From Thiocapsa marina 5811 (lineage in GTDB: Bacteria > Pseudomonadota > Gammaproteobacteria > Chromatiales > Chromatiaceae), in NCBI RefSeq assembly GCF_000223985.1, contig NZ_AFWV01000014.1, forward strand, positions 1 through 64,000: a stretch of 64,000 nucleotides of DNA, in the 5' to 3' direction. A program made the translations under genes and the position numbers. Within the stretch, counting starts at the first letter, position 1. Each line of letters opens with the position of its first letter. The notes below the pieces were generated by a model. It was not told the origin of the DNA. It saw only the letters and a program-made list of their open reading frames with translations, and did not search any database. Below are positions 1 to 64,000 of the stretch, piece after piece.

Positions 1-403
1 GCATTGCGCGCATCGGGATGGAACAATTCACCGCAGTGCAAACACTTGCGTCGTCTTCGCTGTTTCACTTGGGCAGCCCTCCGAGCTACTCCAAGCATCG
101 CCGACGACAGCGCTCCTCGCCGCCGCCGCGCGGCAGCGAAGACGACCCAAAACAAGATCCAAAGGCGGAAGAAGAGACTGAAAAGATAGGGGGAGGAAGA
201 ACACGCAGAAGAAACACCTCCGCACGTTCACTCCGGCCACATGGCTACAGATTCAGGTCGGCGCTGACAGCCATGAGCGCTCGAAGCCGCGCACAGGGCC
301 TTTCAGCGAAAGAACAGGCTTAATCCTTTCGCGAAGAGCAGCGAGTGCGTCTTGCAGGAGCCGTCACAGGCGAGCACTCGATACACACGGCAAGACAATT
401 CCG
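1..403. other. left-edge region with no recognisable gene
   Basis: No open frame here resembles a known protein. The first 190 bases can be read as a short arginine- and lysine-rich peptide ending in a stop at about 189, but the composition looks like frame noise in GC-rich DNA. It could be the tail of a gene starting outside the window. The stretch lies beyond the ilvC terminator. Confidence 0.4.
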
Positions 404-446
404 ATACAAAACAAAAGGCCATGCGCCCTTCGGGTGCATGGCCTTT
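404..446 (-). terminator. intrinsic terminator downstream of ilvC
   Basis: On the minus strand a stem AAGGCCATGC..GCATGGCCTT closes over a small GAAG-type loop and is followed by a T-rich tract (TTTTGTTTTG). It lies about 57 bases past the ilvC stop codon, as expected for the end of the ilvBNC transcript. Confidence 0.8.
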
Positions 447-502
447 CGTGTCTTGCGGGATCCGAGCGATCGAATCCCGCAAAGGAACCGGGTTGCAGTC
501 GA

Positions 503-1579
<1,077 letters not shown>

Positions 1580-1655
1580 TCAGGCACTCAGTCAGGTCCG
1601 ATCCGTAAAAGCGAACCGCAACCGCGCAAGCAGTCCAATCCAAAAAAAGTAAAGA

Positions 1656-1757
1656 TTTAAACCGCGTCCGCCACAGAGGCTAAGGACAGGCGGCATACCC
1701 GATTCACGGGAAAGCGGCTCATGTCTCACCCCGGGGCGAACACGGACGCGGCTTAAA
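1656..1757. repeat. TTTAAACCGCG-bounded intergenic element (unclassified interior)
   Basis: The left end reads TTTAAACCGCGTCCG and the right end CGGACGCGGCTTAAA, an inverted pair with one mismatch. It lies between ilvN and ilvC. Its right end contains the TAA stop codon of ilvN (bases 1753-1755). The interior does not match the A or B type of the family. Confidence 0.75.
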
Positions 1758-2244
1758 CGGTGAGACCCTTCTCGCCGCGCGAGATGCCGGTCGGTCCCGA
1801 GCGCACGACCTCGACGATCAGCCCTTCCGGCACGGCACCGATGAAGGCATCCAGCTTCTTGGAGGCCCCCGTCAACTCGATGACATAGCTGGTATCGGTC
1901 ACATCGATGATCTTGGCGCGGAAGATCTCGGTCAGGCGCTTGATCTCCTCGCGGTCCTGCCGCTCGGCACGCACCTTGATCATCATCATCTCGCGTTCGA
2001 TATGCGGACCCTCGGAGAGGTCGAGCAGCTTTACCGTGTCGATCAGCTTGTTCAGCTGCTTCTTGATCTGCTCGACCACGTCGTCGTTGCCCGTGGTGAC
2101 CAGGGTCATCCGCGAGAGTGTCGGATCGTCTGTCGGAGCGACGGTCAGTGATTCGATGTTGTAGCCACGGGCAGAGAAGAGCCCGGCGACGCGCGAGAGT
2201 GCACCCGCCTCGTTCTCCAGCAGCACGGCAATGATATGTCTCAT
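1753..2244 (-). CDS. ilvN: acetolactate synthase small (regulatory) subunit
   Basis: Regulatory subunit that activates the IlvB catalytic subunit and confers feedback inhibition by valine. The 163-residue length matches the IlvH/IlvN family. The N-terminal ACT domain begins MRHIIAVLLENEAGALSRV with the typical GLFSARGYNIESL segment, and a second ACT-like C-terminal half follows. It starts 31 bp after the ilvB stop codon, so the two subunits are probably co-transcribed. Its stop codon is provided by the end of a repeat element. Confidence 0.95.
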   Translation of the reverse strand: MRHIIAVLLENEAGALSRVAGLFSARGYNIESLTVAPTDDPTLSRMTLVTTGNDDVVEQIKKQLNKLIDTVKLLDLSEGPHIEREMMMIKVRAERQDREEIKRLTEIFRAKIIDVTDTSYVIELTGASKKLDAFIGAVPEGLIVEVVRSGPTGISRGEKGLTV

Positions 2245-2275
2245 GTCTTAAGATCTCTTTCGCTCGGGACGCGAT

Positions 2276-4063
2276 CTAGGCCAGCTCGCGATCCGACAGA
2301 CTCGGCGCCAGGTGCATCTCGTGGTGGCCCTTGCCGGCGGCGATCATCGGGTAGACGTTCTCGGTCGGATCCACGATGACGTCCATGAACACGAGACGGT
2401 TCTTCATCGCGAACGCCTCGGTCATCGCGGCCTCCAGATCGGCCGGCCGGTCGACCCGCATGCCGACATGCCCGAAACTCTCGGCGAGCTTCACGAAGTC
2501 CGGCAGGGCATCGACATAAGAGTTCGAGTAGCGGCTTTCGTAGAAGAACTCCTGCCACTGACGCACCATGCCCATGTAGCCGTTGTTGAGCAGGATGACC
2601 TTCACGGGAAGCCCGTACTGAAGGCAAGTCGCAAGCTCCTGAATACACATCAGGATGCTCGCCTCCCCGGAGATGCAGGCGACCTGCGCATCCGGAAACG
2701 CCAGCTGCACGCCCATCGCCGCCGGCAGCCCGAAGCCCATGGTGCCGAGACCGCCGGAGTTGATCCAGCGCCGCGGCTTGTCGAACGGATAGAACTGGGC
2801 GGCAAACATCTGGTGTTGGCCGACGTCCGAGGTGAGATAGAGGTCGCCGCCGGTCACCTTGTAGAGTGTTTCCACCGCGAACTGCGGCTTGATGGCAGCA
2901 CTGCTGCGATCGTATTGCAGACAATCCACGCCGCGCCATTCCGCAATCTTGGCCCACCAATCGGACACCGGTTGCTCCTCGGAGCGCGGAGCCAGCTCAC
3001 GATAGAGCTTCAGCATATCGGCGAGCACGTTCGCGACCTGTCCCACGATCGGGACATGGACCTTCACGTTTTTGGAGATCGAGGAGGGATCGACGTCGAC
3101 ATGGATGATCTTCGCATGCGGGCAAAAGTGCTCGATCTTGCCGGTGACCCGATCGTCGAAGCGCGCACCGATGGCGATCAAGACGTCGGTCTCGTGCATC
3201 GCCATGTTCGCTTCGTAGGTGCCGTGCATCCCGAGCATGCCGATAAACTGCGGATCGGTCATCGGATAGGCGCCGAGCCCCATCAGGGTGCTGGTGACCG
3301 GAAAACCGGTGGCACGAACGAGGTCGGTCAACTGCCCCGATGCCTCCCCGAGCACCACGCCGCCGCCGGTGTAGAAGACCGGCCGCTTCGCCTCGAGGAT
3401 CAGATCCACTGCCTTGCGGATCTGCCCGGGATGGCCTTTCAGCACAGGGTTGTACGAGCGCATCTTCACATCGCGCGGATAATCGTAGGGGATCTTGATG
3501 TTCGGATCCGTCACGTCCTTCGGGATGTCGACCACCACCGGCCCCGGCCGACCGCTCGTCGCGATATAGAAGGCCTTGCGGATGGTCACGGCGAGGTCGC
3601 GCACGTCCTTGACCAGGAAGTTGTGCTTCACGCAGGGCCGGGTGATGCCGACGGTGTCGACCTCCTGGAAGGCATCGCTGCCGATGACCGGGGTCGGCAC
3701 CTGACCGGTCAGGATCACCATCGGAATGGAGTCCATGTAGGCCGTCGCGATACCGGTGACCGCGTTGGTTGCGCCCGGGCCGGACGTCACGAGACAGACG
3801 CCGCACTTGCCGGTCGCACGTGCGTAGCCGTCTGCGGCGTGCGAGGCACCCTGCTCATGGCGGACAAGAATGTGTTTGACGGACTCCTGCCGAAACACCG
3901 CGTCGTAGATGTGCAGTACGGCCCCGCCGGGATAGCCGAAAACGAACTCGACGCCCTCGTCGGCGAGCGCTTGGACGACGATCTCGGCCCCGCTCAGCTC
4001 GACACCACTCCGCTCCGGCCGCCCCGGCTCAGCCCCTACGGATTGCGCTTCAGACAGTGCCAC
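2276..4063 (-). CDS. ilvB: acetolactate synthase large (catalytic) subunit
   Basis: Thiamine-diphosphate enzyme joining two pyruvates, or pyruvate and 2-ketobutyrate, at the entry to branched-chain amino acid synthesis. The 595 residues hold the N-terminal TPP domain with YPGGAVLHIYD and the catalytic glutamate in HEQGA (Glu70), a central FAD-type domain, and a C-terminal TPP motif GEAS..NNGYMGMVRQW from about residue 455. GEAS replaces the textbook GDGS, a variant I believe also occurs in other proteobacteria. About 20 N-terminal residues precede the conserved core, so a slightly later start is possible. First gene of the ilvBNC cluster. Confidence 0.96.
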   Translation of the reverse strand: MALSEAQSVGAEPGRPERSGVELSGAEIVVQALADEGVEFVFGYPGGAVLHIYDAVFRQESVKHILVRHEQGASHAADGYARATGKCGVCLVTSGPGATNAVTGIATAYMDSIPMVILTGQVPTPVIGSDAFQEVDTVGITRPCVKHNFLVKDVRDLAVTIRKAFYIATSGRPGPVVVDIPKDVTDPNIKIPYDYPRDVKMRSYNPVLKGHPGQIRKAVDLILEAKRPVFYTGGGVVLGEASGQLTDLVRATGFPVTSTLMGLGAYPMTDPQFIGMLGMHGTYEANMAMHETDVLIAIGARFDDRVTGKIEHFCPHAKIIHVDVDPSSISKNVKVHVPIVGQVANVLADMLKLYRELAPRSEEQPVSDWWAKIAEWRGVDCLQYDRSSAAIKPQFAVETLYKVTGGDLYLTSDVGQHQMFAAQFYPFDKPRRWINSGGLGTMGFGLPAAMGVQLAFPDAQVACISGEASILMCIQELATCLQYGLPVKVILLNNGYMGMVRQWQEFFYESRYSNSYVDALPDFVKLAESFGHVGMRVDRPADLEAAMTEAFAMKNRLVFMDVIVDPTENVYPMIAAGKGHHEMHLAPSLSDRELA

Positions 4064-4204
4064 CTCGGTGACCTCCGATCAGTCCCAGAAGGGTTCAAAA
4101 GCGGTCGAAGTTACCGCGATCCACGCAGCCGGTCAAGCAAGTCGATGAGCCGAAGCCGGGTACGGATTCGGTGCGCGCCCAAGACTCCCCGCCATCGCGG
4201 CGAT

Positions 4205-5260
4205 TCAACGGCAACGCGTGGGCCGCAGCGGACTCAGTCGAGTCGCAGGGAGACCGTAGACGGTGTCGTGAACATCCTGGAGAAGGCCCAGCTCGTCCCA
4301 CGCATCCCCCGGCCAACCTCCCGGCTCGACGCGACGACCCAGCGTCAGGTCCTGGAACGCCAGGTCGAAAGACTCGGGATCTCCCCAAGCCAACACGAGG
4401 ATCCTCAGCGCATCGGGGTAGCGTAGTTCCAAGACCGAGACATCACTTTGCTCGGCGAGCGCGAGATCCTCCGTCGGTCTTGCCAGATGCATGGCACGCA
4501 GCCAATCCGGAGCACCCGCGAAGCTGGATTCCGGATCCTTCCAGACCGGCGGCAGTTGCGTGAGCAAGAGACCGGCGAAGGCCGTAATCGCGGACTGTGG
4601 ATGCTCGAATCCGAGCTCGAGCGTAAAGATCTCCGATTGAGCGAACCCCTCGACCTTGACCGGGACGATCTTGAGCACGCGCGCCCGCAGCCGGAAGCCC
4701 GGCAATTTTTCCGCACCCCGAATCGCCAAACGGATGCTCTGACCCGCCGCATAGGGGTCGAAGACGGTGATGCTGAGATTTCCCGACATGATCTGCTCGA
4801 GCATTTCGCGCATCGCACCGGCGTCCTCGACCGCGACTTCGAGCTCGCGCACCAAGTCTTCGGCGCGCGACTCCGACGGCCCTTCCGCGGCATCCAACAT
4901 CTTCAGCAGCTTTTCCAGCCTTGACTGGCTTCGCGGCGAGAGACTCGCGAACCGAACAGCAACCTGATAGTGACCGGCTTCAAGGCGTTGCGCCCGCACC
5001 ACCACGGCTTCGACCGCAACCCTCGCGCGTCCGCGCCAGGGGAAAACCAGCCGCAGCGGACCCGTCAGGGCATCGGCCGGCATCGCCGCGACGAACTGTG
5101 CGCCGCCCCAGGAGATGTCCTGGTTCATCGCCGTGAGCGGTTGATCGATGCCCGGAAGGTAGACGTGAATCGGCACGCGCACGGCGATCCGCCGCTGAGT
5201 GCGCCGATTCAGAGGTGGCGTCGTTTGATGCCTGACCGAATCATCCGATTCCGTTGTCAT
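4205..5260 (-). CDS. PilZ-domain protein, probable c-di-GMP receptor
   Basis: The 351-residue protein has an N-terminal PilZ domain carrying both c-di-GMP binding signatures: the arginine cluster RRTQRR at residues 19-24 and the DISWGG motif about 40 residues later. The remaining 230 residues are a conserved-looking region of unknown function. The start at MTTESDD was preferred to one 35 codons upstream because the extra N-terminus is unlike the family. It is divergent from proS across 235 bp, so both promoters should lie there. Ligand binding is inferred from motifs; the cellular output is unknown. Confidence 0.85.
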   Translation of the reverse strand: MTTESDDSVRHQTTPPLNRRTQRRIAVRVPIHVYLPGIDQPLTAMNQDISWGGAQFVAAMPADALTGPLRLVFPWRGRARVAVEAVVVRAQRLEAGHYQVAVRFASLSPRSQSRLEKLLKMLDAAEGPSESRAEDLVRELEVAVEDAGAMREMLEQIMSGNLSITVFDPYAAGQSIRLAIRGAEKLPGFRLRARVLKIVPVKVEGFAQSEIFTLELGFEHPQSAITAFAGLLLTQLPPVWKDPESSFAGAPDWLRAMHLARPTEDLALAEQSDVSVLELRYPDALRILVLAWGDPESFDLAFQDLTLGRRVEPGGWPGDAWDELGLLQDVHDTVYGLPATRLSPLRPTRCR

Positions 5261-5495
5261 CTCGCACTCGGCTCCTGGGTGTCGCGACTGCGATACGCAC
5301 GACGACTGAAAAGGGATCTGGGGTTTTGGACGCCTCAGGCGCAGGCCGCAAGTATACCGGGGCATCCAACGCCCCGCGAACCGAACGGATCAACCGCGGC
5401 TTCGCCGAACCGGCATCGGACTTGGCATCCCGCGGTTGTTTCGATACCGGTAGACCAATACACTTCGCGCCTTTACGCTGCCGATAGTCTCGCCG

Positions 5496-7217
5496 ATGCG
5501 CACCTCTCAGTTCCCGATCCAGACCCTCAAAGAGACCCCGTCCGACGCGGAGATCGCCAGTCACCGCCTGATGCTGCGTGCCGGCATGATCCGCAAGCTG
5601 GCCGCCGGGCTCTACACCTGGCTACCGATGGGGCTGCGCGTCCTGCGCAAGGTCGAGGGCATCGTCCGCGACGAGATGGACCGTGCCGGAGCCCTGGAGG
5701 TTGCCATGCCGGCGGTGCAACCCGCCGAGCTGTGGCAGGAATCCGGTCGTTGGGACCAGTACGGCCCGGAGCTGCTGCGTCTGCGCGACCGCCACCAGCG
5801 CGACTTCTGCTTCGGCCCGACGCACGAGGAGATCATCACGGACCTCGCCCGCAACGAGCTGAAGAGCTACAAGCAGCTGCCGATCAACTTCTACCAGATC
5901 CAGACCAAGTTCCGCGACGAGATCCGGCCGCGCTTCGGCGTGATGCGGGCGCGCGAGTTCCTGATGAAGGACGCCTACTCCTTCCATCTCGACGACGCGT
6001 CGCTCGAAGACACCTACCGACAGATGCACGCGGCCTACAGTCGCATCTTCAGCCGCTGCGGGCTGGATTTCCGCCCGGTCCAGGCCGACACGGGCAGCAT
6101 CGGCGGCAACGCCTCGCACGAATTCCATGTGCTGGCGGACTCCGGCGAAGATGCCATCGCCTTCTCCGACACCAGCGACTACGCAGCCAACGTCGAGCTG
6201 GCCGAGGCCCTCGCCTTGGCCGACGCCGCCCCGCCCGCGCAGGAGACCGCGCGCCTGGTCGACACCCCGAACGCGCGCACCATCGCCGACCTGGTCGAGC
6301 AGTTCGCGCAGCCGATCGAGCGCACGGTCAAGACCCTGGTGGTCGCCGCCTCCCCCGAGAGCGGGTCTGCTCTGATCGCCCTGCTGGTGCGCGGCGACCA
6401 TGAGCTCAACGCCATCAAGGCCGAGAAGCTCCCCGGGGTCGCCGCGCCGCTGCGCATGGCAACCGAGGCCGAGATCCGCGAGGCGATCGGCGCCGGTCCC
6501 GGATCGCTCGGCCCGAAGGATCTGCCGATCCCCTGCATCGTCGACCGCACGGTCGCGGTGACCGGCGATTTCAGCGCCGGGGCCAATCAGGACGGCAAGC
6601 ATTGGTTCGGTCTGAACTGGGGCCGGGATCTACCGCTGCCCGAGGTCGCGGATCTTCGCAACGTGATCGACGGGGACCCGAGCCCGGATGGCTCGGGACA
6701 TCTACGCATCGCGCGCGGCATCGAGGTCGGACACATCTTCCAGCTCGGGCGCAAATACAGCGAGGCGATGAAGGCCAACGTACTCGGGGAGGACGGCCGC
6801 GCCACCACGCTCACCATGGGCTGTTACGGCATCGGGGTGTCGCGCGTGGTCGCCGCGGCGATCGAGCAACATCACGACGAGCGCGGCATCTCTTGGCCGG
6901 CACCGATCGCGCCCTTCCAAGTCGCGCTTCTGCCGATGAAGCTCGGCAAATCCTACCGCGTGCGCGAGGCAACGGATCAGCTTTACGAGGATCTCAAGCA
7001 GGCGGGCATCGACGTCCTGCTCGACGATCGCGACGCCCGCCCCGGCGTCATGTTTGCCGACATGGAGCTGATCGGCATCCCGCATCGCATCGTGGTCGGC
7101 GACAAATCGCTCGACGACGGTCAGGTCGAGTACAAGGGCCGCAACGACAGCGAGATGCAGCTCATCCCGATCGAGGAGATCGTCGGCTGGCTGTCGGCGC
7201 GGCTTCGGACGGACTGA
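5496..7217 (+). CDS. proS: prolyl-tRNA synthetase
   Basis: Class II aminoacyl-tRNA synthetase charging tRNA-Pro in the cytosol. The 573 residues match the bacterial form (E. coli 572). In order: a class II core starting [20 protein letters not shown], the PTHEE segment, a YbaK-like editing insertion at roughly residues 230-380 that clears mischarged Ala-tRNA-Pro, the GCYGIGVSR motif 3 region, and the C-terminal anticodon-binding domain with [18 protein letters not shown]. It is a single gene, divergent from the PilZ gene. Confidence 0.97.
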
Positions 7218-7220
7218 TCC

Positions 7221-7265
7221 CAGACGCCAGACGCCAGACGCCAGACGCCAGACGCCAGACGCCAG
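7221..7265. repeat. heptanucleotide tandem repeat (CAGACGC)n
   Basis: Six perfect copies of CAGACGC plus a partial copy start 3 bases after the proS stop codon. Such arrays change copy number by slippage. A second heptamer array of different sequence lies at 25241. Confidence 0.9.
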
Positions 7266-7419
7266 CCGAGGCTCGACTCAAGCAAGGGCCAGGTCAAGAC
7301 TCACTGCGCCCCGAGCGGTCAATGCCACCCGACGACCTCAGACGACGCAGGAGGCAGGAGGCAGGACACTGGAAGCCCCTAACCATTGGAACCGCAAGAC
7401 ACACAGGACCTCACCCAAA

Positions 7420-7935
7420 ATGACGAAAGAAGCCTCCTTCGACCGCGATGCGCTCCTCGCCTGCGGACACGGCGAGATGTTCGGTCCGGGCAATGCCCAA
7501 CTGCCCGTGCCGAACATGCTGATGATGGATCGCGTGCTGCGCATCGCCGATTTCGGCGGCGCCAACGGCAAGGGCGAGATCTTGGCCGAGCTGGATATCA
7601 AGCCCGAGCTCTGGTTCTTTCAGTGCCATTTTCCCGGCGACCCGGTCATGCCGGGCTGTCTGGGCCTGGACGCCCTCTGGCAGCTCGTCGGCTTCTATCT
7701 GGCATGGATCGGCAACCCGGGGCACGGCCGCGCGCTCGGTGTGGGCGAGGTCAAGTTCACCGGGCAGGTTCTCCCGACCGCAAACAAGGTCACCTATCAC
7801 ATCGACATGAAGCGGGTCATCTCGCGCAAGCTGGTGCTCGGCATCGGCGACGGCGTGGTGCAGGTGGACGGGCGCACCATCTACACCGCCAAGGATCTGC
7901 GGGTCGGTCTCTTTACCTCGACCGAGGGTTTCTGA
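7420..7935 (+). CDS. fabA: 3-hydroxydecanoyl-ACP dehydratase/isomerase
   Basis: Dehydrates 3-hydroxyacyl-ACP and isomerises trans-2- to cis-3-decenoyl-ACP, the branch point of anaerobic unsaturated fatty acid synthesis. The 171-residue length and the hot-dog motif [20 protein letters not shown] fit FabA (E. coli 172 residues); catalytic His70 and Asp84 fall at the same numbers as in E. coli. No fabB follows; the next gene is convergent. Confidence 0.96.
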
Positions 7936-8014
7936 GGCTAAAGCACGTCCCGAGCGGTATTCGATCTCTCGCAGCGAGAGTAAGGCTCACCGGACCCAAC
8001 AGGCTACCGTCTTA

Positions 8015-8767
8015 TCACTGTGTCCGGGATGCCCCTGATCTGTCGCGATGCGGCGGGTGGCACGCTCGAGACCCCATGATTGCAGCGAGGCGAGGATAAC
8101 GCTCGAGATCGCCCTCGAGACGCTCGAGGGCGAAGCGTACGAACATCGACTCGCTCAGCCAGTCCTCCCGCCGTGACGCGTGGCCTGCCCGATGATGCGG
8201 GGTGTTCCGATAGGCAAACCCCTGCATGCTCGCGGGACCGTCCCAGACACTGAATGTCGCCAGCGTCAGCAGGGGATGCTCTCCGAATCCGATGTGGTAG
8301 GCGCAGCCCGGGGTGTCGCGTAACTGACGGCGGATCCCCGGGACGCTGCGCCAAAAGTCAAGCGCCCGCCCCGGCGTGACCCGCGCGCGGGTCAGGACCG
8401 CCAGCGGCCGATCCGATGACGATGCGCCCCGACAGTTGAACACGGCCTCGCCGTCCCAGGTTCCGCGCCTGGACAGGGGCGTCAACGTGAAGTGAAGCTG
8501 ATCGCTGCTCGACTCGGCGACCGCGCGGTAGAACCGGCTCCGGCGCAGGCGTGCCTCGTCGTTCGGATTCGCGAGTACGCGCATCAGGCAATAGGCACGC
8601 AGATCCGGAACCACGGAGAATCCGTCACCGCTGCCGCAGCCCATCAGCCGGACCACGCCGGCGGGCATGTCGCGGCCGGCGAGCAGGCGCTGAAACCCCA
8701 TCAAGAGCAGGGCGCCCGGGATCTTCCGCATCGGATAGCGAAAGAAGCTGAACAGGACTTGGCTCAT
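8015..8767 (-). CDS. crtA: spheroidene monooxygenase-like protein
   Basis: CrtA-type haem enzymes add keto groups to acyclic carotenoids in purple bacteria. The 250 residues share the CrtA landmarks GCGSGDGFSVVPD, LTRARVTPGRALDFW, then VPGI, IGFGEHPLLTLATFSVW and an FAYR..H segment. The ATG overlaps the stop codon of the upstream membrane-protein gene by four bases (ATGA), so translation is probably coupled. No other carotenoid or photosynthesis gene is visible nearby, so the substrate is uncertain; CrtA-like proteins of unknown role also occur. The C-terminal 25 residues look unstructured. Confidence 0.75.
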   Translation of the reverse strand: MSQVLFSFFRYPMRKIPGALLLMGFQRLLAGRDMPAGVVRLMGCGSGDGFSVVPDLRAYCLMRVLANPNDEARLRRSRFYRAVAESSSDQLHFTLTPLSRRGTWDGEAVFNCRGASSSDRPLAVLTRARVTPGRALDFWRSVPGIRRQLRDTPGCAYHIGFGEHPLLTLATFSVWDGPASMQGFAYRNTPHHRAGHASRREDWLSESMFVRFALERLEGDLERYPRLAAIMGSRACHPPHRDRSGASRTQ

Positions 8768-11700
8768 AGATCCAGACGCATCTCTTCCGCATCGGGGGTG
8801 GATTTCGCCGCCGGCCGCTTCCGTTCGAACGCGCCCGTCTCCCGCCAGATCAGCGGCTTGGAAAGACCCTCCCAGCCCCATCGCAGCCAATCGAGCAGCC
8901 GCATCGCGAGCCACAGCGCCCAGGCGAGCATGAGTGCGCGGTAGACCCACATGGGGACAGAGAGCACCCACACCTCGGGCAACCCGGGCCCGCCGCGGTC
9001 TTGATACCAGTTGAGCCCGGTCGCGGTCGAGCCGTTGCCCCTGATCTGCATCTCGGGTGTCCCGAGCAGACCTTGCTGGACGGCGCCGAGGAGACCCGCG
9101 AGGGCGAAGAGCGTCAGGATCACGAGCCCGGTTTGGATCAGATTGAAGCGCCAGGCGGGACGTGCCATTGGCTCCAGGCGATGCCGCAGGCCGAGCGCGA
9201 AGAGCCAGCCGATGACCAGCAGCACGACCCAGACCTCGGCCAGGATGAGCCCGATACCGAGCAGGAGCCAATCGTGCATGCGCAGGGGCGTGAGTCGGCT
9301 GCGACCCAAACCCGCGGCCAGCCCGATCAGCACCAGCAGGATTCCCCAGAAGAGCACGGCAGGCCCGATCCTCGGCCCCCACGTCCAGAGAACCCAGCGG
9401 TCGTCGGGCAGGTCCAGCGAGAGATTCAGGTTCACGGCCGTACTGCCCAGATCGGGCAGATCGGGCCGGTAGCCGAGTCCCAAGGGTTGCGGCTCGCGCC
9501 AGGTCAGCTCGGCCCGGGTCGAGCCGGGCGTGAGCGGCAGCTCGACCTCCGGCGCCGTGTCCGGCAGGGGAAGACTGCGGCCGTCCAGGCTGAAGGCGAT
9601 GGGCTCGGCGGCGTCCGGCAGCCGGATGACATGGCTGCCGCCTTGACTGCTGCGGATCTCCAGCGTCAGGGTCGAGAGGGTCCCGCGTTGGCCCGGCTCG
9701 ACGCGCGTGTCGACGCGATCGATGGTCAAGGTCGGCCCCGGGACGCCCGGTGGTCGGGTGAGGGTCAGGAGGAGTGTCTCGCCCGGCAGGGGTCGCCAGT
9801 TGGGCAGCCAGCGCTGCGCCGGACCCAGCCGATGGACCGGCGCGATACCCGCGTATTCCAGGTGCCAGAGCGGTCCCACATCGAGACGCCAATCCTCGCT
9901 CAGGCGCGGATCCATGGGGGCAACGAGACGCAGCTCGCGGGTCGGCTCCAGTCGCGACGACCAGGTAACCTCCGAGCGCCCGGCGGGCAGATCCGCGAGG
10001 ACCGCCGAGCCCTCGACCTGAACACCGGGTGTCTGCACGGACTCGCCCCGGAGCAACGGCACCGGGATCAAGACCGGAAACGCGTCGGGCGAAAGACGCA
10101 GAACGCGGGTGTCCACGCGCCAGTCGATGCCCATCCGTAGGGTCCGCTCGACACGCAGCAGCGGCGGCAGCGCACCTTGGGCGAGCGACACCTCCTGCGG
10201 GTCGCCGGTGTCGGAGATGCGCACCAGGCGAATCTGAGCACCGGCACGCCCGCCCGCATCCAGACCTTCCAGGTTCCAGCCCTCGACGGTGGCCCGGATC
10301 AGGCGCGGCGGCAAGGGCAGCGGGATCTCGACCTGATCGCGGCTCGCAAGCGGACCGACGAGTCTGACCCCATGCCGGCCGGCTGGAAGCATGAGCAGGA
10401 GCCGACCGGCCGCATCTTGGCGCAGTCCGTCCGAGGGAGCGCCGTCCACGCGGATCTCGGTCGGCAGCCAGCCCCCTGCCCCGCCCGGCATGGGCGCCGC
10501 GACCGCGACCGCGGCATCCAAGGTCAAATCCAGCACCAGCCGATCGGGATCCGCCGCCAGGACCATGAGGGGTAGATCGACGCAATGCGGCAGACAATCC
10601 GGCGGGGCGAGCAGACGGGTACGTAGCTCCTGAAGCAACTCGGGGCCGGGCAGATCCTCGGCCGAGGCAGGCTCGGTGCCGAGCGCAGTCCCCACTCCCA
10701 AGGCGACCAGAAGCGCGAGGCCCGCGCCGTGTGTCCCGCGCGCCCCGAGGAGCCCGGCCAACCGCAGACCGAGCAGCACCAAGAGGACGGCGCCGAGAAG
10801 CGAGAGCACCAGGTTCAAGGTCGGCGTCAACAACCAGAGACGTGCCGACTCCTGCTCGCCGACCGGTCCGCTCCAGCGCAGCTCGACGCTGTTCCAGCGC
10901 CAGTCCGGGATGCCGGCTCCGGTCTGAAGACGTGCATCGGGATCCATGACTTCCACGGGCTCGGGAATCGGAGCGGCGGCTCCGGACAGGGCACCGGAGA
11001 GACGCTCGCGTTTGGACATCGCCTCCATGTCCATCGAGCTGCGCAGCTCAAGTGCGGGTGCGGATGCGGCGGTCGTCCGCGCGACCGATCCGGCGTCGCC
11101 CAGCTCGACCCACGGACGTTCCAGATGCGGAAAGAGCCCGTCGCGGACCTCGCTCACCAAGAACGGGAGCCCGATGACCAATAGTCCCAGCAAGGCCAGT
11201 CGAAAATAGAGGGTCACCAGGTTTCGCAGGCGCCGCAGACCGGTACGCACGGGCGCGTCCGGGATCAATCGAAGCAGCGCCGCGGCGGCCAGCACGTTCA
11301 GCCAGATCAGCCGCGGGGCACCGGGCGCCTGCCAGGTCAGGCCGAGCGTGAGCAGGGCAAGCAACGCCCAGCCCCAGCCCCAGATCCGGCCGATACCGAG
11401 TGTCGTGATCAGCACCAGAAAGAGATCCAACAGGCTCCAGCGCCCGATCCAGGTGCTCGGGAGGTTGTCGACGCCTTGGACGGTCAAGAGATCCCAACCG
11501 GGCGGGAGATACAGCCGGGCGTCCACGCTCTCGAACTCCGTCGCCCAACCGGAGGCCGGAACGCGTCCGGGTGCGGAGTCGAGCCGAGCATCCGCCACGA
11601 CATCCAGAGTGCCCCGCCTGACCTCCACACCCGGCGATGTCTCGTCGTTCAGACGCGTGATCAGCACCGGACGGCCGTCGACGCTCACGGCGCCCAGCGC

Positions 11701-12909
11701 GAGTGCCGGTCCGGCATCCAACCGCCAGCCGCGCGAGAGCTGCCCGCCGATGCGATCCTGCACGCTGTAGCCCTTCCCGTCGAAGTCGAGCCAAAGCTCG
11801 CGATCCAGGCGCAGACGGTCCGGTCCCGGATCGGGATCTCCGCGGGCCTGCTCGGCCAGACGCAGGAGCGCACCCGGCTCGGCCCGATAGACCGGCAGAC
11901 GCGACCACTCCTCGGGGACGCCGGTTTGTCGCGGATCCACCGCATCGAGACCGGAGGGCTCGACCCGCCGCAGCGCGGGCTCCGCGGCAAAGGCCCAGAT
12001 CTCGCGCTCCGGCCAGGGTGCAGCGGTCTCGGGACGCGACAGCTCGGACACATCGCCCGGGTGATGGGCCACGACATCGACCGCCCAGCGCCCGGGGCGC
12101 ACCTGCACGCGCAGCATCCCGTCCTCTTCGAGTCGCGCCGGCAAGGGGCTATCGATCCGCAAGGGGATCCCGCCGGGCAAGAGCACGGGGCCCAGCCGCA
12201 CCTCGCGTGCACCGCCGGAGACCTCGAGCCGAAGCCGAGTCAGGACCTCGAGCGGCAGACTGTCTTGGATGCGCCGATAGACCTCCAGGCTCAGACGATC
12301 GCCCGAGCGCTCGGTCTCGGACCCCGCAGGGTCACCGAGCCAGAGACGGTTGGTCCGATCCAATCGCGGCGTCGGCACCACGCGGCCATCGCGCACCAGC
12401 GCGACCAGCCCGACCATGGGCGGGATCAGGAGCGCGTCCGGCGGACGCTCCCAGACGAAACGCCCGGTCACCCGGTGGACCCCGGCCGCAAGTGTCGCCG
12501 TCGGCCGGCCGTCGCGCTGGACCACCGGCAGTGCGGACCCGTCCGCCGCGACCTCGAGCGGCCAGGCATCCGCGTCGCCCGGCAGCGGCACCGCAGACTC
12601 GGCAAGGACCTGCCAGACCTGAGCGAAGGTTCCGCCCTGCCCGCTCAACGCCAGCTCCAGACGCCCGGGCCAGGCGCAGAGGCGTGCACCGTCGGCCGGA
12701 TCGATCGGACAGGCGCGTTGATCCTGACCTTCGGGACCGCCTTCCAGAACCCAGGGAATCCATGGCCGCAACGCGTCGGGGACGGTCGGCCCGGACAGGT
12801 TCTCGGGGCCCGGCGGCGAAGATCCGTCCGCAACGACATCGATTTGTGCCCGCAGCGGCGCCGACAGGATCAAGAGGAGCAGCAGAAGACTTCGCGGTAC
12901 GTTCGGCAT
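8764..12909 (-). CDS. large multi-pass membrane protein of unknown function
   Basis: A 1381-residue protein that I do not recognise. It begins with a signal peptide (MPNVPRSLLLLLLILSAPLRA), then about 550 residues rich in beta-type, presumably periplasmic sequence. A hydrophobic block around residues 560-680 follows (WSLLDLFLVLITTLGIG and further segments). A second periplasmic-like stretch precedes four or five C-terminal membrane helices, the last near VWVLSVPMWVYRALMLAW. The start at MPNVPRS was chosen because it gives the signal peptide; the frame is open another 157 codons upstream without protein-like sequence. Its stop overlaps the crtA-like start codon. Confidence 0.8.
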   Translation of the reverse strand: MPNVPRSLLLLLLILSAPLRAQIDVVADGSSPPGPENLSGPTVPDALRPWIPWVLEGGPEGQDQRACPIDPADGARLCAWPGRLELALSGQGGTFAQVWQVLAESAVPLPGDADAWPLEVAADGSALPVVQRDGRPTATLAAGVHRVTGRFVWERPPDALLIPPMVGLVALVRDGRVVPTPRLDRTNRLWLGDPAGSETERSGDRLSLEVYRRIQDSLPLEVLTRLRLEVSGGAREVRLGPVLLPGGIPLRIDSPLPARLEEDGMLRVQVRPGRWAVDVVAHHPGDVSELSRPETAAPWPEREIWAFAAEPALRRVEPSGLDAVDPRQTGVPEEWSRLPVYRAEPGALLRLAEQARGDPDPGPDRLRLDRELWLDFDGKGYSVQDRIGGQLSRGWRLDAGPALALGAVSVDGRPVLITRLNDETSPGVEVRRGTLDVVADARLDSAPGRVPASGWATEFESVDARLYLPPGWDLLTVQGVDNLPSTWIGRWSLLDLFLVLITTLGIGRIWGWGWALLALLTLGLTWQAPGAPRLIWLNVLAAAALLRLIPDAPVRTGLRRLRNLVTLYFRLALLGLLVIGLPFLVSEVRDGLFPHLERPWVELGDAGSVARTTAASAPALELRSSMDMEAMSKRERLSGALSGAAAPIPEPVEVMDPDARLQTGAGIPDWRWNSVELRWSGPVGEQESARLWLLTPTLNLVLSLLGAVLLVLLGLRLAGLLGARGTHGAGLALLVALGVGTALGTEPASAEDLPGPELLQELRTRLLAPPDCLPHCVDLPLMVLAADPDRLVLDLTLDAAVAVAAPMPGGAGGWLPTEIRVDGAPSDGLRQDAAGRLLLMLPAGRHGVRLVGPLASRDQVEIPLPLPPRLIRATVEGWNLEGLDAGGRAGAQIRLVRISDTGDPQEVSLAQGALPPLLRVERTLRMGIDWRVDTRVLRLSPDAFPVLIPVPLLRGESVQTPGVQVEGSAVLADLPAGRSEVTWSSRLEPTRELRLVAPMDPRLSEDWRLDVGPLWHLEYAGIAPVHRLGPAQRWLPNWRPLPGETLLLTLTRPPGVPGPTLTIDRVDTRVEPGQRGTLSTLTLEIRSSQGGSHVIRLPDAAEPIAFSLDGRSLPLPDTAPEVELPLTPGSTRAELTWREPQPLGLGYRPDLPDLGSTAVNLNLSLDLPDDRWVLWTWGPRIGPAVLFWGILLVLIGLAAGLGRSRLTPLRMHDWLLLGIGLILAEVWVVLLVIGWLFALGLRHRLEPMARPAWRFNLIQTGLVILTLFALAGLLGAVQQGLLGTPEMQIRGNGSTATGLNWYQDRGGPGLPEVWVLSVPMWVYRALMLAWALWLAMRLLDWLRWGWEGLSKPLIWRETGAFERKRPAAKSTPDAEEMRLDL

Positions 12910-13261
12910 AGTGTCACTCGAGCGCCAGGGTCTTGCTGGAGATTGGCCGTGCCGATTCGCGTGCGCCCAAGCCATTGGTCGCCTTCCGATCGGTTCGCAG
13001 GCCCCTTCTATACAGGGCCAACTATGACGAGAAGCAGGGAGAAGGCAAGCAAAACACGACATTCGATCCTCGGCATGTCCGCCGCGGCGAGGCGCCTGAT
13101 GGCCTTGCTCGTCACTTCGGCCATCGCGGCACGTGGCGCAGAGCGCCAGGGGCATGCGTGACACCGCAGAGCGGGTGTCACGAGCGAGTGAGCTCGGGCC
13201 GTCAAAGCTCGGGCTGCCGAGCTGGATCCGGCTGGTCTCCCGAAACGAAACGGCCTGATCC
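12910..13261. other. divergent intergenic region, no gene seen
   Basis: This stretch separates the 1381-residue membrane-protein gene (minus) from the pst promoter region. A 45-codon frame at 13024-13161 has no visible ribosome-binding site or recognisable product. Promoters for the minus-strand gene probably lie here but none is clear. Confidence 0.4.
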
Positions 13262-13344
13262 AAACCGCGTCTCACCGGGATCAAGGGTATCTCCGAAGCC
13301 AAACGCACACTGCAAACGACGCCTATCGCTCCGGACGCGGTTAA
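13262..13344 (+). repeat. TTTAAACCGCG-family element, type B, solo
   Basis: Left end AAACCGCGTCTC, right end GGACGCGGTTAA. The interior segment ..ACGACGCCTATCGCTCCGG.. resembles type B copies at 14666, 46265 and 59159. It lies 30 bp upstream of the Pho box of pstS. Confidence 0.8.
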
Positions 13345-13373
13345 GCCCACTCCGAACACAACCTTTCGCAAAA

Positions 13374-13402
13374 CCGTCACCTAATCATCACGTTGCCGTC
13401 AC
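13374..13402 (+). promoter_or_regulatory. Pho box (three 11-bp-spaced PhoB half-sites) upstream of pstS
   Basis: Three heptamers, CCGTCAC, TCATCAC and CCGTCAC, begin at 13374, 13385 and 13396, exactly 11 bases apart. This is the spacing of PhoB half-sites (consensus CTGTCAT). They lie 95 bp before the pstS start codon, so phosphate-starvation control by PhoB is likely. Confidence 0.75.
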
Positions 13403-13496
13403 GGATTTGGCAGACACTTTCGGGACAATCGTGCTCGGTCGATCCATCACACCCGACCATCACACCCGACACCGTCCGACCCGGAGTTTTTTACTC

Positions 13497-14552
13497 ATGC
13501 AAATCTCATCTCTACTCAAGACAGTCGCGATCGCCGGTGGCCTTTCGGCCGCCGCCTTCTCGCCCGCCGTGTTTGCCGACGTCAAGCTCATGGGCTCGGG
13601 CGCGAGCTTTCCGGCACCCATCTACGCCAAATGGTTCAAGGATTTCAGTGCCGCGAACAAGGGCGTGCGGGTCGACTACCAGTCCAAGGGCAGCGGCGCC
13701 GGCATCCAGGATTTCATCAACCAGGTCGTCGATTTCGCGGGCAGCGACGCCGCCATGAGCGACGAGGAGATCGCGCAGGCCAAGAGCGGCGTCGTGCTGC
13801 TGCCCATGACCGCGGGCGAGATCGTCCTGACCTACAACCTCGATGGTGTCGAGGAGCTGAAGCTCCCGCGCGACGTCTATCCGGCCATCTTTTCGGGCGA
13901 GATCACGAAGTGGAACGATCCGAAGATCACCGCCGCCAATCCGGGAGTCGAGCTGCCCGCTGACGACATCACGGTCGTCGTCCGCTCCGACTCCTCCGGC
14001 ACGACCTATGTCTTCAGCGGACATCTCTCCGCCGTCAGCGAGTCCTTCAAGACCACGGTCGGCCAAGGGAAGTCGCCGCAGTGGCCGAAGAGCACGACGT
14101 TCGTCAAGGCACCGAAAAACGACGGCGTCACCGCAACGGTGAAACAGACGCCCGGGGCCATCGGCTATGTGGAATATGGTTTCGCAAAGCTGACGAAGGC
14201 CCCGAGCGCCATCCTCGAAAACCAGGACGGCAAGTTCGTCGCAGCCGGCGCCGAGAGCGGCGCCGCGGCGTTGGCGACCGCCGAGTTCCCCGCCGGCAAC
14301 CTGCCGGGCTCGGAGGTTCCGGATCTGCGCGCCTGGATCATGGATCCCGCCGGCGACGAGGCCTATCCGATCGTCAGCTACACCTGGCTCATCTTCCCGG
14401 AGACGCAGGACGCCGAGAAGGCGCAGGTCGCGCGTGACCTGGTCGAGTATTGCTTGACCGAAGGTCAGAAGAGCGCGGACTCGATGGGCTACATCCCGCT
14501 GCCCGCGAACGTGGTCGAGAAGGTCCGCGAGGTCTCTGCGCTGATCCAGTAG
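13497..14552 (+). CDS. pstS: phosphate ABC transporter substrate-binding protein
   Basis: Periplasmic phosphate-binding protein that delivers phosphate to PstCA. The 351 residues begin with a Sec signal peptide cleaved after ..PAVFA (about residue 27), then the PstS opening GSGASFPAPIYAKW, SKGSGAGIQDF, DFAGSDAAMS, and the SDSSGTTYVF phosphate-loop segment. The upstream frame is open to 12933, but only this ATG gives a signal peptide. A three-repeat Pho box precedes it. A 540-bp gap full of repeats separates it from pstC. Confidence 0.95.
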   Translation: MQISSLLKTVAIAGGLSAAAFSPAVFADVKLMGSGASFPAPIYAKWFKDFSAANKGVRVDYQSKGSGAGIQDFINQVVDFAGSDAAMSDEEIAQAKSGVVLLPMTAGEIVLTYNLDGVEELKLPRDVYPAIFSGEITKWNDPKITAANPGVELPADDITVVVRSDSSGTTYVFSGHLSAVSESFKTTVGQGKSPQWPKSTTFVKAPKNDGVTATVKQTPGAIGYVEYGFAKLTKAPSAILENQDGKFVAAGAESGAAALATAEFPAGNLPGSEVPDLRAWIMDPAGDEAYPIVSYTWLIFPETQDAEKAQVARDLVEYCLTEGQKSADSMGYIPLPANVVEKVREVSALIQ

Positions 14553-14555
14553 TCC

Positions 14556-14644
14556 TTTAAACCGCGCCCGGTGCGGCATGTGATGTTTTTGAACGGGATC
14601 GGCCTCGGCAGACTCGACGATTGTCGGAGACGGCGCGGTTTAAA
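14556..14644 (+). repeat. TTTAAACCGCG-family element, type A (left half of a composite)
   Basis: Ends TTTAAACCGCGCC and GGCGCGGTTTAAA form an inverted pair. The interior TGATGTTTTTGAACGGGATC and CGGCAGACTCGACGAT matches the copies at 36460, 38918 and 46157. It begins 3 bp after the pstS stop codon and is followed after a 21-bp AT-rich linker by a type B element. Confidence 0.9.
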
Positions 14645-14665
14645 GTTCTAAAAAATTTAAAATTC

Positions 14666-14749
14666 TAAACCGCGTCTCCACGAGGTTCGGAAAAATCCCT
14701 AATCCCGACACAAAGTGAAAATGACGCTTGTCGCTCTGGACGCGGTTTA
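14666..14749 (+). repeat. TTTAAACCGCG-family element, type B (right half of a composite)
   Basis: Left end TAAACCGCGTCTC, right end GGACGCGGTTTA. The interior ATGACGCTTGTCGCTCTGG is close to the copies at 46265 and, reversed, at 55712. With the preceding A element it forms a 194-bp unit. Confidence 0.9.
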
Positions 14750-14790
14750 GTAACGGTTCAAAAACTGTTAGCCATTCCGGTTCGTTCTCC

Positions 14791-14826
14791 CCCTCTCCCC
14801 AACCCTCTCCCGAGAGGGGAGAGGGG
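14791..14826. repeat. pyrimidine-rich hairpin repeat
   Basis: CCCTCTCCCC and GGGGAGAGGG are perfect inverted arms enclosing CCTCTCCCGAGA. Similar intergenic hairpins are common in proteobacterial genomes. It could impede transcription from pstS into pstC, but there is no T-tract. Confidence 0.7.
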
Positions 14827-15092
14827 CTCAGTTGGATCACTTGTTGTTGAACCCTTGCTTAGCGGGACAGGACCAGGGTCTTCGGAACATGTCGGGGGAG
14901 CATGTCGGGGGGATGGGGCGCGCCGGTTCACATGGGGTGAGCCGGCATGAGCGCCCATGCGGATCCTCCGTCCGGATCGCCCTCACAGGCGATCCATACG
15001 GGCGGAGCCACCGCATTCGATCCGCCCGACGAGGCTGAGAAGACCGCGGGTCCATCGTTCCGATCGACGCACATCCAGGCGGATACAAACCC
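14827..15092. other. pstS-pstC spacer with small hairpins
   Basis: No gene is visible. The stretch holds a direct repeat of CATGTCGGGGG (about 14888 and 14903), a hairpin GCCGGTTCAC..GTGAGCCGGC near 14921-14945, and a stem GGATCGCC..GGCGATCC at 14974-14995. No clear pstC promoter was found. Confidence 0.5.
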
Positions 15093-16070
15093 ATGGCCCT
15101 GAATCCATTCGAGCATGCAGACTCGGCAAGCAGCGTCTCCGGACCACCCTCCGGAAGCGATTATCTCGCCGACTCCGTCTTTCGCATCATCGCGCTGTCC
15201 TGTGCGGCGCTTATCATCCTCCTGATTCTCTTCATCCTCTGGGAGATCGGGGGCCTGGCATTGCCGGCGATGGCTCAGCACGGTCTGAGCTTCGTCTCGG
15301 GCACGACCTGGAACGTCGGCACACAGGAATTCGGCGTCCTGCCCGAGATCTGGGGGACGCTCTACAGCTCCTTCTTGGCCTTGATCCTCGGCGGGACCTT
15401 CGGGGTCGCCATCGCGATCTTTCTCACGCAAGACTTCATCCACGCCCGTCTCGCCGCGGTCTTCAGGACCATCGTCGAGCTGCTGGCCGCGATTCCTTCC
15501 GTGGTTTACGGCCTCTGGGGCATCTATGTCGTCATCCCGATGCTGCGCCCCGTCGCCGAATGGCTGCACAGCGAGCTCGGATTCATCCCGATCTTCGGGA
15601 CCGAGCTGAGCGGTCCCGGCATGGCGCCCGCGGCCTTGGTGCTCGCCATCATGATCCTGCCGACGGTCGCCGCCATCACGGTCGATGCCTTCCGGCGCAT
15701 CCCCTACAAGGTCAAGGAAGCGGCCTACGGGATGGGCACGACTCGCTGGGAAGCCATTCTCAAGGTGATGTTGCCGACCGCCTCCTCCGGGATCCTGGCG
15801 GCGCTGGTCTTGGGCTTCGGACGCGCGCTCGGCGAGACCATGGCCCTGGCGATGCTCATCGGCAACAGCAACCAGATCAACCTGTCGCTGTTCGCCCCGG
15901 CCAACACGCTGGCCTCTCTCCTGGCCTCGAGCTTCCCGGAAGCCGGCCAGATCGAGGTCCAGGCACTTATGTACGCCGCCGTGGTGCTCCTCTTGATCAC
16001 ACTGGTCGTCAACGTTGTCGGGCTGGGCATCCAGCAATACACCGTTCGCAAGTTCGAGGGCAAGGCATGA
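15093..16070 (+). CDS. pstC: phosphate ABC transporter permease PstC
   Basis: Inner-membrane permease subunit of the PstSCAB importer. The 325 residues contain about six membrane helices, starting with IIALSCAALIILLILFILWE, and the permease cytoplasmic loop EAAYGMGTTRWEAILKVMLP that contacts the ATPase. The pstA start codon overlaps its stop by four bases (ATGA). Confidence 0.94.
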   Translation: MALNPFEHADSASSVSGPPSGSDYLADSVFRIIALSCAALIILLILFILWEIGGLALPAMAQHGLSFVSGTTWNVGTQEFGVLPEIWGTLYSSFLALILGGTFGVAIAIFLTQDFIHARLAAVFRTIVELLAAIPSVVYGLWGIYVVIPMLRPVAEWLHSELGFIPIFGTELSGPGMAPAALVLAIMILPTVAAITVDAFRRIPYKVKEAAYGMGTTRWEAILKVMLPTASSGILAALVLGFGRALGETMALAMLIGNSNQINLSLFAPANTLASLLASSFPEAGQIEVQALMYAAVVLLLITLVVNVVGLGIQQYTVRKFEGKA

Positions 16071-16957
16071 GCGACATCGACTTGACATCCCGCCCGCAGG
16101 ACATGCAGCGGTTGAGCCTGGAGCGCCGACCTTTCGAGTTGCGGGCGCTCACCAGCGGCGTCCTGACAGGCCTGACCTGGGGCATCGCCATCCTGGGCAG
16201 CATCCCGCTCTTTTCGGTCATCATCATGTTGGTGGCGGAAGGCGGCGCTCGCCTGGATATCGAGGCGTTGACCTCCCTGCCGCCGGCCGGCTTCGAGATG
16301 GGCGGCGGTTTCGCAAACGCCATCATCGGCACCTTGGTGATGGTCGCCATCGCGACCGCGATCAGCGTCCCGATCGGTCTGCTCGCGGCCATCTATCTGG
16401 CGATCCTCGATCCCCACAGCCCGCTGGCGGGAACGGCGCGCTTCGTGGCGAAGACCCTGACCGGCTTCCCCTCGATCCTGGCGGGTGTCTTCACCTACGC
16501 CGTACTGGTCATCAACTTCGGCTACTCGGCGGTCGCCGGCGGTGTGGCCCTTGCGGTCCTCATGCTGCCGACGGTCGTGCTGGCCGCCGAGGAGTCCATG
16601 AAGCAGGTGCCGCAGAAGATGACCGATGCGGCCTTCGGGATGGGCTGCACCCGCAGTCAGGTGATCTGGAAGGTGGTGCTGCCGACCGGCCTGCCCGGCA
16701 TCCTGACCGGCATCATGCTTGCGGTTGCCGGTGCGGCGGGCGAGTCCGCTCCGCTGCTCTTCACGGCACTCTTCAGCAACTACTTCATGTCCGAGCTGAT
16801 GGAGCCGACCGCCTCGCTGTCCATCCTCATCTACAACTTCTCGGCCATGCCGTTCGACAACCAGATCGAGCTCGCCTGGGCCGCATCCCTGGTGCTGGTC
16901 CTGATCGTCCTTGTCTTCAATATCCTGGCGCGCCTCATCGGGCAGTCCAAGGTGTAA
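16067..16957 (+). CDS. pstA: phosphate ABC transporter permease PstA
   Basis: Second permease subunit pairing with PstC. The 296 residues show a first helix at about 30-55, LTGFPSILAGVFTYAV, and the ABC-contact loop DAAFGMGCTRSQVIWKVVLP. The start at the ATGA overlap with pstC was chosen; the frame continues upstream only as antisense-like sequence. pstB follows after 20 bp. Confidence 0.94.
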   Translation: MSDIDLTSRPQDMQRLSLERRPFELRALTSGVLTGLTWGIAILGSIPLFSVIIMLVAEGGARLDIEALTSLPPAGFEMGGGFANAIIGTLVMVAIATAISVPIGLLAAIYLAILDPHSPLAGTARFVAKTLTGFPSILAGVFTYAVLVINFGYSAVAGGVALAVLMLPTVVLAAEESMKQVPQKMTDAAFGMGCTRSQVIWKVVLPTGLPGILTGIMLAVAGAAGESAPLLFTALFSNYFMSELMEPTASLSILIYNFSAMPFDNQIELAWAASLVLVLIVLVFNILARLIGQSKV

Positions 16958-16977
16958 CCCATCCCGAGGTATGAGTC

Positions 16978-17805
16978 ATGAGCGCAACAGCTGAAGCAAT
17001 GGCGCCGCGAGCAGCGGCTTTCACGCCGGTCGGCCCGACCGTGATCGATTGTCAGCTCCAGAAGGTGTTCTACGGCGATTTTCTCGCCGTGCGCAACAGC
17101 AATGTCCCGATCGAGAAGGGCAAGATCACGGGCTTCATCGGCCCCTCCGGCTGCGGCAAGAGTACGGTGCTGCGCAGCCTCAATCGGATGAACGATCTGA
17201 TCCCGATCTTTCGATTCGAAGGCCACGTCAAGTATCACGGCCAAGACGTTTACGGCAAGAATGTCGACCCGGTTGTGGTCCGGCGCTATATCGGGATGGT
17301 CTTTCAACAGCCGAACCCCTTCTCGATGAGCATCTACGACAACGTCGCCTTCGGTCTGCGGCTGAACCGCTACAAGGGCAACCTCGAGGAGCGTGTGCAG
17401 AAGGCTCTGGAGCGCGCCGCGCTCTGGAAGGAGGTGAAGGACAAGTTGAACAAGAGCGGCCTCTCGCTCTCCGGCGGACAGCAGCAGCGGCTGTGCATCG
17501 CCCGGGCGATCGCAACCGAGCCCGATGTCCTGCTGATGGACGAGCCCTGCTCGGCGCTGGACCCCATCGCAACCCGCCAGGTCGAGCAGCTCATGCTCGA
17601 GCTCAAGGAGAGTTACACGGTCGCCCTGGTCACCCACAACATGCAGCAGGCGACCCGCGTCGCCGATACCACGGCCTTCTTCGGTGTCGACATCTCGCAA
17701 GGCGGGCGTACCGGCTACCTGGTCGAAATGGACGAGACCCGCCGGATCTTCGAGGATCCCCAAGAGGATCTCACCAAGCAATACGTCTCCGGCGAGTTCA
17801 GCTGA
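16978..17805 (+). CDS. pstB: phosphate ABC transporter ATPase
   Basis: Cytoplasmic ATPase powering PstCA. The 275 residues have Walker [10 protein letters not shown] at 55-63, Q-loop in VFQQPNPF, signature LSGGQQQR near 163, and Walker [13 protein letters not shown] followed by the switch histidine in THNMQQ. A second substrate-binding gene follows after 70 bp; no phoU is visible. Confidence 0.96.
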
Positions 17806-17875
17806 TCCTGTCGCAGCGCGCGCCCGCCGTCGTGCGGCTTGGGCGCGCATCCATTTCAGTTCACGAGGACGGGCC

Positions 17876-18943
17876 ATGACAAGGTTTCCCGGGGTGACGC
17901 ACGCCGCTACGGCGGTCTTTGTCTCGATCCTATTGACGGCATGCGGCGGAGAGTCGAGCGATCCGACGACGGATTCCCCGACCGGGCTGCAGATCACGGG
18001 GGCGGGTGCGACCTTCCCCGAGCCGCTCTACCAGGAGTGGATTCGCCGTTACAACGCGGAGCAATCCGATGCGCGTTTCAGCTATGAAGGCGTGGGCAGC
18101 GGCGAGGGCGTCAAACGCTTCATCGCCGAGGCGGTCGATTTCGGTGCCAGCGATTCGGCCATGACGGACGAGCAGATCGCCCAAGTGGCCCGCGGTGCCG
18201 TGCTGATCCCGGCCACCGCAGGCATGGTCGTGCTCGCCTACAACCTGCCGGGCGTCGAAGGCGAGCTGCGGCTGCCCCGCGATGTCTATGTCGACATCTT
18301 TCTGGGCAAGATCTGGAAATGGGACGATCCCCGTATCGTCGCGGCCAATCCGGACCTCGAGCTGCCCTCGAAGCTGATTCAGACGGTGGTGCGCCGCGAT
18401 GGCTCCGGGACCACCTTCGTCTTCACCAACCATCTCGGCACCATCAGCCCGGCTTGGCTGAACGAGGGCCCGGGAACGGGAACACTGCTCGACTGGCCGG
18501 GCGGCGCCATGACCGGAACGGGCAACGAGGGGGTCGCGCACAAGATCAAGATCAGCCACGGATCGATCGGCTACATCGAATATTTCTTTGCAAAACGCCT
18601 GGGGCTGCCGATTGCGACCTTACAGAATCAAGCCGGCAACTTCGTCAAGCCGGACGCCGAGAGCGGTCAGCGCACGCTCGAAACCGCAGCGGCGGAGCGC
18701 ATGCCCGAGAACCTGCGGCTCTTCGTTCCCGATCCGGACGCGCCGGATGCCTACCCCATCGTCAGTCTGTCTTGGCTCTTGCTCTATGGCGCCTATCCGG
18801 AGCCCGAGAAGGCGGCGGCGCTGAAGGCTGCGGTGACCTGGGCCCTGAACACGGGACAACCGATCGCCGAAGACTTGGGCTACATCCCGCTTCCGGCCAA
18901 CATCGTCTCTGCCGCGACGCGCGCCCTCAAAGCCATCCAATAG
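17876..18943 (+). CDS. PstS-like phosphate-binding lipoprotein
   Basis: Second PstS paralogue. The 355-residue protein starts with a lipoprotein signal whose lipobox ILLTAC puts the acylated cysteine at residue 23. Then come the PstS motifs ITGAGATFPEPLYQEWI, GSGEGVKRF, DFGASDSAMTDEQI and RDGSGTTFVFT. It would be a membrane-anchored version of the soluble PstS encoded upstream. Its place at the end of pstCAB suggests it feeds the same permease, perhaps with different affinity; that is inference. Confidence 0.9.
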   Translation: MTRFPGVTHAATAVFVSILLTACGGESSDPTTDSPTGLQITGAGATFPEPLYQEWIRRYNAEQSDARFSYEGVGSGEGVKRFIAEAVDFGASDSAMTDEQIAQVARGAVLIPATAGMVVLAYNLPGVEGELRLPRDVYVDIFLGKIWKWDDPRIVAANPDLELPSKLIQTVVRRDGSGTTFVFTNHLGTISPAWLNEGPGTGTLLDWPGGAMTGTGNEGVAHKIKISHGSIGYIEYFFAKRLGLPIATLQNQAGNFVKPDAESGQRTLETAAAERMPENLRLFVPDPDAPDAYPIVSLSWLLLYGAYPEPEKAAALKAAVTWALNTGQPIAEDLGYIPLPANIVSAATRALKAIQ

Positions 18944-19187
18944 GCCGAAACCGATCGGCCCAGCAGCTCGATCCAGGGATGGATTGATCCAAAACCGAGT
19001 CGCGTACTGTGGGCCCCATAACCCTAAAGAGAGCAGTTGAAACCCAAAGGCGCCAAGGCGCACTCGCCGCGGAGATCGCGCCATAGAACCCATACGCCTG
19101 AACCTCACCGCGATCGACACCTCTCTGCACGCCGTTCAGACCGATTTCGAGCGGATCAACCGGACCCTGAGCACGCCCAGGGATCCG

Positions 19188-19745
19188 ATGACCGAGCTGG
19201 TGCGCCGGAACATGATGGCCGGCTACCGAATGGTCGACGACGCACTGGCGAGCGGGCTCGACCCCTTCGAGGTCGGACACTCGCAATGGCTCCTGGAGCT
19301 CAACACCTGCGTGCTGTGCGGACAGGATCTCGAGAGACGCAGTGAGTTCTCCATGCACATCGCCTCCACCGAGCGGCACTTCTACGAGCAGGACGGCGCC
19401 GGCATCGGTGGCTTAATGGAGTGGCTTGCGCATCACCGCGAAGAGAAGGTCTGGTTTCGCGCGGCCGGTGTCTACGTCTACATCCTGAGTCGGCCACAGC
19501 TCTTTCTCGAAGGCAACCACCGCACCGGCTCGCTGATCATGAGCTACCTGCTGGCCCGTGAAGGCCAACCACCCTTCGTCCTGTCCGTCGACAACGCAAA
19601 GGCCTATTTCGACCCCTCCACCCTGGTCAAGGACTCGCGCAAACACAGCCTCGGCATGCTGTTCACGATGCCGAAGGTCAAGAAGCGCCTCGCACGCCTC
19701 CTAAAAGGCAACGGCGGGCCTGAGTATCTTGTCCCTGCCGCCTGA
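19188..19745 (+). CDS. Fic-like protein with degenerate active site
   Basis: The 185-residue product contains LFLEGNHRTGSL at about 105-116, matching the Fic core HPFx(D/E)GN(G/K)RxxR except that the catalytic His and Pro are Gln and Leu. Fic proteins with this His transfer AMP to targets, so classic AMPylation is doubtful here. An N-terminal CVLCGQD segment and the KAYFDPSTLVKDSRKHS tail are otherwise unrecognised. The frame stays protein-like for 35 codons upstream of the ATG. It then reaches an ATA at 19083 with GGAG 8 bases before it, but no ATG, GTG or TTG, so the true start is unresolved. Confidence 0.6.
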   Translation: MTELVRRNMMAGYRMVDDALASGLDPFEVGHSQWLLELNTCVLCGQDLERRSEFSMHIASTERHFYEQDGAGIGGLMEWLAHHREEKVWFRAAGVYVYILSRPQLFLEGNHRTGSLIMSYLLAREGQPPFVLSVDNAKAYFDPSTLVKDSRKHSLGMLFTMPKVKKRLARLLKGNGGPEYLVPAA

Positions 19746-19993
19746 CGACCCCTGCCCCGAGATGGCGCTCCGTCCGCGAGAACGGCCACGGTTCGCGCTC
19801 CTTACGCCGTCGGAGATCCTTGATCCGCAACGCCCCGGAATTGAGCCAGCCTGTGCATCGTCTCCCGGGAAGCGAGCACATGGACGCCTACCCCATCATG
19901 CAACGGGATCACACAACCGCAACACAACCGTCGTATGTTTCCGACCTACGCCGACACCCTGCAGCAGATTCCAACCTCTCGAGCACTCTCCCC

Positions 19994-21844
19994 ATGACCA
20001 CGACGCCGACGTCTCGCCAACTGGAAAGGCCGATCGCCCAGCTCGCCACCCTCCGCGAGGGTGCCGTCGAATTCGAGCGAGCGTACGCCGCCGAGATCGC
20101 GAAGATCGAGCCCAGCCATCGCGACAGTGCACGCAACTTCCTTCACTATCTGAGTATTCGTCAACACGACATCCGAAGTCTGCAGCAGGACCTCGGCGCC
20201 TTGGGGCTCTCGTCGCTCGGCATACTCGAGCCCCATGCCCTGGCGAGCCTCAACTCGGTCATGGCCATCCTGGAGCAGCTCAGCGGCAAAGATCTCGGTC
20301 CGGCGCCGGAACCGCCGGTGGACTTCCGTACCGGACCCCTGTTGCTTCGGGATCACACGCGAGCGCTCCTAGGTCCCGAGCCCCGCGACCGATTCGTTCG
20401 CATCATGGTGACCATGCCCAGCGAAGCCGCCTCGGATGCGCAACTGGTGCAGGATCTCCTCATCGCCGGGATGGATGTCATGCGCATCAACTGCGCCCAC
20501 GACGGTCCGGATGCCTGGTTCGCGATGGTGGAAAACCTGCGCCGTGCGGAGCGGATCGTCGGGCGCAACTGCCGCGTGCAGGCCGACCTGGCGGGTCCCA
20601 AGCTCCGCACGGGTGCTATTCGGGCGAGCGGGCGGGTGAAGCGATTGGCGCCCGATCGGGATGTCTTCGGTCGCATCACTAGGCCGGCTCGTATTTGGCT
20701 GACCACGGCGGCCGCGGCCGAGCCGACCCCCGGCGATGTTCGCTACACCCTCCGGATCCAGTGCGGTCTGCTCGCAAGGCTCGATGTCGGCGATCGCGTT
20801 GGTCTGACCGACACGCGCGGTCAACACCATGAGCTGAAGATCGTCGAGGCGGTCGGGCAATCATTCATCGCCGAAAGCGAGCGGACCGCCTACATTCAGG
20901 ACGAGACCCCGGTGACGGGCCTACGCGGGAGCAAGTCGATCGGGGAAGGGCGCATCGTCGAGATCCCCGAGGTAATCAACCCCATCTGCCTGCTGCCCGG
21001 AGACACCCTGATTTTGACCCGTGACGACCAACCCGGTACGAACGCCGAGCGGGACGCCTCCGGTCGCATCGTCGCGCCGGCTCAGATCCACTGTACCCTC
21101 GATGCGGCGTTCGAACAGGTTGCGCATGGGCACCGTGTCTGGTTCGACGACGGCAAGATCGGCGGGCTCGTCCAGGAGAACGACGGCCAGCGCATCCGGG
21201 TCAAGATCACCCATACCGGGCCGCAAGGCGCCAAGCTGCGCGCCGAGAAGGGCATCAACTTCCCCGACACCGCGCTCGAGATGTCCGCGCTGACCGAGAA
21301 AGACCTCGACGACCTGCCGGCAGTCGTCAAGTTTGCCGACATGGTCGCCCTCTCCTTTGTCCGTGGACCGGATGATGTCGAGCGTCTGCACGACGCGCTC
21401 TACCGACTCGGCGCCAACCGTCTCGGTGTCGTGCTCAAGATCGAGAACCGTCAGGCCTTCGAGAACCTCCCGCGGATCCTGCTCGCAAGCCTCAACTCGC
21501 CCCCCGTCGGGATCATGATCGCGCGGGGTGATCTGGCTGTCGAAGTGGGCTTCGAGCGCCTCTCCGAGGTCCAGCAGGAAATCCTTTGGCTCTGCGAGGC
21601 GGCGCATATCCCGGTGATCTGGGCCACCCAGATCCTCGAGGGCATGGCCAAGAAGGGGGCACCGTCGCGCGCGGAGGTCTCGGACGCCGCCATGAGTATC
21701 CAGGCCGAATGCGCGATGCTGAACAAGGGGCCGAACATCGTCGAGACCGTCCGTTTCCTCGACGGGATCATCGGACGCATGGACGAGCATTACGTCAAAC
21801 GGCGGGCAACGCTGCGTAAGCTGTCGGTGGCGCAGCTCAAATAG
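19994..21844 (+). CDS. divergent pyruvate kinase-like protein
   Basis: The 616-residue protein has an N-terminal extension of about 130 residues, partly helical, before a pyruvate-kinase barrel. Barrel motifs are recognisable but altered: MVTMPSEA for the TIGPAS opening, GMDVMRINCAHD for GMNVARLNFSHG, ADLAGPKLRTG for DLKGPEIRTG, and MIARGDLAVEV and WATQILEGM..PSRAEVSDAA near the end. The usual C-terminal allosteric domain is absent. It may phosphorylate ADP from PEP or act on another substrate. The start at MTTTPTSRQ is a choice; an in-frame ATG lies 58 codons upstream. Confidence 0.7.
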   Translation: MTTTPTSRQLERPIAQLATLREGAVEFERAYAAEIAKIEPSHRDSARNFLHYLSIRQHDIRSLQQDLGALGLSSLGILEPHALASLNSVMAILEQLSGKDLGPAPEPPVDFRTGPLLLRDHTRALLGPEPRDRFVRIMVTMPSEAASDAQLVQDLLIAGMDVMRINCAHDGPDAWFAMVENLRRAERIVGRNCRVQADLAGPKLRTGAIRASGRVKRLAPDRDVFGRITRPARIWLTTAAAAEPTPGDVRYTLRIQCGLLARLDVGDRVGLTDTRGQHHELKIVEAVGQSFIAESERTAYIQDETPVTGLRGSKSIGEGRIVEIPEVINPICLLPGDTLILTRDDQPGTNAERDASGRIVAPAQIHCTLDAAFEQVAHGHRVWFDDGKIGGLVQENDGQRIRVKITHTGPQGAKLRAEKGINFPDTALEMSALTEKDLDDLPAVVKFADMVALSFVRGPDDVERLHDALYRLGANRLGVVLKIENRQAFENLPRILLASLNSPPVGIMIARGDLAVEVGFERLSEVQQEILWLCEAAHIPVIWATQILEGMAKKGAPSRAEVSDAAMSIQAECAMLNKGPNIVETVRFLDGIIGRMDEHYVKRRATLRKLSVAQLK

Positions 21845-22009
21845 TCCTAGACAGTGCGGAGTATCGCTGCATAAGTTCGACGCCAATCGCGACTTCAGCA
21901 CGGCCCAGGATCTGCCCGGAGGCTCCTGCGCCTGGGATGGTCGCGCCATCGGCGCCGGTCGGCTGACCCACGTCCGCCGCAGTGGCTCATGCCCGATTGC
22001 TCAAGCTAG

Positions 22010-23911
22010 TGCCTGAACAGAAACCACGTTTTCTATTTCCGAACAGTGGGTTATAATATGTCCCCATGATCGAAGATCATGCCGATTTTCGATCGAGAGG
22101 GGCAGAGAAAACGCTAACCTATTGATTTCCTGATGACTCGAAGGCGATTTCGGCCGATTTTCGCCGGGGCATGCCATGAGTCTTCATGAACGTCGTGATT
22201 CGAGCCACTATGCGCAACGTGATCGATCCGCAATTGAAACTCGGCGAAGAGGATATCGCCGCCATCGCTCTGGATCCGCGCTCGCGCGACGATATCCCGC
22301 AGCTCTTGCGTGGACTGCAGCACATCTACACCACCCCGCCACGGTGCGTGAGCCGGTGTTCGCGATCCTCGCCGAGCTGCGCCCGCCGGGCGAGCGGCGA
22401 GGACGGCAAGGCGAGCCCCGAGACCGGCCGGCCCGGTCTGTCGCAGTGGGCGATCCTGGTGCTCGGCGTGCTGCGCTTGGGACTGAACGCCGATTACGAC
22501 CGCATTCTCGAGCTGGCCAATCAGCACACCACTCTGCGCAAGATGCTCGGCCATGCCGACTGGGCCGACGACACGACCTACAATCTGCAGACGCTCAAGG
22601 ACAACCTGAGCCTGTTCACGCCCGAGCTGCTCGAGCGCATCAACCAAGCGCTGGTGGGTGCCGGCCATGCCTTGGTAAAAAAAAGTCCGGACGATTCCCT
22701 CGCGGTGCGCTGTGACTCCTTCGTGGTCGAGACCCACGTGCATTATCCGACCGACATCAACCTGCTCTTCGATGCGGTGCGCAAGGCCATCGAGACCAGC
22801 GCCGGATTGTGCGAGGACGCCGGCCTGAGCGATTGGCGGCAAAGCGCCTACAACGTGCGCTGCCTGAAGAAAGCCTATCGGCGGGCGCAAACCCTCAAGC
22901 ACTCCACGGCGCAGGATCCGGAGAAACGGGCCGCACGGCGTATCGAGATCGAAGCGGCCCATGCCGCCTACCTGGACCTGCCGGGGGCGTTTCTGATGCG
23001 GGCGCGCGAGACGCGCATCCGCCTGCACCTGATCGCCGCGTTGCCGGACGTCCAGCTCGCGCCGCTCGATGCCTTCATCGCCCACGGCGAGCGGCAGATC
23101 GACCAGATCCGCCGCCGCGTGCTGTGCGGTCAGACCATCCCGCATGCCGAGAAGGTCTTCTCGATCTTCCAACCCCATACCGAGTGGATCAGCAAAGGCA
23201 AGGCCGGCGTGCCGGTGGAGCTGGGTCTGCGCGTGGCGATCGGCGAAGATCAGCACGGCTTCATCCTGCACCATCGGGTCATGGAGCGCATCACCGACGA
23301 TCAGGTCGCCGTTCCCTTGGTGGAAGAGATCGTGGCGCGCTTCCCGGCGGTCGGGAGCGTCAGCATGGACAAGGGCTTTCACAGCCCCGCCAACCAACGC
23401 GCCCTGGCCGAGGTGATCGACTTTCCGGTGCTGCCGAAGAAGGGCAAGTGCTCGGCCGCGGAGCGCGAACGCGAAGGCGATCCGCGCTTCATCCAGCTGC
23501 GCCGCAAACACTCCGCCGTGGAGTCCGCCATCAACGCGCTGGAGGTCCACGGGCTCGACCGCTGTCGCGATCACGGGATCGACGGCTTCAAGCGCTATGT
23601 CGCCTTGGCGGTGGTGGCGCGCAACCTCCAGCGCATCGGTACGCTGCTGCTGGCGCAGGAGGCCGAGGAGGCGCGGCGCGAGCGGGAACGACAGCGCCGC
23701 CGACGCGCTGCTTGACCCTTTCGATCGGATCCGGTGCCGACCCCCACGGGAGTGGTGCGCCTGCGGAATGCCGGTGATGCGAGTCATTCGCATTAATCCG
23801 GTTTAATTCCACGAATCCGCATCGAATGCGGCTCGATTGAATACGCTGGCCCCGGCCCGCCATTCAGGGCGAGGTGCCGGGGCGGGAAAAAACGGGGTTT
23901 TCGGTCGAGCA
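22010..23911 (+). mobile_element. complete insertion sequence, ISNCY-like, 8-bp target duplication
   Basis: A 1902-bp element with imperfect inverted ends: left TGCCTGAACAGAAACC, right (reverse complement) TGCTCGACCGAAAACC, about 18 of the first 25 positions matching. Direct repeats of CAAGCTAG flank it exactly (22002-22009 and 23912-23919). It carries one transposase gene and a TATAAT box at 22052-22057 near the left end. It sits between the pyruvate kinase-like and HAD genes and disrupts no visible gene. Confidence 0.85.
22210..23715 (+). CDS. ISNCY-family transposase, locally frame-shifted
   Basis: A 501-residue transposase that opens with MRNVIDPQLKLGEEDIAAI and continues SRDDIPQLLRGLQHIYTTP. 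Between about 22339 and 22420 the reading frame gives unrelated sequence, while the +1 frame reads TVREPVFAILAELRPP, the expected continuation. The original frame resumes at GRPGLSQWAILVLGVLRLGL. A one-base loss and a later compensating change are therefore likely. The rest, including SVSMDKGFHSPANQ and RRKHSAVESAINALE, looks intact. The start at MRNVIDP fits the family; an ATG 8 codons earlier is possible. Confidence 0.8.
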   Translation: MRNVIDPQLKLGEEDIAAIALDPRSRDDIPQLLRGLQHIYTTPPRCVSRCSRSSPSCARRASGEDGKASPETGRPGLSQWAILVLGVLRLGLNADYDRILELANQHTTLRKMLGHADWADDTTYNLQTLKDNLSLFTPELLERINQALVGAGHALVKKSPDDSLAVRCDSFVVETHVHYPTDINLLFDAVRKAIETSAGLCEDAGLSDWRQSAYNVRCLKKAYRRAQTLKHSTAQDPEKRAARRIEIEAAHAAYLDLPGAFLMRARETRIRLHLIAALPDVQLAPLDAFIAHGERQIDQIRRRVLCGQTIPHAEKVFSIFQPHTEWISKGKAGVPVELGLRVAIGEDQHGFILHHRVMERITDDQVAVPLVEEIVARFPAVGSVSMDKGFHSPANQRALAEVIDFPVLPKKGKCSAAEREREGDPRFIQLRRKHSAVESAINALEVHGLDRCRDHGIDGFKRYVALAVVARNLQRIGTLLLAQEAEEARRERERQRRRRAA

Positions 23912-24019
23912 CAAGCTAGATTGGAGTAGTATCGACCAGCGGCCGCTCGCGCGGCCTTTTGTTTACGCCCTGAACGAGCTTCGACCCGTCCAGGGCCTAC
24001 TCGGAATCCGAGGTCATCC

Positions 24020-24784
24020 ATGACGGGAATGCCTGCCCGACTCATCCGCGATACGCGGCTCTTGTTGTTGGATTTCGACGGCGTGATCACGACCGAAGCG
24101 GAAGATGTGGCGCTGAAGGCGCAGACCCTGGCAGTCTTCGCAGCGATCAGCACGCACTTCGGGGAGCGCGCCCTGAAGATGATGCGACTCGCAGGCCGCG
24201 CCATCTACGATGCGGGCGGAAGTCTTCAGCTCGGACCACTCTTGTACCATACCGCCAAATTGCTCAAGCCCGCGGAGGATCCGATCGAGCCGACGCTCGC
24301 GAGGCTCATCGACGCCTGCACCGGAAACCTCGACTATCGCGGCATCAGTCGAGCCGGAGACCGGATCCGCGAGGGACTGGATCTGCTCGGGGATCACGAC
24401 ATCCAGGTCGCCATCTTGACCAACGGGGTCCGCGAGAACGTCTTCCGGGTTCTCGAGGTCAAGGGGCTTACGGAGATGTTTCCGCCCGAGCACATCTTCG
24501 ATGCGATCTCGACGCTCGACAAAAAGAACAAGCTGCATCCCAAGCCGGATCCGCAAGGCTATCGCTTCGTTCTCAAGGAGCTGGATGTCGAGCCCCGGTC
24601 CTGTATCGTTGTCGACAATAGCCGTAAGAACGTCCGAGCGGCGAAACGCGAGGTCGGATGCGGCGCAGCGGTCTACGTCGGCAATAGCCTCAAACGCAAG
24701 GACCGAGGGGTGATCGACTACCTGGCGCCATCGTTCGAACGGCTGATGGGGGAGATTGCCGACGTGCTGCGGGGAGAGGTTTAA
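24020..24784 (+). CDS. HAD-superfamily hydrolase, probable phosphatase
   Basis: The 254 residues carry the HAD motif I LLLDFDGVIT with the two catalytic aspartates, motif II ILTNG, a lysine in PKPDPQGYRF, and motif III CIVVDNSRKNVRAAK. The pattern resembles the pyrimidine 5'-nucleotidase or phosphoglycolate-phosphatase-like group. The substrate cannot be told from sequence. It stands alone downstream of the insertion sequence. Confidence 0.8.
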   Translation: MTGMPARLIRDTRLLLLDFDGVITTEAEDVALKAQTLAVFAAISTHFGERALKMMRLAGRAIYDAGGSLQLGPLLYHTAKLLKPAEDPIEPTLARLIDACTGNLDYRGISRAGDRIREGLDLLGDHDIQVAILTNGVRENVFRVLEVKGLTEMFPPEHIFDAISTLDKKNKLHPKPDPQGYRFVLKELDVEPRSCIVVDNSRKNVRAAKREVGCGAAVYVGNSLKRKDRGVIDYLAPSFERLMGEIADVLRGEV

Positions 24785-24785
24785 G

Positions 24786-24958
24786 GTGATTTCCGAAAAT
24801 CAGTATCCCGACTGTGCATGCCCGCACAACCTGAAGGTGCCTGAGATGTACCTGAATGCGCATCGACACGTCGATCGTTCCGTGCACATCCGATTGTCCG
24901 AAAGCAACGTCGCGAAGCGGCGTGCCCCGGGATAGACGACTTGCAGTCGTCCTCTTCC
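24786..24958 (+). repeat. left arm of a long inverted repeat with inner hairpin
   Basis: This arm runs from TGATTTCCG to CGTCCTCTTCC and is matched in inverted orientation at 25115-25233. The most conserved block, CCCCGGGATAGACGACTT.., contains a small perfect hairpin GACGACT-TGC-AGTCGTC at 24935-24951. Outer blocks such as TGCACATC and GTCGCGAAGCGGCG also match with gaps. Confidence 0.75.
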
Positions 24959-25114
24959 ACGGGCGTTGCTCGCACGACCGTTAGGTGAGGCAACGCCTGG
25001 AAGGAGCGGACGATCACGAACGTATCAGCACGGCGGAAACCGGTGCCGAAGCGCGTTCAGCGCGGTTCCCGAGTGCGTCGCGTTGACCGCGACCTCGCGG
25101 GCCGTCGGGCCTGC

Positions 25115-25233
25115 CGAAGAGGACGACTGCAAGTCGTCTATCCCGGGGGATGTCGCCGCTTCGCGACCACCGTCGGCATCACTTCCGGCGAATCCGATGT
25201 GCAGTTGGGATGTTGGTTCCCGGAAATCGCCTA
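25115..25233 (-). repeat. right arm of the long inverted repeat
   Basis: Inverted copy of the 24786-24958 element. The block AAGAGGACGACTGCAAGTCG continues into TCTATCCCGGGG and includes the hairpin at 25122-25138; the outer end reads GGAAATCGCCTAA. The two copies point toward each other across about 155 bp with no gene. Confidence 0.75.
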
Positions 25234-25240
25234 AGGGTTT

Positions 25241-25295
25241 AGCCTCCAGCCTCCAGCCTCCAGCCTCCAGCCTCCAGCCTCCAGCCTCCAGCCTC
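25241..25295. repeat. heptanucleotide tandem repeat (AGCCTCC)n
   Basis: Seven perfect copies of AGCCTCC plus a six-base partial copy, just outside the right arm of the long inverted repeat. Likely variable in copy number. Confidence 0.9.
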
Positions 25296-25361
25296 GCTGA
25301 TTCGACCGAGTCGGCTATGGTTCCCGCTCGGCCGGATGTTGATGCTGGGTTGCCTCCATTT

Positions 25362-25727
25362 TCAGGAGCCCGGATCGCCGTAGAAGACGTAGTTGGTCGA
25401 ATAGTCGCTGATCTCGAAATAGACCGATTTCTCGCCGCCGTCCTGGACGCCGTTCTGATTCAGATCCAACACCCCGTAGCCGAAACGATAGGGGCGTGCT
25501 CCTGCCCCCTGGGTCGCGCTGGCCGTCGTGAGCTTGTCGATCTTGATAAAGCGCCGGACCAGCTTGTCCCCTGCATAGACTTCAAGGACCCCGTTCGCCC
25601 CGGTCCAATTCTGAAGGGTCCGACCGAACTTATTTTGCGTCTCTTGCGTACAACCGACGACCAGCAGACCGGCCGCCACACCGAGCGCAACCCCTCGAAG
25701 TGCCGTCGATTTCACCATTTCAGCCAT
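25362..25727 (-). CDS. small putative lipoprotein
   Basis: A 121-residue protein with a lipoprotein signal ending LLVVGC, acylated cysteine at residue 26. The mature part has NKFGRTLQNWTGANGVLEVY and ends with acidic, aromatic sequence FEISDYSTNYVFYGDPGS. I do not recognise the family. It starts 12 bp after the stop of the third pstS-like gene, so the two are probably co-transcribed. An ATG three codons in is an equally good start. Confidence 0.7.
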   Translation of the reverse strand: MAEMVKSTALRGVALGVAAGLLVVGCTQETQNKFGRTLQNWTGANGVLEVYAGDKLVRRFIKIDKLTTASATQGAGARPYRFGYGVLDLNQNGVQDGGEKSVYFEISDYSTNYVFYGDPGS

Positions 25728-25739
25728 CCTCGTTCCATC

Positions 25740-26786
25740 CTATTTCCTCGAATCGAGCTCCTCGAGAATCAAGGAAACCGCCTTTTCACTTAAGGGGATA
25801 TAACCCAGCTTGGAGGCATCCGCCTGACCGTCGACGAGCGCGTAGCGCACCACGTCGCGCATCGCCTGCGACTTGGCATCATCCCCGCCGGAGCGCATCA
25901 CCAACCAAGACAACGACAAGATAGGATAAGCCCCCGCACCTTCCGGGTCGGTGAGCTGCGAGGGATCAAGCTTCGCCCGAAAGGCCTCGATCGCCGCCCG
26001 GAACGACTCACTCCCGGCCGAGACAAAATCACCCTCGCGGTTCTCGACCGAAGCCATTTGCATGTTGGGTAGGTGAGCATAGGAATACTGAACATAGCCG
26101 ATGGCACCGACCGTCGCCTGAACGAAGGCCGCCACGCCCCCGTTGCCGTTTCCGCGGATCAGGCCGCCTCGCGCCCGCAGCAATGCCGGCCAGTCCGGAG
26201 ACATGCTCACGCCCACCTCATTCGCGAACGCCTCGCTGATCGCGCTCAGATGCCGTGTCATGACCAAGGAGGTCCCGCTTGCGTCGACCCGCGTGACCAC
26301 CACGATCGGCAAGTCCGGGATCTCGACGCCCGGGTTGGCCGCAAGAATCAACGGATCGTTCCAGCGTGCGACCGAGCCGAGGAAGATGCCGGCGAGGGCT
26401 TCACGCGAGAGCCGCAGCGCGTCGATCCCCGGAAGATTGTAGGTCAAGACGACCGCCCCCGCCGTCAACGGGAGTTGCAGGATGTTGTCCCCTGCCCTCT
26501 GCGCCAGCTCATCGGTCAAGGGCTGATCCGATCCTGCGAAATCGAGCCGACCTTCGATGAAGCTGTTGACGCCGGGTCCGGAGCCGATCGGCTGATAGTC
26601 GACCTGAATGTTCGGATGCGCGAGGAAATAGTCCCGGAACCAGCGCTGATAGAGCGGAGCCGGAAAACTCGCCCCCGCGCCGTTGATCTTGATCGGGTCC
26701 GCAGCAATGGATGGCTGCCAGAAGGTTGTGGAGACCAGCGCGCCGAAGGCGAGCGCCAGTACACGCAGGGCAGGAGACAACGGCAT
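25740..26786 (-). CDS. PstS-like substrate-binding protein (third paralogue)
   Basis: A 348-residue periplasmic protein with signal peptide MPLSPALRVLALAFGALVST, then PstS motifs INGAGASFPAPLYQRWF, GSGPGVNSF, DFAGSDQPLTDEL and RVDASGTSLVMT. It is more divergent than the two copies in the pst operon and has no permease or ATPase beside it. No Pho box was seen upstream. It may work with the pstCAB products 9 kb away, or bind another oxyanion. Confidence 0.85.
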   Translation of the reverse strand: MPLSPALRVLALAFGALVSTTFWQPSIAADPIKINGAGASFPAPLYQRWFRDYFLAHPNIQVDYQPIGSGPGVNSFIEGRLDFAGSDQPLTDELAQRAGDNILQLPLTAGAVVLTYNLPGIDALRLSREALAGIFLGSVARWNDPLILAANPGVEIPDLPIVVVTRVDASGTSLVMTRHLSAISEAFANEVGVSMSPDWPALLRARGGLIRGNGNGGVAAFVQATVGAIGYVQYSYAHLPNMQMASVENREGDFVSAGSESFRAAIEAFRAKLDPSQLTDPEGAGAYPILSLSWLVMRSGGDDAKSQAMRDVVRYALVDGQADASKLGYIPLSEKAVSLILEELDSRK

Positions 26787-26889
26787 CTAGAGTTCCTCTC
26801 GGTCGTCGATCTGGTCAGGGTTCGATCTGGTGGGCCCTTCGGTCGGTCTCCGTTCCGAACGGGGTGTTCGGGAGCACGCGCAAGCATCC

Positions 26890-27150
26890 TTAGGCTTTCT
26901 TGCGCTCGCCTCGGTTGGCCTCGAGGATCCGCGCATAGCGCTCGGGATCCTGCTTGAGCATCAGGACGTAGTCGTCGACGAGTCCTTGCCACCCGAACCC
27001 GCCATGCGCCTTAAGCTTGAGAAGGCCGATCATCAGCAGCTTGGATGCGGCGCGCAGCTCGCGATCCGAGCCGTCCTCGTACCAGTCGACGAGCTCCTCA
27101 TAGAGCGTTTCGACCTTCTCGAGGGGCGTTTTACGATCCGAATCCGCCAT
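26890..27150 (-). CDS. small conserved-looking protein, unknown function
   Basis: An 86-residue, charged, mostly helical protein: MADSDRKTPLEKVETLYEEL at the start, then LRAASKLLMIGLLKLKAHGG and a KKA end. No signal peptide or known motif. The start was placed at MADSD because the frame upstream lacks protein-like sequence. It lies 103 bp upstream of the third pstS-like gene on the same strand. Confidence 0.6.
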   Translation of the reverse strand: MADSDRKTPLEKVETLYEELVDWYEDGSDRELRAASKLLMIGLLKLKAHGGFGWQGLVDDYVLMLKQDPERYARILEANRGERKKA

Positions 27151-27591
27151 GTGAAGCACCAGGTCGTCGCGTTCGGGGGAACCAAAGGAAAGCCGAGTCC
27201 GTCCTCCGAACCGTGCGCTCGAACCATGCTCGACCGACTCGCCCATGAGGTCATACGATAGCCGTTGAACGTGTTCAACAGATGACAAGAAGACTCCACG
27301 CAACGCAGCAGCTTGCCTGCTCGGTTTGCCACGATCCCCTCTTCTCCCGGCCCGCAGCCATGCCGGCCGGGAGATAGCCGGTCAATCTACGGCAAGGGCA
27401 CAAACGACCGGGACGACGATCGCGAGCCCCTGCTGGAGCAACTCCTCGTCCCGAATCACTACTCCATGCTCGATCTCCGGAGCAGTTCAGGGTGATTGAC
27501 CCGAGGGGTCGATCGTCGACCAGGGACGATACCGAGCAAGTTTGACGATGCGATGACCGCAACCCGTCCGCGGGGAATCCCATGCGCGTGC
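27151..27591. other. intergenic region with one hairpin, no gene seen
   Basis: No frame gives recognisable protein. A stem CTCCCGGCC..GGCCGGGAG near 27345-27374 could end the minus-strand transmembrane gene that stops at 27592, but it lacks a T-tract. Confidence 0.4.
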
Positions 27592-27957
27592 TCAACTCGC
27601 GCTGATGACAAACACGCCTGCGCAGATCAACACCACGCCCAGGGTGCGCAGCGGGGTCACCTGCTCCCCGATCAAGAATCCAACCAGCAACGCCAACGCG
27701 AATCCAAGGCCTTCCAACGGGTAGGCCTTGCTGACGTCCCAACGCGCCAGCACCCACAGCCAGACGACGGCGCCGAGGGTGTAGAGCGCAAAGCCGCCGA
27801 TGATGGCGGGATTGAGCATGACGGTTCCTGCCACGTGCAGCGCAGCGGGCTTCGCCAAGGCCGCTTTGACCGCGACGCTCGACATGCCCGCCTTGATCAG
27901 AAACTGCGCGGTGACAGACAGCAGAACGCAGCCAATCGCAGCGAATGTCGTGTTCAT
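27592..27957 (-). CDS. EamA/SMR-like small membrane transporter
   Basis: A 121-residue protein with four hydrophobic segments (about 3-25, 45-65, 68-90, 98-119), the architecture of ArnE/ArnF and small multidrug-resistance proteins. LEGLGFALALLVGFLIGEQV and LRTLGVVLICAGVFVIS resemble the EamA repeat. It ends 15 bp before the glycosyltransferase gene upstream on the same strand, suggesting a role in moving a lipid-linked or glycosylated product; that is inference. Confidence 0.75.
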   Translation of the reverse strand: MNTTFAAIGCVLLSVTAQFLIKAGMSSVAVKAALAKPAALHVAGTVMLNPAIIGGFALYTLGAVVWLWVLARWDVSKAYPLEGLGFALALLVGFLIGEQVTPLRTLGVVLICAGVFVISAS

Positions 27958-27972
27958 CGGCTCATCCGCTCG

Positions 27973-29310
27973 CTATTCTTTGGTCACGATCGCAGGGGCA
28001 ACGAGAGTGCGCTCTTTGCGCATTGCGCGGCCGAGCTTCGGGATCTTGGGCAACGCCTTCGACGGACAGCCCCGGAACGGGGCCGGGTACCAAGGGCCTG
28101 CCGGCCGGTCCGCCGCGACCGGCTCGCGGTGATCGGAGGATGACTCGACCAGACCCGACACCGGACCTCGGCTCGCGAAACGAGCAGGCTGTCGCGCCTG
28201 CTCCAGGATTTTCGCGAGGATCTGCGGCACCTCGAAAACAGCACGGTTCTCGATCCGGCGCACCCTGGCTTGGTACTCGGGCAGGTTCCGCGTGATGTCG
28301 TCGACCGCTGCGCTGATGGACCGAAGACTGGGTCGCACGACCCCCAGGCCGTGTTGGCGCACCCACTCGGTATTCCAGCGCTCCTGCGGCATGGTCCAGG
28401 CATTGCGGGTCACGATCACCGGCAGTCCCTGGTGAACCGCCTCGCTCAGACTGCCCGGTCCCGGTTTGCCGATGAAGAAATCGGCCAGCTGCATCCATCG
28501 CGCAACCTCGGTCGTGAAGCCGACGACGACACGCGGCGCCTGTGACGGCAGAGCGCGGAGCTGCGCCGCCAGCTTCTCGTTGCGACCGCACATCAGGATC
28601 AGCGGGGTCTTCGGCAGACGAGCGGCGATGCCTTTCATCGCCCGCGACCCGGTGCCGCCGAACAACACCAAACCCGTCGGTGTCGCCGCATCCAGTCCCA
28701 CGCGCAGTCGCTCTTCGGAGCGTGCGATAGGCGCCTGAGTATAGAACTCCGGGCGCAGGATCATCCCGCTGCTGCGATACACGCGGTCCGGCGCGCAGCC
28801 GGCGGCCACGGCCTGCGCGTACGCGTACTCGGTACCGCACACCAGATGCTGAGCGAGGTCCGGCTCGATCCAGAAGTGCGGCGGGTGGTCCGCCATGTCG
28901 GTGAGCACCGTGACGAATGGCACGGCCGGGTCCGCCAAGGCCAGACTGTCATGCAGCACGCGGTTGAAATTCGGGATCAGCGAGACGACGAGATCGGGTC
29001 GGGTCGTTCGCCAATGCAACGCCAGCCGCTGCACCATGAGTGCATGCGTCCAGCGGATCATGCCTTGCAGAAGCTTCAGCTCTTGCGTCAGCCCGAGCGT
29101 AAAACCGGTCGACAGGCGCCGATTGTAGATCTCTTCGGGCTCCATCCCGGTGACGCGGCGAAAGTATCCGAGCGGATCCAACACCTGTACCAGGTTGACC
29201 TTGCGCACACGCCAGGGCAAACCCTGATCTTGGATGGCCTGCTCCAGTGCCAGCGCTGCGGCGCGATGACCACCGCCCGCATTGAACCAGATCAGATCGA
29301 CGGTTTTCAT
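27973..29310 (-). CDS. MGDG synthase-like glycosyltransferase (GT28 type)
   Basis: The 445-residue protein opens MKTVDLIWFNAGGGHRAAA, with the GGGH loop of monogalactosyldiacylglycerol synthases and MurG-like enzymes. A GT-B C-terminal domain follows with LVLFGGTGSRAM and the donor-binding GKPGPGSLSEA. It probably transfers a sugar from a nucleotide donor to a lipid. The last 65 residues are proline- and arginine-rich and outside the family. The start follows the conserved opening; 14 codons upstream are also open. It is likely co-transcribed with the EamA-like gene. Confidence 0.8.
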   Translation of the reverse strand: MKTVDLIWFNAGGGHRAAALALEQAIQDQGLPWRVRKVNLVQVLDPLGYFRRVTGMEPEEIYNRRLSTGFTLGLTQELKLLQGMIRWTHALMVQRLALHWRTTRPDLVVSLIPNFNRVLHDSLALADPAVPFVTVLTDMADHPPHFWIEPDLAQHLVCGTEYAYAQAVAAGCAPDRVYRSSGMILRPEFYTQAPIARSEERLRVGLDAATPTGLVLFGGTGSRAMKGIAARLPKTPLILMCGRNEKLAAQLRALPSQAPRVVVGFTTEVARWMQLADFFIGKPGPGSLSEAVHQGLPVIVTRNAWTMPQERWNTEWVRQHGLGVVRPSLRSISAAVDDITRNLPEYQARVRRIENRAVFEVPQILAKILEQARQPARFASRGPVSGLVESSSDHREPVAADRPAGPWYPAPFRGCPSKALPKIPKLGRAMRKERTLVAPAIVTKE

Positions 29311-29513
29311 GAGGGTCGTCTTCGAGCGCGGCGGCGAGCCGAGGCGAGGCACGGGGATCTGTGGCGTTCAGCCAGCTGGCGAAGAGTCACGACGCGAGGT
29401 TCCAGGCGGCTGGGCCACATCCGGTCAGGGTAGGCGGGATTATCGACGGTTCCGGTGACAATCGTGTGACGCCCGTCGATGCGGGTCATGCAATCGGTCA
29501 CCACCACCGAGCC

Positions 29514-29762
29514 GTTCAACCTAGATCCGGCAGTTGACCGCTTCGTGCTTCATGCAAGGCTTTGACTGCCTTGAAGATCGTGGTCGTCCGAGAGCTCACC
29601 CGCCGGGTGACGGCCGCTACGCCCCCTGGAGCACGCCCCGCGCGGCGCCCGGCTGCGTTGCAACTCGTTGGCGTAGAACCACTACGCCGCCTCGTTGCGC
29701 CTTGCCGGACACCGCGCGGGACGCACTCCAGAGGGCGTTCAACTGCCGGATCTAGGTTCAAC
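29514..29762. repeat. palindromic repeat element, possible MITE
   Basis: Outer arms of 24 bases (29514-29537 and 29739-29762) sharing ACCTAGATCCGGCAGTTGA are inverted with one mismatch. Inside, an imperfect palindrome of about 120 bp, roughly 29619-29738, is centred on GGCGTAG-AACCA-CTACGCC. The two palindromes have different centres (about 29638 and 29679). No coding sequence is evident. Confidence 0.75.
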
Positions 29763-29883
29763 ATCGAGCGCTGTGTGGAGACGGGGGCGATCGGCTCGGC
29801 TAGGCCGCCCGCCGGGGCCCGATCCGATCCCGTGCAATCGAAGCGCGAAAGGCATGCCATCCCGATCCGCGATCGCGAATGGG

Positions 29884-29919
29884 CCGGTTTCAGACCCGGC
29901 TTCAGACCCGGTTTCAGAC
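29884..29919. repeat. 12-bp tandem repeat, three copies
   Basis: CCGGTTTCAGAC, CCGGCTTCAGAC and CCGGTTTCAGAC in tandem, running into the last codons of the esterase gene. Confidence 0.8.
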
Positions 29920-30642
29920 ATAGAGCGGCGCCATGCGCCGCCAATCGTGGCCGCGGTGTGCACGGCCGTCCCACACGTGCAGCGCATGCCAAATCCCTTT
30001 CGCCCAGAGCAAGTGGCTGAATCGGCGATTGTGATCGAGAAATGGATCTTCGTTGCCGACCACCAAGGTGATATCCATGCTGCGCAGGGCGCCAAGTCGG
30101 TTTGGACAGTCGAGGTTCGCGAGGAACTGAGCGGGGCTGTGGAAGTAGATCAGCTCGTCCCGATGACCGCTGAACAGATCACGGAAGCAGTCCACCTCGT
30201 AGGTCAGGTCATAGCGCCCCGAGAAGGCTGCGATCTTCTTGAAGAGATGAGGGTGTCGCAGCGCGATATTCACGGCGTGGTAGGCCCCCAAGCTACAGCC
30301 ATGCGCGATGGTGCAGGGGTGCGGATTCTTCATCGCCATCAAGGGCAGCACTTCGTTGAGGACATAGTCCTCGAAGGCACAATGCCGGCGGATGCGATCG
30401 GCGGGGTGACACCAATCGCAGTAGAGCGACTCCCAAACGATACTGTCCACACAATAGAGCTGAAGCTGGCCGGCATTGATCTTATGACCGAGTGCTTCGG
30501 TCACGCGCAGATCTTCATATTCGTGAAAGCGCCCATCGCGCGTCGGAAACACGAGAACCTTGGCTCCCGCATGCCCGAAGACCAGCAGCTCCATGTCCCG
30601 GCCGAGCCGGTCGCTGTACCATCGGTGGTATTCGCGATTCAT
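29914..30642 (-). CDS. putative esterase, alpha/beta-hydrolase fold
   Basis: The 242 residues look like the esterase D / PF00756-like group: the opening MNREYHRWYSDRLGRDMEL, a nucleophile elbow GCSLGAYHA at about 117, a probable acid in VVGNEDPF, and a histidine in RAHRGHDW near the end. No signal peptide. It begins 8 bp after the stop of the acetyl-xylan-esterase-like gene, so the two are probably an operon. The substrate is not predictable. Confidence 0.8.
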   Translation of the reverse strand: MNREYHRWYSDRLGRDMELLVFGHAGAKVLVFPTRDGRFHEYEDLRVTEALGHKINAGQLQLYCVDSIVWESLYCDWCHPADRIRRHCAFEDYVLNEVLPLMAMKNPHPCTIAHGCSLGAYHAVNIALRHPHLFKKIAAFSGRYDLTYEVDCFRDLFSGHRDELIYFHSPAQFLANLDCPNRLGALRSMDITLVVGNEDPFLDHNRRFSHLLWAKGIWHALHVWDGRAHRGHDWRRMAPLYV

Positions 30643-30650
30643 TTTTGACC

Positions 30651-31604
30651 TCACAGCGGCGCGAAGAAGGCCCAGAGCTCGGCAAGCAGATCCTGTGTCT
30701 GGCGCGCCCGCCCCGGATAGTCGAAGTGTCCTGCGTCGAGCACGAACAGGCGCTTGTCTCCGGGGATCGCGTTGTAGACCGCAAACTGTCCGGGCGGCGC
30801 CACGGCCGGATCGAAGCGGGCGGCGGCGACATGCATCGGTTGGCGGATCGACCGCGCAGCGACCGCCGCATCGTAATAGGCGACGGTATCGCCGATTCGA
30901 CTTTGGGTACCGACGCAGCGTTGGACGGCAGCCGCGCTGCCGATACTGGGTAACGCAAGCCGCAAAGGCTGGTGACCGAAACTGGGTACGTTGAGGTGCC
31001 CGCGTGCGATGCGCGTATCTCGGGCCATCGCCATGGCTCCGATCCCCCCGCCGAAGCTGATGCCGAGATACCCGACATGGCCGGCCAACTCCGGAAAGAG
31101 CAGAAGCAGGGTCGAGACCCCGACCCACAGGTCATCGACGCAGCCGCCCAGGATGTAGTTGTCGCGACTGTCGATATCGTGGAGCACATGCCAATTGGGG
31201 TCCGCCGAGATCGGCGGGCGCTGGCTGCGGCCGAGACCTCGGAAGCAGGGCACCAGATAGACACCGTCGTCGCGGGGAAGGTCGTAGGGTGGAGCGTCGA
31301 TGCCGCCGTAGCCGTGCCCCACCACGAATCCTCGCCGAGGCGAGCCAACGCGCGGTGTCAGAAGCCAGCCGCGAATCGGGAATCCGCCGGTCGAGTCATA
31401 TTGCAGGTCGTGGACTCGGAAACGCGGGTGAGTCTCGCGTGAAATGCTCAAGCGGGGGTTTGGCTCGACCGTCGATGCGCACGCGTAGCGCTTGCGCCAG
31501 AAGGCACCGAACTCGGCGGGCTCGGGCGGCGGCTCTACAGCCAGTAGCGCATCCAGGCTATAGCCGTAGCTTGGATCAAATGCAAAGCCGTGGGCGAAAG
31601 GCAT
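30651..31604 (-). CDS. acetyl xylan esterase-like (AXE1 family) hydrolase
   Basis: The 317-residue protein resembles AXE1 / cephalosporin deacetylase esterases: a family-like start MPFAHGFAFDPSYGYSLDAL, GFVVGHGYGG, PCFRGLGRS, the serine elbow GISFGGGIG at about 182, and a C-terminal catalytic His in LDAGHFDYPG. The start at MPFAHG fits better than one 43 codons upstream. It is followed at 8 bp by a second esterase. No secretion signal, so a small acetylated cytosolic substrate is more likely than xylan. Confidence 0.8.
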   Translation of the reverse strand: MPFAHGFAFDPSYGYSLDALLAVEPPPEPAEFGAFWRKRYACASTVEPNPRLSISRETHPRFRVHDLQYDSTGGFPIRGWLLTPRVGSPRRGFVVGHGYGGIDAPPYDLPRDDGVYLVPCFRGLGRSQRPPISADPNWHVLHDIDSRDNYILGGCVDDLWVGVSTLLLLFPELAGHVGYLGISFGGGIGAMAMARDTRIARGHLNVPSFGHQPLRLALPSIGSAAAVQRCVGTQSRIGDTVAYYDAAVAARSIRQPMHVAAARFDPAVAPPGQFAVYNAIPGDKRLFVLDAGHFDYPGRARQTQDLLAELWAFFAPL

Positions 31605-31702
31605 CGCAGGGGGCTCGTCGAGCTTGGATCTAGGCGCAGAGTATGCGGCCGAGGGTGTGCCGATGTCGCCGCCCGCTACCCGCGGGTGCTCTTTCGACGC
31701 TG

Positions 31703-31757
31703 GTACCTCGTTCCACCGTGTTTTGCTGAGCACGCAAAATAAGGTGGAACGAGGTAC
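31703..31757. repeat. strong hairpin repeat
   Basis: Arms GTACCTCGTTCCACC and GGTGGAACGAGGTAC are perfect inverted copies; the complementarity continues imperfectly through TTTTGC and GCAAAA to a loop of about 7 bases. It lies about 100 bp upstream of the acetyl-xylan-esterase-like gene and could be a mobile hairpin or affect its leader. Confidence 0.8.
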
Positions 31758-31900
31758 TCGGCAGGCACCTGAAGCCGAGACCGCTCTCCGACGCCAAAAA
31801 CGACAACGATCGCGTCCGCGACAACGCGATCCGTCTTATCCCGGCGAAAAGCGCCTCGGGCGAATCTCCTGATGCGGCGAGCACGCGACCCCCGCGGGGC

Positions 31901-32209
31901 TTACACGGAACGACGAGCCTGGGGCCCGTCAACCAGCGCGCCCGCCACGAAACCACGACCAAGACGCTCTTCCCGATCCTGGCAGGGTGCGCAGCGAGTC
32001 GCGTTCGGCACACAGATCAAACGCTTCGCAGGAATCATATCGCCGCAGTCGAGACAGTGCTCGCGACCTGCGACACGGCTTGCCTGATCACGCATTGCGG
32101 CGACTGCCAGTGCAGTCAGCTGATCGATTCGAAACTGCGTAAGGTCGAGATCATCTGCAAAGCGTTCCAATGTACCTGCCCCCGAATCAGTGACGGATGG
32201 CCTGAGCAT
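31901..32209 (-). CDS. TraR/DksA-type zinc finger protein
   Basis: The 102-residue reading contains REHCLDCGDMIPAKRL and NATRCAPCQDREE, the C4 zinc finger of the TraR/DksA family that binds the RNA polymerase secondary channel. As in TraR, the long DksA coiled coil is missing. A 20-residue tail follows the finger. The start is uncertain: ATG at 32209 was used, but a TTG at MERFADDLDLTQF would give a more TraR-like length. It is an orphan next to an A-type repeat element. Confidence 0.65.
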   Translation of the reverse strand: MLRPSVTDSGAGTLERFADDLDLTQFRIDQLTALAVAAMRDQASRVAGREHCLDCGDMIPAKRLICVPNATRCAPCQDREERLGRGFVAGALVDGPQARRSV

Positions 32210-32403
32210 CGCAGATGGCCGTGACAAACGTATGACTTCCCGCCCGTTCGACGGATCACGGGCGTCGACGATCGGGGCGGCACCCAAGAGACCGGTACGG
32301 AGCGCGGAACGGTCGATCGCCGTCGTGCATGGCCGCGCCGCCATGCGGGAACCCTTCCTGAGTAGAGCAATCGAGCGGATGCTGTTACGCTCGGAGATCG
32401 CCC

Positions 32404-32490
32404 TAAACCGCGTCAGCTCCAGCGGCCGTCAAGTCGGCCGGGGCCGATCCCATCCAAGAACATCGCATACCGCGCTTGGCGCGGTTTAAA
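32404..32490 (-). repeat. TTTAAACCGCG-family element, type A, reversed
   Basis: Ends TAAACCGCGTC and GGCGCGGTTTAAA. The interior GGGGCCGATCCCATCCAAGA is the reverse complement of the type A interior. It lies between the divergent TraR-like and small lysine-rich protein genes. Confidence 0.85.
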
Positions 32491-32582
32491 AATGGGATCC
32501 GACGCACGCGATCCCCTCCCCAACCTCTTGACGGGGCCCGGCAGTCTCGACTGTCTCGGCACCGAACCGCGAGATCATGACG

Positions 32583-32759
32583 ATGGCCAAGACAAACTAT
32601 GCGTTCGAGAAACGTCAGCGCGACCTGCAAAAGAAAAAGAAAAAAGAGGAGAAGCAGAAACGCAAGGCGGAAAACAGCAGCACCCAATCCGAACCGACAG
32701 ATGTCGAGCAACCCGAGGGCGACCTGCCGGAGACCGACGCCGGTCAGGGCTCGAGCTGA
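32583..32759 (+). CDS. small lysine-rich conserved protein
   Basis: A 58-residue protein starting MAKTNYAFEKRQRDLQKKKK, with a lysine/glutamate-rich helical middle and an acidic, disordered tail. Proteins with this opening are, to my knowledge, widespread in beta- and gammaproteobacteria and have no known function. An ATG two codons upstream is also possible. Confidence 0.75.
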   Translation: MAKTNYAFEKRQRDLQKKKKKEEKQKRKAENSSTQSEPTDVEQPEGDLPETDAGQGSS

Positions 32760-32936
32760 CTTCCGAGGATGCCGAGCAAGAGGCTACGGACCGGAACGCC
32801 CACGCGCGCCTGCGCGGCCTGCAAAGGATTAGGACAAGCGCGATCGACCTGCTAAGGACAATCGAGCCGGGAGCGAGACTCGTCTTCGTCACAACCCTCG
32901 GTTACACTCGCGCCGCCAAACAAGGACTATCTCGGC

Positions 32937-34232
32937 ATGTCACTCCCCTTCAGAGAGCATCGGCTCCGTCACCTCGTCACCGACGAGCTTCACGCCCGCA
33001 CCTTCGAGCCACTGCGCGCACCCGAGCGGGTCTCGCACCTTGCCGCGGTTTCGGGCGAGCGCGGGAGCGGTCGCAATGTCGAGCATCTCAAGCGACTGCT
33101 GGCCCACTACGGGCTGCCGATCCCGGTGACGGTCGATCAGCACTATTGGGTCGATCTCGGACCCATGCGTCTGCGTTGGGAGCGTCATACCGAATTCGTC
33201 ACCTACACCTTTAGCAAGCGGGGTGCCTTCACTCACCCCTTTGCCGAGCCGTTGCTCGACGATCTGCCGCAGGACTGGCTGCGCGAGCTGCCCGGCGAGG
33301 TGATCACCGCCACATCGCTGGCGATCGAGCCCTGCGATTGGCCGGAACGCGCCAACGAGGAGCTGATCGCGCTCTTCGACGGCAACCCCGTCATCGGCTC
33401 GGACGTGGTCGGGGGTGCGGGGCGTGCGTGGTCGGATCATAAGATCCATGCCGACGGGTACTCGTGGATCCTCTTGCGCGACTGCGGTCTGTCCGACAAT
33501 CAGGCCGGGCGACTGGCCAAACGCGTGTTGGAGATCAACGCCTACCGTGCGATGGCGCTGCTCGGGTTTCCTCTGGCACGGGGGGTGTCTGCGGCCCTCA
33601 GCGACGCCGATCGTCGCCTGGCGATGGTGGCATCGCGCCTGTCGCGTCAGGGCACGTCCGATCAGCCGGCCTTCGAGAGCGAGCTACTTGGCGAGCTGAC
33701 CAGCCTCGCCGCGGATATCGAGGCGGTTTCGGCGCGAACCACCTATCGCTTCGATGCCTCCCGTGCCTACTACGGGATGATCCAACAGCGCCTCGAGCAG
33801 CTTCGCCAAAACCGGATCGAAGGCCTGCAAACCCTGTCGGAATTCCTCGACGCACGCTTGGCCCCGGCGGTCGCGACCTGCGAGGCCACCCAACGTCGCC
33901 AACACGATCTGGCCGAGCGAGCGGCCCGTATTACCAGCCTTTTGCGCGCCCGTGTGGATGTCTCGCTGCAGGAGCAAAATCGGCGGCTGCTGGAGTCTAT
34001 GGATCGCCGCGCCCATCTGCAGGTACGCCTGCAAGAGACCGTCGAAGGACTGTCGGTGATTGCGATCGGCTACTACGGCGTCGGTCTCATCGGATACGCG
34101 CTCAAGGGCCTGGAGAGCGGCGGCGCGCCGATCGACGCCTCGCTCTGGATGGGGATCGCCCTCCCCTTCGTGATCGGATTCGCCTGGTTCGGCCTCAGAC
34201 GGATCAAGCGGCGCCTTGCCGGATCGGAGTGA
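32937..34232 (+). CDS. DUF3422 family membrane-anchored protein
   Basis: A 431-residue protein matching DUF3422 in its opening (FREHRLRHLVTDELHARTFE) and its LRDCGLSDNQAGRLAKRVLEINAYR-like core. A helical region at about 260-370 is followed by two C-terminal membrane segments (VIAIGYYGVGLIGYALKGL and SLWMGIALPFVIGFAWFGL). Function unknown. Most of the protein probably lies in the cytoplasm with a C-terminal anchor. Confidence 0.8.
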   Translation: MSLPFREHRLRHLVTDELHARTFEPLRAPERVSHLAAVSGERGSGRNVEHLKRLLAHYGLPIPVTVDQHYWVDLGPMRLRWERHTEFVTYTFSKRGAFTHPFAEPLLDDLPQDWLRELPGEVITATSLAIEPCDWPERANEELIALFDGNPVIGSDVVGGAGRAWSDHKIHADGYSWILLRDCGLSDNQAGRLAKRVLEINAYRAMALLGFPLARGVSAALSDADRRLAMVASRLSRQGTSDQPAFESELLGELTSLAADIEAVSARTTYRFDASRAYYGMIQQRLEQLRQNRIEGLQTLSEFLDARLAPAVATCEATQRRQHDLAERAARITSLLRARVDVSLQEQNRRLLESMDRRAHLQVRLQETVEGLSVIAIGYYGVGLIGYALKGLESGGAPIDASLWMGIALPFVIGFAWFGLRRIKRRLAGSE

Positions 34233-34419
34233 TCCCGGCTGCGCATGCCCGGAAGGCATCCAGCACCTGACGTCGCAAGTCTCGAGCAAACCGTCGCGGA
34301 CTTTTTCGTGGCCGTTGTCGTTGTCGTAATCGGATTCCGGACGACCACGACAACGAGCAGAGCCCTCGAGCGCTTTTCTCGGTTCGGCTCTGCCGGTAGA
34401 TCCTTTCCCCGAAATCACC

Positions 34420-34506
34420 TTAAACCGCGCCAGCTCCAACACACGTGAAGTCTGCCGGGGCCGATCCCATCCAAAAACACCCCATACCGCGCCGGGCGCG
34501 GTTTAA
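34420..34506 (-). repeat. TTTAAACCGCG-family element, type A, reversed
   Basis: Ends TTAAACCGCGCC and GGCGCGGTTTAA, interior GGGGCCGATCCCATCCAAAA. It lies between convergent genes, and its right end supplies the TAA stop codon of the TPR gene (34503-34505). Confidence 0.9.
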
Positions 34507-36437
34507 GCATCCGAGCGCTTGAACCAACCGCGCTTGGCTGCAACGGGCCTGACCCGCGCCTGTAAGCGCTTGGCGAGGGCGAAACGGCGCGCGTCGTCCT
34601 CGTCTTCGACCAGTGCCTCGAGATTTGCGATCAGAGCGTCCGCGGCAGCCTGATCCCCGCGCGCTCGGCTCAGCATCGCCAGTGCGCCGTAGAGCACGAA
34701 GATGTCCTGCACGTGCAGGCTCGGACTCTCGTAGAGCCCCTCCAGCAAACGCGCGGCTTCGTCGAGATCGCCGTCCTCGATCAGCATGACGGCCAGGTTG
34801 CAGCGCGCAAAGATGTAGTCCGGATGACGCGCAACCGCATCGCGAAGCAGGTCTCGCGCCTCCTGATCGTGACCCCGAGCGCTGAGGACCGCGGCGAGAT
34901 TGCCCAGTGCGACACGATGACCGGGGGCGTGCTCGAGGATCCGCTTCAACAGGATCTCCGCATCCGCATAGTCACGCGCGTTGAAACATTCGATCGACCG
35001 TCCGAGGAGCATATCGAGATCCTCGGGAAGATTGCTCGGCACGGGATCGCGTCTGATCTCGGTGTTGATCAACTTCACCTGCGTGACGTGCTCGCCGTCC
35101 CAAATCTCGAGCGGCTCGTCGCGCGGCAGCAGACCCTTGTCGTAGAGCGTGCGAAGAAACCCGAAGCGCGTCTGCTTGGTTCCGATCGGCAGGCGCGCAA
35201 ATCGTTTCAGACGCTCGGCCGCACCCGGATCGCCCCGTTCGGCGCGGTATTGGAGGATGAAGGCGACCAGACCGCGCAGGCCGTCGTCGCCGCCGACATA
35301 GAGTGCATCGAGAAAGTCGTTGGAGGCCGTCACCTTCGCGAGGTGCGAAAAGGCGTCGTTCCCGGCATCACGCATCCGGTTCAGCCAGGTCAGCGGCAAC
35401 GCCTGTCCGAGACCGAACACGGGCGGATAGGCCAGGGCATCGCCCGCGGCGTCGATCACGGTGCGACCCTCGAGGGCGGGTTTGAAATTCGGCAAGTGCG
35501 CGAGCGATGCCTTGCAGAGCGCCCGCGCCCGCTTTGCCTCGCCCAGCCGACTCGCCGCGCAGGCGGCCAAATGGCTCAGCATGGCCTGTTGCTGAGGCTC
35601 TCCGATACCGAACCAATCAGACCGCTCGACACGGGCGAAGGCGCTCAACGCGGCGTTGTCCTCGCCCAGCAGCAGCAGGGCATCGAGCTGGGGCACGGCA
35701 TCCTCGACCCGGCGAGCCGTCGCGGCGGCCAAGGGCGTCGTCAGGCCTCGGGCGCCGGTCTCGTCACCCTGATAGAGTCGCAAGCGCGCTGCCCATCCCA
35801 AGGCGAAGAGGTTGTCCGGATCCTCCTTCCAAAGCGCCAGGAAGGCCGCCAGGGCATCCTCGATGCGATCGAGATGGAATAGCGACATCGCGCGATTGTT
35901 CTTGGCCGGCGTCAGATCGACCCCGTCCAGCCAACGCACCACGCCGGCAAAATCATGCCCGCCCAGATGGAGCTTTCCGATATCGAAGCGCAGCATCTGC
36001 TCGGCGGTCGCGCTCGACCCGTCGGGCTGCCGCAGCAGATCCGCGCGTATCGCGGGCGCCATCGGAAACCCGCGCGTCTCGGCACCGAGCGCACGCAGCC
36101 GCTCTGCGGTGCGATCCGCCAACATGACATGCCCGAACTGCAGTGCGTACCGAAAGAGCATCTCTTGTGCAGGCAAGCTCTTGGGACGACGCTCCGCCCA
36201 ATCGAAGGCGGCGATGGCCGCAGCGCCGCTTCCCTGGCTACCCTCCAGCGCCTCCACGAGCAGGCGCCGGGGACCGCTTTGATCCGGGTGGGCCTCGATC
36301 AAGGCACGCAGCCGGCGAGCCGCGGTCGCGTACTCCCGGCGCTCCATCAGCCGCTCGATCGCCTTGAGCTGACTCGACAGCACGGCGGAGGCGCCCGTCG
36401 CGGGCTTGGACTTGGGCTTGGCGGACTTTTTGGACAT
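34503..36437 (-). CDS. tetratricopeptide-repeat protein
   Basis: A 644-residue soluble protein. After a lysine-rich start (MSKKSAKPKSKPATGAS) it consists of TPR-like helical hairpins, clearest near residues 25-70 and 480-600 (AEILLKRILEHAPGHRVALG, ARDLLRDAVARHPDYIFARC). No signal peptide or catalytic motif is visible. It probably acts as a scaffold. The stop codon is inside a repeat element. Confidence 0.75.
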   Translation of the reverse strand: MSKKSAKPKSKPATGASAVLSSQLKAIERLMERREYATAARRLRALIEAHPDQSGPRRLLVEALEGSQGSGAAAIAAFDWAERRPKSLPAQEMLFRYALQFGHVMLADRTAERLRALGAETRGFPMAPAIRADLLRQPDGSSATAEQMLRFDIGKLHLGGHDFAGVVRWLDGVDLTPAKNNRAMSLFHLDRIEDALAAFLALWKEDPDNLFALGWAARLRLYQGDETGARGLTTPLAAATARRVEDAVPQLDALLLLGEDNAALSAFARVERSDWFGIGEPQQQAMLSHLAACAASRLGEAKRARALCKASLAHLPNFKPALEGRTVIDAAGDALAYPPVFGLGQALPLTWLNRMRDAGNDAFSHLAKVTASNDFLDALYVGGDDGLRGLVAFILQYRAERGDPGAAERLKRFARLPIGTKQTRFGFLRTLYDKGLLPRDEPLEIWDGEHVTQVKLINTEIRRDPVPSNLPEDLDMLLGRSIECFNARDYADAEILLKRILEHAPGHRVALGNLAAVLSARGHDQEARDLLRDAVARHPDYIFARCNLAVMLIEDGDLDEAARLLEGLYESPSLHVQDIFVLYGALAMLSRARGDQAAADALIANLEALVEDEDDARRFALAKRLQARVRPVAAKRGWFKRSDA

Positions 36438-36459
36438 GAGAACCTCGAGACCTGAACAC

Positions 36460-36544
36460 TAAACCGCGCCCGGCGCGGTATGTGATGTTTTTGGATGGGA
36501 TCGGCCCCGGCAGACTTGACGACCGCTGGAGTCGACGCGGTTTA
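36460..36544 (+). repeat. TTTAAACCGCG-family element, type A
   Basis: Ends TAAACCGCGCC and GTCGACGCGGTTTA. The interior TGATGTTTTTGGATGGGATC and CCCCGGCAGACTTGACGA is the clearest type A sequence. It lies 22 bp upstream of the TPR gene start codon. Confidence 0.9.
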
Positions 36545-36607
36545 GCACAGATTGCGCTCGGAGCGAGCCGCTCGCCGGCAGCTCAAGCCACCGACCGCGC
36601 GGAACCT

Positions 36608-37573
36608 TCACCATGGCAGAACCGTTCGCAGCGGCGCAACCAGCATCCCGACCAGAAGCGCCAAGACGCAGGCCACCAGGATCAGACGCAGCGCACGCTC
36701 GAGGTCGGTCGCCCCGAGAGCGGCCGGCCAATCCGGATCGCCCATATAGGCATCGGTGACGAGCACCCCTCCGTAGCGAATCGGACCTACCAGCCTGACC
36801 CGCAGCGCGCCGGCGCAGGCGGCCTCGCTCCAGCCGGAGTTCGGGCTGGGGAGCATGGCGTGATAGTCGCGCGCGGCGCGGAAGGCCAGCCGCGGATGCA
36901 GCTTGAGCAGTGCCGCCGCGGCCGCGATCAAGGGGACCGAGAGACGCGCCGGGAGCCAATGGACGAGATCGTCGGAGCGCGCTGCGGCCCAGCCGAAACG
37001 GCCGTAGCGTTCGTTCTTGTAGCCGACCATCGAATCCAGGCTCGACACCGCCTTCACCAGGATCAGCCCCGGCAGCCCGAAGAGACAGAGCGCCCACAGG
37101 GGCGTCAGGACACCGTCGGTCAGGTTCTCCGAGAGGCTCTCGATGGTCGCTCGCACGATGCCGTCGCGCTCCAGCTGCTCGGTATCGCGACCGACCAGCA
37201 TCCGCAGCCGCATGCGGGCCTGCGGGGGATCGTCGAGCGCCTCGAGCACCCGGCGTCCGTGATCGAGAAGATCACGGGTGCAGATCAGGCTGTAGGCCAT
37301 GAAGACATCCCAGCCGAAAGCCGCCCACGGATGCAGCGCGCCGAGTCCGGATCGTACGCCCCACCAAGCCGCCAGCGCGCCTCCGACTACAAGCAACCAA
37401 TGCAGGACGCCGCCTGCACGCCCCTTCAACCCGACGGCAAACAAGAGGCGCTCACAGGCGAGACTCCAGGCCCCGACGATCCGAATCGGATGAAAACGAT
37501 AGACGGGATCCCCGATCAGGGCATCGAGGAGACAGGCCGCGAGGACGAGTGCGAGATGCTCGATCAATCCCAT
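36608..37573 (-). CDS. cobD: adenosylcobinamide-phosphate synthase
   Basis: Attaches the aminopropanol (phosphate) arm to adenosylcobyric acid in cobalamin synthesis (CobD/CbiB). The 321-residue membrane protein has the DALIGDPVYRFHPIR opening, TESLSENLTDGV-like SLSENLTDG near 145, SLDSMVGYKNERY, and several membrane helices including the C-terminal LILVACVLALLVGMLV. Its start overlaps the cbiZ stop by 10 bp. Together they build or salvage cobamides, needed by the AdoCbl-dependent EutBC enzyme. Confidence 0.92.
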   Translation of the reverse strand: MGLIEHLALVLAACLLDALIGDPVYRFHPIRIVGAWSLACERLLFAVGLKGRAGGVLHWLLVVGGALAAWWGVRSGLGALHPWAAFGWDVFMAYSLICTRDLLDHGRRVLEALDDPPQARMRLRMLVGRDTEQLERDGIVRATIESLSENLTDGVLTPLWALCLFGLPGLILVKAVSSLDSMVGYKNERYGRFGWAAARSDDLVHWLPARLSVPLIAAAAALLKLHPRLAFRAARDYHAMLPSPNSGWSEAACAGALRVRLVGPIRYGGVLVTDAYMGDPDWPAALGATDLERALRLILVACVLALLVGMLVAPLRTVLPW

Positions 37574-38778
37574 TTGCGCGCGAACCCCCGGACAACGGCG
37601 AGAGCGGCCAGGCTCCCGCCGGGCAGCGCTTGATGCGGCGCCAGCTCCGTACGCAGCGCTGTAAATTGCTCCGGCTCGAGCGCGACGGCCGCCCCGAGCA
37701 ATGCAGCCTGGTTCAGGATCGCCTCGCGAGCGACTTCCGCATGCAGTACTCCGGTGCGCACCAGGTCCAGGATCTCGGCCAGACCATAGGCGGCCGCGGC
37801 GCTGTGCGGATCATGGACGATCGCCTGAAGATTGGCGGCGAAGACGGCCGCGTCCGGCGCATCCAGCTCGGTCTGCGCACAGGTTCGCAGTGCCGCCTCG
37901 TCGCAACCGAAGCGGCTCAAGGCCGCGCAGATGCTTCTCCTGAGCTCGGGCACGATACCGTTTTGCAACAGCAGACAGCGGGTGACCGCGTCATGCGTCG
38001 CCCGCCCGAGCAGCTCGCCCAAGGTATTGTGACCGCCCGCCCAATGACGCTCCCATTCGGCCTTGCGCGCCAGCGGGGCGGCGATCGCAATCTGATCGGT
38101 CCCGGTCCCGGTCGCAAGCCCCGGGGATTGCAGGCTCGGCATGCGCAGGTCGAGCAGCGCCGTGCTCTTCGCCTCGGTGACCATGGTCGCCGCGCGAACC
38201 AGACACGCGGGCATGCAGGGCCGATTGATCAGGACCAGGGTAACGATGGTTCCCGATCCCGCGTCGTCGGGCGGTGGATCGACGACGCCCGGACCCTCGG
38301 ATCGCGTCTGCCCCGCCGTTTCCCCGCAAGACCCGCGGCGGGCGGGACGGCTGCCCTCGGCCTCCTCGTGCCAAGCGGCCGGATCGCCCGCGCGGACGGC
38401 GTTGCCGGTTACCCCGGCGGTGGCGACGACCGTTACGCGAAGATCCTCCGCATCCACGTGCGCGACGACCGCGCACTGCATGTTGGCGGCGGTCCCCATG
38501 AGGGCCGTCGTCTCGGGCGGAAGCCCGGCCTCCGAACAGGTCCGGACGTGATAGTCCCGCGCGCCGAGACCGAGAAGCGTCTCGTAACGCGCCGAGTGGG
38601 CCACACCCTCGCAGCTCTGGTGGTTCACCAGATGGGTCAGCGATTCGGACATCCCGCCGTTCATCCGACAGGTGGCGAGCACGCGATGCGCACGCGCGAA
38701 GGCGACGACGAGATAGCGCCCCTGCCGATGCAGAGCATAACGGTCGGTCTCTTCGAGCAGCATCTGGACCTCGATCAC
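37564..38778 (-). CDS. cbiZ: adenosylcobinamide amidohydrolase, extended
   Basis: CbiZ cleaves the aminopropanol arm from adenosylcobinamide to give adenosylcobyric acid for salvage, feeding CobD next door. The first 220 residues carry CbiZ features: VVAFARAHRVLATCRMNGG, NHQSCEGVAH, GTAANMQ, VATAGVTGNAVRAGD and EAKSTALLDLRMPS. An arginine- and proline-rich insertion interrupts them around 150-175. A further 180 residues with GTGTDQIAIA and CDEAALRTCAQTELDAPDAA follow, which I read as the extended CbiZ form. The cobD start overlaps the last codons, implying coupled translation. Confidence 0.85.
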   Translation of the reverse strand: MIEVQMLLEETDRYALHRQGRYLVVAFARAHRVLATCRMNGGMSESLTHLVNHQSCEGVAHSARYETLLGLGARDYHVRTCSEAGLPPETTALMGTAANMQCAVVAHVDAEDLRVTVVATAGVTGNAVRAGDPAAWHEEAEGSRPARRGSCGETAGQTRSEGPGVVDPPPDDAGSGTIVTLVLINRPCMPACLVRAATMVTEAKSTALLDLRMPSLQSPGLATGTGTDQIAIAAPLARKAEWERHWAGGHNTLGELLGRATHDAVTRCLLLQNGIVPELRRSICAALSRFGCDEAALRTCAQTELDAPDAAVFAANLQAIVHDPHSAAAAYGLAEILDLVRTGVLHAEVAREAILNQAALLGAAVALEPEQFTALRTELAPHQALPGGSLAALAVVRGFARKWD

Positions 38779-38917
38779 GGGGGCAGTGTGGAATGACCGT
38801 CGAGCGACTGCGCCGGCGGACGCGCGAGGCTATCGCAGCTTCAGGCGAGACCGCAACGACGACGAGGCGCGTTGGTCCGAAAGGCGTCGGGGCCAAGGTG
38901 TAGACTATCCATGCGTC

Positions 38918-39000
38918 TAAACCGCGCCTAGCGCGGTATATGATGGTTGAGGATGGGAGCGGCCCCGGCAGACTCGACGATCGTTGGAGCCGGCGCGGTT
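38918..39000 (+). repeat. TTTAAACCGCG-family element, type A
   Basis: Left end TAAACCGCGCC; right end GGCGCGGTT with the final TTAAA lost. The interior CCCCGGCAGACTCGACGATC matches type A. It lies upstream of the CWC protein gene. Confidence 0.8.
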
Positions 39001-39075
39001 CGGCGCCGCTCGTTCGGCGATGCCGCCGGACGCTCGATCACACCGCCCGCCAACACGACATCGAGAGCAACGCGC

Positions 39076-39303
39076 ATGGGAAAGCACGAGATAAAGACCT
39101 GTCCGCGCTGCGGATCCAGCTTCGAATGCAAAGCAAACCGCGTCGAGCGCTGCGGCTGCCTGAGCGTCGTGCTCAGCGCGGAGGCGCTCGAATACCTCGG
39201 CGATCGGTATGGCGACTGCCTATGCGTCGCCTGTCTCGAGCAGGTCAACCGCTTGTGCGGCGCGATGGGCGCTTCGGACGCAGCGCGACGAACGTCCGAT
39301 TGA
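39076..39303 (+). CDS. cysteine-rich CWC family protein
   Basis: A 75-residue protein with paired cysteines, CPRCGSSFECKANRVERCGC early and CLCVACL later, the CWC-family arrangement. Metal binding is likely; function unknown. The ATG was chosen because the family begins just before the first CxxC; the longer upstream frame runs through a repeat element. Confidence 0.75.
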   Translation: MGKHEIKTCPRCGSSFECKANRVERCGCLSVVLSAEALEYLGDRYGDCLCVACLEQVNRLCGAMGASDAARRTSD

Positions 39304-39419
39304 GACCTCGAGCGAAGCTCTCACGCGGACCGAATACTAGACGCCGGGTCCGGGTCCCTCGCCGCCCGACCATAGATTGGCCGCTCAAATTCTCACCATT
39401 GCAAACTTCGAGCGCTGAT

Positions 39420-39425
39420 ATAATC
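39420..39425 (+). promoter_or_regulatory. probable -10 box of the aceE promoter
   Basis: A perfect TATAAT lies 46 bp upstream of the aceE ATG. A TTGCAA sits 14 bp upstream of it, closer than the usual 17 bp, so the -35 element is uncertain. Confidence 0.5.
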
Positions 39426-39471
39426 CGCGCTTTGCCCGTGCCGACCGCTTCGACCGCTTCCGGGAAACACC

Positions 39472-42126
39472 ATGACCAACAAGCCCGATATCGATCCCCA
39501 AGAGACACAGGAATGGCTCGATTCGCTCGATGCCGTGCTCGAGAACGAAGGCGTCGAGCGCGCCCACTTTTTGCTCGAGCGACTGATCGACAAGGCGCGC
39601 CGCTCGGGCGCTTATCTCCCGTTCACCGCCAACACCGCCTACGTCAACACCATCCCGGTGCAGCAGCAGGAACGCTTCCCCGGCGATCGCGCGATGGAAC
39701 GACGCATCCGCTCCTTCGTGCGCTGGAACGCGATGGCGATGGTGGTGCAGGCCAACCGGCTCTCGACCGAGCTCGGCGGTCACATCTCAAGCTTTGCCTC
39801 TTCCGCGACGCTGGTCGACGTGGGCTACAACCACTTTTTCCGCGCGCGCGACAAAGATCACGGCGGTGATCTCATCTTCTTCCAGGGCCACGCGGCGCCC
39901 GGCATCTATGCCCGCGCGTTTCTCGAGGGACGCATCAGCGAGGAGCAGCTCTACAACTTCCGCCAGGAGGTCGACGGCAACGGACTGTCGTCCTATCCGC
40001 ACCCTTGGTTGATGCCCAATTTCTGGCAGTTCCCGACCGTCTCGATGGGGTTGGGTCCGCTGATGGCCATCTATCAGGCACGCTTCATGCGCTATCTGAA
40101 CGACCGCGGACTGGTCGACACGAGCCAGCGCAAGGTCTGGGCCTTTCTGGGCGACGGCGAGATGGACGAGCCCGAATCGTTGGGCGCCATCTCCTTGGCG
40201 GCCCGCGAGCGCCTCGACAACCTGGTCTTCGTGGTGAACTGCAATCTGCAGCGTCTCGACGGCCCGGTGCGCGGCAACGGCAAGATCATCCAGGAGTTGG
40301 AGGCGGTCTTCCGCGGAGCCGGCTGGAACGTCGTCAAGGTCGTCTGGGGCAGCTACTGGGACCCCTTGTTCGCCCGCGACAAGCAGGGTCTGCTGGTGAA
40401 GCGCATGGAAGAATGTGTCGACGGCGACTACCAGGCCTACAAGGCCAAGGGCGGCGCCTACACCCGCGAGCACTTCTTCGGGAAATATCCGGAGCTCAGG
40501 GAGATGGTCGCCAACATGACCGACGAGGACATCTGGCGCCTGAACCGCGGCGGACATGACCCGGCGAAGGTCTATGCCGCCTACGACGCGGCCATGCGCA
40601 TGAACGGCAAACCGACGGTGATCCTGGCCAAGACGGTCAAAGGTTACGGCATGGGTGTCGCCGGCGAGGGCATGAACATCACCCACTCTCAGAAGAAGAT
40701 GGGTGAAACGCATCTCAAGGCCTTCCGCGACCGCTTCAATATTCCGATCTCGGACGACCAGATCGGCGCCGCGCCCTTCTACAAGCCACCGCAGGACAGC
40801 CCCGAGATGCAATACATGCACGAGGCGCGCGAGCGGCTCGGCGGCTTCCTGCCGGCGCGTCGCGACGAGGCCGAAGTGCTGCCGATCCCCGAGCTGGATG
40901 CCTTCAAGCCGCTCCTGGAAGGCAGCGGCGACAAGGAGATGTCGACCACCATGGCGCTGGTGCGCATCCTCACCATCCTGGTGCGCGACAAGGCGATCGG
41001 CAAGTACCTGGTCCCCATTGTTCCGGACGAGGCACGCACCTTCGGCATGGAGGGCATGTTCCGACAACTCGGCATCTACTCCTCCATCGGCCAGCTCTAC
41101 GAGCCGGTCGATGCCGATCAGGTCATGTACTACCGCGAGGACAAGAAGGGTCAGATCCTCCAGGAGGGCATCAACGAAGCGGGCGCCATGTCGTCCTGGA
41201 TCGCCGCGGCCACGGCCTACGCGAACCACGGCCAGAGCATGATCCCCTTCTACATCTACTACTCCATGTTCGGGTTCCAGCGGATCGGGGACCTCGCCTG
41301 GGCGGCGGGCGACATGCAGGCGCGCGGCTTCCTGATCGGAGGCACCGCCGGACGCACCACGCTCGCCGGCGAGGGACTGCAGCATCAGGACGGTCACAGC
41401 ATGGTGGTCGCCGCAACCATCCCGAACTGTGTCGCCTACGACCCGGCCTACGCCTACGAGCTCGCCGTAATCGTCCAGGACGGCCTGCGCCGGATGTATC
41501 GGGAGAAGGAAAACGTCTTCTACTACGTCACGGCGATGAACGAGAACTACGTGCAGCCGGCCCTGCCGGAGGGTGCCGAGACAGGGATCCTCAAGGGCAT
41601 GTATCCGGTCCATCAGGGCGAGGAGCACACCCATCGGGTGCAGCTGCTCGGTGCCGGGACCATCCTGCGCGAGGTCTTGGCCGCGGCCGAGCTGCTTGCA
41701 AAGGACTTCAATGTCGGCGCCGATGTCTGGAGCGTGACCAGCTTCAACGAGCTGCGACGCGAAGGCATCGACGCGGAGCGCTGGAACATGCTCCACCCCG
41801 ACCAGCCCCAGCGTACCACCTATGTCGAGGAGCAACTGGCCGGGACCCAAGGCCCGATCATCGCCGCCACCGACTATGTCCGGACCTACGCCGACCAGAT
41901 CCGCCCCTATGTTCCGCGACACTACCTGGTGCTGGGTACCGACGGTTTCGGGCGAAGCGACATGCGCAGCCAGCTGCGAAAATTCTTCGAGGTGAATCGT
42001 TACTACGTCGTCATCGCGGCCCTGAAGGCGTTGGCCGACGAGGGCGAGATCCCGACCGCGACGGTCTCCGAGGCGATCCGGAAATACCGCATCGACCCGG
42101 AGAAACCCAACCCGGTGACGATCTGA
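39472..42126 (+). CDS. aceE: pyruvate dehydrogenase E1 component
   Basis: Thiamine-diphosphate E1 subunit decarboxylating pyruvate and acetylating the E2 lipoyl group. The 884 residues match homodimeric AceE (E. coli 887). The TPP motif GDGEMDEPES runs on to VNCNLQRLDGPVRGNGKI; the AceE-specific GSYWDPLFARD and the C-terminal GTDGFGRSDMR also match. It heads aceE-aceF-lpd, but two repeat elements separate it from aceF by 220 bp. A TATAAT lies 46 bp upstream. Confidence 0.97.
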   Translation: MTNKPDIDPQETQEWLDSLDAVLENEGVERAHFLLERLIDKARRSGAYLPFTANTAYVNTIPVQQQERFPGDRAMERRIRSFVRWNAMAMVVQANRLSTELGGHISSFASSATLVDVGYNHFFRARDKDHGGDLIFFQGHAAPGIYARAFLEGRISEEQLYNFRQEVDGNGLSSYPHPWLMPNFWQFPTVSMGLGPLMAIYQARFMRYLNDRGLVDTSQRKVWAFLGDGEMDEPESLGAISLAARERLDNLVFVVNCNLQRLDGPVRGNGKIIQELEAVFRGAGWNVVKVVWGSYWDPLFARDKQGLLVKRMEECVDGDYQAYKAKGGAYTREHFFGKYPELREMVANMTDEDIWRLNRGGHDPAKVYAAYDAAMRMNGKPTVILAKTVKGYGMGVAGEGMNITHSQKKMGETHLKAFRDRFNIPISDDQIGAAPFYKPPQDSPEMQYMHEARERLGGFLPARRDEAEVLPIPELDAFKPLLEGSGDKEMSTTMALVRILTILVRDKAIGKYLVPIVPDEARTFGMEGMFRQLGIYSSIGQLYEPVDADQVMYYREDKKGQILQEGINEAGAMSSWIAAATAYANHGQSMIPFYIYYSMFGFQRIGDLAWAAGDMQARGFLIGGTAGRTTLAGEGLQHQDGHSMVVAATIPNCVAYDPAYAYELAVIVQDGLRRMYREKENVFYYVTAMNENYVQPALPEGAETGILKGMYPVHQGEEHTHRVQLLGAGTILREVLAAAELLAKDFNVGADVWSVTSFNELRREGIDAERWNMLHPDQPQRTTYVEEQLAGTQGPIIAATDYVRTYADQIRPYVPRHYLVLGTDGFGRSDMRSQLRKFFEVNRYYVVIAALKALADEGEIPTATVSEAIRKYRIDPEKPNPVTI

Positions 42127-42228
42127 ACCGCGCTAAACCGCGCTGAACCGCGTCCGTCAGCCCATGCGGCGAGACGGCACGTCGGCCGACGACGAAGAAC
42201 CAAAGAAGGGCTCGGTCGACGCGGTTTA
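42125..42228. repeat. TTTAAACCGCG-family element with triplicated left end
   Basis: Three left-end copies in tandem (GAACCGCGC, TAAACCGCGC, TGAACCGCGTC) begin at the last base of the aceE stop codon. The right end is GTCGACGCGGTTTA. The interior is unclassified. Confidence 0.8.
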
Positions 42229-42249
42229 GGATATTTATCTATCGATGAC

Positions 42250-42333
42250 TGAACCGCGTCCGGGACGAAGCGCTCGGGTCAAGCCGAGCGGCGCAACACC
42301 GGGATCTGGTGTGATCGCCCCGGACGCGGTTTA
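42250..42333. repeat. TTTAAACCGCG-family element next to aceF
   Basis: Left end TGAACCGCGTCC, right end GGACGCGGTTTA, with an inner hairpin CGCTCGG..CCGAGCG. Its last bases run directly into the aceF ribosome-binding site GGGAGGA. It is separated from the previous element by a 21-bp AT-rich linker. Confidence 0.85.
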
Positions 42334-42346
42334 GGGAGGACAGAGC

Positions 42347-44086
42347 GTGGCAACCGTCGAAGACATTCTGCTGCCCGACATCGGGGACTTCTCGGACGTC
42401 GAGGTGATCGAGATCCTCGTCGCGCCGGGCGACCGGATCGAGGCCGAGCAATCGATCCTCAGCCTGGAGAGCGACAAGGCGACCATCGAGATCCCCTCGC
42501 CCCTGGCGGGGGTGATCCGAGCGTTGAAGGTCAAGATCGGGGACCGGGTCAGTCAGGGGGATCCCCTGATGAGCCTGGAGACCGATGGTACCGGCTCGGA
42601 GGAGGCTTCCCCGGAGGGGACTTCCGCTGCCGAACCGCGGTCGGCACGATCCGGGGCTGGCGAGCCGCACGGCGCCCCCGCGACATCACGCACGGCCGCC
42701 CCGCTTCCGGCGTCGCCGCCGGACCCGAAGTCGACCGCGCAGCGTGCGCCGAGCCGCGGCGAGACCCTCTCCGTGGTCCTGCCCGACATCGGTGATTTTA
42801 CGGATATCCCGGTCGTCGAGGTCTTGATCTCTCCGGGAGATCGCATCGAGGTCGACCAGTCGCTCCTCACGCTCGAGAGCGACAAGGCCACCATGGAGAT
42901 CCCCTCGCCCAATGCGGGTATCGTCGAGGAAGTCACCGTCAAGGTCGGGGATACCCTGAACCAGGGCGATCTCATCCTGACACTGCGCACCGACGGCGAG
43001 GCCGACACCGGCGCGCCGATCGGATCGACCGCGCCGATGGCCGCAAATACCGCGGAAGAGCTCGAGGCGCCGCCGGGCCCGGCCTCGAGCGCCAAACGGG
43101 CACCCGGTGAATCCGAGCGCCGCCCCGCTCCTGTGCTGCCGCGCCCCGAGGACATGGCGGCCATCGCCAAGGGCCGCAAGGCCCATGCGAGCCCGACCGT
43201 GAGACGCTTCGCGCGTGAGCTCGGCGTCGACCTGAACTTCGTCAAGGGGTCGGGGCCGAAGGGTCGCGTACTCAAGGACGACGTCCAGGGCTTCGTGAAG
43301 CAGACGCTCGCGCAAGGTGCCCCGACCGGGGCCGGCGCTGCCCTGCCCTTCGCCTTGCCCGCCGCGCCCGAGATCGATTTCGCCAAGTTCGGCCCGGTCG
43401 AGGTCACCGAGCTGTCGCGCATCAAGAAGCTCAGTGGTCGGCATCTGCACCGCTGCTGGCTCTCGGTGCCGCATGTCACACAGTTCGACGAGGCGGACAT
43501 CACCTCGCTCGAAGACTTCCGCAAGGCGCAAAAGGCGCAGGCCGCCGAGAAGGGCATCAAGCTGACCTTCGTCCCCTTCCTGCTCAAGGCGGTCGCCACC
43601 GCCCTGAACCGAATGCCGGTTCTCAAGGCGTCGCTGACGGCGGACGGCGAGGGTTTGGTGCTCAAGCACTTCACCCATATCGGCGTGGCGGTCGATACGC
43701 CGCAAGGTCTGGTTGTTCCGGTCGTGCGCGACGTCGACAAGAAGGGCATCTTCGCCTTGGCCGCGGAGCTGTCCGAGCTCGGCGAGAAGGCGCGCGCGGG
43801 CAAGCTGCTGCCGGGCGATATGCAGGGCGGCTGCTTCTCCATCTCCAGCCTCGGCGGCATCGGCGGGACCGCCTTCACGCCGATCGTGAACGCGCCCGAG
43901 GTCGCCATCCTCGGGGTCTCGCGCGCGACGACCAAGCCGGTCTGGAACGGCCAGAGCTTCGAGCCGCGCCTGATGCTCCCGCTGTCCCTATCGTACGATC
44001 ACCGTGTCGTCGACGGGGCCGACGGTGCGCGCTTCACCAGCCTGCTCGGGGCGTTGCTCGGGGATCTTCGTCAGCTCCTGCTGTGA
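42347..44086 (+). CDS. aceF: pyruvate dehydrogenase E2 (dihydrolipoamide acetyltransferase)
   Basis: Core subunit transferring acetyl groups to CoA. The 579 residues hold two lipoyl domains with lipoylation motifs ESDKATIEIP (Lys44) and ESDKATMEIP (about Lys180). Pro/Ala-rich linkers and an E3-binding domain (SPTVRRFARELGVDL..GRVLKDDV) follow. The C-terminal catalytic domain has the active-site DHRVVDGADG near 550. The start is GTG, with GGGAGGA just upstream abutting a repeat element. Confidence 0.95.
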   Translation: MATVEDILLPDIGDFSDVEVIEILVAPGDRIEAEQSILSLESDKATIEIPSPLAGVIRALKVKIGDRVSQGDPLMSLETDGTGSEEASPEGTSAAEPRSARSGAGEPHGAPATSRTAAPLPASPPDPKSTAQRAPSRGETLSVVLPDIGDFTDIPVVEVLISPGDRIEVDQSLLTLESDKATMEIPSPNAGIVEEVTVKVGDTLNQGDLILTLRTDGEADTGAPIGSTAPMAANTAEELEAPPGPASSAKRAPGESERRPAPVLPRPEDMAAIAKGRKAHASPTVRRFARELGVDLNFVKGSGPKGRVLKDDVQGFVKQTLAQGAPTGAGAALPFALPAAPEIDFAKFGPVEVTELSRIKKLSGRHLHRCWLSVPHVTQFDEADITSLEDFRKAQKAQAAEKGIKLTFVPFLLKAVATALNRMPVLKASLTADGEGLVLKHFTHIGVAVDTPQGLVVPVVRDVDKKGIFALAAELSELGEKARAGKLLPGDMQGGCFSISSLGGIGGTAFTPIVNAPEVAILGVSRATTKPVWNGQSFEPRLMLPLSLSYDHRVVDGADGARFTSLLGALLGDLRQLLL

Positions 44087-44423
44087 GGCCGACTCGGAGG
44101 CGGGGCGGACGGGCCTGCCGGCGCCTCGCTCGGGAAGGGTTCAAGAATAAGTCGAACAACTCGACGCGAGAACGCCCTCGCCACGGGGTCGTTGTCGCAA
44201 TCGACAACAACCACGATTGGATTCGCTGTTCAAGCGATTCCTGACACGTGACGTGTGGCGCCGGAGTCCGACGCCGGCGCCTCGCGCCCGAGCGCGGTGC
44301 CCGAATCCAATGCAGTGAATAGGGTCGCGGGTTTCGCCTCGCGACACGCTTTCGTCTAGGATTGAGCGCTATCGAGCCATCATCATCGCGCGGCCCTTGC
44401 GGCCCCAAGAGAAGAATCACACC
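44087..44423. other. aceF-lpd spacer with hairpins
   Basis: No gene is visible. Two stems stand out: TTGTCG-CAAT-CGACAA near 44191 and GGCGCCG..CGGCGCC near 44256-44282. A separate lpd promoter may lie here, but no clear -35/-10 pair was found. Confidence 0.45.
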
Positions 44424-46151
44424 ATGAACGACAAGAGCGGCGACATCATCGAGGTCAAGGTACCGGACATCGGGGACTTCAAGGACGTGGAGGTCATCGA
44501 GGTCTTGGTCTCACCCGGCGATTCGGTGATCGAAGAGGCGTCGCTGATTACACTTGAAAGCGATAAGGCAAGCATGGAGATCCCGGCACCACGCGCCGGG
44601 ATCGTGCGCAGCGTCGAGGTCGCGGTCGGCGATCGGATCTCCGAAGGCACGCTCATCATGACGCTCGAGGTAAAGGATGCGCAGGCTGCGGGCGGCGCCG
44701 ACACGGGGAAAGCGCCCGCAAGCACGACGGCCGCCGCATCCCAGGAGATCGTTACCGAGGTCGTGGTGCTCGGCGCCGGCCCCGGCGGCTACACCGCTGC
44801 CTTCCGCGCCGCCGACCTCGGCAAGAAGGTCGTCCTGATCGAGCGCTACGACACCCTCGGCGGCGTCTGTTTGAACGTCGGCTGTATCCCCTCCAAGGCT
44901 TTGCTGCACACCGCCGCCATCCTCGAAGAGGTCAAGACGCTGGGCACGATGGGCGTGACCTTCGGCGAGCCGACGATCGATCTGGACAAGATGCGCGCGG
45001 GCAAGGAGCAGGTGGTCGCCAAGCTCACCGGCGGTCTCGCAGCCATGGCGAAGCAACGTCGGGTCGAGGTGATCCAGGGGACCGGCCGCTTCGAGGCACC
45101 CAACCGGATCGCCGTGGCACAACCCGGCGGTCCGGTTCGAATCCTGTTCGATCACTGCATCATCGCCTGCGGCTCCGCGCCCATGAAGATCCCGGGGTTT
45201 CCGCATGACGATCCGCGCGTCATGGACTCCACCGACGCGCTCGAGATCGCGGACATCCCCGAGCGTCTGCTCATCGTCGGCGGCGGCATCATCGGGCTCG
45301 AGATGGCGAGCGTCTACAGCGCACTCGGCTCGACCGTCGAGGTCGTCGAGATGAAGGATCAGCTGATGCCGGGCGCGGACATCGACCTCGTGCGCGCGCT
45401 CGAAAAGGTCATCAAGAAACGCTACGGTACGATCCGACTCGAGACCAAGGTCGCGCAGATGAGCGCCACGGCCGAAGGCATCAAGGTCGTGTTCGAGGGC
45501 AAAAAGCCGGGCGAGGAGATCTACGACAAGGTGCTGGTCGCGATCGGCAGGCGCCCGAACGGCAAGCTCGTCAACGCCGAGGCCGCCGGGGTGAAGGTCG
45601 ATCAGCACGGTTTCATCAAGGTCGATGCGCACATGCGCACCAACGTGCCGAACATCTTCGCCATCGGCGACGTGGTCGGCGGGCCGATGCTTGCGCACAA
45701 GGCAACCCACGAGGCGAAGGTCGCGGCCGAGGTGATCGCCGGCATGCCGGCACTCTTCGACCCCATGACCATCCCCTCGGTCGCCTACACCGACCCCGAG
45801 GTCGCCTGGATGGGCCTGACCGAGACCGATGCGAAGGCCAAAGGCATCGCCTACGAGAAAGGCGTTTTCCCCTGGGCGGCGAGCGGGCGCGCGCTCGGCA
45901 TCCATCGCGACGAGGGTCTGACCAAACTGCTCTTCGATCCGGAGACCAAGCGCATCCTGGGCGCAGGCATCGTCGGCCCGAACGCCGGCGAGCTGATCGG
46001 CGAGGCTGTTCTGGCGCTCGAAATGGGCGCGGACATGGAAGACATCGGTCTGACCATCCATCCGCATCCGACCCTGAACGAAACCATCGGGCTCGCCGCC
46101 GAGATGGCGCACGGGTCAATCACGGATCTCTTGCCTCCGAAGAAGCGCTGA
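44424..46151 (+). CDS. lpdA: dihydrolipoamide dehydrogenase with N-terminal lipoyl domain
   Basis: Flavin E3 subunit re-oxidising dihydrolipoyl groups with NAD+. The 575 residues begin with a lipoyl domain (ESDKASMEIP, Lys48), joined by an Ala/Thr linker to a complete E3. E3 features are FAD motif GAGPGGYTAA near 117, redox disulfide GGVCLNVGCIPSKA near 150, NAD motif VGGGIIGLEMA, and the catalytic His-Glu in HPHPTLNE at the end. Lipoyl-fused E3 is known in several bacteria. The start at MNDKSGD leads straight into the lipoyl domain. Confidence 0.96.
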   Translation: MNDKSGDIIEVKVPDIGDFKDVEVIEVLVSPGDSVIEEASLITLESDKASMEIPAPRAGIVRSVEVAVGDRISEGTLIMTLEVKDAQAAGGADTGKAPASTTAAASQEIVTEVVVLGAGPGGYTAAFRAADLGKKVVLIERYDTLGGVCLNVGCIPSKALLHTAAILEEVKTLGTMGVTFGEPTIDLDKMRAGKEQVVAKLTGGLAAMAKQRRVEVIQGTGRFEAPNRIAVAQPGGPVRILFDHCIIACGSAPMKIPGFPHDDPRVMDSTDALEIADIPERLLIVGGGIIGLEMASVYSALGSTVEVVEMKDQLMPGADIDLVRALEKVIKKRYGTIRLETKVAQMSATAEGIKVVFEGKKPGEEIYDKVLVAIGRRPNGKLVNAEAAGVKVDQHGFIKVDAHMRTNVPNIFAIGDVVGGPMLAHKATHEAKVAAEVIAGMPALFDPMTIPSVAYTDPEVAWMGLTETDAKAKGIAYEKGVFPWAASGRALGIHRDEGLTKLLFDPETKRILGAGIVGPNAGELIGEAVLALEMGADMEDIGLTIHPHPTLNETIGLAAEMAHGSITDLLPPKKR

Positions 46152-46156
46152 TATGC

Positions 46157-46244
46157 TTAAACCGCGCCCAGCGCGGTATGCGTAGTTTGTTGGATTGGCC
46201 TGGCCGCGCCGGCTCCGACAATTGTCGGAGCCGGCGCGGTTTAA
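46157..46244 (+). repeat. TTTAAACCGCG-family element, type A (composite left half)
   Basis: Ends TTAAACCGCGCC and GGCGCGGTTTAA. The near-perfect inner stem CCGGCTCCGACAATTGTCGG reads on into AGCCGG. It begins 5 bp after the lpd stop codon. Confidence 0.9.
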
Positions 46245-46264
46245 GGTATTAAAAAATATTAAAT

Positions 46265-46352
46265 TTTAAACCGCGTTTCACCGAGCTCGAGGACATCCCC
46301 GAGGCCGAACGCAACTTGCAAATGACGCATGTCGCACTGGACGCGGTTTAAA
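46265..46352 (+). repeat. TTTAAACCGCG-family element, type B (composite right half)
   Basis: Ends TTTAAACCGCGTTTCA and GGACGCGGTTTAAA, interior ATGACGCATGTCGCACTGG. A 20-bp AT-rich linker joins it to the preceding A element, giving a 196-bp unit. It ends 3 bp before the stop codon of the Kunitz gene. Confidence 0.9.
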
Positions 46353-46355
46353 GCC

Positions 46356-46637
46356 TTACCGCTTCGCCCCGCAGAAGTCCAAACAGCGCTGTAAGGTCGA
46401 GAACGGCACCCGACCCGCACAGCCCCCGTAGGTGAATGCCTTGCAGCGGTCGTCTCGGTAATCGTAATAGAACCCGAGACGATTGGACCTGCAGGGACCG
46501 GGATCGGGTTTGACCAGGCAGGCGACGGGCAGCTCGTCGCTCGACCCTCCCGTAGGCGCTCCGCCGCAGCCCGCAAGGCCCGCGATGAGGATGACCAGCA
46601 CCGGAAGGCGAAACCGGCCCAGCCGCTCAGTCATCAT
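46356..46637 (-). CDS. Kunitz (BPTI)-domain lipoprotein
   Basis: The 93-residue product has a lipoprotein signal, MMTERLGRFRLPVLVILIAG then LAGC. The single domain contains ACLVKPDPGPCR, RCKAFTYGGCAG and RCLDFC, the full set of six Kunitz cysteines plus the FxYGGC signature. Kunitz domains typically inhibit serine proteases and are uncommon in bacteria. Its start overlaps the stop of the cupin-like gene by four bases (ATGA), so the two are coupled. A protective role against proteases is inference. Confidence 0.8.
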   Translation of the reverse strand: MMTERLGRFRLPVLVILIAGLAGCGGAPTGGSSDELPVACLVKPDPGPCRSNRLGFYYDYRDDRCKAFTYGGCAGRVPFSTLQRCLDFCGAKR

Positions 46638-47137
46638 CGAGACCGGATCCGCGCCGTCGCTCGGATTCGCGCGCCCGTCGGTGCATACTTCCACCAATCG
46701 CGATGCCGAAACTCGCTGCCATCCTTCGCCATCACCTGGACCGTCCCGCCTCGACGGAATCCCCAGCCCTTGATCCGCGGGCCATGCAGGAAGAGCGTCC
46801 AAGCGGGCACGCCTGCACGTAGGACCACGCGGTGATAATCCGAGCCGCGCAGCCGGTTGAATCGCCCCGGGCCACGAAAGTACACCCGGGTCTGCTCCGA
46901 GTCCCCTTCGAGTGCGCGAATCTCGTCATAGCCCCCCGACAGCACCAAGCTCAAGGCGTGTCCCCAGGGGTGATCGTGAAGGCCGCGATCGGGATCCGAA
47001 TCGACGAAACGGTGCAGGTAGAGATGCCAGCCGAAGGCGCCGAGGAGGTAGTAGCGCTCGAGGTAGGGTTCGCCTTGATCGCCTTCGATGAGGCGACAGG
47101 GTCGGCGCGCGCTGATCCAGTCAAGGAGTCTTTCCAT
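46634..47137 (-). CDS. cupin-like protein
   Basis: The 167-residue protein begins MERLLDWISARRPCRLIEGD and has a cupin-type metal-binding stretch, HDHPWGHALSLVLSGGYDEI, followed by HRVVLRAGVPAWTLFLHGPR. A small beta-barrel with bound metal is likely; no activity can be assigned. The start was chosen over one 22 codons upstream that lies in a repeat element. It is translationally coupled to the Kunitz lipoprotein. Confidence 0.7.
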   Translation of the reverse strand: MERLLDWISARRPCRLIEGDQGEPYLERYYLLGAFGWHLYLHRFVDSDPDRGLHDHPWGHALSLVLSGGYDEIRALEGDSEQTRVYFRGPGRFNRLRGSDYHRVVLRAGVPAWTLFLHGPRIKGWGFRRGGTVQVMAKDGSEFRHRDWWKYAPTGARIRATARIRSR

Positions 47138-47144
47138 CGGGCCC

Positions 47145-47233
47145 TTTAAACCGCGTCCGTTGCAACAGGCACTCTTCTCACGCTGACTCCGCGTCGCAAT
47201 CATTCAAAGGCGTCTCAGCAGACGCGGTTTAAA
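47145..47233. repeat. TTTAAACCGCG-family element (unclassified interior)
   Basis: Perfect inverted ends TTTAAACCGCGTC and GACGCGGTTTAAA; the interior matches neither A nor B. It lies 7 bp upstream of the cupin-like gene start codon, so that gene's leader runs through it. Confidence 0.85.
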
Positions 47234-47482
47234 GAAGGAGAAAGGTTGAAGGTGGGGCGATCCCCGTCCTATAAGGGTCAAACGACGACCTTGTGCGCCG
47301 CTGTTCGGCGCCGAAGCTCATGACGTCGTGCGTTTGGAGCGCCCGGGGTCAAGCCTCGATTATACGGCGGAGAAGGAGACTGCGTGAGCCTGCGACGCAC
47401 AGGCCGTTCCGAGAAGATCCTGCGAATCTGGTGGACGATTCCCTGACCTCGGCATCCGCAGTGCTGTTCGTGGCAAAACGCG

Positions 47483-47506
47483 AAGGGGCGACTCGAGTCG
47501 CCCCTT
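47483..47506. terminator. perfect palindrome, possible bidirectional terminator
   Basis: AAGGGGCGAC and GTCGCCCCTT flank TCGA, making a perfect 24-base palindrome. It lies about 150 bp past the rubrerythrin stop on the minus strand. T-tracts are short on both sides, so termination is plausible but unproven. Nothing recognisable lies in the rest of 47234-47574. Confidence 0.5.
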
Positions 47507-47574
47507 AAATGGCCTTGTATGCCCTTAGTTCCAGGTCGCTCGTTCTGAGCACATCAACGAACGCGCCTTCTCTC

Positions 47575-47660
47575 TAAATCACGTCCGACGCCGAGGCGCT
47601 CGGTACCCGCACCGTCGAGCGTGACGACGAGTCGACCTACCGGCGCGGGACGCGGCTTAA
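47575..47660. repeat. degenerate TTTAAACCGCG-family element
   Basis: Left end TAAATCACGTCC is degraded; right end GGGACGCGGCTTAA is clear. The right end supplies the TAA stop codon of the rubrerythrin gene (47657-47659). Confidence 0.55.
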
Positions 47661-48076
47661 GCGTCGAGGTTGTCGAGCGCCTTCTGGAAGCGGTTGGCGT
47701 GCGAGCGCTCGGCCTTTGCCAACGTCTCGAACCAATCCGCAACCTCGTCGAACCCTTCGTCGCGGGCCGTCTTGGCCATGCCGGGATACATATCGGTGTA
47801 CTCGTGGGTCTCGCCCGCGATGGCTGCACGCAGGTTGTCGCCGGTCGGACCGATCGGCATTCCGGTGGCCGGGTCGCCGACGGCTTCGAGATATTCGAGG
47901 TGGCCGTGTGCATGGCCGGTCTCGCCTTCCGCAGTGGAACGGAAGACGGCTGCCACGTCGTTGTAGCCCTCGACATCGGCCTTGGCGGCGAAGTAGAGAT
48001 AGCGGCGATTGGCCTGGGACTCGCCCGCGAAGGCCTCCTTCAAACTCTCTTCGGTTTTGCTGCCCTTGAGCTCCAT
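47657..48076 (-). CDS. rubrerythrin-like diiron protein
   Basis: The 139-residue four-helix bundle starts [20 protein letters not shown]. It carries the diiron ligands in [36 protein letters not shown] and AERSHANRF. The C-terminal rubredoxin domain of classical rubrerythrin is absent, as in sulerythrin-type proteins. Peroxide reduction is the family role, useful in an organism shifting between anoxic and oxic conditions. The stop codon is provided by a repeat element. Confidence 0.9.
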
Positions 48077-48287
48077 GTCGGTCTCCTCACGATGGAATGA
48101 ACTGGGTTGGCTGAACCTGCACCTGAAACCTTAGTCGTCTCGACGCCGTTTCAGAAATTGTTTGTTCCAATAGCACCGATCGTCTCTTTTTATGGGCGAC
48201 GCCGCTCTTCGACAAGTCTGTGAACTGGTTCGGCGACGCCCCCGTTCACAATTGCTATACCCTAGCTTGATCAAAGAGGAGCAGACC

Positions 48288-49154
48288 ATGCCAGCGTCCA
48301 TCGGCTTACGGACATTCGAAGTCGCCCCTTCAACGACAGGCGAGGAACTCCGCTCGGGACAGGGCGAGCCACGACGGACGCTTCTGCAGTTGACAGATCC
48401 GCATCTCTTCGCAAAAGCCGACGGGCAGCTGCTCGGCGTGACCACGCGGCGCAGCTTCGAGGCCGTGTTGGAGCACGCATGCACACATTCCCCGCATGCC
48501 GATACCTTGGTCCTCACGGGCGATCTCGTTCACGACGAGTCGCGCGAAGGTTACCGCTCGCTTCGCCGGCTCCTCGATCGCACCGGATTGCCCTATTACT
48601 GCATCCCCGGCAACCACGACTCTCGGCCTCTGATGGAGGACCTGCTCGGACCCGCGGCGCTCGGCCCGGTTGCCGTGCACCGGCTCGGCAACTGGAATCT
48701 CGTCTTTCTGGATTCCACGGAGCCAGGCCAGGACGGTGGGCGAATCGGCGGGGCCCGGCTCGCAGCGCTTCGCGAGGCCTTGGCGGCGAGCCCCTCGCCC
48801 GCCGTCATCTTTCTGCATCAGCATCCGATCCCTGTACAGAGCGATTGGATGGACCGACTTTCGGTCGCGGACGGAGATGAGCTGATCGCGCTCTGCAACC
48901 GATCTCCTCGGGTCAAGGCACTGGTGTGCGGTCATATCCACCAGGAATTCGAGCAGCGCATCGACGGATACAGCGTCCTGGGAACACCCTCGACCTGCGT
49001 TCAGTTCGCGCCGCGCCGGTCCGAATTTGCGATCGATACCCGAGCCCCCGGTTACCGAGAGCTCACCCTGCATCAGAACGGCGCGCTGGAGACGCACGTC
49101 GTGCGTCTCGACGGCTATCCGGAACGCGCCCTTCGGACTGCGCGCGGATACTGA
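48288..49154 (+). CDS. cpdA: metallophosphoesterase, probable 3',5'-cAMP phosphodiesterase
   Basis: The 288-residue enzyme carries all metallophosphoesterase ligand motifs in order: LTDPHLF, TGDLVHD, PGNHDSR, FLHQHPIP and CGHIHQEFE. Length and the QLLGVTTRRSFEAVLEH opening fit CpdA, which hydrolyses cAMP to AMP. The ATG is preceded by a good ribosome-binding site (GAGGAG). Substrate assignment rests on similarity alone. Confidence 0.85.
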   Translation: MPASIGLRTFEVAPSTTGEELRSGQGEPRRTLLQLTDPHLFAKADGQLLGVTTRRSFEAVLEHACTHSPHADTLVLTGDLVHDESREGYRSLRRLLDRTGLPYYCIPGNHDSRPLMEDLLGPAALGPVAVHRLGNWNLVFLDSTEPGQDGGRIGGARLAALREALAASPSPAVIFLHQHPIPVQSDWMDRLSVADGDELIALCNRSPRVKALVCGHIHQEFEQRIDGYSVLGTPSTCVQFAPRRSEFAIDTRAPGYRELTLHQNGALETHVVRLDGYPERALRTARGY

Positions 49155-49196
49155 GGCGCGCGAGGCCCTGCCCAAGGTGACTCGCGGGACGCAGCG

Positions 49197-49487
49197 TCAG
49201 TCGATGGCGAAACTCGGATACTGCTGAAAGTCCAAAGGCTCGCAAGCAACCCCGGTGACCGCGGCGCCCGGTGGACCGGTACGCAGCCAGTCGCGCAGAT
49301 GACCCACCGCACTCGCCTCACCGCAAACCAGAAGCTCCACGCGACCGTCGGGGAGATTGCGCGCATACCCGGTCACGCCCAGGCGCATCGCCTGCTCGCG
49401 GGCCGACGCACGGAAGAACACGCCCTGCACTCGCCCGCCGACGAGGCAGCGGTAGCAGATGCGTTGCTCGCTTTGATGCTCGTCCAT
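49197..49487 (-). CDS. acyP: acylphosphatase
   Basis: Small enzyme hydrolysing acyl phosphates. The 96 residues have the signature GGRVQGVFFRASAR with the phosphate-binding loop and catalytic Arg, and YARNLPDGRVELLVCG with the catalytic Asn. The start at MDEHQSEQ was chosen over an upstream frame overlapping the next gene. Convergent with cpdA. Confidence 0.93.
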   Translation of the reverse strand: MDEHQSEQRICYRCLVGGRVQGVFFRASAREQAMRLGVTGYARNLPDGRVELLVCGEASAVGHLRDWLRTGPPGAAVTGVACEPLDFQQYPSFAID

Positions 49488-49545
49488 TCTCTGCTCCTCG
49501 GATCGCGTCCCGAAGGTCGCCCGAATCGTGGGTTGGCGTGCGGGT

Positions 49546-50103
49546 CTAGTCGGCGGCGGCTTGACGCTCGCGCTTGTAGGCCGGGAAGGTGATGTCTTTG
49601 TAGCGTTCCTGAACCACGTATTCCCCGAGCCACATGAACTCGGTCGCATCACCCGTGGCGCCGGTGTATCTGGCCACCATGTTGCCGTCAAGGTCGAAGA
49701 AGGCGAACACCGGCGTGGCGCGCACCCGATGGGTCTTCAAAGCAAAATCCTTTTGCGCCATTGCAGTACCCGCGAAATCATGGATCTCGACATCGCCCTC
49801 GATATCCACGGGAAAGATCATGAAATGCTCTTTGAAGTAGTCCTGCACATCGGGCTGGTTGAGCACCGTGGTCTTCATCCGATGGCAGAAGGGGCATTCA
49901 TCCATCTCGAACATCAGCAGAATGCCCTTCTTCCCCTCGTCTCTCGCCGTCTGGAGCTCCTCGGCAAAATCGCCGAAGGTCGGGTCGAAGAAATACTGCC
50001 CCGGATCGCGGGTTGCTGCGCCGACGGCGGCCGCGCACAGAACGAGCAGGATGAACATCAGTCGAAGCTGTTGTCGACCGATACGCGAACGCGTCTGAGC
50101 CAT
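49546..50103 (-). CDS. exported thioredoxin-fold protein (SoxW-like)
   Basis: A 185-residue protein with an N-terminal membrane/signal segment (LRLMFILLVLCAAAVGAA) and a thioredoxin fold with active-site MDECPFCHRM, the CPFC pair near 75-78. The cis-proline segment ATPVFAFFD follows. Its architecture resembles periplasmic SoxW-type thioredoxins linked to sulfur oxidation, but no sox genes are nearby. The start at MAQTRSRIG gives the signal. Confidence 0.8.
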   Translation of the reverse strand: MAQTRSRIGRQQLRLMFILLVLCAAAVGAATRDPGQYFFDPTFGDFAEELQTARDEGKKGILLMFEMDECPFCHRMKTTVLNQPDVQDYFKEHFMIFPVDIEGDVEIHDFAGTAMAQKDFALKTHRVRATPVFAFFDLDGNMVARYTGATGDATEFMWLGEYVVQERYKDITFPAYKRERQAAAD

Positions 50104-50256
50104 TCTTCTCTTGCCTCCTCGCAACGTTTCCGGCACCGGGCGAACGCCCGCGCGGGGTCGGCTGATTCTCGCCACTTCGGCCCGACAGTTCAATGCCGAT
50201 GCATCCCGGTTTCGAGCGGCCCATGTGCATCGAGAAAACATCGGCGTCGGTTGCGT

Positions 50257-50266
50257 ACGCGGTTTA
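50257..50266. repeat. solitary right end of the TTTAAACCGCG family
   Basis: ACGCGGTTTA occurs alone; no convincing left end is visible within 110 bp upstream. Possibly a decayed copy. Confidence 0.4.
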
Positions 50267-50272
50267 GACTAG

Positions 50273-50962
<690 letters not shown>

Positions 50963-50996
50963 AGCCTCTGACCAGCATCCCCGAGCAGGCGCACCC

Positions 50997-51701
50997 TTGG
51001 CCGACCATCCCGGGCAACTGCATCTGCCGATCACGCTGATCCGCGAGCCCACGCTCGCGGACTATCGCCCCGGCCCGAATGCAGAGGCGCTCGCCGCGGT
51101 CGAGGCATTGGCGAGCGGGGCGGGCGAGCCCTATGTCTTTGTGTTTGGCGGAGCATCCACGGGGAAGACCCATCTGCTGCACGGCGCCTGTCACGCGGCG
51201 ATCCAAAGGGGCCGAACGGCGCAATACATCCCGCTTTGCGAGGCGGGGCTGATGCCCTCGATCTTCGACGACCTGGAGAGCCGAGATCTCTTAGCGATCG
51301 ACGATACGCAGGCCATCGCCGGCAACGCGGAGTGGGAGGTGGGTTTGTTCGATTTGTTCAATCGAGCGCGCGCGCAGGGTTGCGCACTGCTGATCGCGGG
51401 GAGCACGGCCCCGGACGCCCTGGGACTTGGTCTGGCAGATCTCTGCTCGCGCCTGCAATGGGGGCCGCGTTACTGCCTGTTGCCGCTGAGCGACTCGGAC
51501 TGCGAGCAATTGCTCACGGATATCGCCGCAGAGCTCGGCATGCGCCTGGGACAGGAAACCGCGCGTTACATCATGAACAACTATGCACGCGATCCCGGCT
51601 CGCTGGTTGCTCTGATCGAGCGGATCGACCAAGCGAGTCTGCGCGAGCAACGCCAACCGAGCATTCCGCTGGTGCGCCGCATCATGCGCGGGGAGAGTTG
51701 A
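50997..51701 (+). CDS. hda: DnaA-related regulatory inactivator Hda
   Basis: AAA+ protein that, with the sliding clamp, converts DnaA-ATP to DnaA-ADP and prevents over-initiation. The 234 residues contain Walker A GGASTGKTHLLHG, Walker B LLAIDDTQ, sensor and AAA+ lid segments similar to DnaA domain III. The N-terminus QLHLPITL is a plausible clamp-binding motif. The most likely start is TTG (MADHPGQLHLP), giving the usual length. An ATG 49 codons upstream would add residues read from the wrbA 3' end. Confidence 0.88.
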   Translation: MADHPGQLHLPITLIREPTLADYRPGPNAEALAAVEALASGAGEPYVFVFGGASTGKTHLLHGACHAAIQRGRTAQYIPLCEAGLMPSIFDDLESRDLLAIDDTQAIAGNAEWEVGLFDLFNRARAQGCALLIAGSTAPDALGLGLADLCSRLQWGPRYCLLPLSDSDCEQLLTDIAAELGMRLGQETARYIMNNYARDPGSLVALIERIDQASLREQRQPSIPLVRRIMRGES

Positions 51702-51831
51702 ACGCCGATCGATATCCGCCCCGACCACTGGGGACACGAGGGCCGAGAAACCGAACCCCGGCGCGCGACCGACGCAACGCCCGCCGGCCGGCAGCCGATG
51801 AACCTGGAGCGCACCGGGCGGCAGACCCCGC

Positions 51832-52290
51832 TTACTCCCCGCAGATCAGACGACCGAACCTCGACCGATCGATCGTCGCCGGCTCGATGCAGACCCTCCT
51901 CAACCGCTCCACGAGCGGGCCTTGCGGATCGAAGATCAGAACCCACGACGTCGCGGCCATGCTCATGCCCTCGAAGCCATCCTCGCGACAAGCCGCGTAG
52001 ACCTGCTCGTAGAGATCGTCGCAAAAGGCCGGATCGAGGTGCTCCGAGCGATACCCGCATCGCTCGATGACCGCCTGGAGCGCCCCGGTACCGGTTGCAC
52101 CCGTGTAGGCGCTCACATCCCCGAAATCCCGCAGACCGGCGGCCTCGAGATTCGCGATCACGCGGTCACGGCAGGCATCCCAAGCCGGCCCCGACATCGC
52201 GGCGGCGCCCGGCGCAGCACCGGTTTCAAGGAGCAGAAAGAACCCCGCGGCCAGCACACCGTGAAATCGGGAGCGGAAGACACGAAACAT
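51832..52290 (-). CDS. secreted cysteine-containing protein, unknown function
   Basis: The 152-residue product has a signal peptide (MFRVFRSRFHGVLAAGFFLL..AAA). The mature part holds six cysteines: WDACRDRV, ERCGYRSE, FCDDLYEQVYAACRED, RRVCIEP and the terminal ICGE. Disulfides in the periplasm are likely. No family recognised. Its gene points away from the eut remnant. Confidence 0.7.
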   Translation of the reverse strand: MFRVFRSRFHGVLAAGFFLLLETGAAPGAAAMSGPAWDACRDRVIANLEAAGLRDFGDVSAYTGATGTGALQAVIERCGYRSEHLDPAFCDDLYEQVYAACREDGFEGMSMAATSWVLIFDPQGPLVERLRRVCIEPATIDRSRFGRLICGE

Positions 52291-52505
52291 GTTGGGCTCC
52301 TGTCCGGTCGGCGAGGGCAACGCCCTCCAGCTTGGCGATCGAGATGCACGGGGCACCGCTCACGACGAGCCCGAAGATCTCCGTATCGAGGTTGTGCGGC
52401 CGGTGTCGTTCCGGTTCTGCACGATACGCTCGAGGGCATGAATGTGTTGTCTTCAGTCTATGCCAAGACCGATGGTCCTGCAGGAGACGCTGTTTGGATC
52501 GTCTC

Positions 52506-53480
52506 GGTGTCGGCGAGGCGCTCAAGCTCATCTTCGTCATCACGGCCGTGGCCGCAACGGCCTTGCTGGTCTTCGTCATCGCGATGATTCCGCATTTCAG
52601 CATCGATAACCTCTTCGACATTGCGCCGACGGACGCCGTCGGGGCCAGCGCCTTCCTCCCCTTCGGCTACCTCGGCATCTGGGCGGCGATCCCCTTCGCG
52701 ATCTGGTTCTTCCTCGCCATCGAAGGCGTGCCCTTGGCTGCGGAGGAGACGCAGGACCCGAAGAAGAACCTGCCCAAAGGATTGATCGTCGGCATGCTGA
52801 TCCTGCTCCTGTTCGCGGCGCTGATCCTGGTCGTCGGTCCGGGCGGTGCAGGATCGTCCACACTGATGGCCTCGGGTAATCCGTTGATCGACGCACTGGA
52901 GTCCGAGACGGCGTTCGGCGGACGCACCTGGGTCAGCGGATTCATCAACCTGGTCGGTCTGGCCGGCCTGATCGCGAGCTTCTTCTCGATCATCTTCGCT
53001 TACTCGCGACAGGTCTTTGCCTTGTCCCGGGCCGGTTATCTGCCGCGTGTCTTGTCGCTCACCGGCTCGCGCAAGACCCCTTGGATCGCGCTCGTCGTGC
53101 CGGGAACACTCGGCTTTGCCCTCTCGCTCACCGGCGAGGGCGACCTGCTGATCCTGATGGCCGTCTTCGGTGCAACCATCTCCTACATCCTCATGACCGC
53201 CTCGCATATCGTGCTGCGTCGGCGCGAGCCGGATCTCGCGCGTCCTTACCGCACGCCCGGCGGCATCGTGACCTCGAGCATCGCCTTGGTGCTGGCCTGT
53301 GTCGCTTTCGTCGCCGGTTTCCTGGTGGATCCGATGGTGGTGCTCTACGCGGCGATCTTCTACGCCGTCATGGCGGCCTATTTCTTCTTCTACAGCCGTC
53401 ACCACCTGGTCGCACAGGCGCCGGAGGAGGAGTTCGAGGCGATCAAACGCGCCGAGGCCGAGCTGGCCGGCATCGCCTGA
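52506..53480 (+). pseudogene. ethanolamine permease, 5'-truncated
   Basis: From GVGEALKLIFVITAVAA onward the 324 residues match the C-terminal two thirds of an APC-family ethanolamine permease: EGVPLAAEETQDPKKNLPKG, FFSIIFAYSRQVFALSRAGY, RRREPDLARPYRTPGG. The upstream frame stays open but encodes arginine-rich sequence, not membrane helices. Roughly 130-150 N-terminal residues, including the first helices, are missing. A functional transporter is unlikely. It lies 16 bp before eutB. Confidence 0.75.
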
Positions 53481-53496
53481 GGTCCGCTGAAACACC

Positions 53497-54888
53497 ATGC
53501 CTCACTACAAGCAAGCCATCGGAACGACCACCTACCGCTTCGACGGCCTGCGTGACCTGATGGCCAAGGCATCGCCCGCGCGTTCGGGCGACGCCTTGGC
53601 CGGGGTAATCGCAGCCAACGACGCCGAGCGCGTGGCGGCCCAACTGGCGCTCTCGGAGCTCCCCTTGCGGGTATTCCTGAGCGAGTCCGTCGTGCCCTAC
53701 GAGGACGACGAGGTCACCCGCCTCATCATCGACGATCAGGACACGAGCGCCTTCGCCACGGTCGCGCATCTGACCGTCGGGGAGTTTCGCGACTGGCTCC
53801 TTTCGGAGCAAGCCGACACGGCAGCCCTGTCCGCCTTGGCCCCGGGCCTGACCCCGGAAATGGTCGCGGCGGTCAGCAAGCTCATGCGGATTCAAGATCT
53901 CGTGCTGGTCGCGCGCAAATGTCGCGTCGTCACCGCCTTTCGCAACACCATCGGGCTGCCGGGGCGCATGGCGACGCGTCTACAGCCAAACCATCCCACC
54001 GACGATCCCACGGGGATTGCCGCCGTCATCCTCGACGGGCTCTTATACGGTAACGGCGATGCGATGATCGGGATCAACCCGGCAGGCGACAACCTCGTGT
54101 CGGTCACGAGCCTGCTTCGGATGCTCGACGAGATCATCGCGCACTACCGCATCCCCACCCAATCCTGCGTGCTGACCCATGTCACGACCCAGATCCAGGC
54201 GATCGAGCAGGGCGCACCGCTGGACCTGATGTTTCAATCCATCGCCGGAACCCAGGCCGCGAATGCGAGCTTCGGCGTCACGCTGAACCTCTTGATCGAA
54301 GCGCGCGAGGCGGCCCTGTCGCTCGAGCGCGGGACGGTCGGCAACCAGGTCATGTATTTCGAGACCGGACAGGGCAGCGCCTTGTCCGCCAACGCCCATC
54401 ACCGGGTCGATCAGCAGACCCTGGAGGCCCGCGCGTACGGCCTCGCCCGCAAGCTCGATCCATTCCTGGTCAACACGGTCGTGGGCTTCATCGGACCCGA
54501 GTACCTCTTCAACGGCAAGCAGATCATTCGCGCCGGTCTAGAGGACCACTTCTGCGGCAAGTTGCTTGGCGTGCCGATGGGCTGCGACGTCTGCTACACC
54601 AATCACGCCGAGGCCGACCAGGACGACATGGACGTCCTCCTGACCCTGCTCGGCGTGGCCGGATGCAACTACATCATGGGCATCCCGGGTTCGGACGACA
54701 TCATGCTGAACTACCAGACGACCTCGTTCCACGACGCGCTCTACGTCCGTGATGTCCTGGGGCTGAGACCCGCGCCCGAGTTCGAGTCCTGGCTCGGGGA
54801 AATGGGGATCTTCGACGACGACAATCGATTGGCCGTTGCCGCGGCACTTCCCGAACCCTTCCGTCGCGCCTTGGCGCAACTGTCTTAG
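53497..54888 (+). CDS. eutB: ethanolamine ammonia-lyase large subunit
   Basis: AdoCbl-dependent enzyme subunit that, with EutC, converts ethanolamine to acetaldehyde and ammonia. The 463 residues match Eut[61 protein letters not shown], and [20 protein letters not shown] near the end. No internal frameshift is seen. It follows a truncated permease gene and precedes a frameshifted eutC, so this intact gene may lack a working partner. Confidence 0.93.
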
Positions 54889-54896
54889 GAAAAGCC

Positions 54897-55714
54897 ATGT
54901 CGACGATCCCGAGCCCGGTCGTTCCGAACCCTTGGTCATCTCTGCGTCGCTTCACCGATGCACGCATCGCATTGGGACGTGCCGGCGGCAGTCTGCCGAC
55001 ACAGGCGCATCTCGCGTTTCAGCTGGCCCATGCGCAGGCCCGCGATGCGGTCCACCTTTGGATGCAGAGAACATCGCCGCGCACCTCGACGCACGCGGCT
55101 GGACGAGCCTGCGGCTGCGCAGCGCGGCTGCGAGTCGCTTCGAGTACCTGCAGCGTCCCGACATGGGGCGTCGGCTGGATATCGAGTCCCGTGCCTTACT
55201 CGACGATGTCGCGAGCGCGTCCGATGCCGAACCGGATGTCGTCTTCGTGATCGCCGACGGGCTCTCGGCGCGAGCGATCCACGAAAACGCCCTGCCCTTC
55301 TTGGATCGGATCATCCCGGATCTGCTCGGCGCAGGCTGGCGGGTCGGTCCCGTTCCGATCATCGAGCAGGGTCGGGTCGCGATCGGCGACGAGATCGGCG
55401 AGCGGTTGGGTGCCGAGATCCTGGTGATCTTGATCGGGGAACGACCGGGGCTGAGTTCGCCGGACAGTCTCGGGGTCTACCTGACCCATGGTCCGCACGT
55501 CGGCAAAACGGATGCGGATCGCAACTGTCTGTCCAATATCCGCTCGGCGGGCCTGGGTCACGAGGCAGCATCCTACAAACTGCGTTATCTTCTGGATGAG
55601 GCGCGACGCCGCCGAATCTCGGGCGTCTCGCTCAAAGAGGACGCATCGTCGCCGGAGCATTTGGAAAGTCACGCCGACGCCATCACCTTCCTGTTGCCGA
55701 ACACCGTACGCTAA
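54897..55714 (+). pseudogene. eutC: ethanolamine ammonia-lyase small subunit, frameshifted
   Basis: The first frame reads [20 protein letters not shown] and on to [16 protein letters not shown], matching the EutC N-terminus. The expected continuation, [20 protein letters not shown] to the end ITFLLPNTVR, is in the next frame. The switch lies at about 55055-55065 and looks like a one-base change. The gene starts 8 bp after eutB. This is a true frameshift mutation or a sequence error. Its TAA stop is the first bases of a repeat element. Confidence 0.8.
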
Positions 55715-55795
55715 ACCGCGTCCAGAGCGACATGCTCACTTTCGCGTGAGCTCGAAGTTGGGTGCATCCACCGCTCTTCGCGGAGACGCGGTTTA
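55712..55795 (-). repeat. TTTAAACCGCG-family element, type B reversed (composite)
   Basis: Left end TAAACCGCGTCC, right end GACGCGGTTTA. Read on the minus strand the interior GCATGTCGCTCTGGACGCGG matches type B. It supplies the eutC stop codon. Confidence 0.85.
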
Positions 55796-55817
55796 GAATG
55801 TTATATTTTTCAAAATC

Positions 55818-55904
55818 TTAAACCGCGCCAGCTCCGACAACGATCGGGGCCGCTGCGGCCAAGCCAATTCAACAAACTACACAGACCGCGCCGGGCGCGG
55901 TTTA
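55818..55904 (-). repeat. TTTAAACCGCG-family element, type A reversed (composite)
   Basis: Ends TTAAACCGCGCC and GGCGCGGTTTA; the interior is the reverse of type A. A 22-bp AT-rich linker separates it from the reversed B element, so the pair is the composite unit in inverse orientation (193 bp). Confidence 0.85.
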
Positions 55905-56142
55905 GAAACGACCGAACGAGGTCGCTCTACCGAGCCGAGGCGGAGTTTTCGCCGCATTGCATGCACTCGGCGCGCCGGACCGGCGTTGCGCATCCTCGCC
56001 GCGCAGGTCGGCACGCCTCGTCGTCACGTCCCGACGCGCTCGGCACGCACCCTGCCTTCCGAAGGAACCCACGCGTGCGCCTGATCTGCAGGGAGCGACA
56101 GTTCGCAGACAATCTTCCAAGCCGTATCGGACATCGACCGAC

Positions 56143-57063
56143 ATGCTCACGACCCTGAGTCTCTTCGCCGTTCTGGCCGCAGCCGCGATCCCGGCCGGGG
56201 TACACCTTGGCTTCCGCGCACCGCGACTCCGCGAGACCGGTACGCCAGCGGACTACGGCCTCGACTTCGAAGCCGTTCGCATCCCGACGGTGCGTCGCCG
56301 ATCCCTTTTCGGCTGGCTGCTTCAGGTACCGGACTCGACACGCACACTCGTGATCCTGCACGGATGGGGCGGCAACGCCGAGCTGATGCTGCCTCTGGCC
56401 ATCCCCTTCCGAGAAGCCGGCTTCAACGTCCTGCTCATCGACGCCCGCAATCACGGCGGGAGCGACACCGATACCTTTTCCTCCCTGCCTCGGTTTGCCG
56501 AGGATCTCGGCATGGCCATCGCGTGGCTCAAGCGGCATCGCCCGGGAGCCACCGACTGCGTCGCCGTGCTCGGACACTCCGTCGGGGCCGGAGCCGCCCT
56601 GTTCGAGGCATCGCGCAACCCCGAGATCGCGGCCGTCATCAGCATCGCGGCGTTCGCACACCCCGCTCGCGTGACCGAGGCATCGGTGCGTCACCTGCAC
56701 CTGCCTGCTCCGATTGTCCAGGGCATCATCCGCTACGTGGAATGGCTGATCGGACACCGCTTCGACGCCATCGCACCCGTGAACACGGTCACCCGAATCA
56801 CCTGCCCTGTCTTGCTCGTGCACGGCCGGGCGGATCGCGTGGTTCCGGTGGAGGATGCACGCCTGATCCACGCACGATCCTGCGGAGAACATGTGCGTCT
56901 CCTGGAGATCGACGGCGCCGATCATGATTCGGTCGATCGCATCGAGGACCACGTCGGCGCCCTGCTCGAGTTTCTCCGGCGGCAGTGCGCCGTCGCGGAT
57001 TCGGCCGGAGCGCCGCCGAGGCGCGGGCGGGAAAGCGTCGAGCCACCCGCAGAAGCGACGTAG
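56143..57063 (+). CDS. alpha/beta hydrolase with N-terminal membrane anchor
   Basis: The 306-residue protein starts with a hydrophobic segment (MLTTLSLFAVLAAAAIPAGV). It continues as an alpha/beta hydrolase: VILHGWGGNAELM with the oxyanion-hole HGWGG, LIDARNHGGSD, nucleophile LGHSVGAGAA near 145, the acid in VHGRADRVVPV, and a histidine in DGADHDS. The substrate is unknown. It stands alone, with a composite repeat unit upstream. Confidence 0.82.
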   Translation: MLTTLSLFAVLAAAAIPAGVHLGFRAPRLRETGTPADYGLDFEAVRIPTVRRRSLFGWLLQVPDSTRTLVILHGWGGNAELMLPLAIPFREAGFNVLLIDARNHGGSDTDTFSSLPRFAEDLGMAIAWLKRHRPGATDCVAVLGHSVGAGAALFEASRNPEIAAVISIAAFAHPARVTEASVRHLHLPAPIVQGIIRYVEWLIGHRFDAIAPVNTVTRITCPVLLVHGRADRVVPVEDARLIHARSCGEHVRLLEIDGADHDSVDRIEDHVGALLEFLRRQCAVADSAGAPPRRGRESVEPPAEAT

Positions 57064-57146
57064 GGGCAAGGTGCCGACAGACGTCGCCTCCACGGCCCCG
57101 CAGCTGAAAGCTGGAGGCCGGACTCCCGCCGCTGTATCATCGCTGC

Positions 57147-58067
57147 GTGAACCTCCGAGACCTCAAATACATCCTCGCCGTCGCCGAGACACGCCACTTC
57201 GGGCGCGCCGCGGAGCGCTGCTTCGTGAGTCAGCCGACCTTGAGCGGACAGATCAAGAAGCTCGAAGAGGAGCTCGACGTGGTCATCTTCGAGCGGACGA
57301 ACCGCTCGGTCGAGATCACACCGGTCGGCGAGGCGATCCTCGCGCATGCGCGCCTTGCCTTGGAGCAGGCCCAGGCCATCGAACAGGTCGCGCGCGCGCA
57401 TCAGGATCCGCTCGCCGGCCCGCTGCGCATCGGGGCCATCCCGACACTGAGCCCTTACCTGATTCCGCAGATCCTGGTGCCGCTGAAGCGGACCTATCCG
57501 AATCTGAAGCTGATCCTGTCTGAGGAGATCACGGAGCTGCTCCTCGGCCGCCTCGTCCGGCACGAGATCGACGCCGCGCTGCTCGCCACACCGGTCGACG
57601 ACACGGATCTGGACACGATGCCGCTGTTCGACGAGCCCTTCTGGCTGGCGCATCCGCGCAACGACCCCCTGTACGAGAAGGACGAGATCACGGCGCAAGA
57701 CCTCGAAGAGGTCGATCTCCTGCTCTTGGCCGACGGACATTGCCTCACCCACCAGGTCATGGAGGTCTGCCGTCTCGCGGAGCGGCCGACGAAGGGCGAG
57801 ATGGCTGACCTGCGCGCCGCGAGCCTGGAGACCCTCCTCCAGCTCGTGGGTGCCGGCTTCGGCTGTACCCTCGTCCCGGCATTGGCGATCCGCGGGGCCT
57901 GGATGACCGACAGCGGCATCATCGCACGCCCGCTGGACAACCTTCCGGATGCGTTCCGCCGCATCTCGTTGGTCTACCGTCGCAGCTTCCCGCGACGCGA
58001 GGCGCTGCAGGCCTTTGCCGACGTCATTCGGCAGAACCTCCCGAACACGGTCAGACGTCTGAGCTGA
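57147..58067 (+). CDS. oxyR: hydrogen-peroxide-sensing LysR regulator OxyR
   Basis: Transcription factor activated by disulfide formation under peroxide stress. The 306 residues start at a GTG with MNLRDLKYILAVAETRHFGR, a LysR helix-turn-helix. The redox segment GHCLTHQVMEVC places both sensor cysteines at residues 199 and 208, as in E. coli OxyR. LPALAIRGA-like VPALAIRGAW and the C-terminal RRSFPRREALQ also fit. Confidence 0.94.
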   Translation: MNLRDLKYILAVAETRHFGRAAERCFVSQPTLSGQIKKLEEELDVVIFERTNRSVEITPVGEAILAHARLALEQAQAIEQVARAHQDPLAGPLRIGAIPTLSPYLIPQILVPLKRTYPNLKLILSEEITELLLGRLVRHEIDAALLATPVDDTDLDTMPLFDEPFWLAHPRNDPLYEKDEITAQDLEEVDLLLLADGHCLTHQVMEVCRLAERPTKGEMADLRAASLETLLQLVGAGFGCTLVPALAIRGAWMTDSGIIARPLDNLPDAFRRISLVYRRSFPRREALQAFADVIRQNLPNTVRRLS

Positions 58068-58435
58068 TCCCGATCAGAGAATCATCGGTTTTGCGCCGCT
58101 CGACGCGCAGATTCCGGCGCGCAACATTCGAAACGAATTCGTTCCCGTTCAGCACCTTTTGTATTGCAAATCCCGACGCTGCACGCACGTTGACCCAGCA
58201 GGGCCGAACGTCACTTCGTTGCGGAAAAGAATCATGGGTGTTGCGATGCCGACAAAAATTTCGTCTTGCGCTAGACTTGACGTGGGGTCAACGACAAATC
58301 GAACGATTTGGTCTGTTGCGAAAAGGCTACAAATCCTGAGTAGCCAGGGGTTCGGGCAAGATGGCAAGACTTGTGCTTTGGAGAAAGCAAGTCGTCATCG
58401 TCCCTCTACGGACCCATTGCCAGGGGATACGCACC
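58068..58435. other. intergenic region, no gene seen
   Basis: No convincing reading frame. A TTGAC..GTCAA inverted pair near 58276-58290 might be a regulator site or part of a promoter for the 65-residue gene, but nothing firm can be said. Confidence 0.4.
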
Positions 58436-58633
58436 ATGAGCACACAACGATCACTCGCATTCTGGGAACTGTGCCGTCAAGGACTTCCGCTGCTCGCGGA
58501 TGCGGCCGACGACTGCTGGGAGCGCGGCAAGCGGTTCGAGCTGCGAAGCGACATTACGGTCACGAAGTCGCTGAAGGTCCTTATCGACCGGTGCAACTGG
58601 GAGATCGAGCGCACGACCACCCGCGCGGCCTGA
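58436..58633 (+). CDS. small protein of unknown function
   Basis: A 65-residue protein, MSTQRSLAFWELCRQGLPLL.., mostly helical, with no signal peptide and no motif I recognise. The start was placed at the ATG after GGGGATACGCACC; a longer upstream frame is less protein-like. Confidence 0.55.
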   Translation: MSTQRSLAFWELCRQGLPLLADAADDCWERGKRFELRSDITVTKSLKVLIDRCNWEIERTTTRAA

Positions 58634-58712
58634 TTCGAATCCGGCGCACGTGCAACCGAGTCCATACCCTCTCTCGGCGCACGGATGCGCCGGCCGCGCG
58701 CTCGATGCCGTG

Positions 58713-59156
58713 ATGAGTGATCTGGAAGGTTATCTGATCATCGAGACGCGTGGGGATCGGCCCGGTCTCGTGCGCGTCTTCAGCTCACCGCAGAATCCGA
58801 CGCCTTCGGACGTCGCGGCAGCCGACCCGACCCGTCCGCGTATCCGCTATGCCGCCTTTTTTCCTGCACTCCACGTCGCCCGGATGCACGCACAAACAGC
58901 ACTCAGGCGCAGCATGCTCGACGCGGAGGCCGGCCTCTACCGGACCGATCCGGTGACTGCGGCCGCCGCCGTCGATGCAATTGATTTGAGCCATCGCCGT
59001 GTCTACCTAGCCCCCGAGATCGAGTCCGACCCGGGCTTCCGTGCCGCGCGCGTGAAACGGAGCAGGCGTCATCGCCTGGCGAACCACATCTGGACGGCGG
59101 TCGGGGTCTTGGCGCTGATCCTGCTGTTCTTGTTCGCCCAGATCCCGGTTTTTTGA
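58713..59156 (+). CDS. protein with C-terminal membrane helix, unknown function
   Basis: A 147-residue protein, MSDLEGYLIIETRGDRPGLV.., with a soluble N-terminal part containing YAAFFPALHVARMHAQTALR, a basic stretch VKRSRRHR and one C-terminal helix (IWTAVGVLALILLFLFAQIP). It looks tail-anchored. The start at MSDLEG is favoured over one 21 codons earlier. An element end lies 3 bp past its stop. Confidence 0.6.
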   Translation: MSDLEGYLIIETRGDRPGLVRVFSSPQNPTPSDVAAADPTRPRIRYAAFFPALHVARMHAQTALRRSMLDAEAGLYRTDPVTAAAAVDAIDLSHRRVYLAPEIESDPGFRAARVKRSRRHRLANHIWTAVGVLALILLFLFAQIPVF

Positions 59157-59158
59157 GT

Positions 59159-59244
59159 CTAAGCGGCGTCACTCCAAAAGCCGGAAAAATCCTTGAGCCC
59201 GACACGACATGACAGTGACGCATTTCACTCCGGACGCGGTTTAA
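59159..59244 (+). repeat. TTTAAACCGCG-family element, type B, degraded left end
   Basis: Right end CCGGACGCGGTTTAA is intact; the left end has decayed to CTAAGCGGCGTC. The interior CGGAAAAATCC..GACGCAT matches type B. It ends 4 bp before the ATG of the DUF389 gene and so covers that gene's leader. Confidence 0.75.
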
Positions 59245-59248
59245 GCCC

Positions 59249-60253
59249 ATGCGCATCGTCGAGGTGATCGCCGATCGGAAGCACGCCAAGACGCTCGCCG
59301 GGATGGCGAAATTCTATGGCGCTGAAGATTTCTGGTGGGGCGGCGACGGAGATGACGGGCGCTGCAGCATCCGCATGCTGGTCCCGGACGACCGCCGACA
59401 GGCGATGGTCGACTCGCTCCAGGATCTATTCAAAGCCAACGATCGGGCGAGAATCGTCGTCCAATCGATCGACGCCGTCTTGACCCACGACGGCCAGGCC
59501 GACCAGGACGTCAAGGAGGAGAAGTCCAAGACCGTCGCCGCGACCCGCGAGGAGCTCTACAGTCAGATCGCAAAAGGCGCGCAGCTCGACAGCAACTTTC
59601 TGGTGTTGACCGCCCTCTCGACCTTGGTGGCCGCCATCGGTCTGATCGAGAACAATGTCGCGGTCGTGATCGGGGCGATGGTCATCGCGCCGCTGCTCGG
59701 ACCCAACATCGCACTGGCGTTCGCCACCTCGCTCGGCGACAAGGAGCTGACCTGGCGCGCGTTCAAGACCAACGGCGCGGGGATCGGCCTGGCCATGCTG
59801 ATCGCGATCGCGATCGCCTTGATCCTGCCGATCGGGCTCGATAGCCCGGAGATCATATCCCGCACGAGTGTCGATCTCGGCGGGGTTGTGCTGGGGCTGG
59901 CCTCGGGCGCCGCGGCGGTCCTCTCCCTGACGACCGGCTTGTCTTCGACCCTGGTCGGCGTCATGGTCGCCGTTGCCCTGCTCCCGCCGACCGCCACCAT
60001 GGGAATGATGCTGGGCGCGGGACGCTGGGAAGAGGCGCTTGGCGCCTTTCTGCTGCTGATCGTCAATATCGTCTGCGTGCTGCTCTCGGCAAAGGTCGTC
60101 TTCCTTCTCAAAGGGGTGCGACCCCGCTCCTGGACCGATCGCAATCGCGCGAAACAGTCGATGGCGATCTATCTCTCGCTCTGGGCCGTGCTCCTGATGT
60201 TGCTGATCGCCGTGATCCTGATCCGGACGACCGGCTGGCATGCCGCCTGGTGA
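59249..60253 (+). CDS. DUF389 (TIGR00341-like) membrane protein
   Basis: The 334-residue protein has an N-terminal ACT-like soluble domain (MRIVEVIADRKHAKTLAGMA..) and a membrane domain of six to seven helices from about residue 115. Conserved segments are VVIGAMVIAPLLGPNIALAF, LTTGLSSTLVGVMVAVALLP and LFLLLIVNIVCVLLSAK-like LLLIVNIVCVLLSAKVVF. Function unknown. No ribosome-binding site is obvious because a repeat element occupies the leader. Confidence 0.85.
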   Translation: MRIVEVIADRKHAKTLAGMAKFYGAEDFWWGGDGDDGRCSIRMLVPDDRRQAMVDSLQDLFKANDRARIVVQSIDAVLTHDGQADQDVKEEKSKTVAATREELYSQIAKGAQLDSNFLVLTALSTLVAAIGLIENNVAVVIGAMVIAPLLGPNIALAFATSLGDKELTWRAFKTNGAGIGLAMLIAIAIALILPIGLDSPEIISRTSVDLGGVVLGLASGAAAVLSLTTGLSSTLVGVMVAVALLPPTATMGMMLGAGRWEEALGAFLLLIVNIVCVLLSAKVVFLLKGVRPRSWTDRNRAKQSMAIYLSLWAVLLMLLIAVILIRTTGWHAAW

Positions 60254-60317
60254 GGATGTCCGGTAAGGCCGCCGGGACGCTCCGCGTCGGTCCGGGCGCA
60301 CTCGGCCCTACCCGGAT

Positions 60318-63300
60318 TCAGTCGTCGGCCAACGGGGCGAACAAGAGATCGAGGTCATCCGGACTCAAGGTGCCCGATGCGGCACCCCCGCCTGCCAGCA
60401 TGGCGTCGGCGAGCGCTTGTTTGCGGGCTTGCAGATCAGCGACACGTTGCTCGACGGTACCCTCGGTCAAGAGCTTGTAGACAAAAACCGGCTTGTCTTG
60501 ACCGATGCGGTGAGCGCGGTCGGTTGCTTGGCGCTCGGCCGCGGGATTCCACCAAGGGTCATAATGGATCACGGTGTCCGCCGCGGTCAGATTCAACCCG
60601 GTACCGCCGGCCTTCAAGCTGATCAGGAACAGCGGGACCTCCCCGGCCTGGAAGCGATCGACCGGACGGTCGCGATTGCGGGTGCGCCCGGTCAGCTTCA
60701 CGAAGTCTTGATCCTCGCACAGCCCGCGTTTCGTCAGCTCCTCCTCGATCAGGGCAAGCATGCTCGTGAACTGCGAGAAAAGCAGTACGCGCCGCCCCTC
60801 CTCGAGCAGCTCGGGCAGCAAGGTCATCAGCAGGTCCAGCTTGGCGGAGCCTTTGACCCGGCGCGCGCTCTCGAGCGACACCAGACGCGGGTCGCAGCAG
60901 GCTTGGCGAAGCTTGAGCAGGGCGTCCAGGATGATGATCCCGCTGCGCGCAAGTCCCTTGCGCGCGACCTCCTCGCGCACCTTTTCGTGTAACGCCAACC
61001 GCAAGGTCTCGTAGAGATCGCGCTGATCGTCCGCGAGCGGGACCTCGCGAATGATCTCGGTCTTCGGCGGCAACTCGGAGGCAACCGTTTCCTTGGTGCG
61101 ACGCAACAGGAAGGGCGCGACCCGCCGACGCAGCTCGTCCTGACGCACATCGTCCCCGTGACGCTCGATCGGAACTCGAAACAGCCGCCGAAAGCGGCGC
61201 TCGTCTCCGAGTAGCTCGGGCATCAAAAAATCGAGCAGCGACCAAAGCTCGCCGAGGTGGTTCTCCATCGGAGTGCCGGTCAGGCATAGCCGATGGCGTG
61301 CGCTCAGGCCTCGGGCGGCTTGTGCTGCCTTGCTGCGCGGATTCTTGATGTTCTGGGCCTCATCCAGGATGAGCAGATGGAAGTCCCGTGCCGCGAGCGC
61401 GTCCAGATCTCGGGGCAACAGCGGATAGCTCGTCAACACCAGGTCATGATCGGGGATCGAGGCGAACCGGGTGTGTCGCGTCGAGCCGTGCAGCGAGAGG
61501 ACACGCAACGCCGGGGCAAAACGCTCGGCCTCGCGGCGCCAGTTGAAGAGCAGGCTCGTGGGCGCGACCACCAGGCTCGGTCGGTCGGCTCGCCCGCTTT
61601 CCTTCTCGACCAGAAGATGGGCCAAGGTCTGCACCGTCTTGCCGAGACCCATGTCGTCGGCGAGGACGCCGCCGAGCCCGTACTCGCGCAGAAACTGTAG
61701 CCAGTCGAGACCTTGACGCTGATAGGGTCGCAACTCGACCGTCAGTCCGACGGGGGGTGCGATCGCCTCCAGCCCCTGGAAGTCATGTAGCCGTCGCCCC
61801 CATTCGCGCACCGCGTCCCCGCCCCGCCAGCGCAGTGCAGGCGCCGCCGCCTCCAGCTCCGCGAGTTGGGCCGCATGGACCCGCGAAAGACGCAGGCGGC
61901 CCTTGCTCCCCTGTGATCCCAACGGACCCTCGGGGTCGTACAGCTCGATTAAGGTCGAGAGGATCGGCCGCAGACGCTCCACCGGCATCAGGATCAGCCG
62001 TCCGTCCGGAAGACGCAGCTGCAAGCGCGTTTCGTCGTCCATCGCGGCGAGCGTCCGCGTCGAGAGGTCCACCTGATAGCGCCCGATCATCTCCACCAGC
62101 AGCGGAAGCAGATCCACCCGTTGCCCGTCGACCTCCACGCCCAACCCCACGTCGAGCCAGTTGCCGCCCTCGTCCTCGGCGATGTCCATCTCCCAATCGC
62201 CGATCTCGGCGACCCGAAAGTGGAAACCGTCCTCGATCTCGATCCGCCAACCCTGCGCCTCGAGATCGGGCAGCCCATCCTGCATGAAGTCGAGCCAGGT
62301 TTCGGAGTCGGCGCGCTCGAACCAGAGTCCATCGGCCTCGGACGCCTCCGTCGCGCGGCGGAAACCAGACACCTCGAGCAAACCGATCGCGGTCTGTTCG
62401 GCGTCGGGTCGCCGCTCGACCTCCACGAGCACGCCCTGCTCGACCCGGCGCAGCACCGGCGTGCGGTCGCGCGGATCGACACCGGTGCCGCCGTAGGCGA
62501 AATCGAGCACGGCATGATGTGCCCACTCGGGCTGCCGCTGGATGCCCCAGTACCGTCCCACGCTGCTTGCCGCCAGATCGACGCTGCACAGACGCAGACG
62601 CGGAACGGGCTCCTCGGAGTGGCTGCGACGGCGCTCCGGGCGCTTGGGCAGATGAACCAAGCGCCCTTTGAAACGCTCCCGCGCAGCCTCCTCCAACGCA
62701 TCCACCGACTCGGGCGCAACCACCGGGGCCGCGGCCAAGACGCCGGCCTCCCGATCATCGAGGCCGGTCTCGAGCGGGCCGCAGTCGCCGGTCTCCGGAT
62801 CCAGATACCAGGGCGGCGACATCGGCAACAGCAAGAGCCCCTGGCGATCGGTGTCGAGGATCACGTGCAACCGGGCATCCTCCGCGAGGCGCCACTCCAG
62901 GCGCCCCGCAAGAGGGCCCGCGTCACGCAGGACCGGGCCATCGATCGAGCGCAGATAACCACGCCCGGTACGCGTCATCGCCGCCATGACATCCGCACCG
63001 GTCAGCGTATCCAGATAGGCGGCGGTCGGGTCGCCGCCGCCCCGCGCAACGGAGAGCAGCCCCATGATGCGTTGGTCTTCCGGACCGATGAAGCTGGCCT
63101 TGGAGTGACCGAGGAGATTGAAATCCTGCGGTTTACCGTAGCCGCCGGCGAGCAGCTGGCGCGCCTTCGCCGCACGGACCTGCGTGCGCCTGACCCCGAG
63201 GTGCTCCTGCGGATCGAGAAAATAGAGGATCCGATGGGGCTCTTCGGCGGGAACGCCCGTCGCACGCTCGATCTGATCGAGCCAGCTCTTTAATTGAAAC

Positions 63301-63638
63301 GGCAGTGCGCGCCCCGCGGCCGGCAGGTTTGCAGGCGTTGTCCGCGTACCCAGGGACAACAACACGGCCGCCACGTGCTTGCAGTTATACCCCACCGGAC
63401 AGGAGCATTGTCCGACCACCGTGAGGGCGCCGTCTGCCCGTTTGCCGAGTTGCACGATGCACTGATAGATCCGCCCGCCCGAGCCCCGCACCCGCCCCGT
63501 CACCAGCCCGCGCTCGGCGTCGTGATCGGCACTCAGGACCCGCCGTTCTTGGAGATAGCGCCGACCCCGTTCCAGGTAGGCCGGCGGAATCGCATCTTTC
63601 AGGGTTTCCGGATCGAGGTGCAGTAAAGCGGGAGGCAT
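60318..63638 (-). CDS. SWIM zinc-finger SNF2-family ATPase
   Basis: A 1106-residue Swi2/Snf2-type translocase. An N-terminal SWIM zinc finger (CSCPVGYNCKHVAAVLL) lies at about 78-94. A long linker of unknown fold fills about 100-620. The SNF2 core has Walker A DDMGLGKTVQTL, motif II LILDEAQNIKNP, motif III LCLTGTPMENHLGELWSLLD, and helicase C motifs LLFSQFTSML, SLKAGGTGLNL and DRAHRIGQ. It probably moves on double-stranded DNA to remodel protein-DNA complexes. Alone on its strand. Confidence 0.92.
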   Translation of the reverse strand: MPPALLHLDPETLKDAIPPAYLERGRRYLQERRVLSADHDAERGLVTGRVRGSGGRIYQCIVQLGKRADGALTVVGQCSCPVGYNCKHVAAVLLSLGTRTTPANLPAAGRALPFQLKSWLDQIERATGVPAEEPHRILYFLDPQEHLGVRRTQVRAAKARQLLAGGYGKPQDFNLLGHSKASFIGPEDQRIMGLLSVARGGGDPTAAYLDTLTGADVMAAMTRTGRGYLRSIDGPVLRDAGPLAGRLEWRLAEDARLHVILDTDRQGLLLLPMSPPWYLDPETGDCGPLETGLDDREAGVLAAAPVVAPESVDALEEAARERFKGRLVHLPKRPERRRSHSEEPVPRLRLCSVDLAASSVGRYWGIQRQPEWAHHAVLDFAYGGTGVDPRDRTPVLRRVEQGVLVEVERRPDAEQTAIGLLEVSGFRRATEASEADGLWFERADSETWLDFMQDGLPDLEAQGWRIEIEDGFHFRVAEIGDWEMDIAEDEGGNWLDVGLGVEVDGQRVDLLPLLVEMIGRYQVDLSTRTLAAMDDETRLQLRLPDGRLILMPVERLRPILSTLIELYDPEGPLGSQGSKGRLRLSRVHAAQLAELEAAAPALRWRGGDAVREWGRRLHDFQGLEAIAPPVGLTVELRPYQRQGLDWLQFLREYGLGGVLADDMGLGKTVQTLAHLLVEKESGRADRPSLVVAPTSLLFNWRREAERFAPALRVLSLHGSTRHTRFASIPDHDLVLTSYPLLPRDLDALAARDFHLLILDEAQNIKNPRSKAAQAARGLSARHRLCLTGTPMENHLGELWSLLDFLMPELLGDERRFRRLFRVPIERHGDDVRQDELRRRVAPFLLRRTKETVASELPPKTEIIREVPLADDQRDLYETLRLALHEKVREEVARKGLARSGIIILDALLKLRQACCDPRLVSLESARRVKGSAKLDLLMTLLPELLEEGRRVLLFSQFTSMLALIEEELTKRGLCEDQDFVKLTGRTRNRDRPVDRFQAGEVPLFLISLKAGGTGLNLTAADTVIHYDPWWNPAAERQATDRAHRIGQDKPVFVYKLLTEGTVEQRVADLQARKQALADAMLAGGGAASGTLSPDDLDLLFAPLADD

Positions 63639-63730
63639 CGCGTGTCTTGAGTGTTACAACGAGAAAGCCGCGAGCCTACAACCTCGAGGCAGGGAGTGGA
63701 AGGCGTGTTAGAGGGTCGCTCGCCCTCGCT

Positions 63731-63767
63731 CCTGCGTGCCCGGCGCAAAGCGACACGGGCACGCAGG
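63731..63767. terminator. possible terminator hairpin after leuA
   Basis: Perfect 11-bp arms CCTGCGTGCCC and GGGCACGCAGG lie about 45 bp past the leuA stop on the minus strand. No T-tract follows, so this is only a candidate. Confidence 0.4.
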
Positions 63768-63811
63768 GCGAAGATCGGCTGCGATCGACCGCCCCCCTGG
63801 CGCCGCACCGA

Positions 63812-64000
63812 CTATGCCGCCCGGGCCTGTCGCGCCTCGCCGCGATTCAGCGCGGACAGGACGGCACCGAGCGAGGCGGCGACGGTATCCCGATCGATGG
63901 CGGCCCCGGCGATGCGCTGCGATCCGAGCTCGAGCTGCACATAGGCGATCGCCTCGGCATCCGTCCCCTCGCCGATGGCATGCTCCTGATAATCCAGGAT
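63812..64000 (-). CDS. leuA: 2-isopropylmalate synthase, C-terminal fragment (window edge)
   Basis: The last 62 residues of a gene entering from the right: ILDYQEHAIGEGTDAEAIAY, then GAAIDRDTVAASLGAVLSALNR, ending in AARAA-like QARAA. This matches the regulatory C-terminal domain of LeuA (HAIG.GTDAEA..Y), the leucine feedback site. The catalytic domain lies outside the window. Confidence 0.85.
   Translation of the reverse strand: MLDYQEHAIGEGTDAEAIAYVQLELGSQRIAGAAIDRDTVAASLGAVLSALNRGEARQARAA

Follow-up and report, generated by a model that had tools for sequence, protein, structure and literature searches.

The short repeats scattered through this stretch of the Thiocapsa marina 5811 genome are, judging from sequence comparison, very probably non-autonomous transposons (MITEs) of the IS630/Tc1-mariner type. 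They are too short to encode a transposase, and an IS630 transposase would have bound their outer ends in trans and moved each element by cut and paste. The first-pass annotation of the window (the whole 64,000-nucleotide stretch of DNA that was analysed) had suggested a MITE-like family moved in trans, and this suggestion gains support from a TA duplication, a YTAR target and outer ends homologous to those of IS630.

The basic unit is a half (88-90 bp) with one long outer end and a short inner copy of it (11-14 bp); nearly all halves measure 86-92 bp. Within each half the inner end matches the outer one, with C..G in class A and T..A in class B. The 'TC or CC' read earlier after the ends was right and splits with the two classes; the extra inner palindrome reported earlier can be seen by eye in type A. 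Halves occur singly or as doublets of about 192-195 bp, which were convergent by sign in 91 of 91 cases and carry an AT-rich spacer of mostly 17-19 bp; the same spacing and orientation recur in eleven doublets that belong to neither class A nor class B. The interiors, once described as variable, with some elements sharing only the ends, turn out to belong to diverged members of one oriented family and not to unrelated inserts, because a single profile orients 263 of 270 elements (the window copies plus those of 107 fetched loci) by a margin of at least 4 bits. One element from a deltaproteobacterial MAG (L106), found by its paired-end pattern, has an unrelated A-rich interior; it was excluded from the covariance model and the folding test and kept among the 270.

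The members in the window are listed below; halves and singles are covariance-model matches, and half coordinates (as at 14556..14644) take in two flanking bases plus TA at each end, the element proper being AACC..GGTT.

1656..1757, no strand assigned: old single of 102 bp at the stop codon of the minus-strand gene 1753-2244; an orthologous segment of element size lies at this site in seven relatives
13259..13346, minus: single type B; site empty in G001 and G003
14556..14644, plus: type A half of a doublet (92.2 bits)
14645..14663, no strand: AT-rich doublet spacer, 19 bp
14664..14751, minus: type B half of the doublet
32402..32490, minus: single type A; present in G004, site empty in G007
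34419..34507, minus: single type A, giving the TAA stop of the minus-strand gene 34503-36437
36458..36546, plus: single type A; G004 and G003 have a doublet at this site
38916..39004, plus: single, A-like; site without the element in five relatives, where 42-48 other bases remain
42142..42230, plus: first half of the old, diverged aceE-aceF doublet, which is found in the window and seven relatives
42231..42247, no strand: AT-rich spacer of the aceE-aceF doublet, 17 bp
42248..42335, minus: second half of the aceE-aceF doublet
46156..46245, plus: type A half of a doublet, shortly past the lpd stop
46246..46264, no strand: AT-rich spacer, 19 bp
46265..46352, minus: type B half of the doublet
47145..47233, plus: single of another subfamily; orthologues in G002 and G007
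47573..47661, minus: degenerate single (E=0.089), giving the TAA stop of the minus-strand gene 47657-48076
50257..50268, minus: solitary end from the end-motif search, shared with relatives and adjoining the site where G002 and G010 have a doublet
55710..55797, plus: type B half of a doublet
55798..55816, no strand: AT-rich spacer, 19 bp
55817..55906, minus: type A half of the doublet
59158..59245, minus: single, B-like; site without the element in seven relatives

The covariance model, built from 54 elements of which three were window copies, matched 16 places in the window at E<0.001 plus 47573-47661 at E=0.089. The earlier count of 'about 18' therefore holds as 17 elements and the solitary end at 50257, with the correction that the elements placed at 42125 and 13262 start at 42142, where extra end-like repeats precede the element, and at 13259. 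The first reading did not recognise the doublet architecture as one unit, nor did it see the YTAR target or the placement at stop codons. The ends lie far above chance genome-wide: TAAACCGCG occurs 895 times against 41 for the reversed control, and exact TTTAAACCGCG 152 times against 0. In the window, 21 sites match TTTAAACCGCG with no more than one mismatch, where 100 shuffles give 0.44 on average. End sites number 383 to 1581 per genome in eight genomes of a single genus; 3 of the 11 genomes of the genus hold none or few elements (G005 has five model matches). Model matches spread over 12 genera in a survey that scored 30 candidates per genome, a value of 30 meaning at least 30. Within the window, an Rfam search at gathering scores gave no match and no tRNAs were found, and a literature search confined to titles and the beginnings of abstracts, with most subscription papers outside its reach, yielded no recognised description of the family.

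Kinship with IS630 shows in the outer ~38 bp, which are homologous to the ends of an IS630-family insertion sequence from the same bacterial family. Positions 10-38 of the type B outer end reached 8.9 to 37.6 bits when compared with eight right ends of the IS, and -3.2 to 13.7 with six left ends (background of 200,000 window 38-mers: mean -55.0, maximum 34.3), while inner ends compared with IS ends fell within background (fractions 0.003 to 0.50) and no homology to the IS was seen by eye in the interior beyond the first ~45 bp. Exact TAAACCGCG stands at IS630 ends in G129 (L196), in G168 (L248) and in a remnant in G001 (L212), most IS ends being AACCCCG or AACCGAG, not AACCGCG; in that remnant a doublet lies inside the terminal repeat, between TC-TA and TA-GA. 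Among 30 loci fetched of the 48 IS630 entries for the genus, only one copy (L171) has related ends on both sides; its transposase is assigned to IS630 by NCBIfam (155.2 bits against a cut-off of 100) and also has Pfam DDE_3, and it resides in a genome (G006) that is itself without elements. The IS partner seems to be absent or damaged in nine element-rich genomes: no intact close relative was found in G000, G002, G004, G008, G043, G057 and G162, where matches were 22-31% identical, and the closer matches of G001 and G153 are damaged pieces. An open copy exists in G168 (L239), whose right end was not found, and pieces in G172 and G176; draft assemblies such as these last two can hide multi-copy IS at contig ends.

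The target duplication that had been proposed as a check at empty sites proved to be TA, cleanly so at four orthologous sites. Where G010 and G002 carry a doublet, ATTAAACC..GGTTTAGT, the empty site of G001 and G007 is ATTAGT; the single L131 of G003, CTTAAACC..GGTTTAAG, faces CCTAAG in G001. For the doublets L014 (Thiocapsa KS1) and L024, the empty sites of G001 (92%) and G004 (95%), respectively, align without gaps across both flanks. The empty sites of 13259, 32402, 38916, 59158 and L142 are not clean; relatives lack the TA at 59158 (TCCAAG and others), and opposite the G007 doublet L142 their site reads CCAAAT or similar. YTAR context surrounds 46 of the 47 units that had not been picked by a TTTAAA pattern, versus 676 of 3236 (20.9%) non-coding TA sites. 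One IS630 transposon reportedly prefers CTAG.

Why should so many copies end genes? Exactly at a neighbouring gene's stop codon, with the element's TAA as the stop, lie 76 of 167 units, and these show no offset beyond that TAA within 60 bp; for the subset not picked by pattern the count is 19 of 47 (odds ratio 4.9 over the YTAR background, p=3e-6). Stop codons are favoured because the target is YTAR: TAA and TAG are ready targets since they read TAR, and in a sample 82 of 187 such stops follow a pyrimidine. The first bases of the element behind the TA are AA, so a copy landing in such a codon restores TAA and the protein keeps its full length. All 7 interpretable comparisons with orthologues lacking the element place the stop at the same codon, four aligning past the stop (L024 twice, L014, L093) and three up to it (L057, L025, L068); 26 of 57 eligible units entered this test and 15 regions were fetched, the other eight being either misaligned with no stop there (four, all against L040) or occupied by an element (four). 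Harmful insertions elsewhere were presumably removed, which would leave intergenic and stop-codon placement. Checked against predicted genes, the earlier statement that every copy is intergenic or at the very end of a gene is borne out apart from 13259, within the 5' part of one predicted ORF of uncertain start, and 47145, which overlaps a weak predicted ORF; the degenerate-ended 38916, 47573 and 59158, outside the gene-context unit set, were placed by its gene list.

It is possible, though we propose it only tentatively, that the doublet is a specialised two-part transposon with IS630-type ends across a fixed AT-rich hinge, and that the family has made stop codons its normal landing site; the spacer might help two strong ends to meet, offsetting the stiffness of very short DNA. 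Slightly less likely still is that the doublet is no unit at all, and that a second element repeatedly inserts beside the first at a preferred site 16-19 bp off. Separate insertion would account for each half having its own matching ends, something that a doublet moving only as a whole would not need, and for the spacing and orientation shared by the eleven non-A/B doublets. Against it, A-spacer-B with its spacer is a dispersed repeat, as is the whole ~195-bp doublet at 46156..46352; between genomes doublets are absent or present as one ~192-bp unit, with whole doublets facing empty sites (the G010/G002 site, L142, L014, L024), and doublets at different sites are up to 96.4% identical (L022/L029, T. 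roseopersicina). Recent movement, considered for these near-identical copies, was rejected: another species also has elements at both sites (L098, L024), which places the burst before those species splits. Some singles probably derive from doublets that lost a half when the repeated CGCGGTTTA ends recombined, as we infer at 36458, and perhaps singles also move alone. Single/doublet differences between species were seen at two sites by sequence (36458; L116:1489 versus L119:1450) and at a further two from the gap length alone; their direction is a matter of inference. The base signature of A/B recombination, a B-type 3' base, was found in 2 of 25 single A elements, most singles being without it; crossovers within the shared repeat would leave no trace.

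The first reading had also offered a structural RNA or DNA repeat class. Hairpins with a host function at mRNA 3' ends or in termination, spread by recombination, now seem improbable. Whole elements do fold (z -3.5 to -3.9, both strands), the terminal stem shows both-side changes at 5 of 11 pairs (two of these in flanking target bases), and eight species keep the aceE-aceF doublet, in which 4 of 49 predicted pairs are compensated. Yet 14 of those 49 pairs are broken in some species, the interior alone folds like shuffled sequence (z about 0), and the consensus over all classes retains the terminal stem only, with no conserved interior structure; a structural RNA is unsupported because the folding stems only from the terminal repeats. 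Nor was a terminator-like placement bias found, tandem, convergent and divergent placements (81/38/33) following the share of intergenic bases (0.52/0.23/0.25), and neither clean empty sites with TA duplication nor genus members with no or few elements fit such a class.

Other movers are no more credible. IS711 of Brucella belongs to the IS5 group. Its reported YTAR target with TA duplication (PMC2266754) lends a little colour to another TA-duplicating family, but the 38-bp match of the outer ends to IS630 makes an IS5-group mover quite unlikely. REPINs and BIMEs are inverted units with a spacer, intergenic and of high copy number. The paired inverted units and spacer seen here are reminiscent of them, the genome has eight Y1_Tnp matches, and an end pair (two mismatches each) lies ~1.3 kb before one Y1 domain (L110:101-188). 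None of the eight domains, however, is flanked by an end pair in the sequence fetched around it (at most 1.5 kb on either side), and TA duplication and IS630-like ends are not known as features of RAYT; movement of REPIN-like elements by this Y1 transposase is the least likely of these readings. An integron attC site was set aside given the TA duplication and genome-wide dispersal.

The findings add a large MITE family for purple sulfur bacteria, and with it a testable account of how a selfish element can fill a compact genome while its genes stay unbroken. The fixed convergent doublet and its AT-rich spacer offer a natural test of end pairing in short Tc1/mariner elements, and for annotators many 3' ends and intergenic repeats of Thiocapsa and its relatives are explained.

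Among known systems, compared here by their published descriptions, IS630/Tc1-mariner elements, modelled by ISY100, duplicate TA and move by cut and paste (PMC2170065); the present elements share the TA duplication and differ in having no transposase. Correia/NEMIS and ERIC are likewise short, have inverted repeats and end in TA (PMC2229807), with no doublet form in those descriptions. BOX of Streptococcus pneumoniae is a modular composite (125 BOX from 422 modules) that often gives its neighbour's stop codon, in 36 of 58 overlapped CDS and without strong evidence of truncation (PMC3049150); here, by contrast, two halves face each other. The closest known system appears to be RUP of pneumococcus, with 107 bp, 108 copies, IS630-like ends, TA targets, intergenic positions and IS630-Spn1 as its proposed mover, the only bacterial case named with an end-matching IS (PMC2229807); its density peaks 50-150 bp from genes (PMC3049150). 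The likeness, in ends, targets and intergenic placement, is one of kind; unlike RUP, the Thiocapsa family forms convergent doublets around an AT-rich spacer, comprises many diverged subfamilies and shows stop-codon placement; its end sites run to hundreds per genome in eight genomes of a single genus, and the model has matches in 12 genera.

Exact copies of the longer end sequence TTTAAACCGCG number 152 in the 5.59-Mb genome in which the window sits (G000, contig C49), against none for the reversed control, and with up to one mismatch there are 21 sites in the window versus 0.44 expected; the shorter end TAAACCGCG occurs 895 times genome-wide as opposed to 41 times for its reversed control, so that the ends do recur above chance, as the first-pass annotation held. 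Nearly all of the 270 elements drawn from the window and 107 loci are 86-92 bp long; 105 belong to interior class A and 92 to class B, the rest being small groups and singletons, and a single profile (consensus start TAAACCGCGtCC.G.GcG..atGcg..gtTt, end G.G..GaCGCGGTTTA) orients 263 of them. Ahead of profile building, the A and B seeds had been given their orientation by eye; the 11 doublets (two face-to-face elements with an AT-rich spacer) with neither class show the same orientation behaviour, which argues that the orientation is genuine.

The search of the whole genome and relatives that the annotation had proposed recovered the repeats in G000 and, as covariance-model matches (30 candidates scored per genome), in 27 of 146 genomes and 12 of 61 genera of Chromatiaceae. 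Eight of the 11 genomes of the window's genus hold 383 to 1581 TAAACCGCG sites each; three others (G005, G006, G009) hold 6 to 21, below their own controls, and G005 nevertheless yields five covariance-model matches. A scan for paired ends across the named species collection gave at least 99 loci; of the 99 listed, 98 are in Chromatiaceae (Thiocapsa, Thiobaca, Thiocystis, Allochromatium palmeri, Lamprocystis and one further member), and the sole one from elsewhere, L106, has an unrelated interior. L106 belongs to a deltaproteobacterial MAG, and its palindromic repeat (260-356 and 1425-1522, 97-98 bp) is a different one whose ends are similar but whose interior is A-rich.

What do the elements insert into? 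Syntenic stretches from up to ten relatives supplied empty sites. A doublet site common to G010 (L138) and G002 (L140, opposite strand) reads ATTAAACC..GGTTTAGT, the empty counterpart in G001 and G007 being ATTAGT; a single element of G003 (L131) reads CTTAAACC..GGTTTAAG where G001 has CCTAAG; and doublets L014 and L024 have empty, gap-free matches in G001 and G004. These sites show that TA is duplicated, the target duplication for which the annotation had suggested looking, and that the element proper is AACC..GGTT. A clean TA at the empty site of relatives was not found for the window singles at 13259, 32402, 38916 and 59158 or for the G007 doublet L142. Among 47 units outside the TTTAAA-pattern selection with TA retained on either side, 46 occupy YTAR targets (TTAA 16, CTAA 14, CTAG 14, TTAG 2), versus 676 of 3236 non-coding TA sites. 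IS630 reportedly prefers CTAG.

A DDE_3 search of the genus (30 of 48 matches examined) and the 146 genomes of the wider family yielded these insertion sequences (IS):

L171 (G006): IS630 transposase, ends TAAACCGAGCC..ATACGTAATTTTTCC and TAAACCCCGCCCAGAGCGGGATACGTAATTTTCATG, the last resembling the B end TAAACCGCGTCCAGAGCGACATGCGTCATTTTCATG
G160: open copy, 89%
G073: open copy, 80%
G129: open, 73%, three copies
G168 (Thiocystis MAG behind L011): open copy, 72%
L212:1293-1850 (G001): IS630 remnant, terminal repeat interrupted by a doublet at TC-TA-GA, TA doubled

Scored over positions 10-38, omitting the first nine bases common to both, B outer ends reach between 8.9 and 37.6 bits when compared with eight IS right ends, the background averaging -55.0; for A outer ends against right and left IS ends, the fraction of background reaching the same score is 0.000055 to 0.002, the background's upper tail being expected to include the window's own elements. 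Inner ends, scored over the same positions, resemble background. The first-pass annotation had suggested looking for a transposase gene flanked by the family's ends: TAAACCGCG stands exactly at IS ends in L196, L248 and the remnant L212, and the remaining IS ends read differ from it by at least one base. The L212 doublet is a passenger element within the end of its likely mover, and six IS copies, by eye, also lie in YTAR. No intact close relative of the IS was found in the nine genomes reaching 30 scored elements; In G168, elements occur together with an open copy. Fragments of IS630 transposase recur at contig ends in G172 and G176, which suggests that the IS multiplied in Allochromatium palmeri and a Lamprocystis MAG. 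G000 itself has eight matches to Y1 (RAYT-like) transposases (L108-L115), and these may represent a separate REP system.

Pairs of elements separated by 9-29 bp number 91, the separation being 17-19 bp in 83, and all 91 are convergent by profile-score sign, with a margin below 4 bits in two; spacers are 88% AT, outer flanks 42%. Among the matches listed, the window doublets match many copies at 78-93% identity in G000 and seven relatives, and A-spacer-B behaves as a single dispersed repeat. The window's single A at 36458 corresponds to A-spacer-B in G004 and G003, and to just the start of A followed by spacer and B in G010. Sequence shows a like difference at a second site (a single at L116:1489, a doublet at L119:1450); at two others the difference is one of gap length only. 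The window A at 36458 ends 3' in a B-type base, found in only 2 of 25 single A elements and expected of recombination between repeated ends. T. roseopersicina doublets at separate sites are up to 96.4% identical (L022/L029); since both sites are also occupied in another species (L098, L024), this burst predates the species split. Those confined to a single species (insertions 38916, 59158 and L142) may be younger, or lost elsewhere.

The shares of 167 units in tandem, convergent and divergent gaps follow intergenic bases. With genes from a simple codon-score caller, for which false ends are possible, the element-end TAA is the predicted stop of the adjoining gene in 76 of these 167 units, a sample enriched in TTAA flanks through the selecting pattern; gene ends within 60 bp fall at offset 0 in 82 cases, before it in 28 and beyond it in none. 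In the pattern-free subset 19 of 47 units lie at stops, whereas the background YTAR sites comprise 82 at stops and 594 between genes (odds ratio 4.9, p=3e-6). Element-free orthologues have the same stop codon position in all seven interpretable comparisons (TAA 3, TGA 4), three of which align no further than the stop; of eight others, four gave no alignment and four bear elements themselves. L131 versus G001 adds a case with TAA at the identical codon. Because the orthologues stop at the same codon, these insertions did not shorten the proteins. Such placement could stem from selection or from target choice. Stop-codon supply has a precedent in BOX elements: of 58 genes that they overlap, 36 are reported to take their stop from the element (PMC3049150).

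Both-side changes occur at 5 of 11 terminal-stem pairs, two of them in flanking target bases outside the element, and folding exceeds shuffles (z -3.5 to -3.9) due only to the ends. The window includes:

39472-46352: the aceE-aceF-lpd operon for pyruvate dehydrogenase; one doublet, which is conserved, lies between aceE and aceF, and a second follows closely 3' of lpd
42120-42145: a stack of one or two additional repeats resembling the ends (TGAACCGCGC, TAAACCGCGC), which precedes the aceE-aceF doublet in some species

The aceE-aceF doublet is present in eight species; 4 of its 49 pairs are compensated and 14 broken in some species, which is a hint, not proof, of later use.

By target and ends, the family would belong to the IS630-type MITEs. 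The nearest known system is RUP, reported as a 107-bp element in 108 copies with IS630-Spn1-like ends and TA targets (PMC2229807), and the likeness is one of kind.
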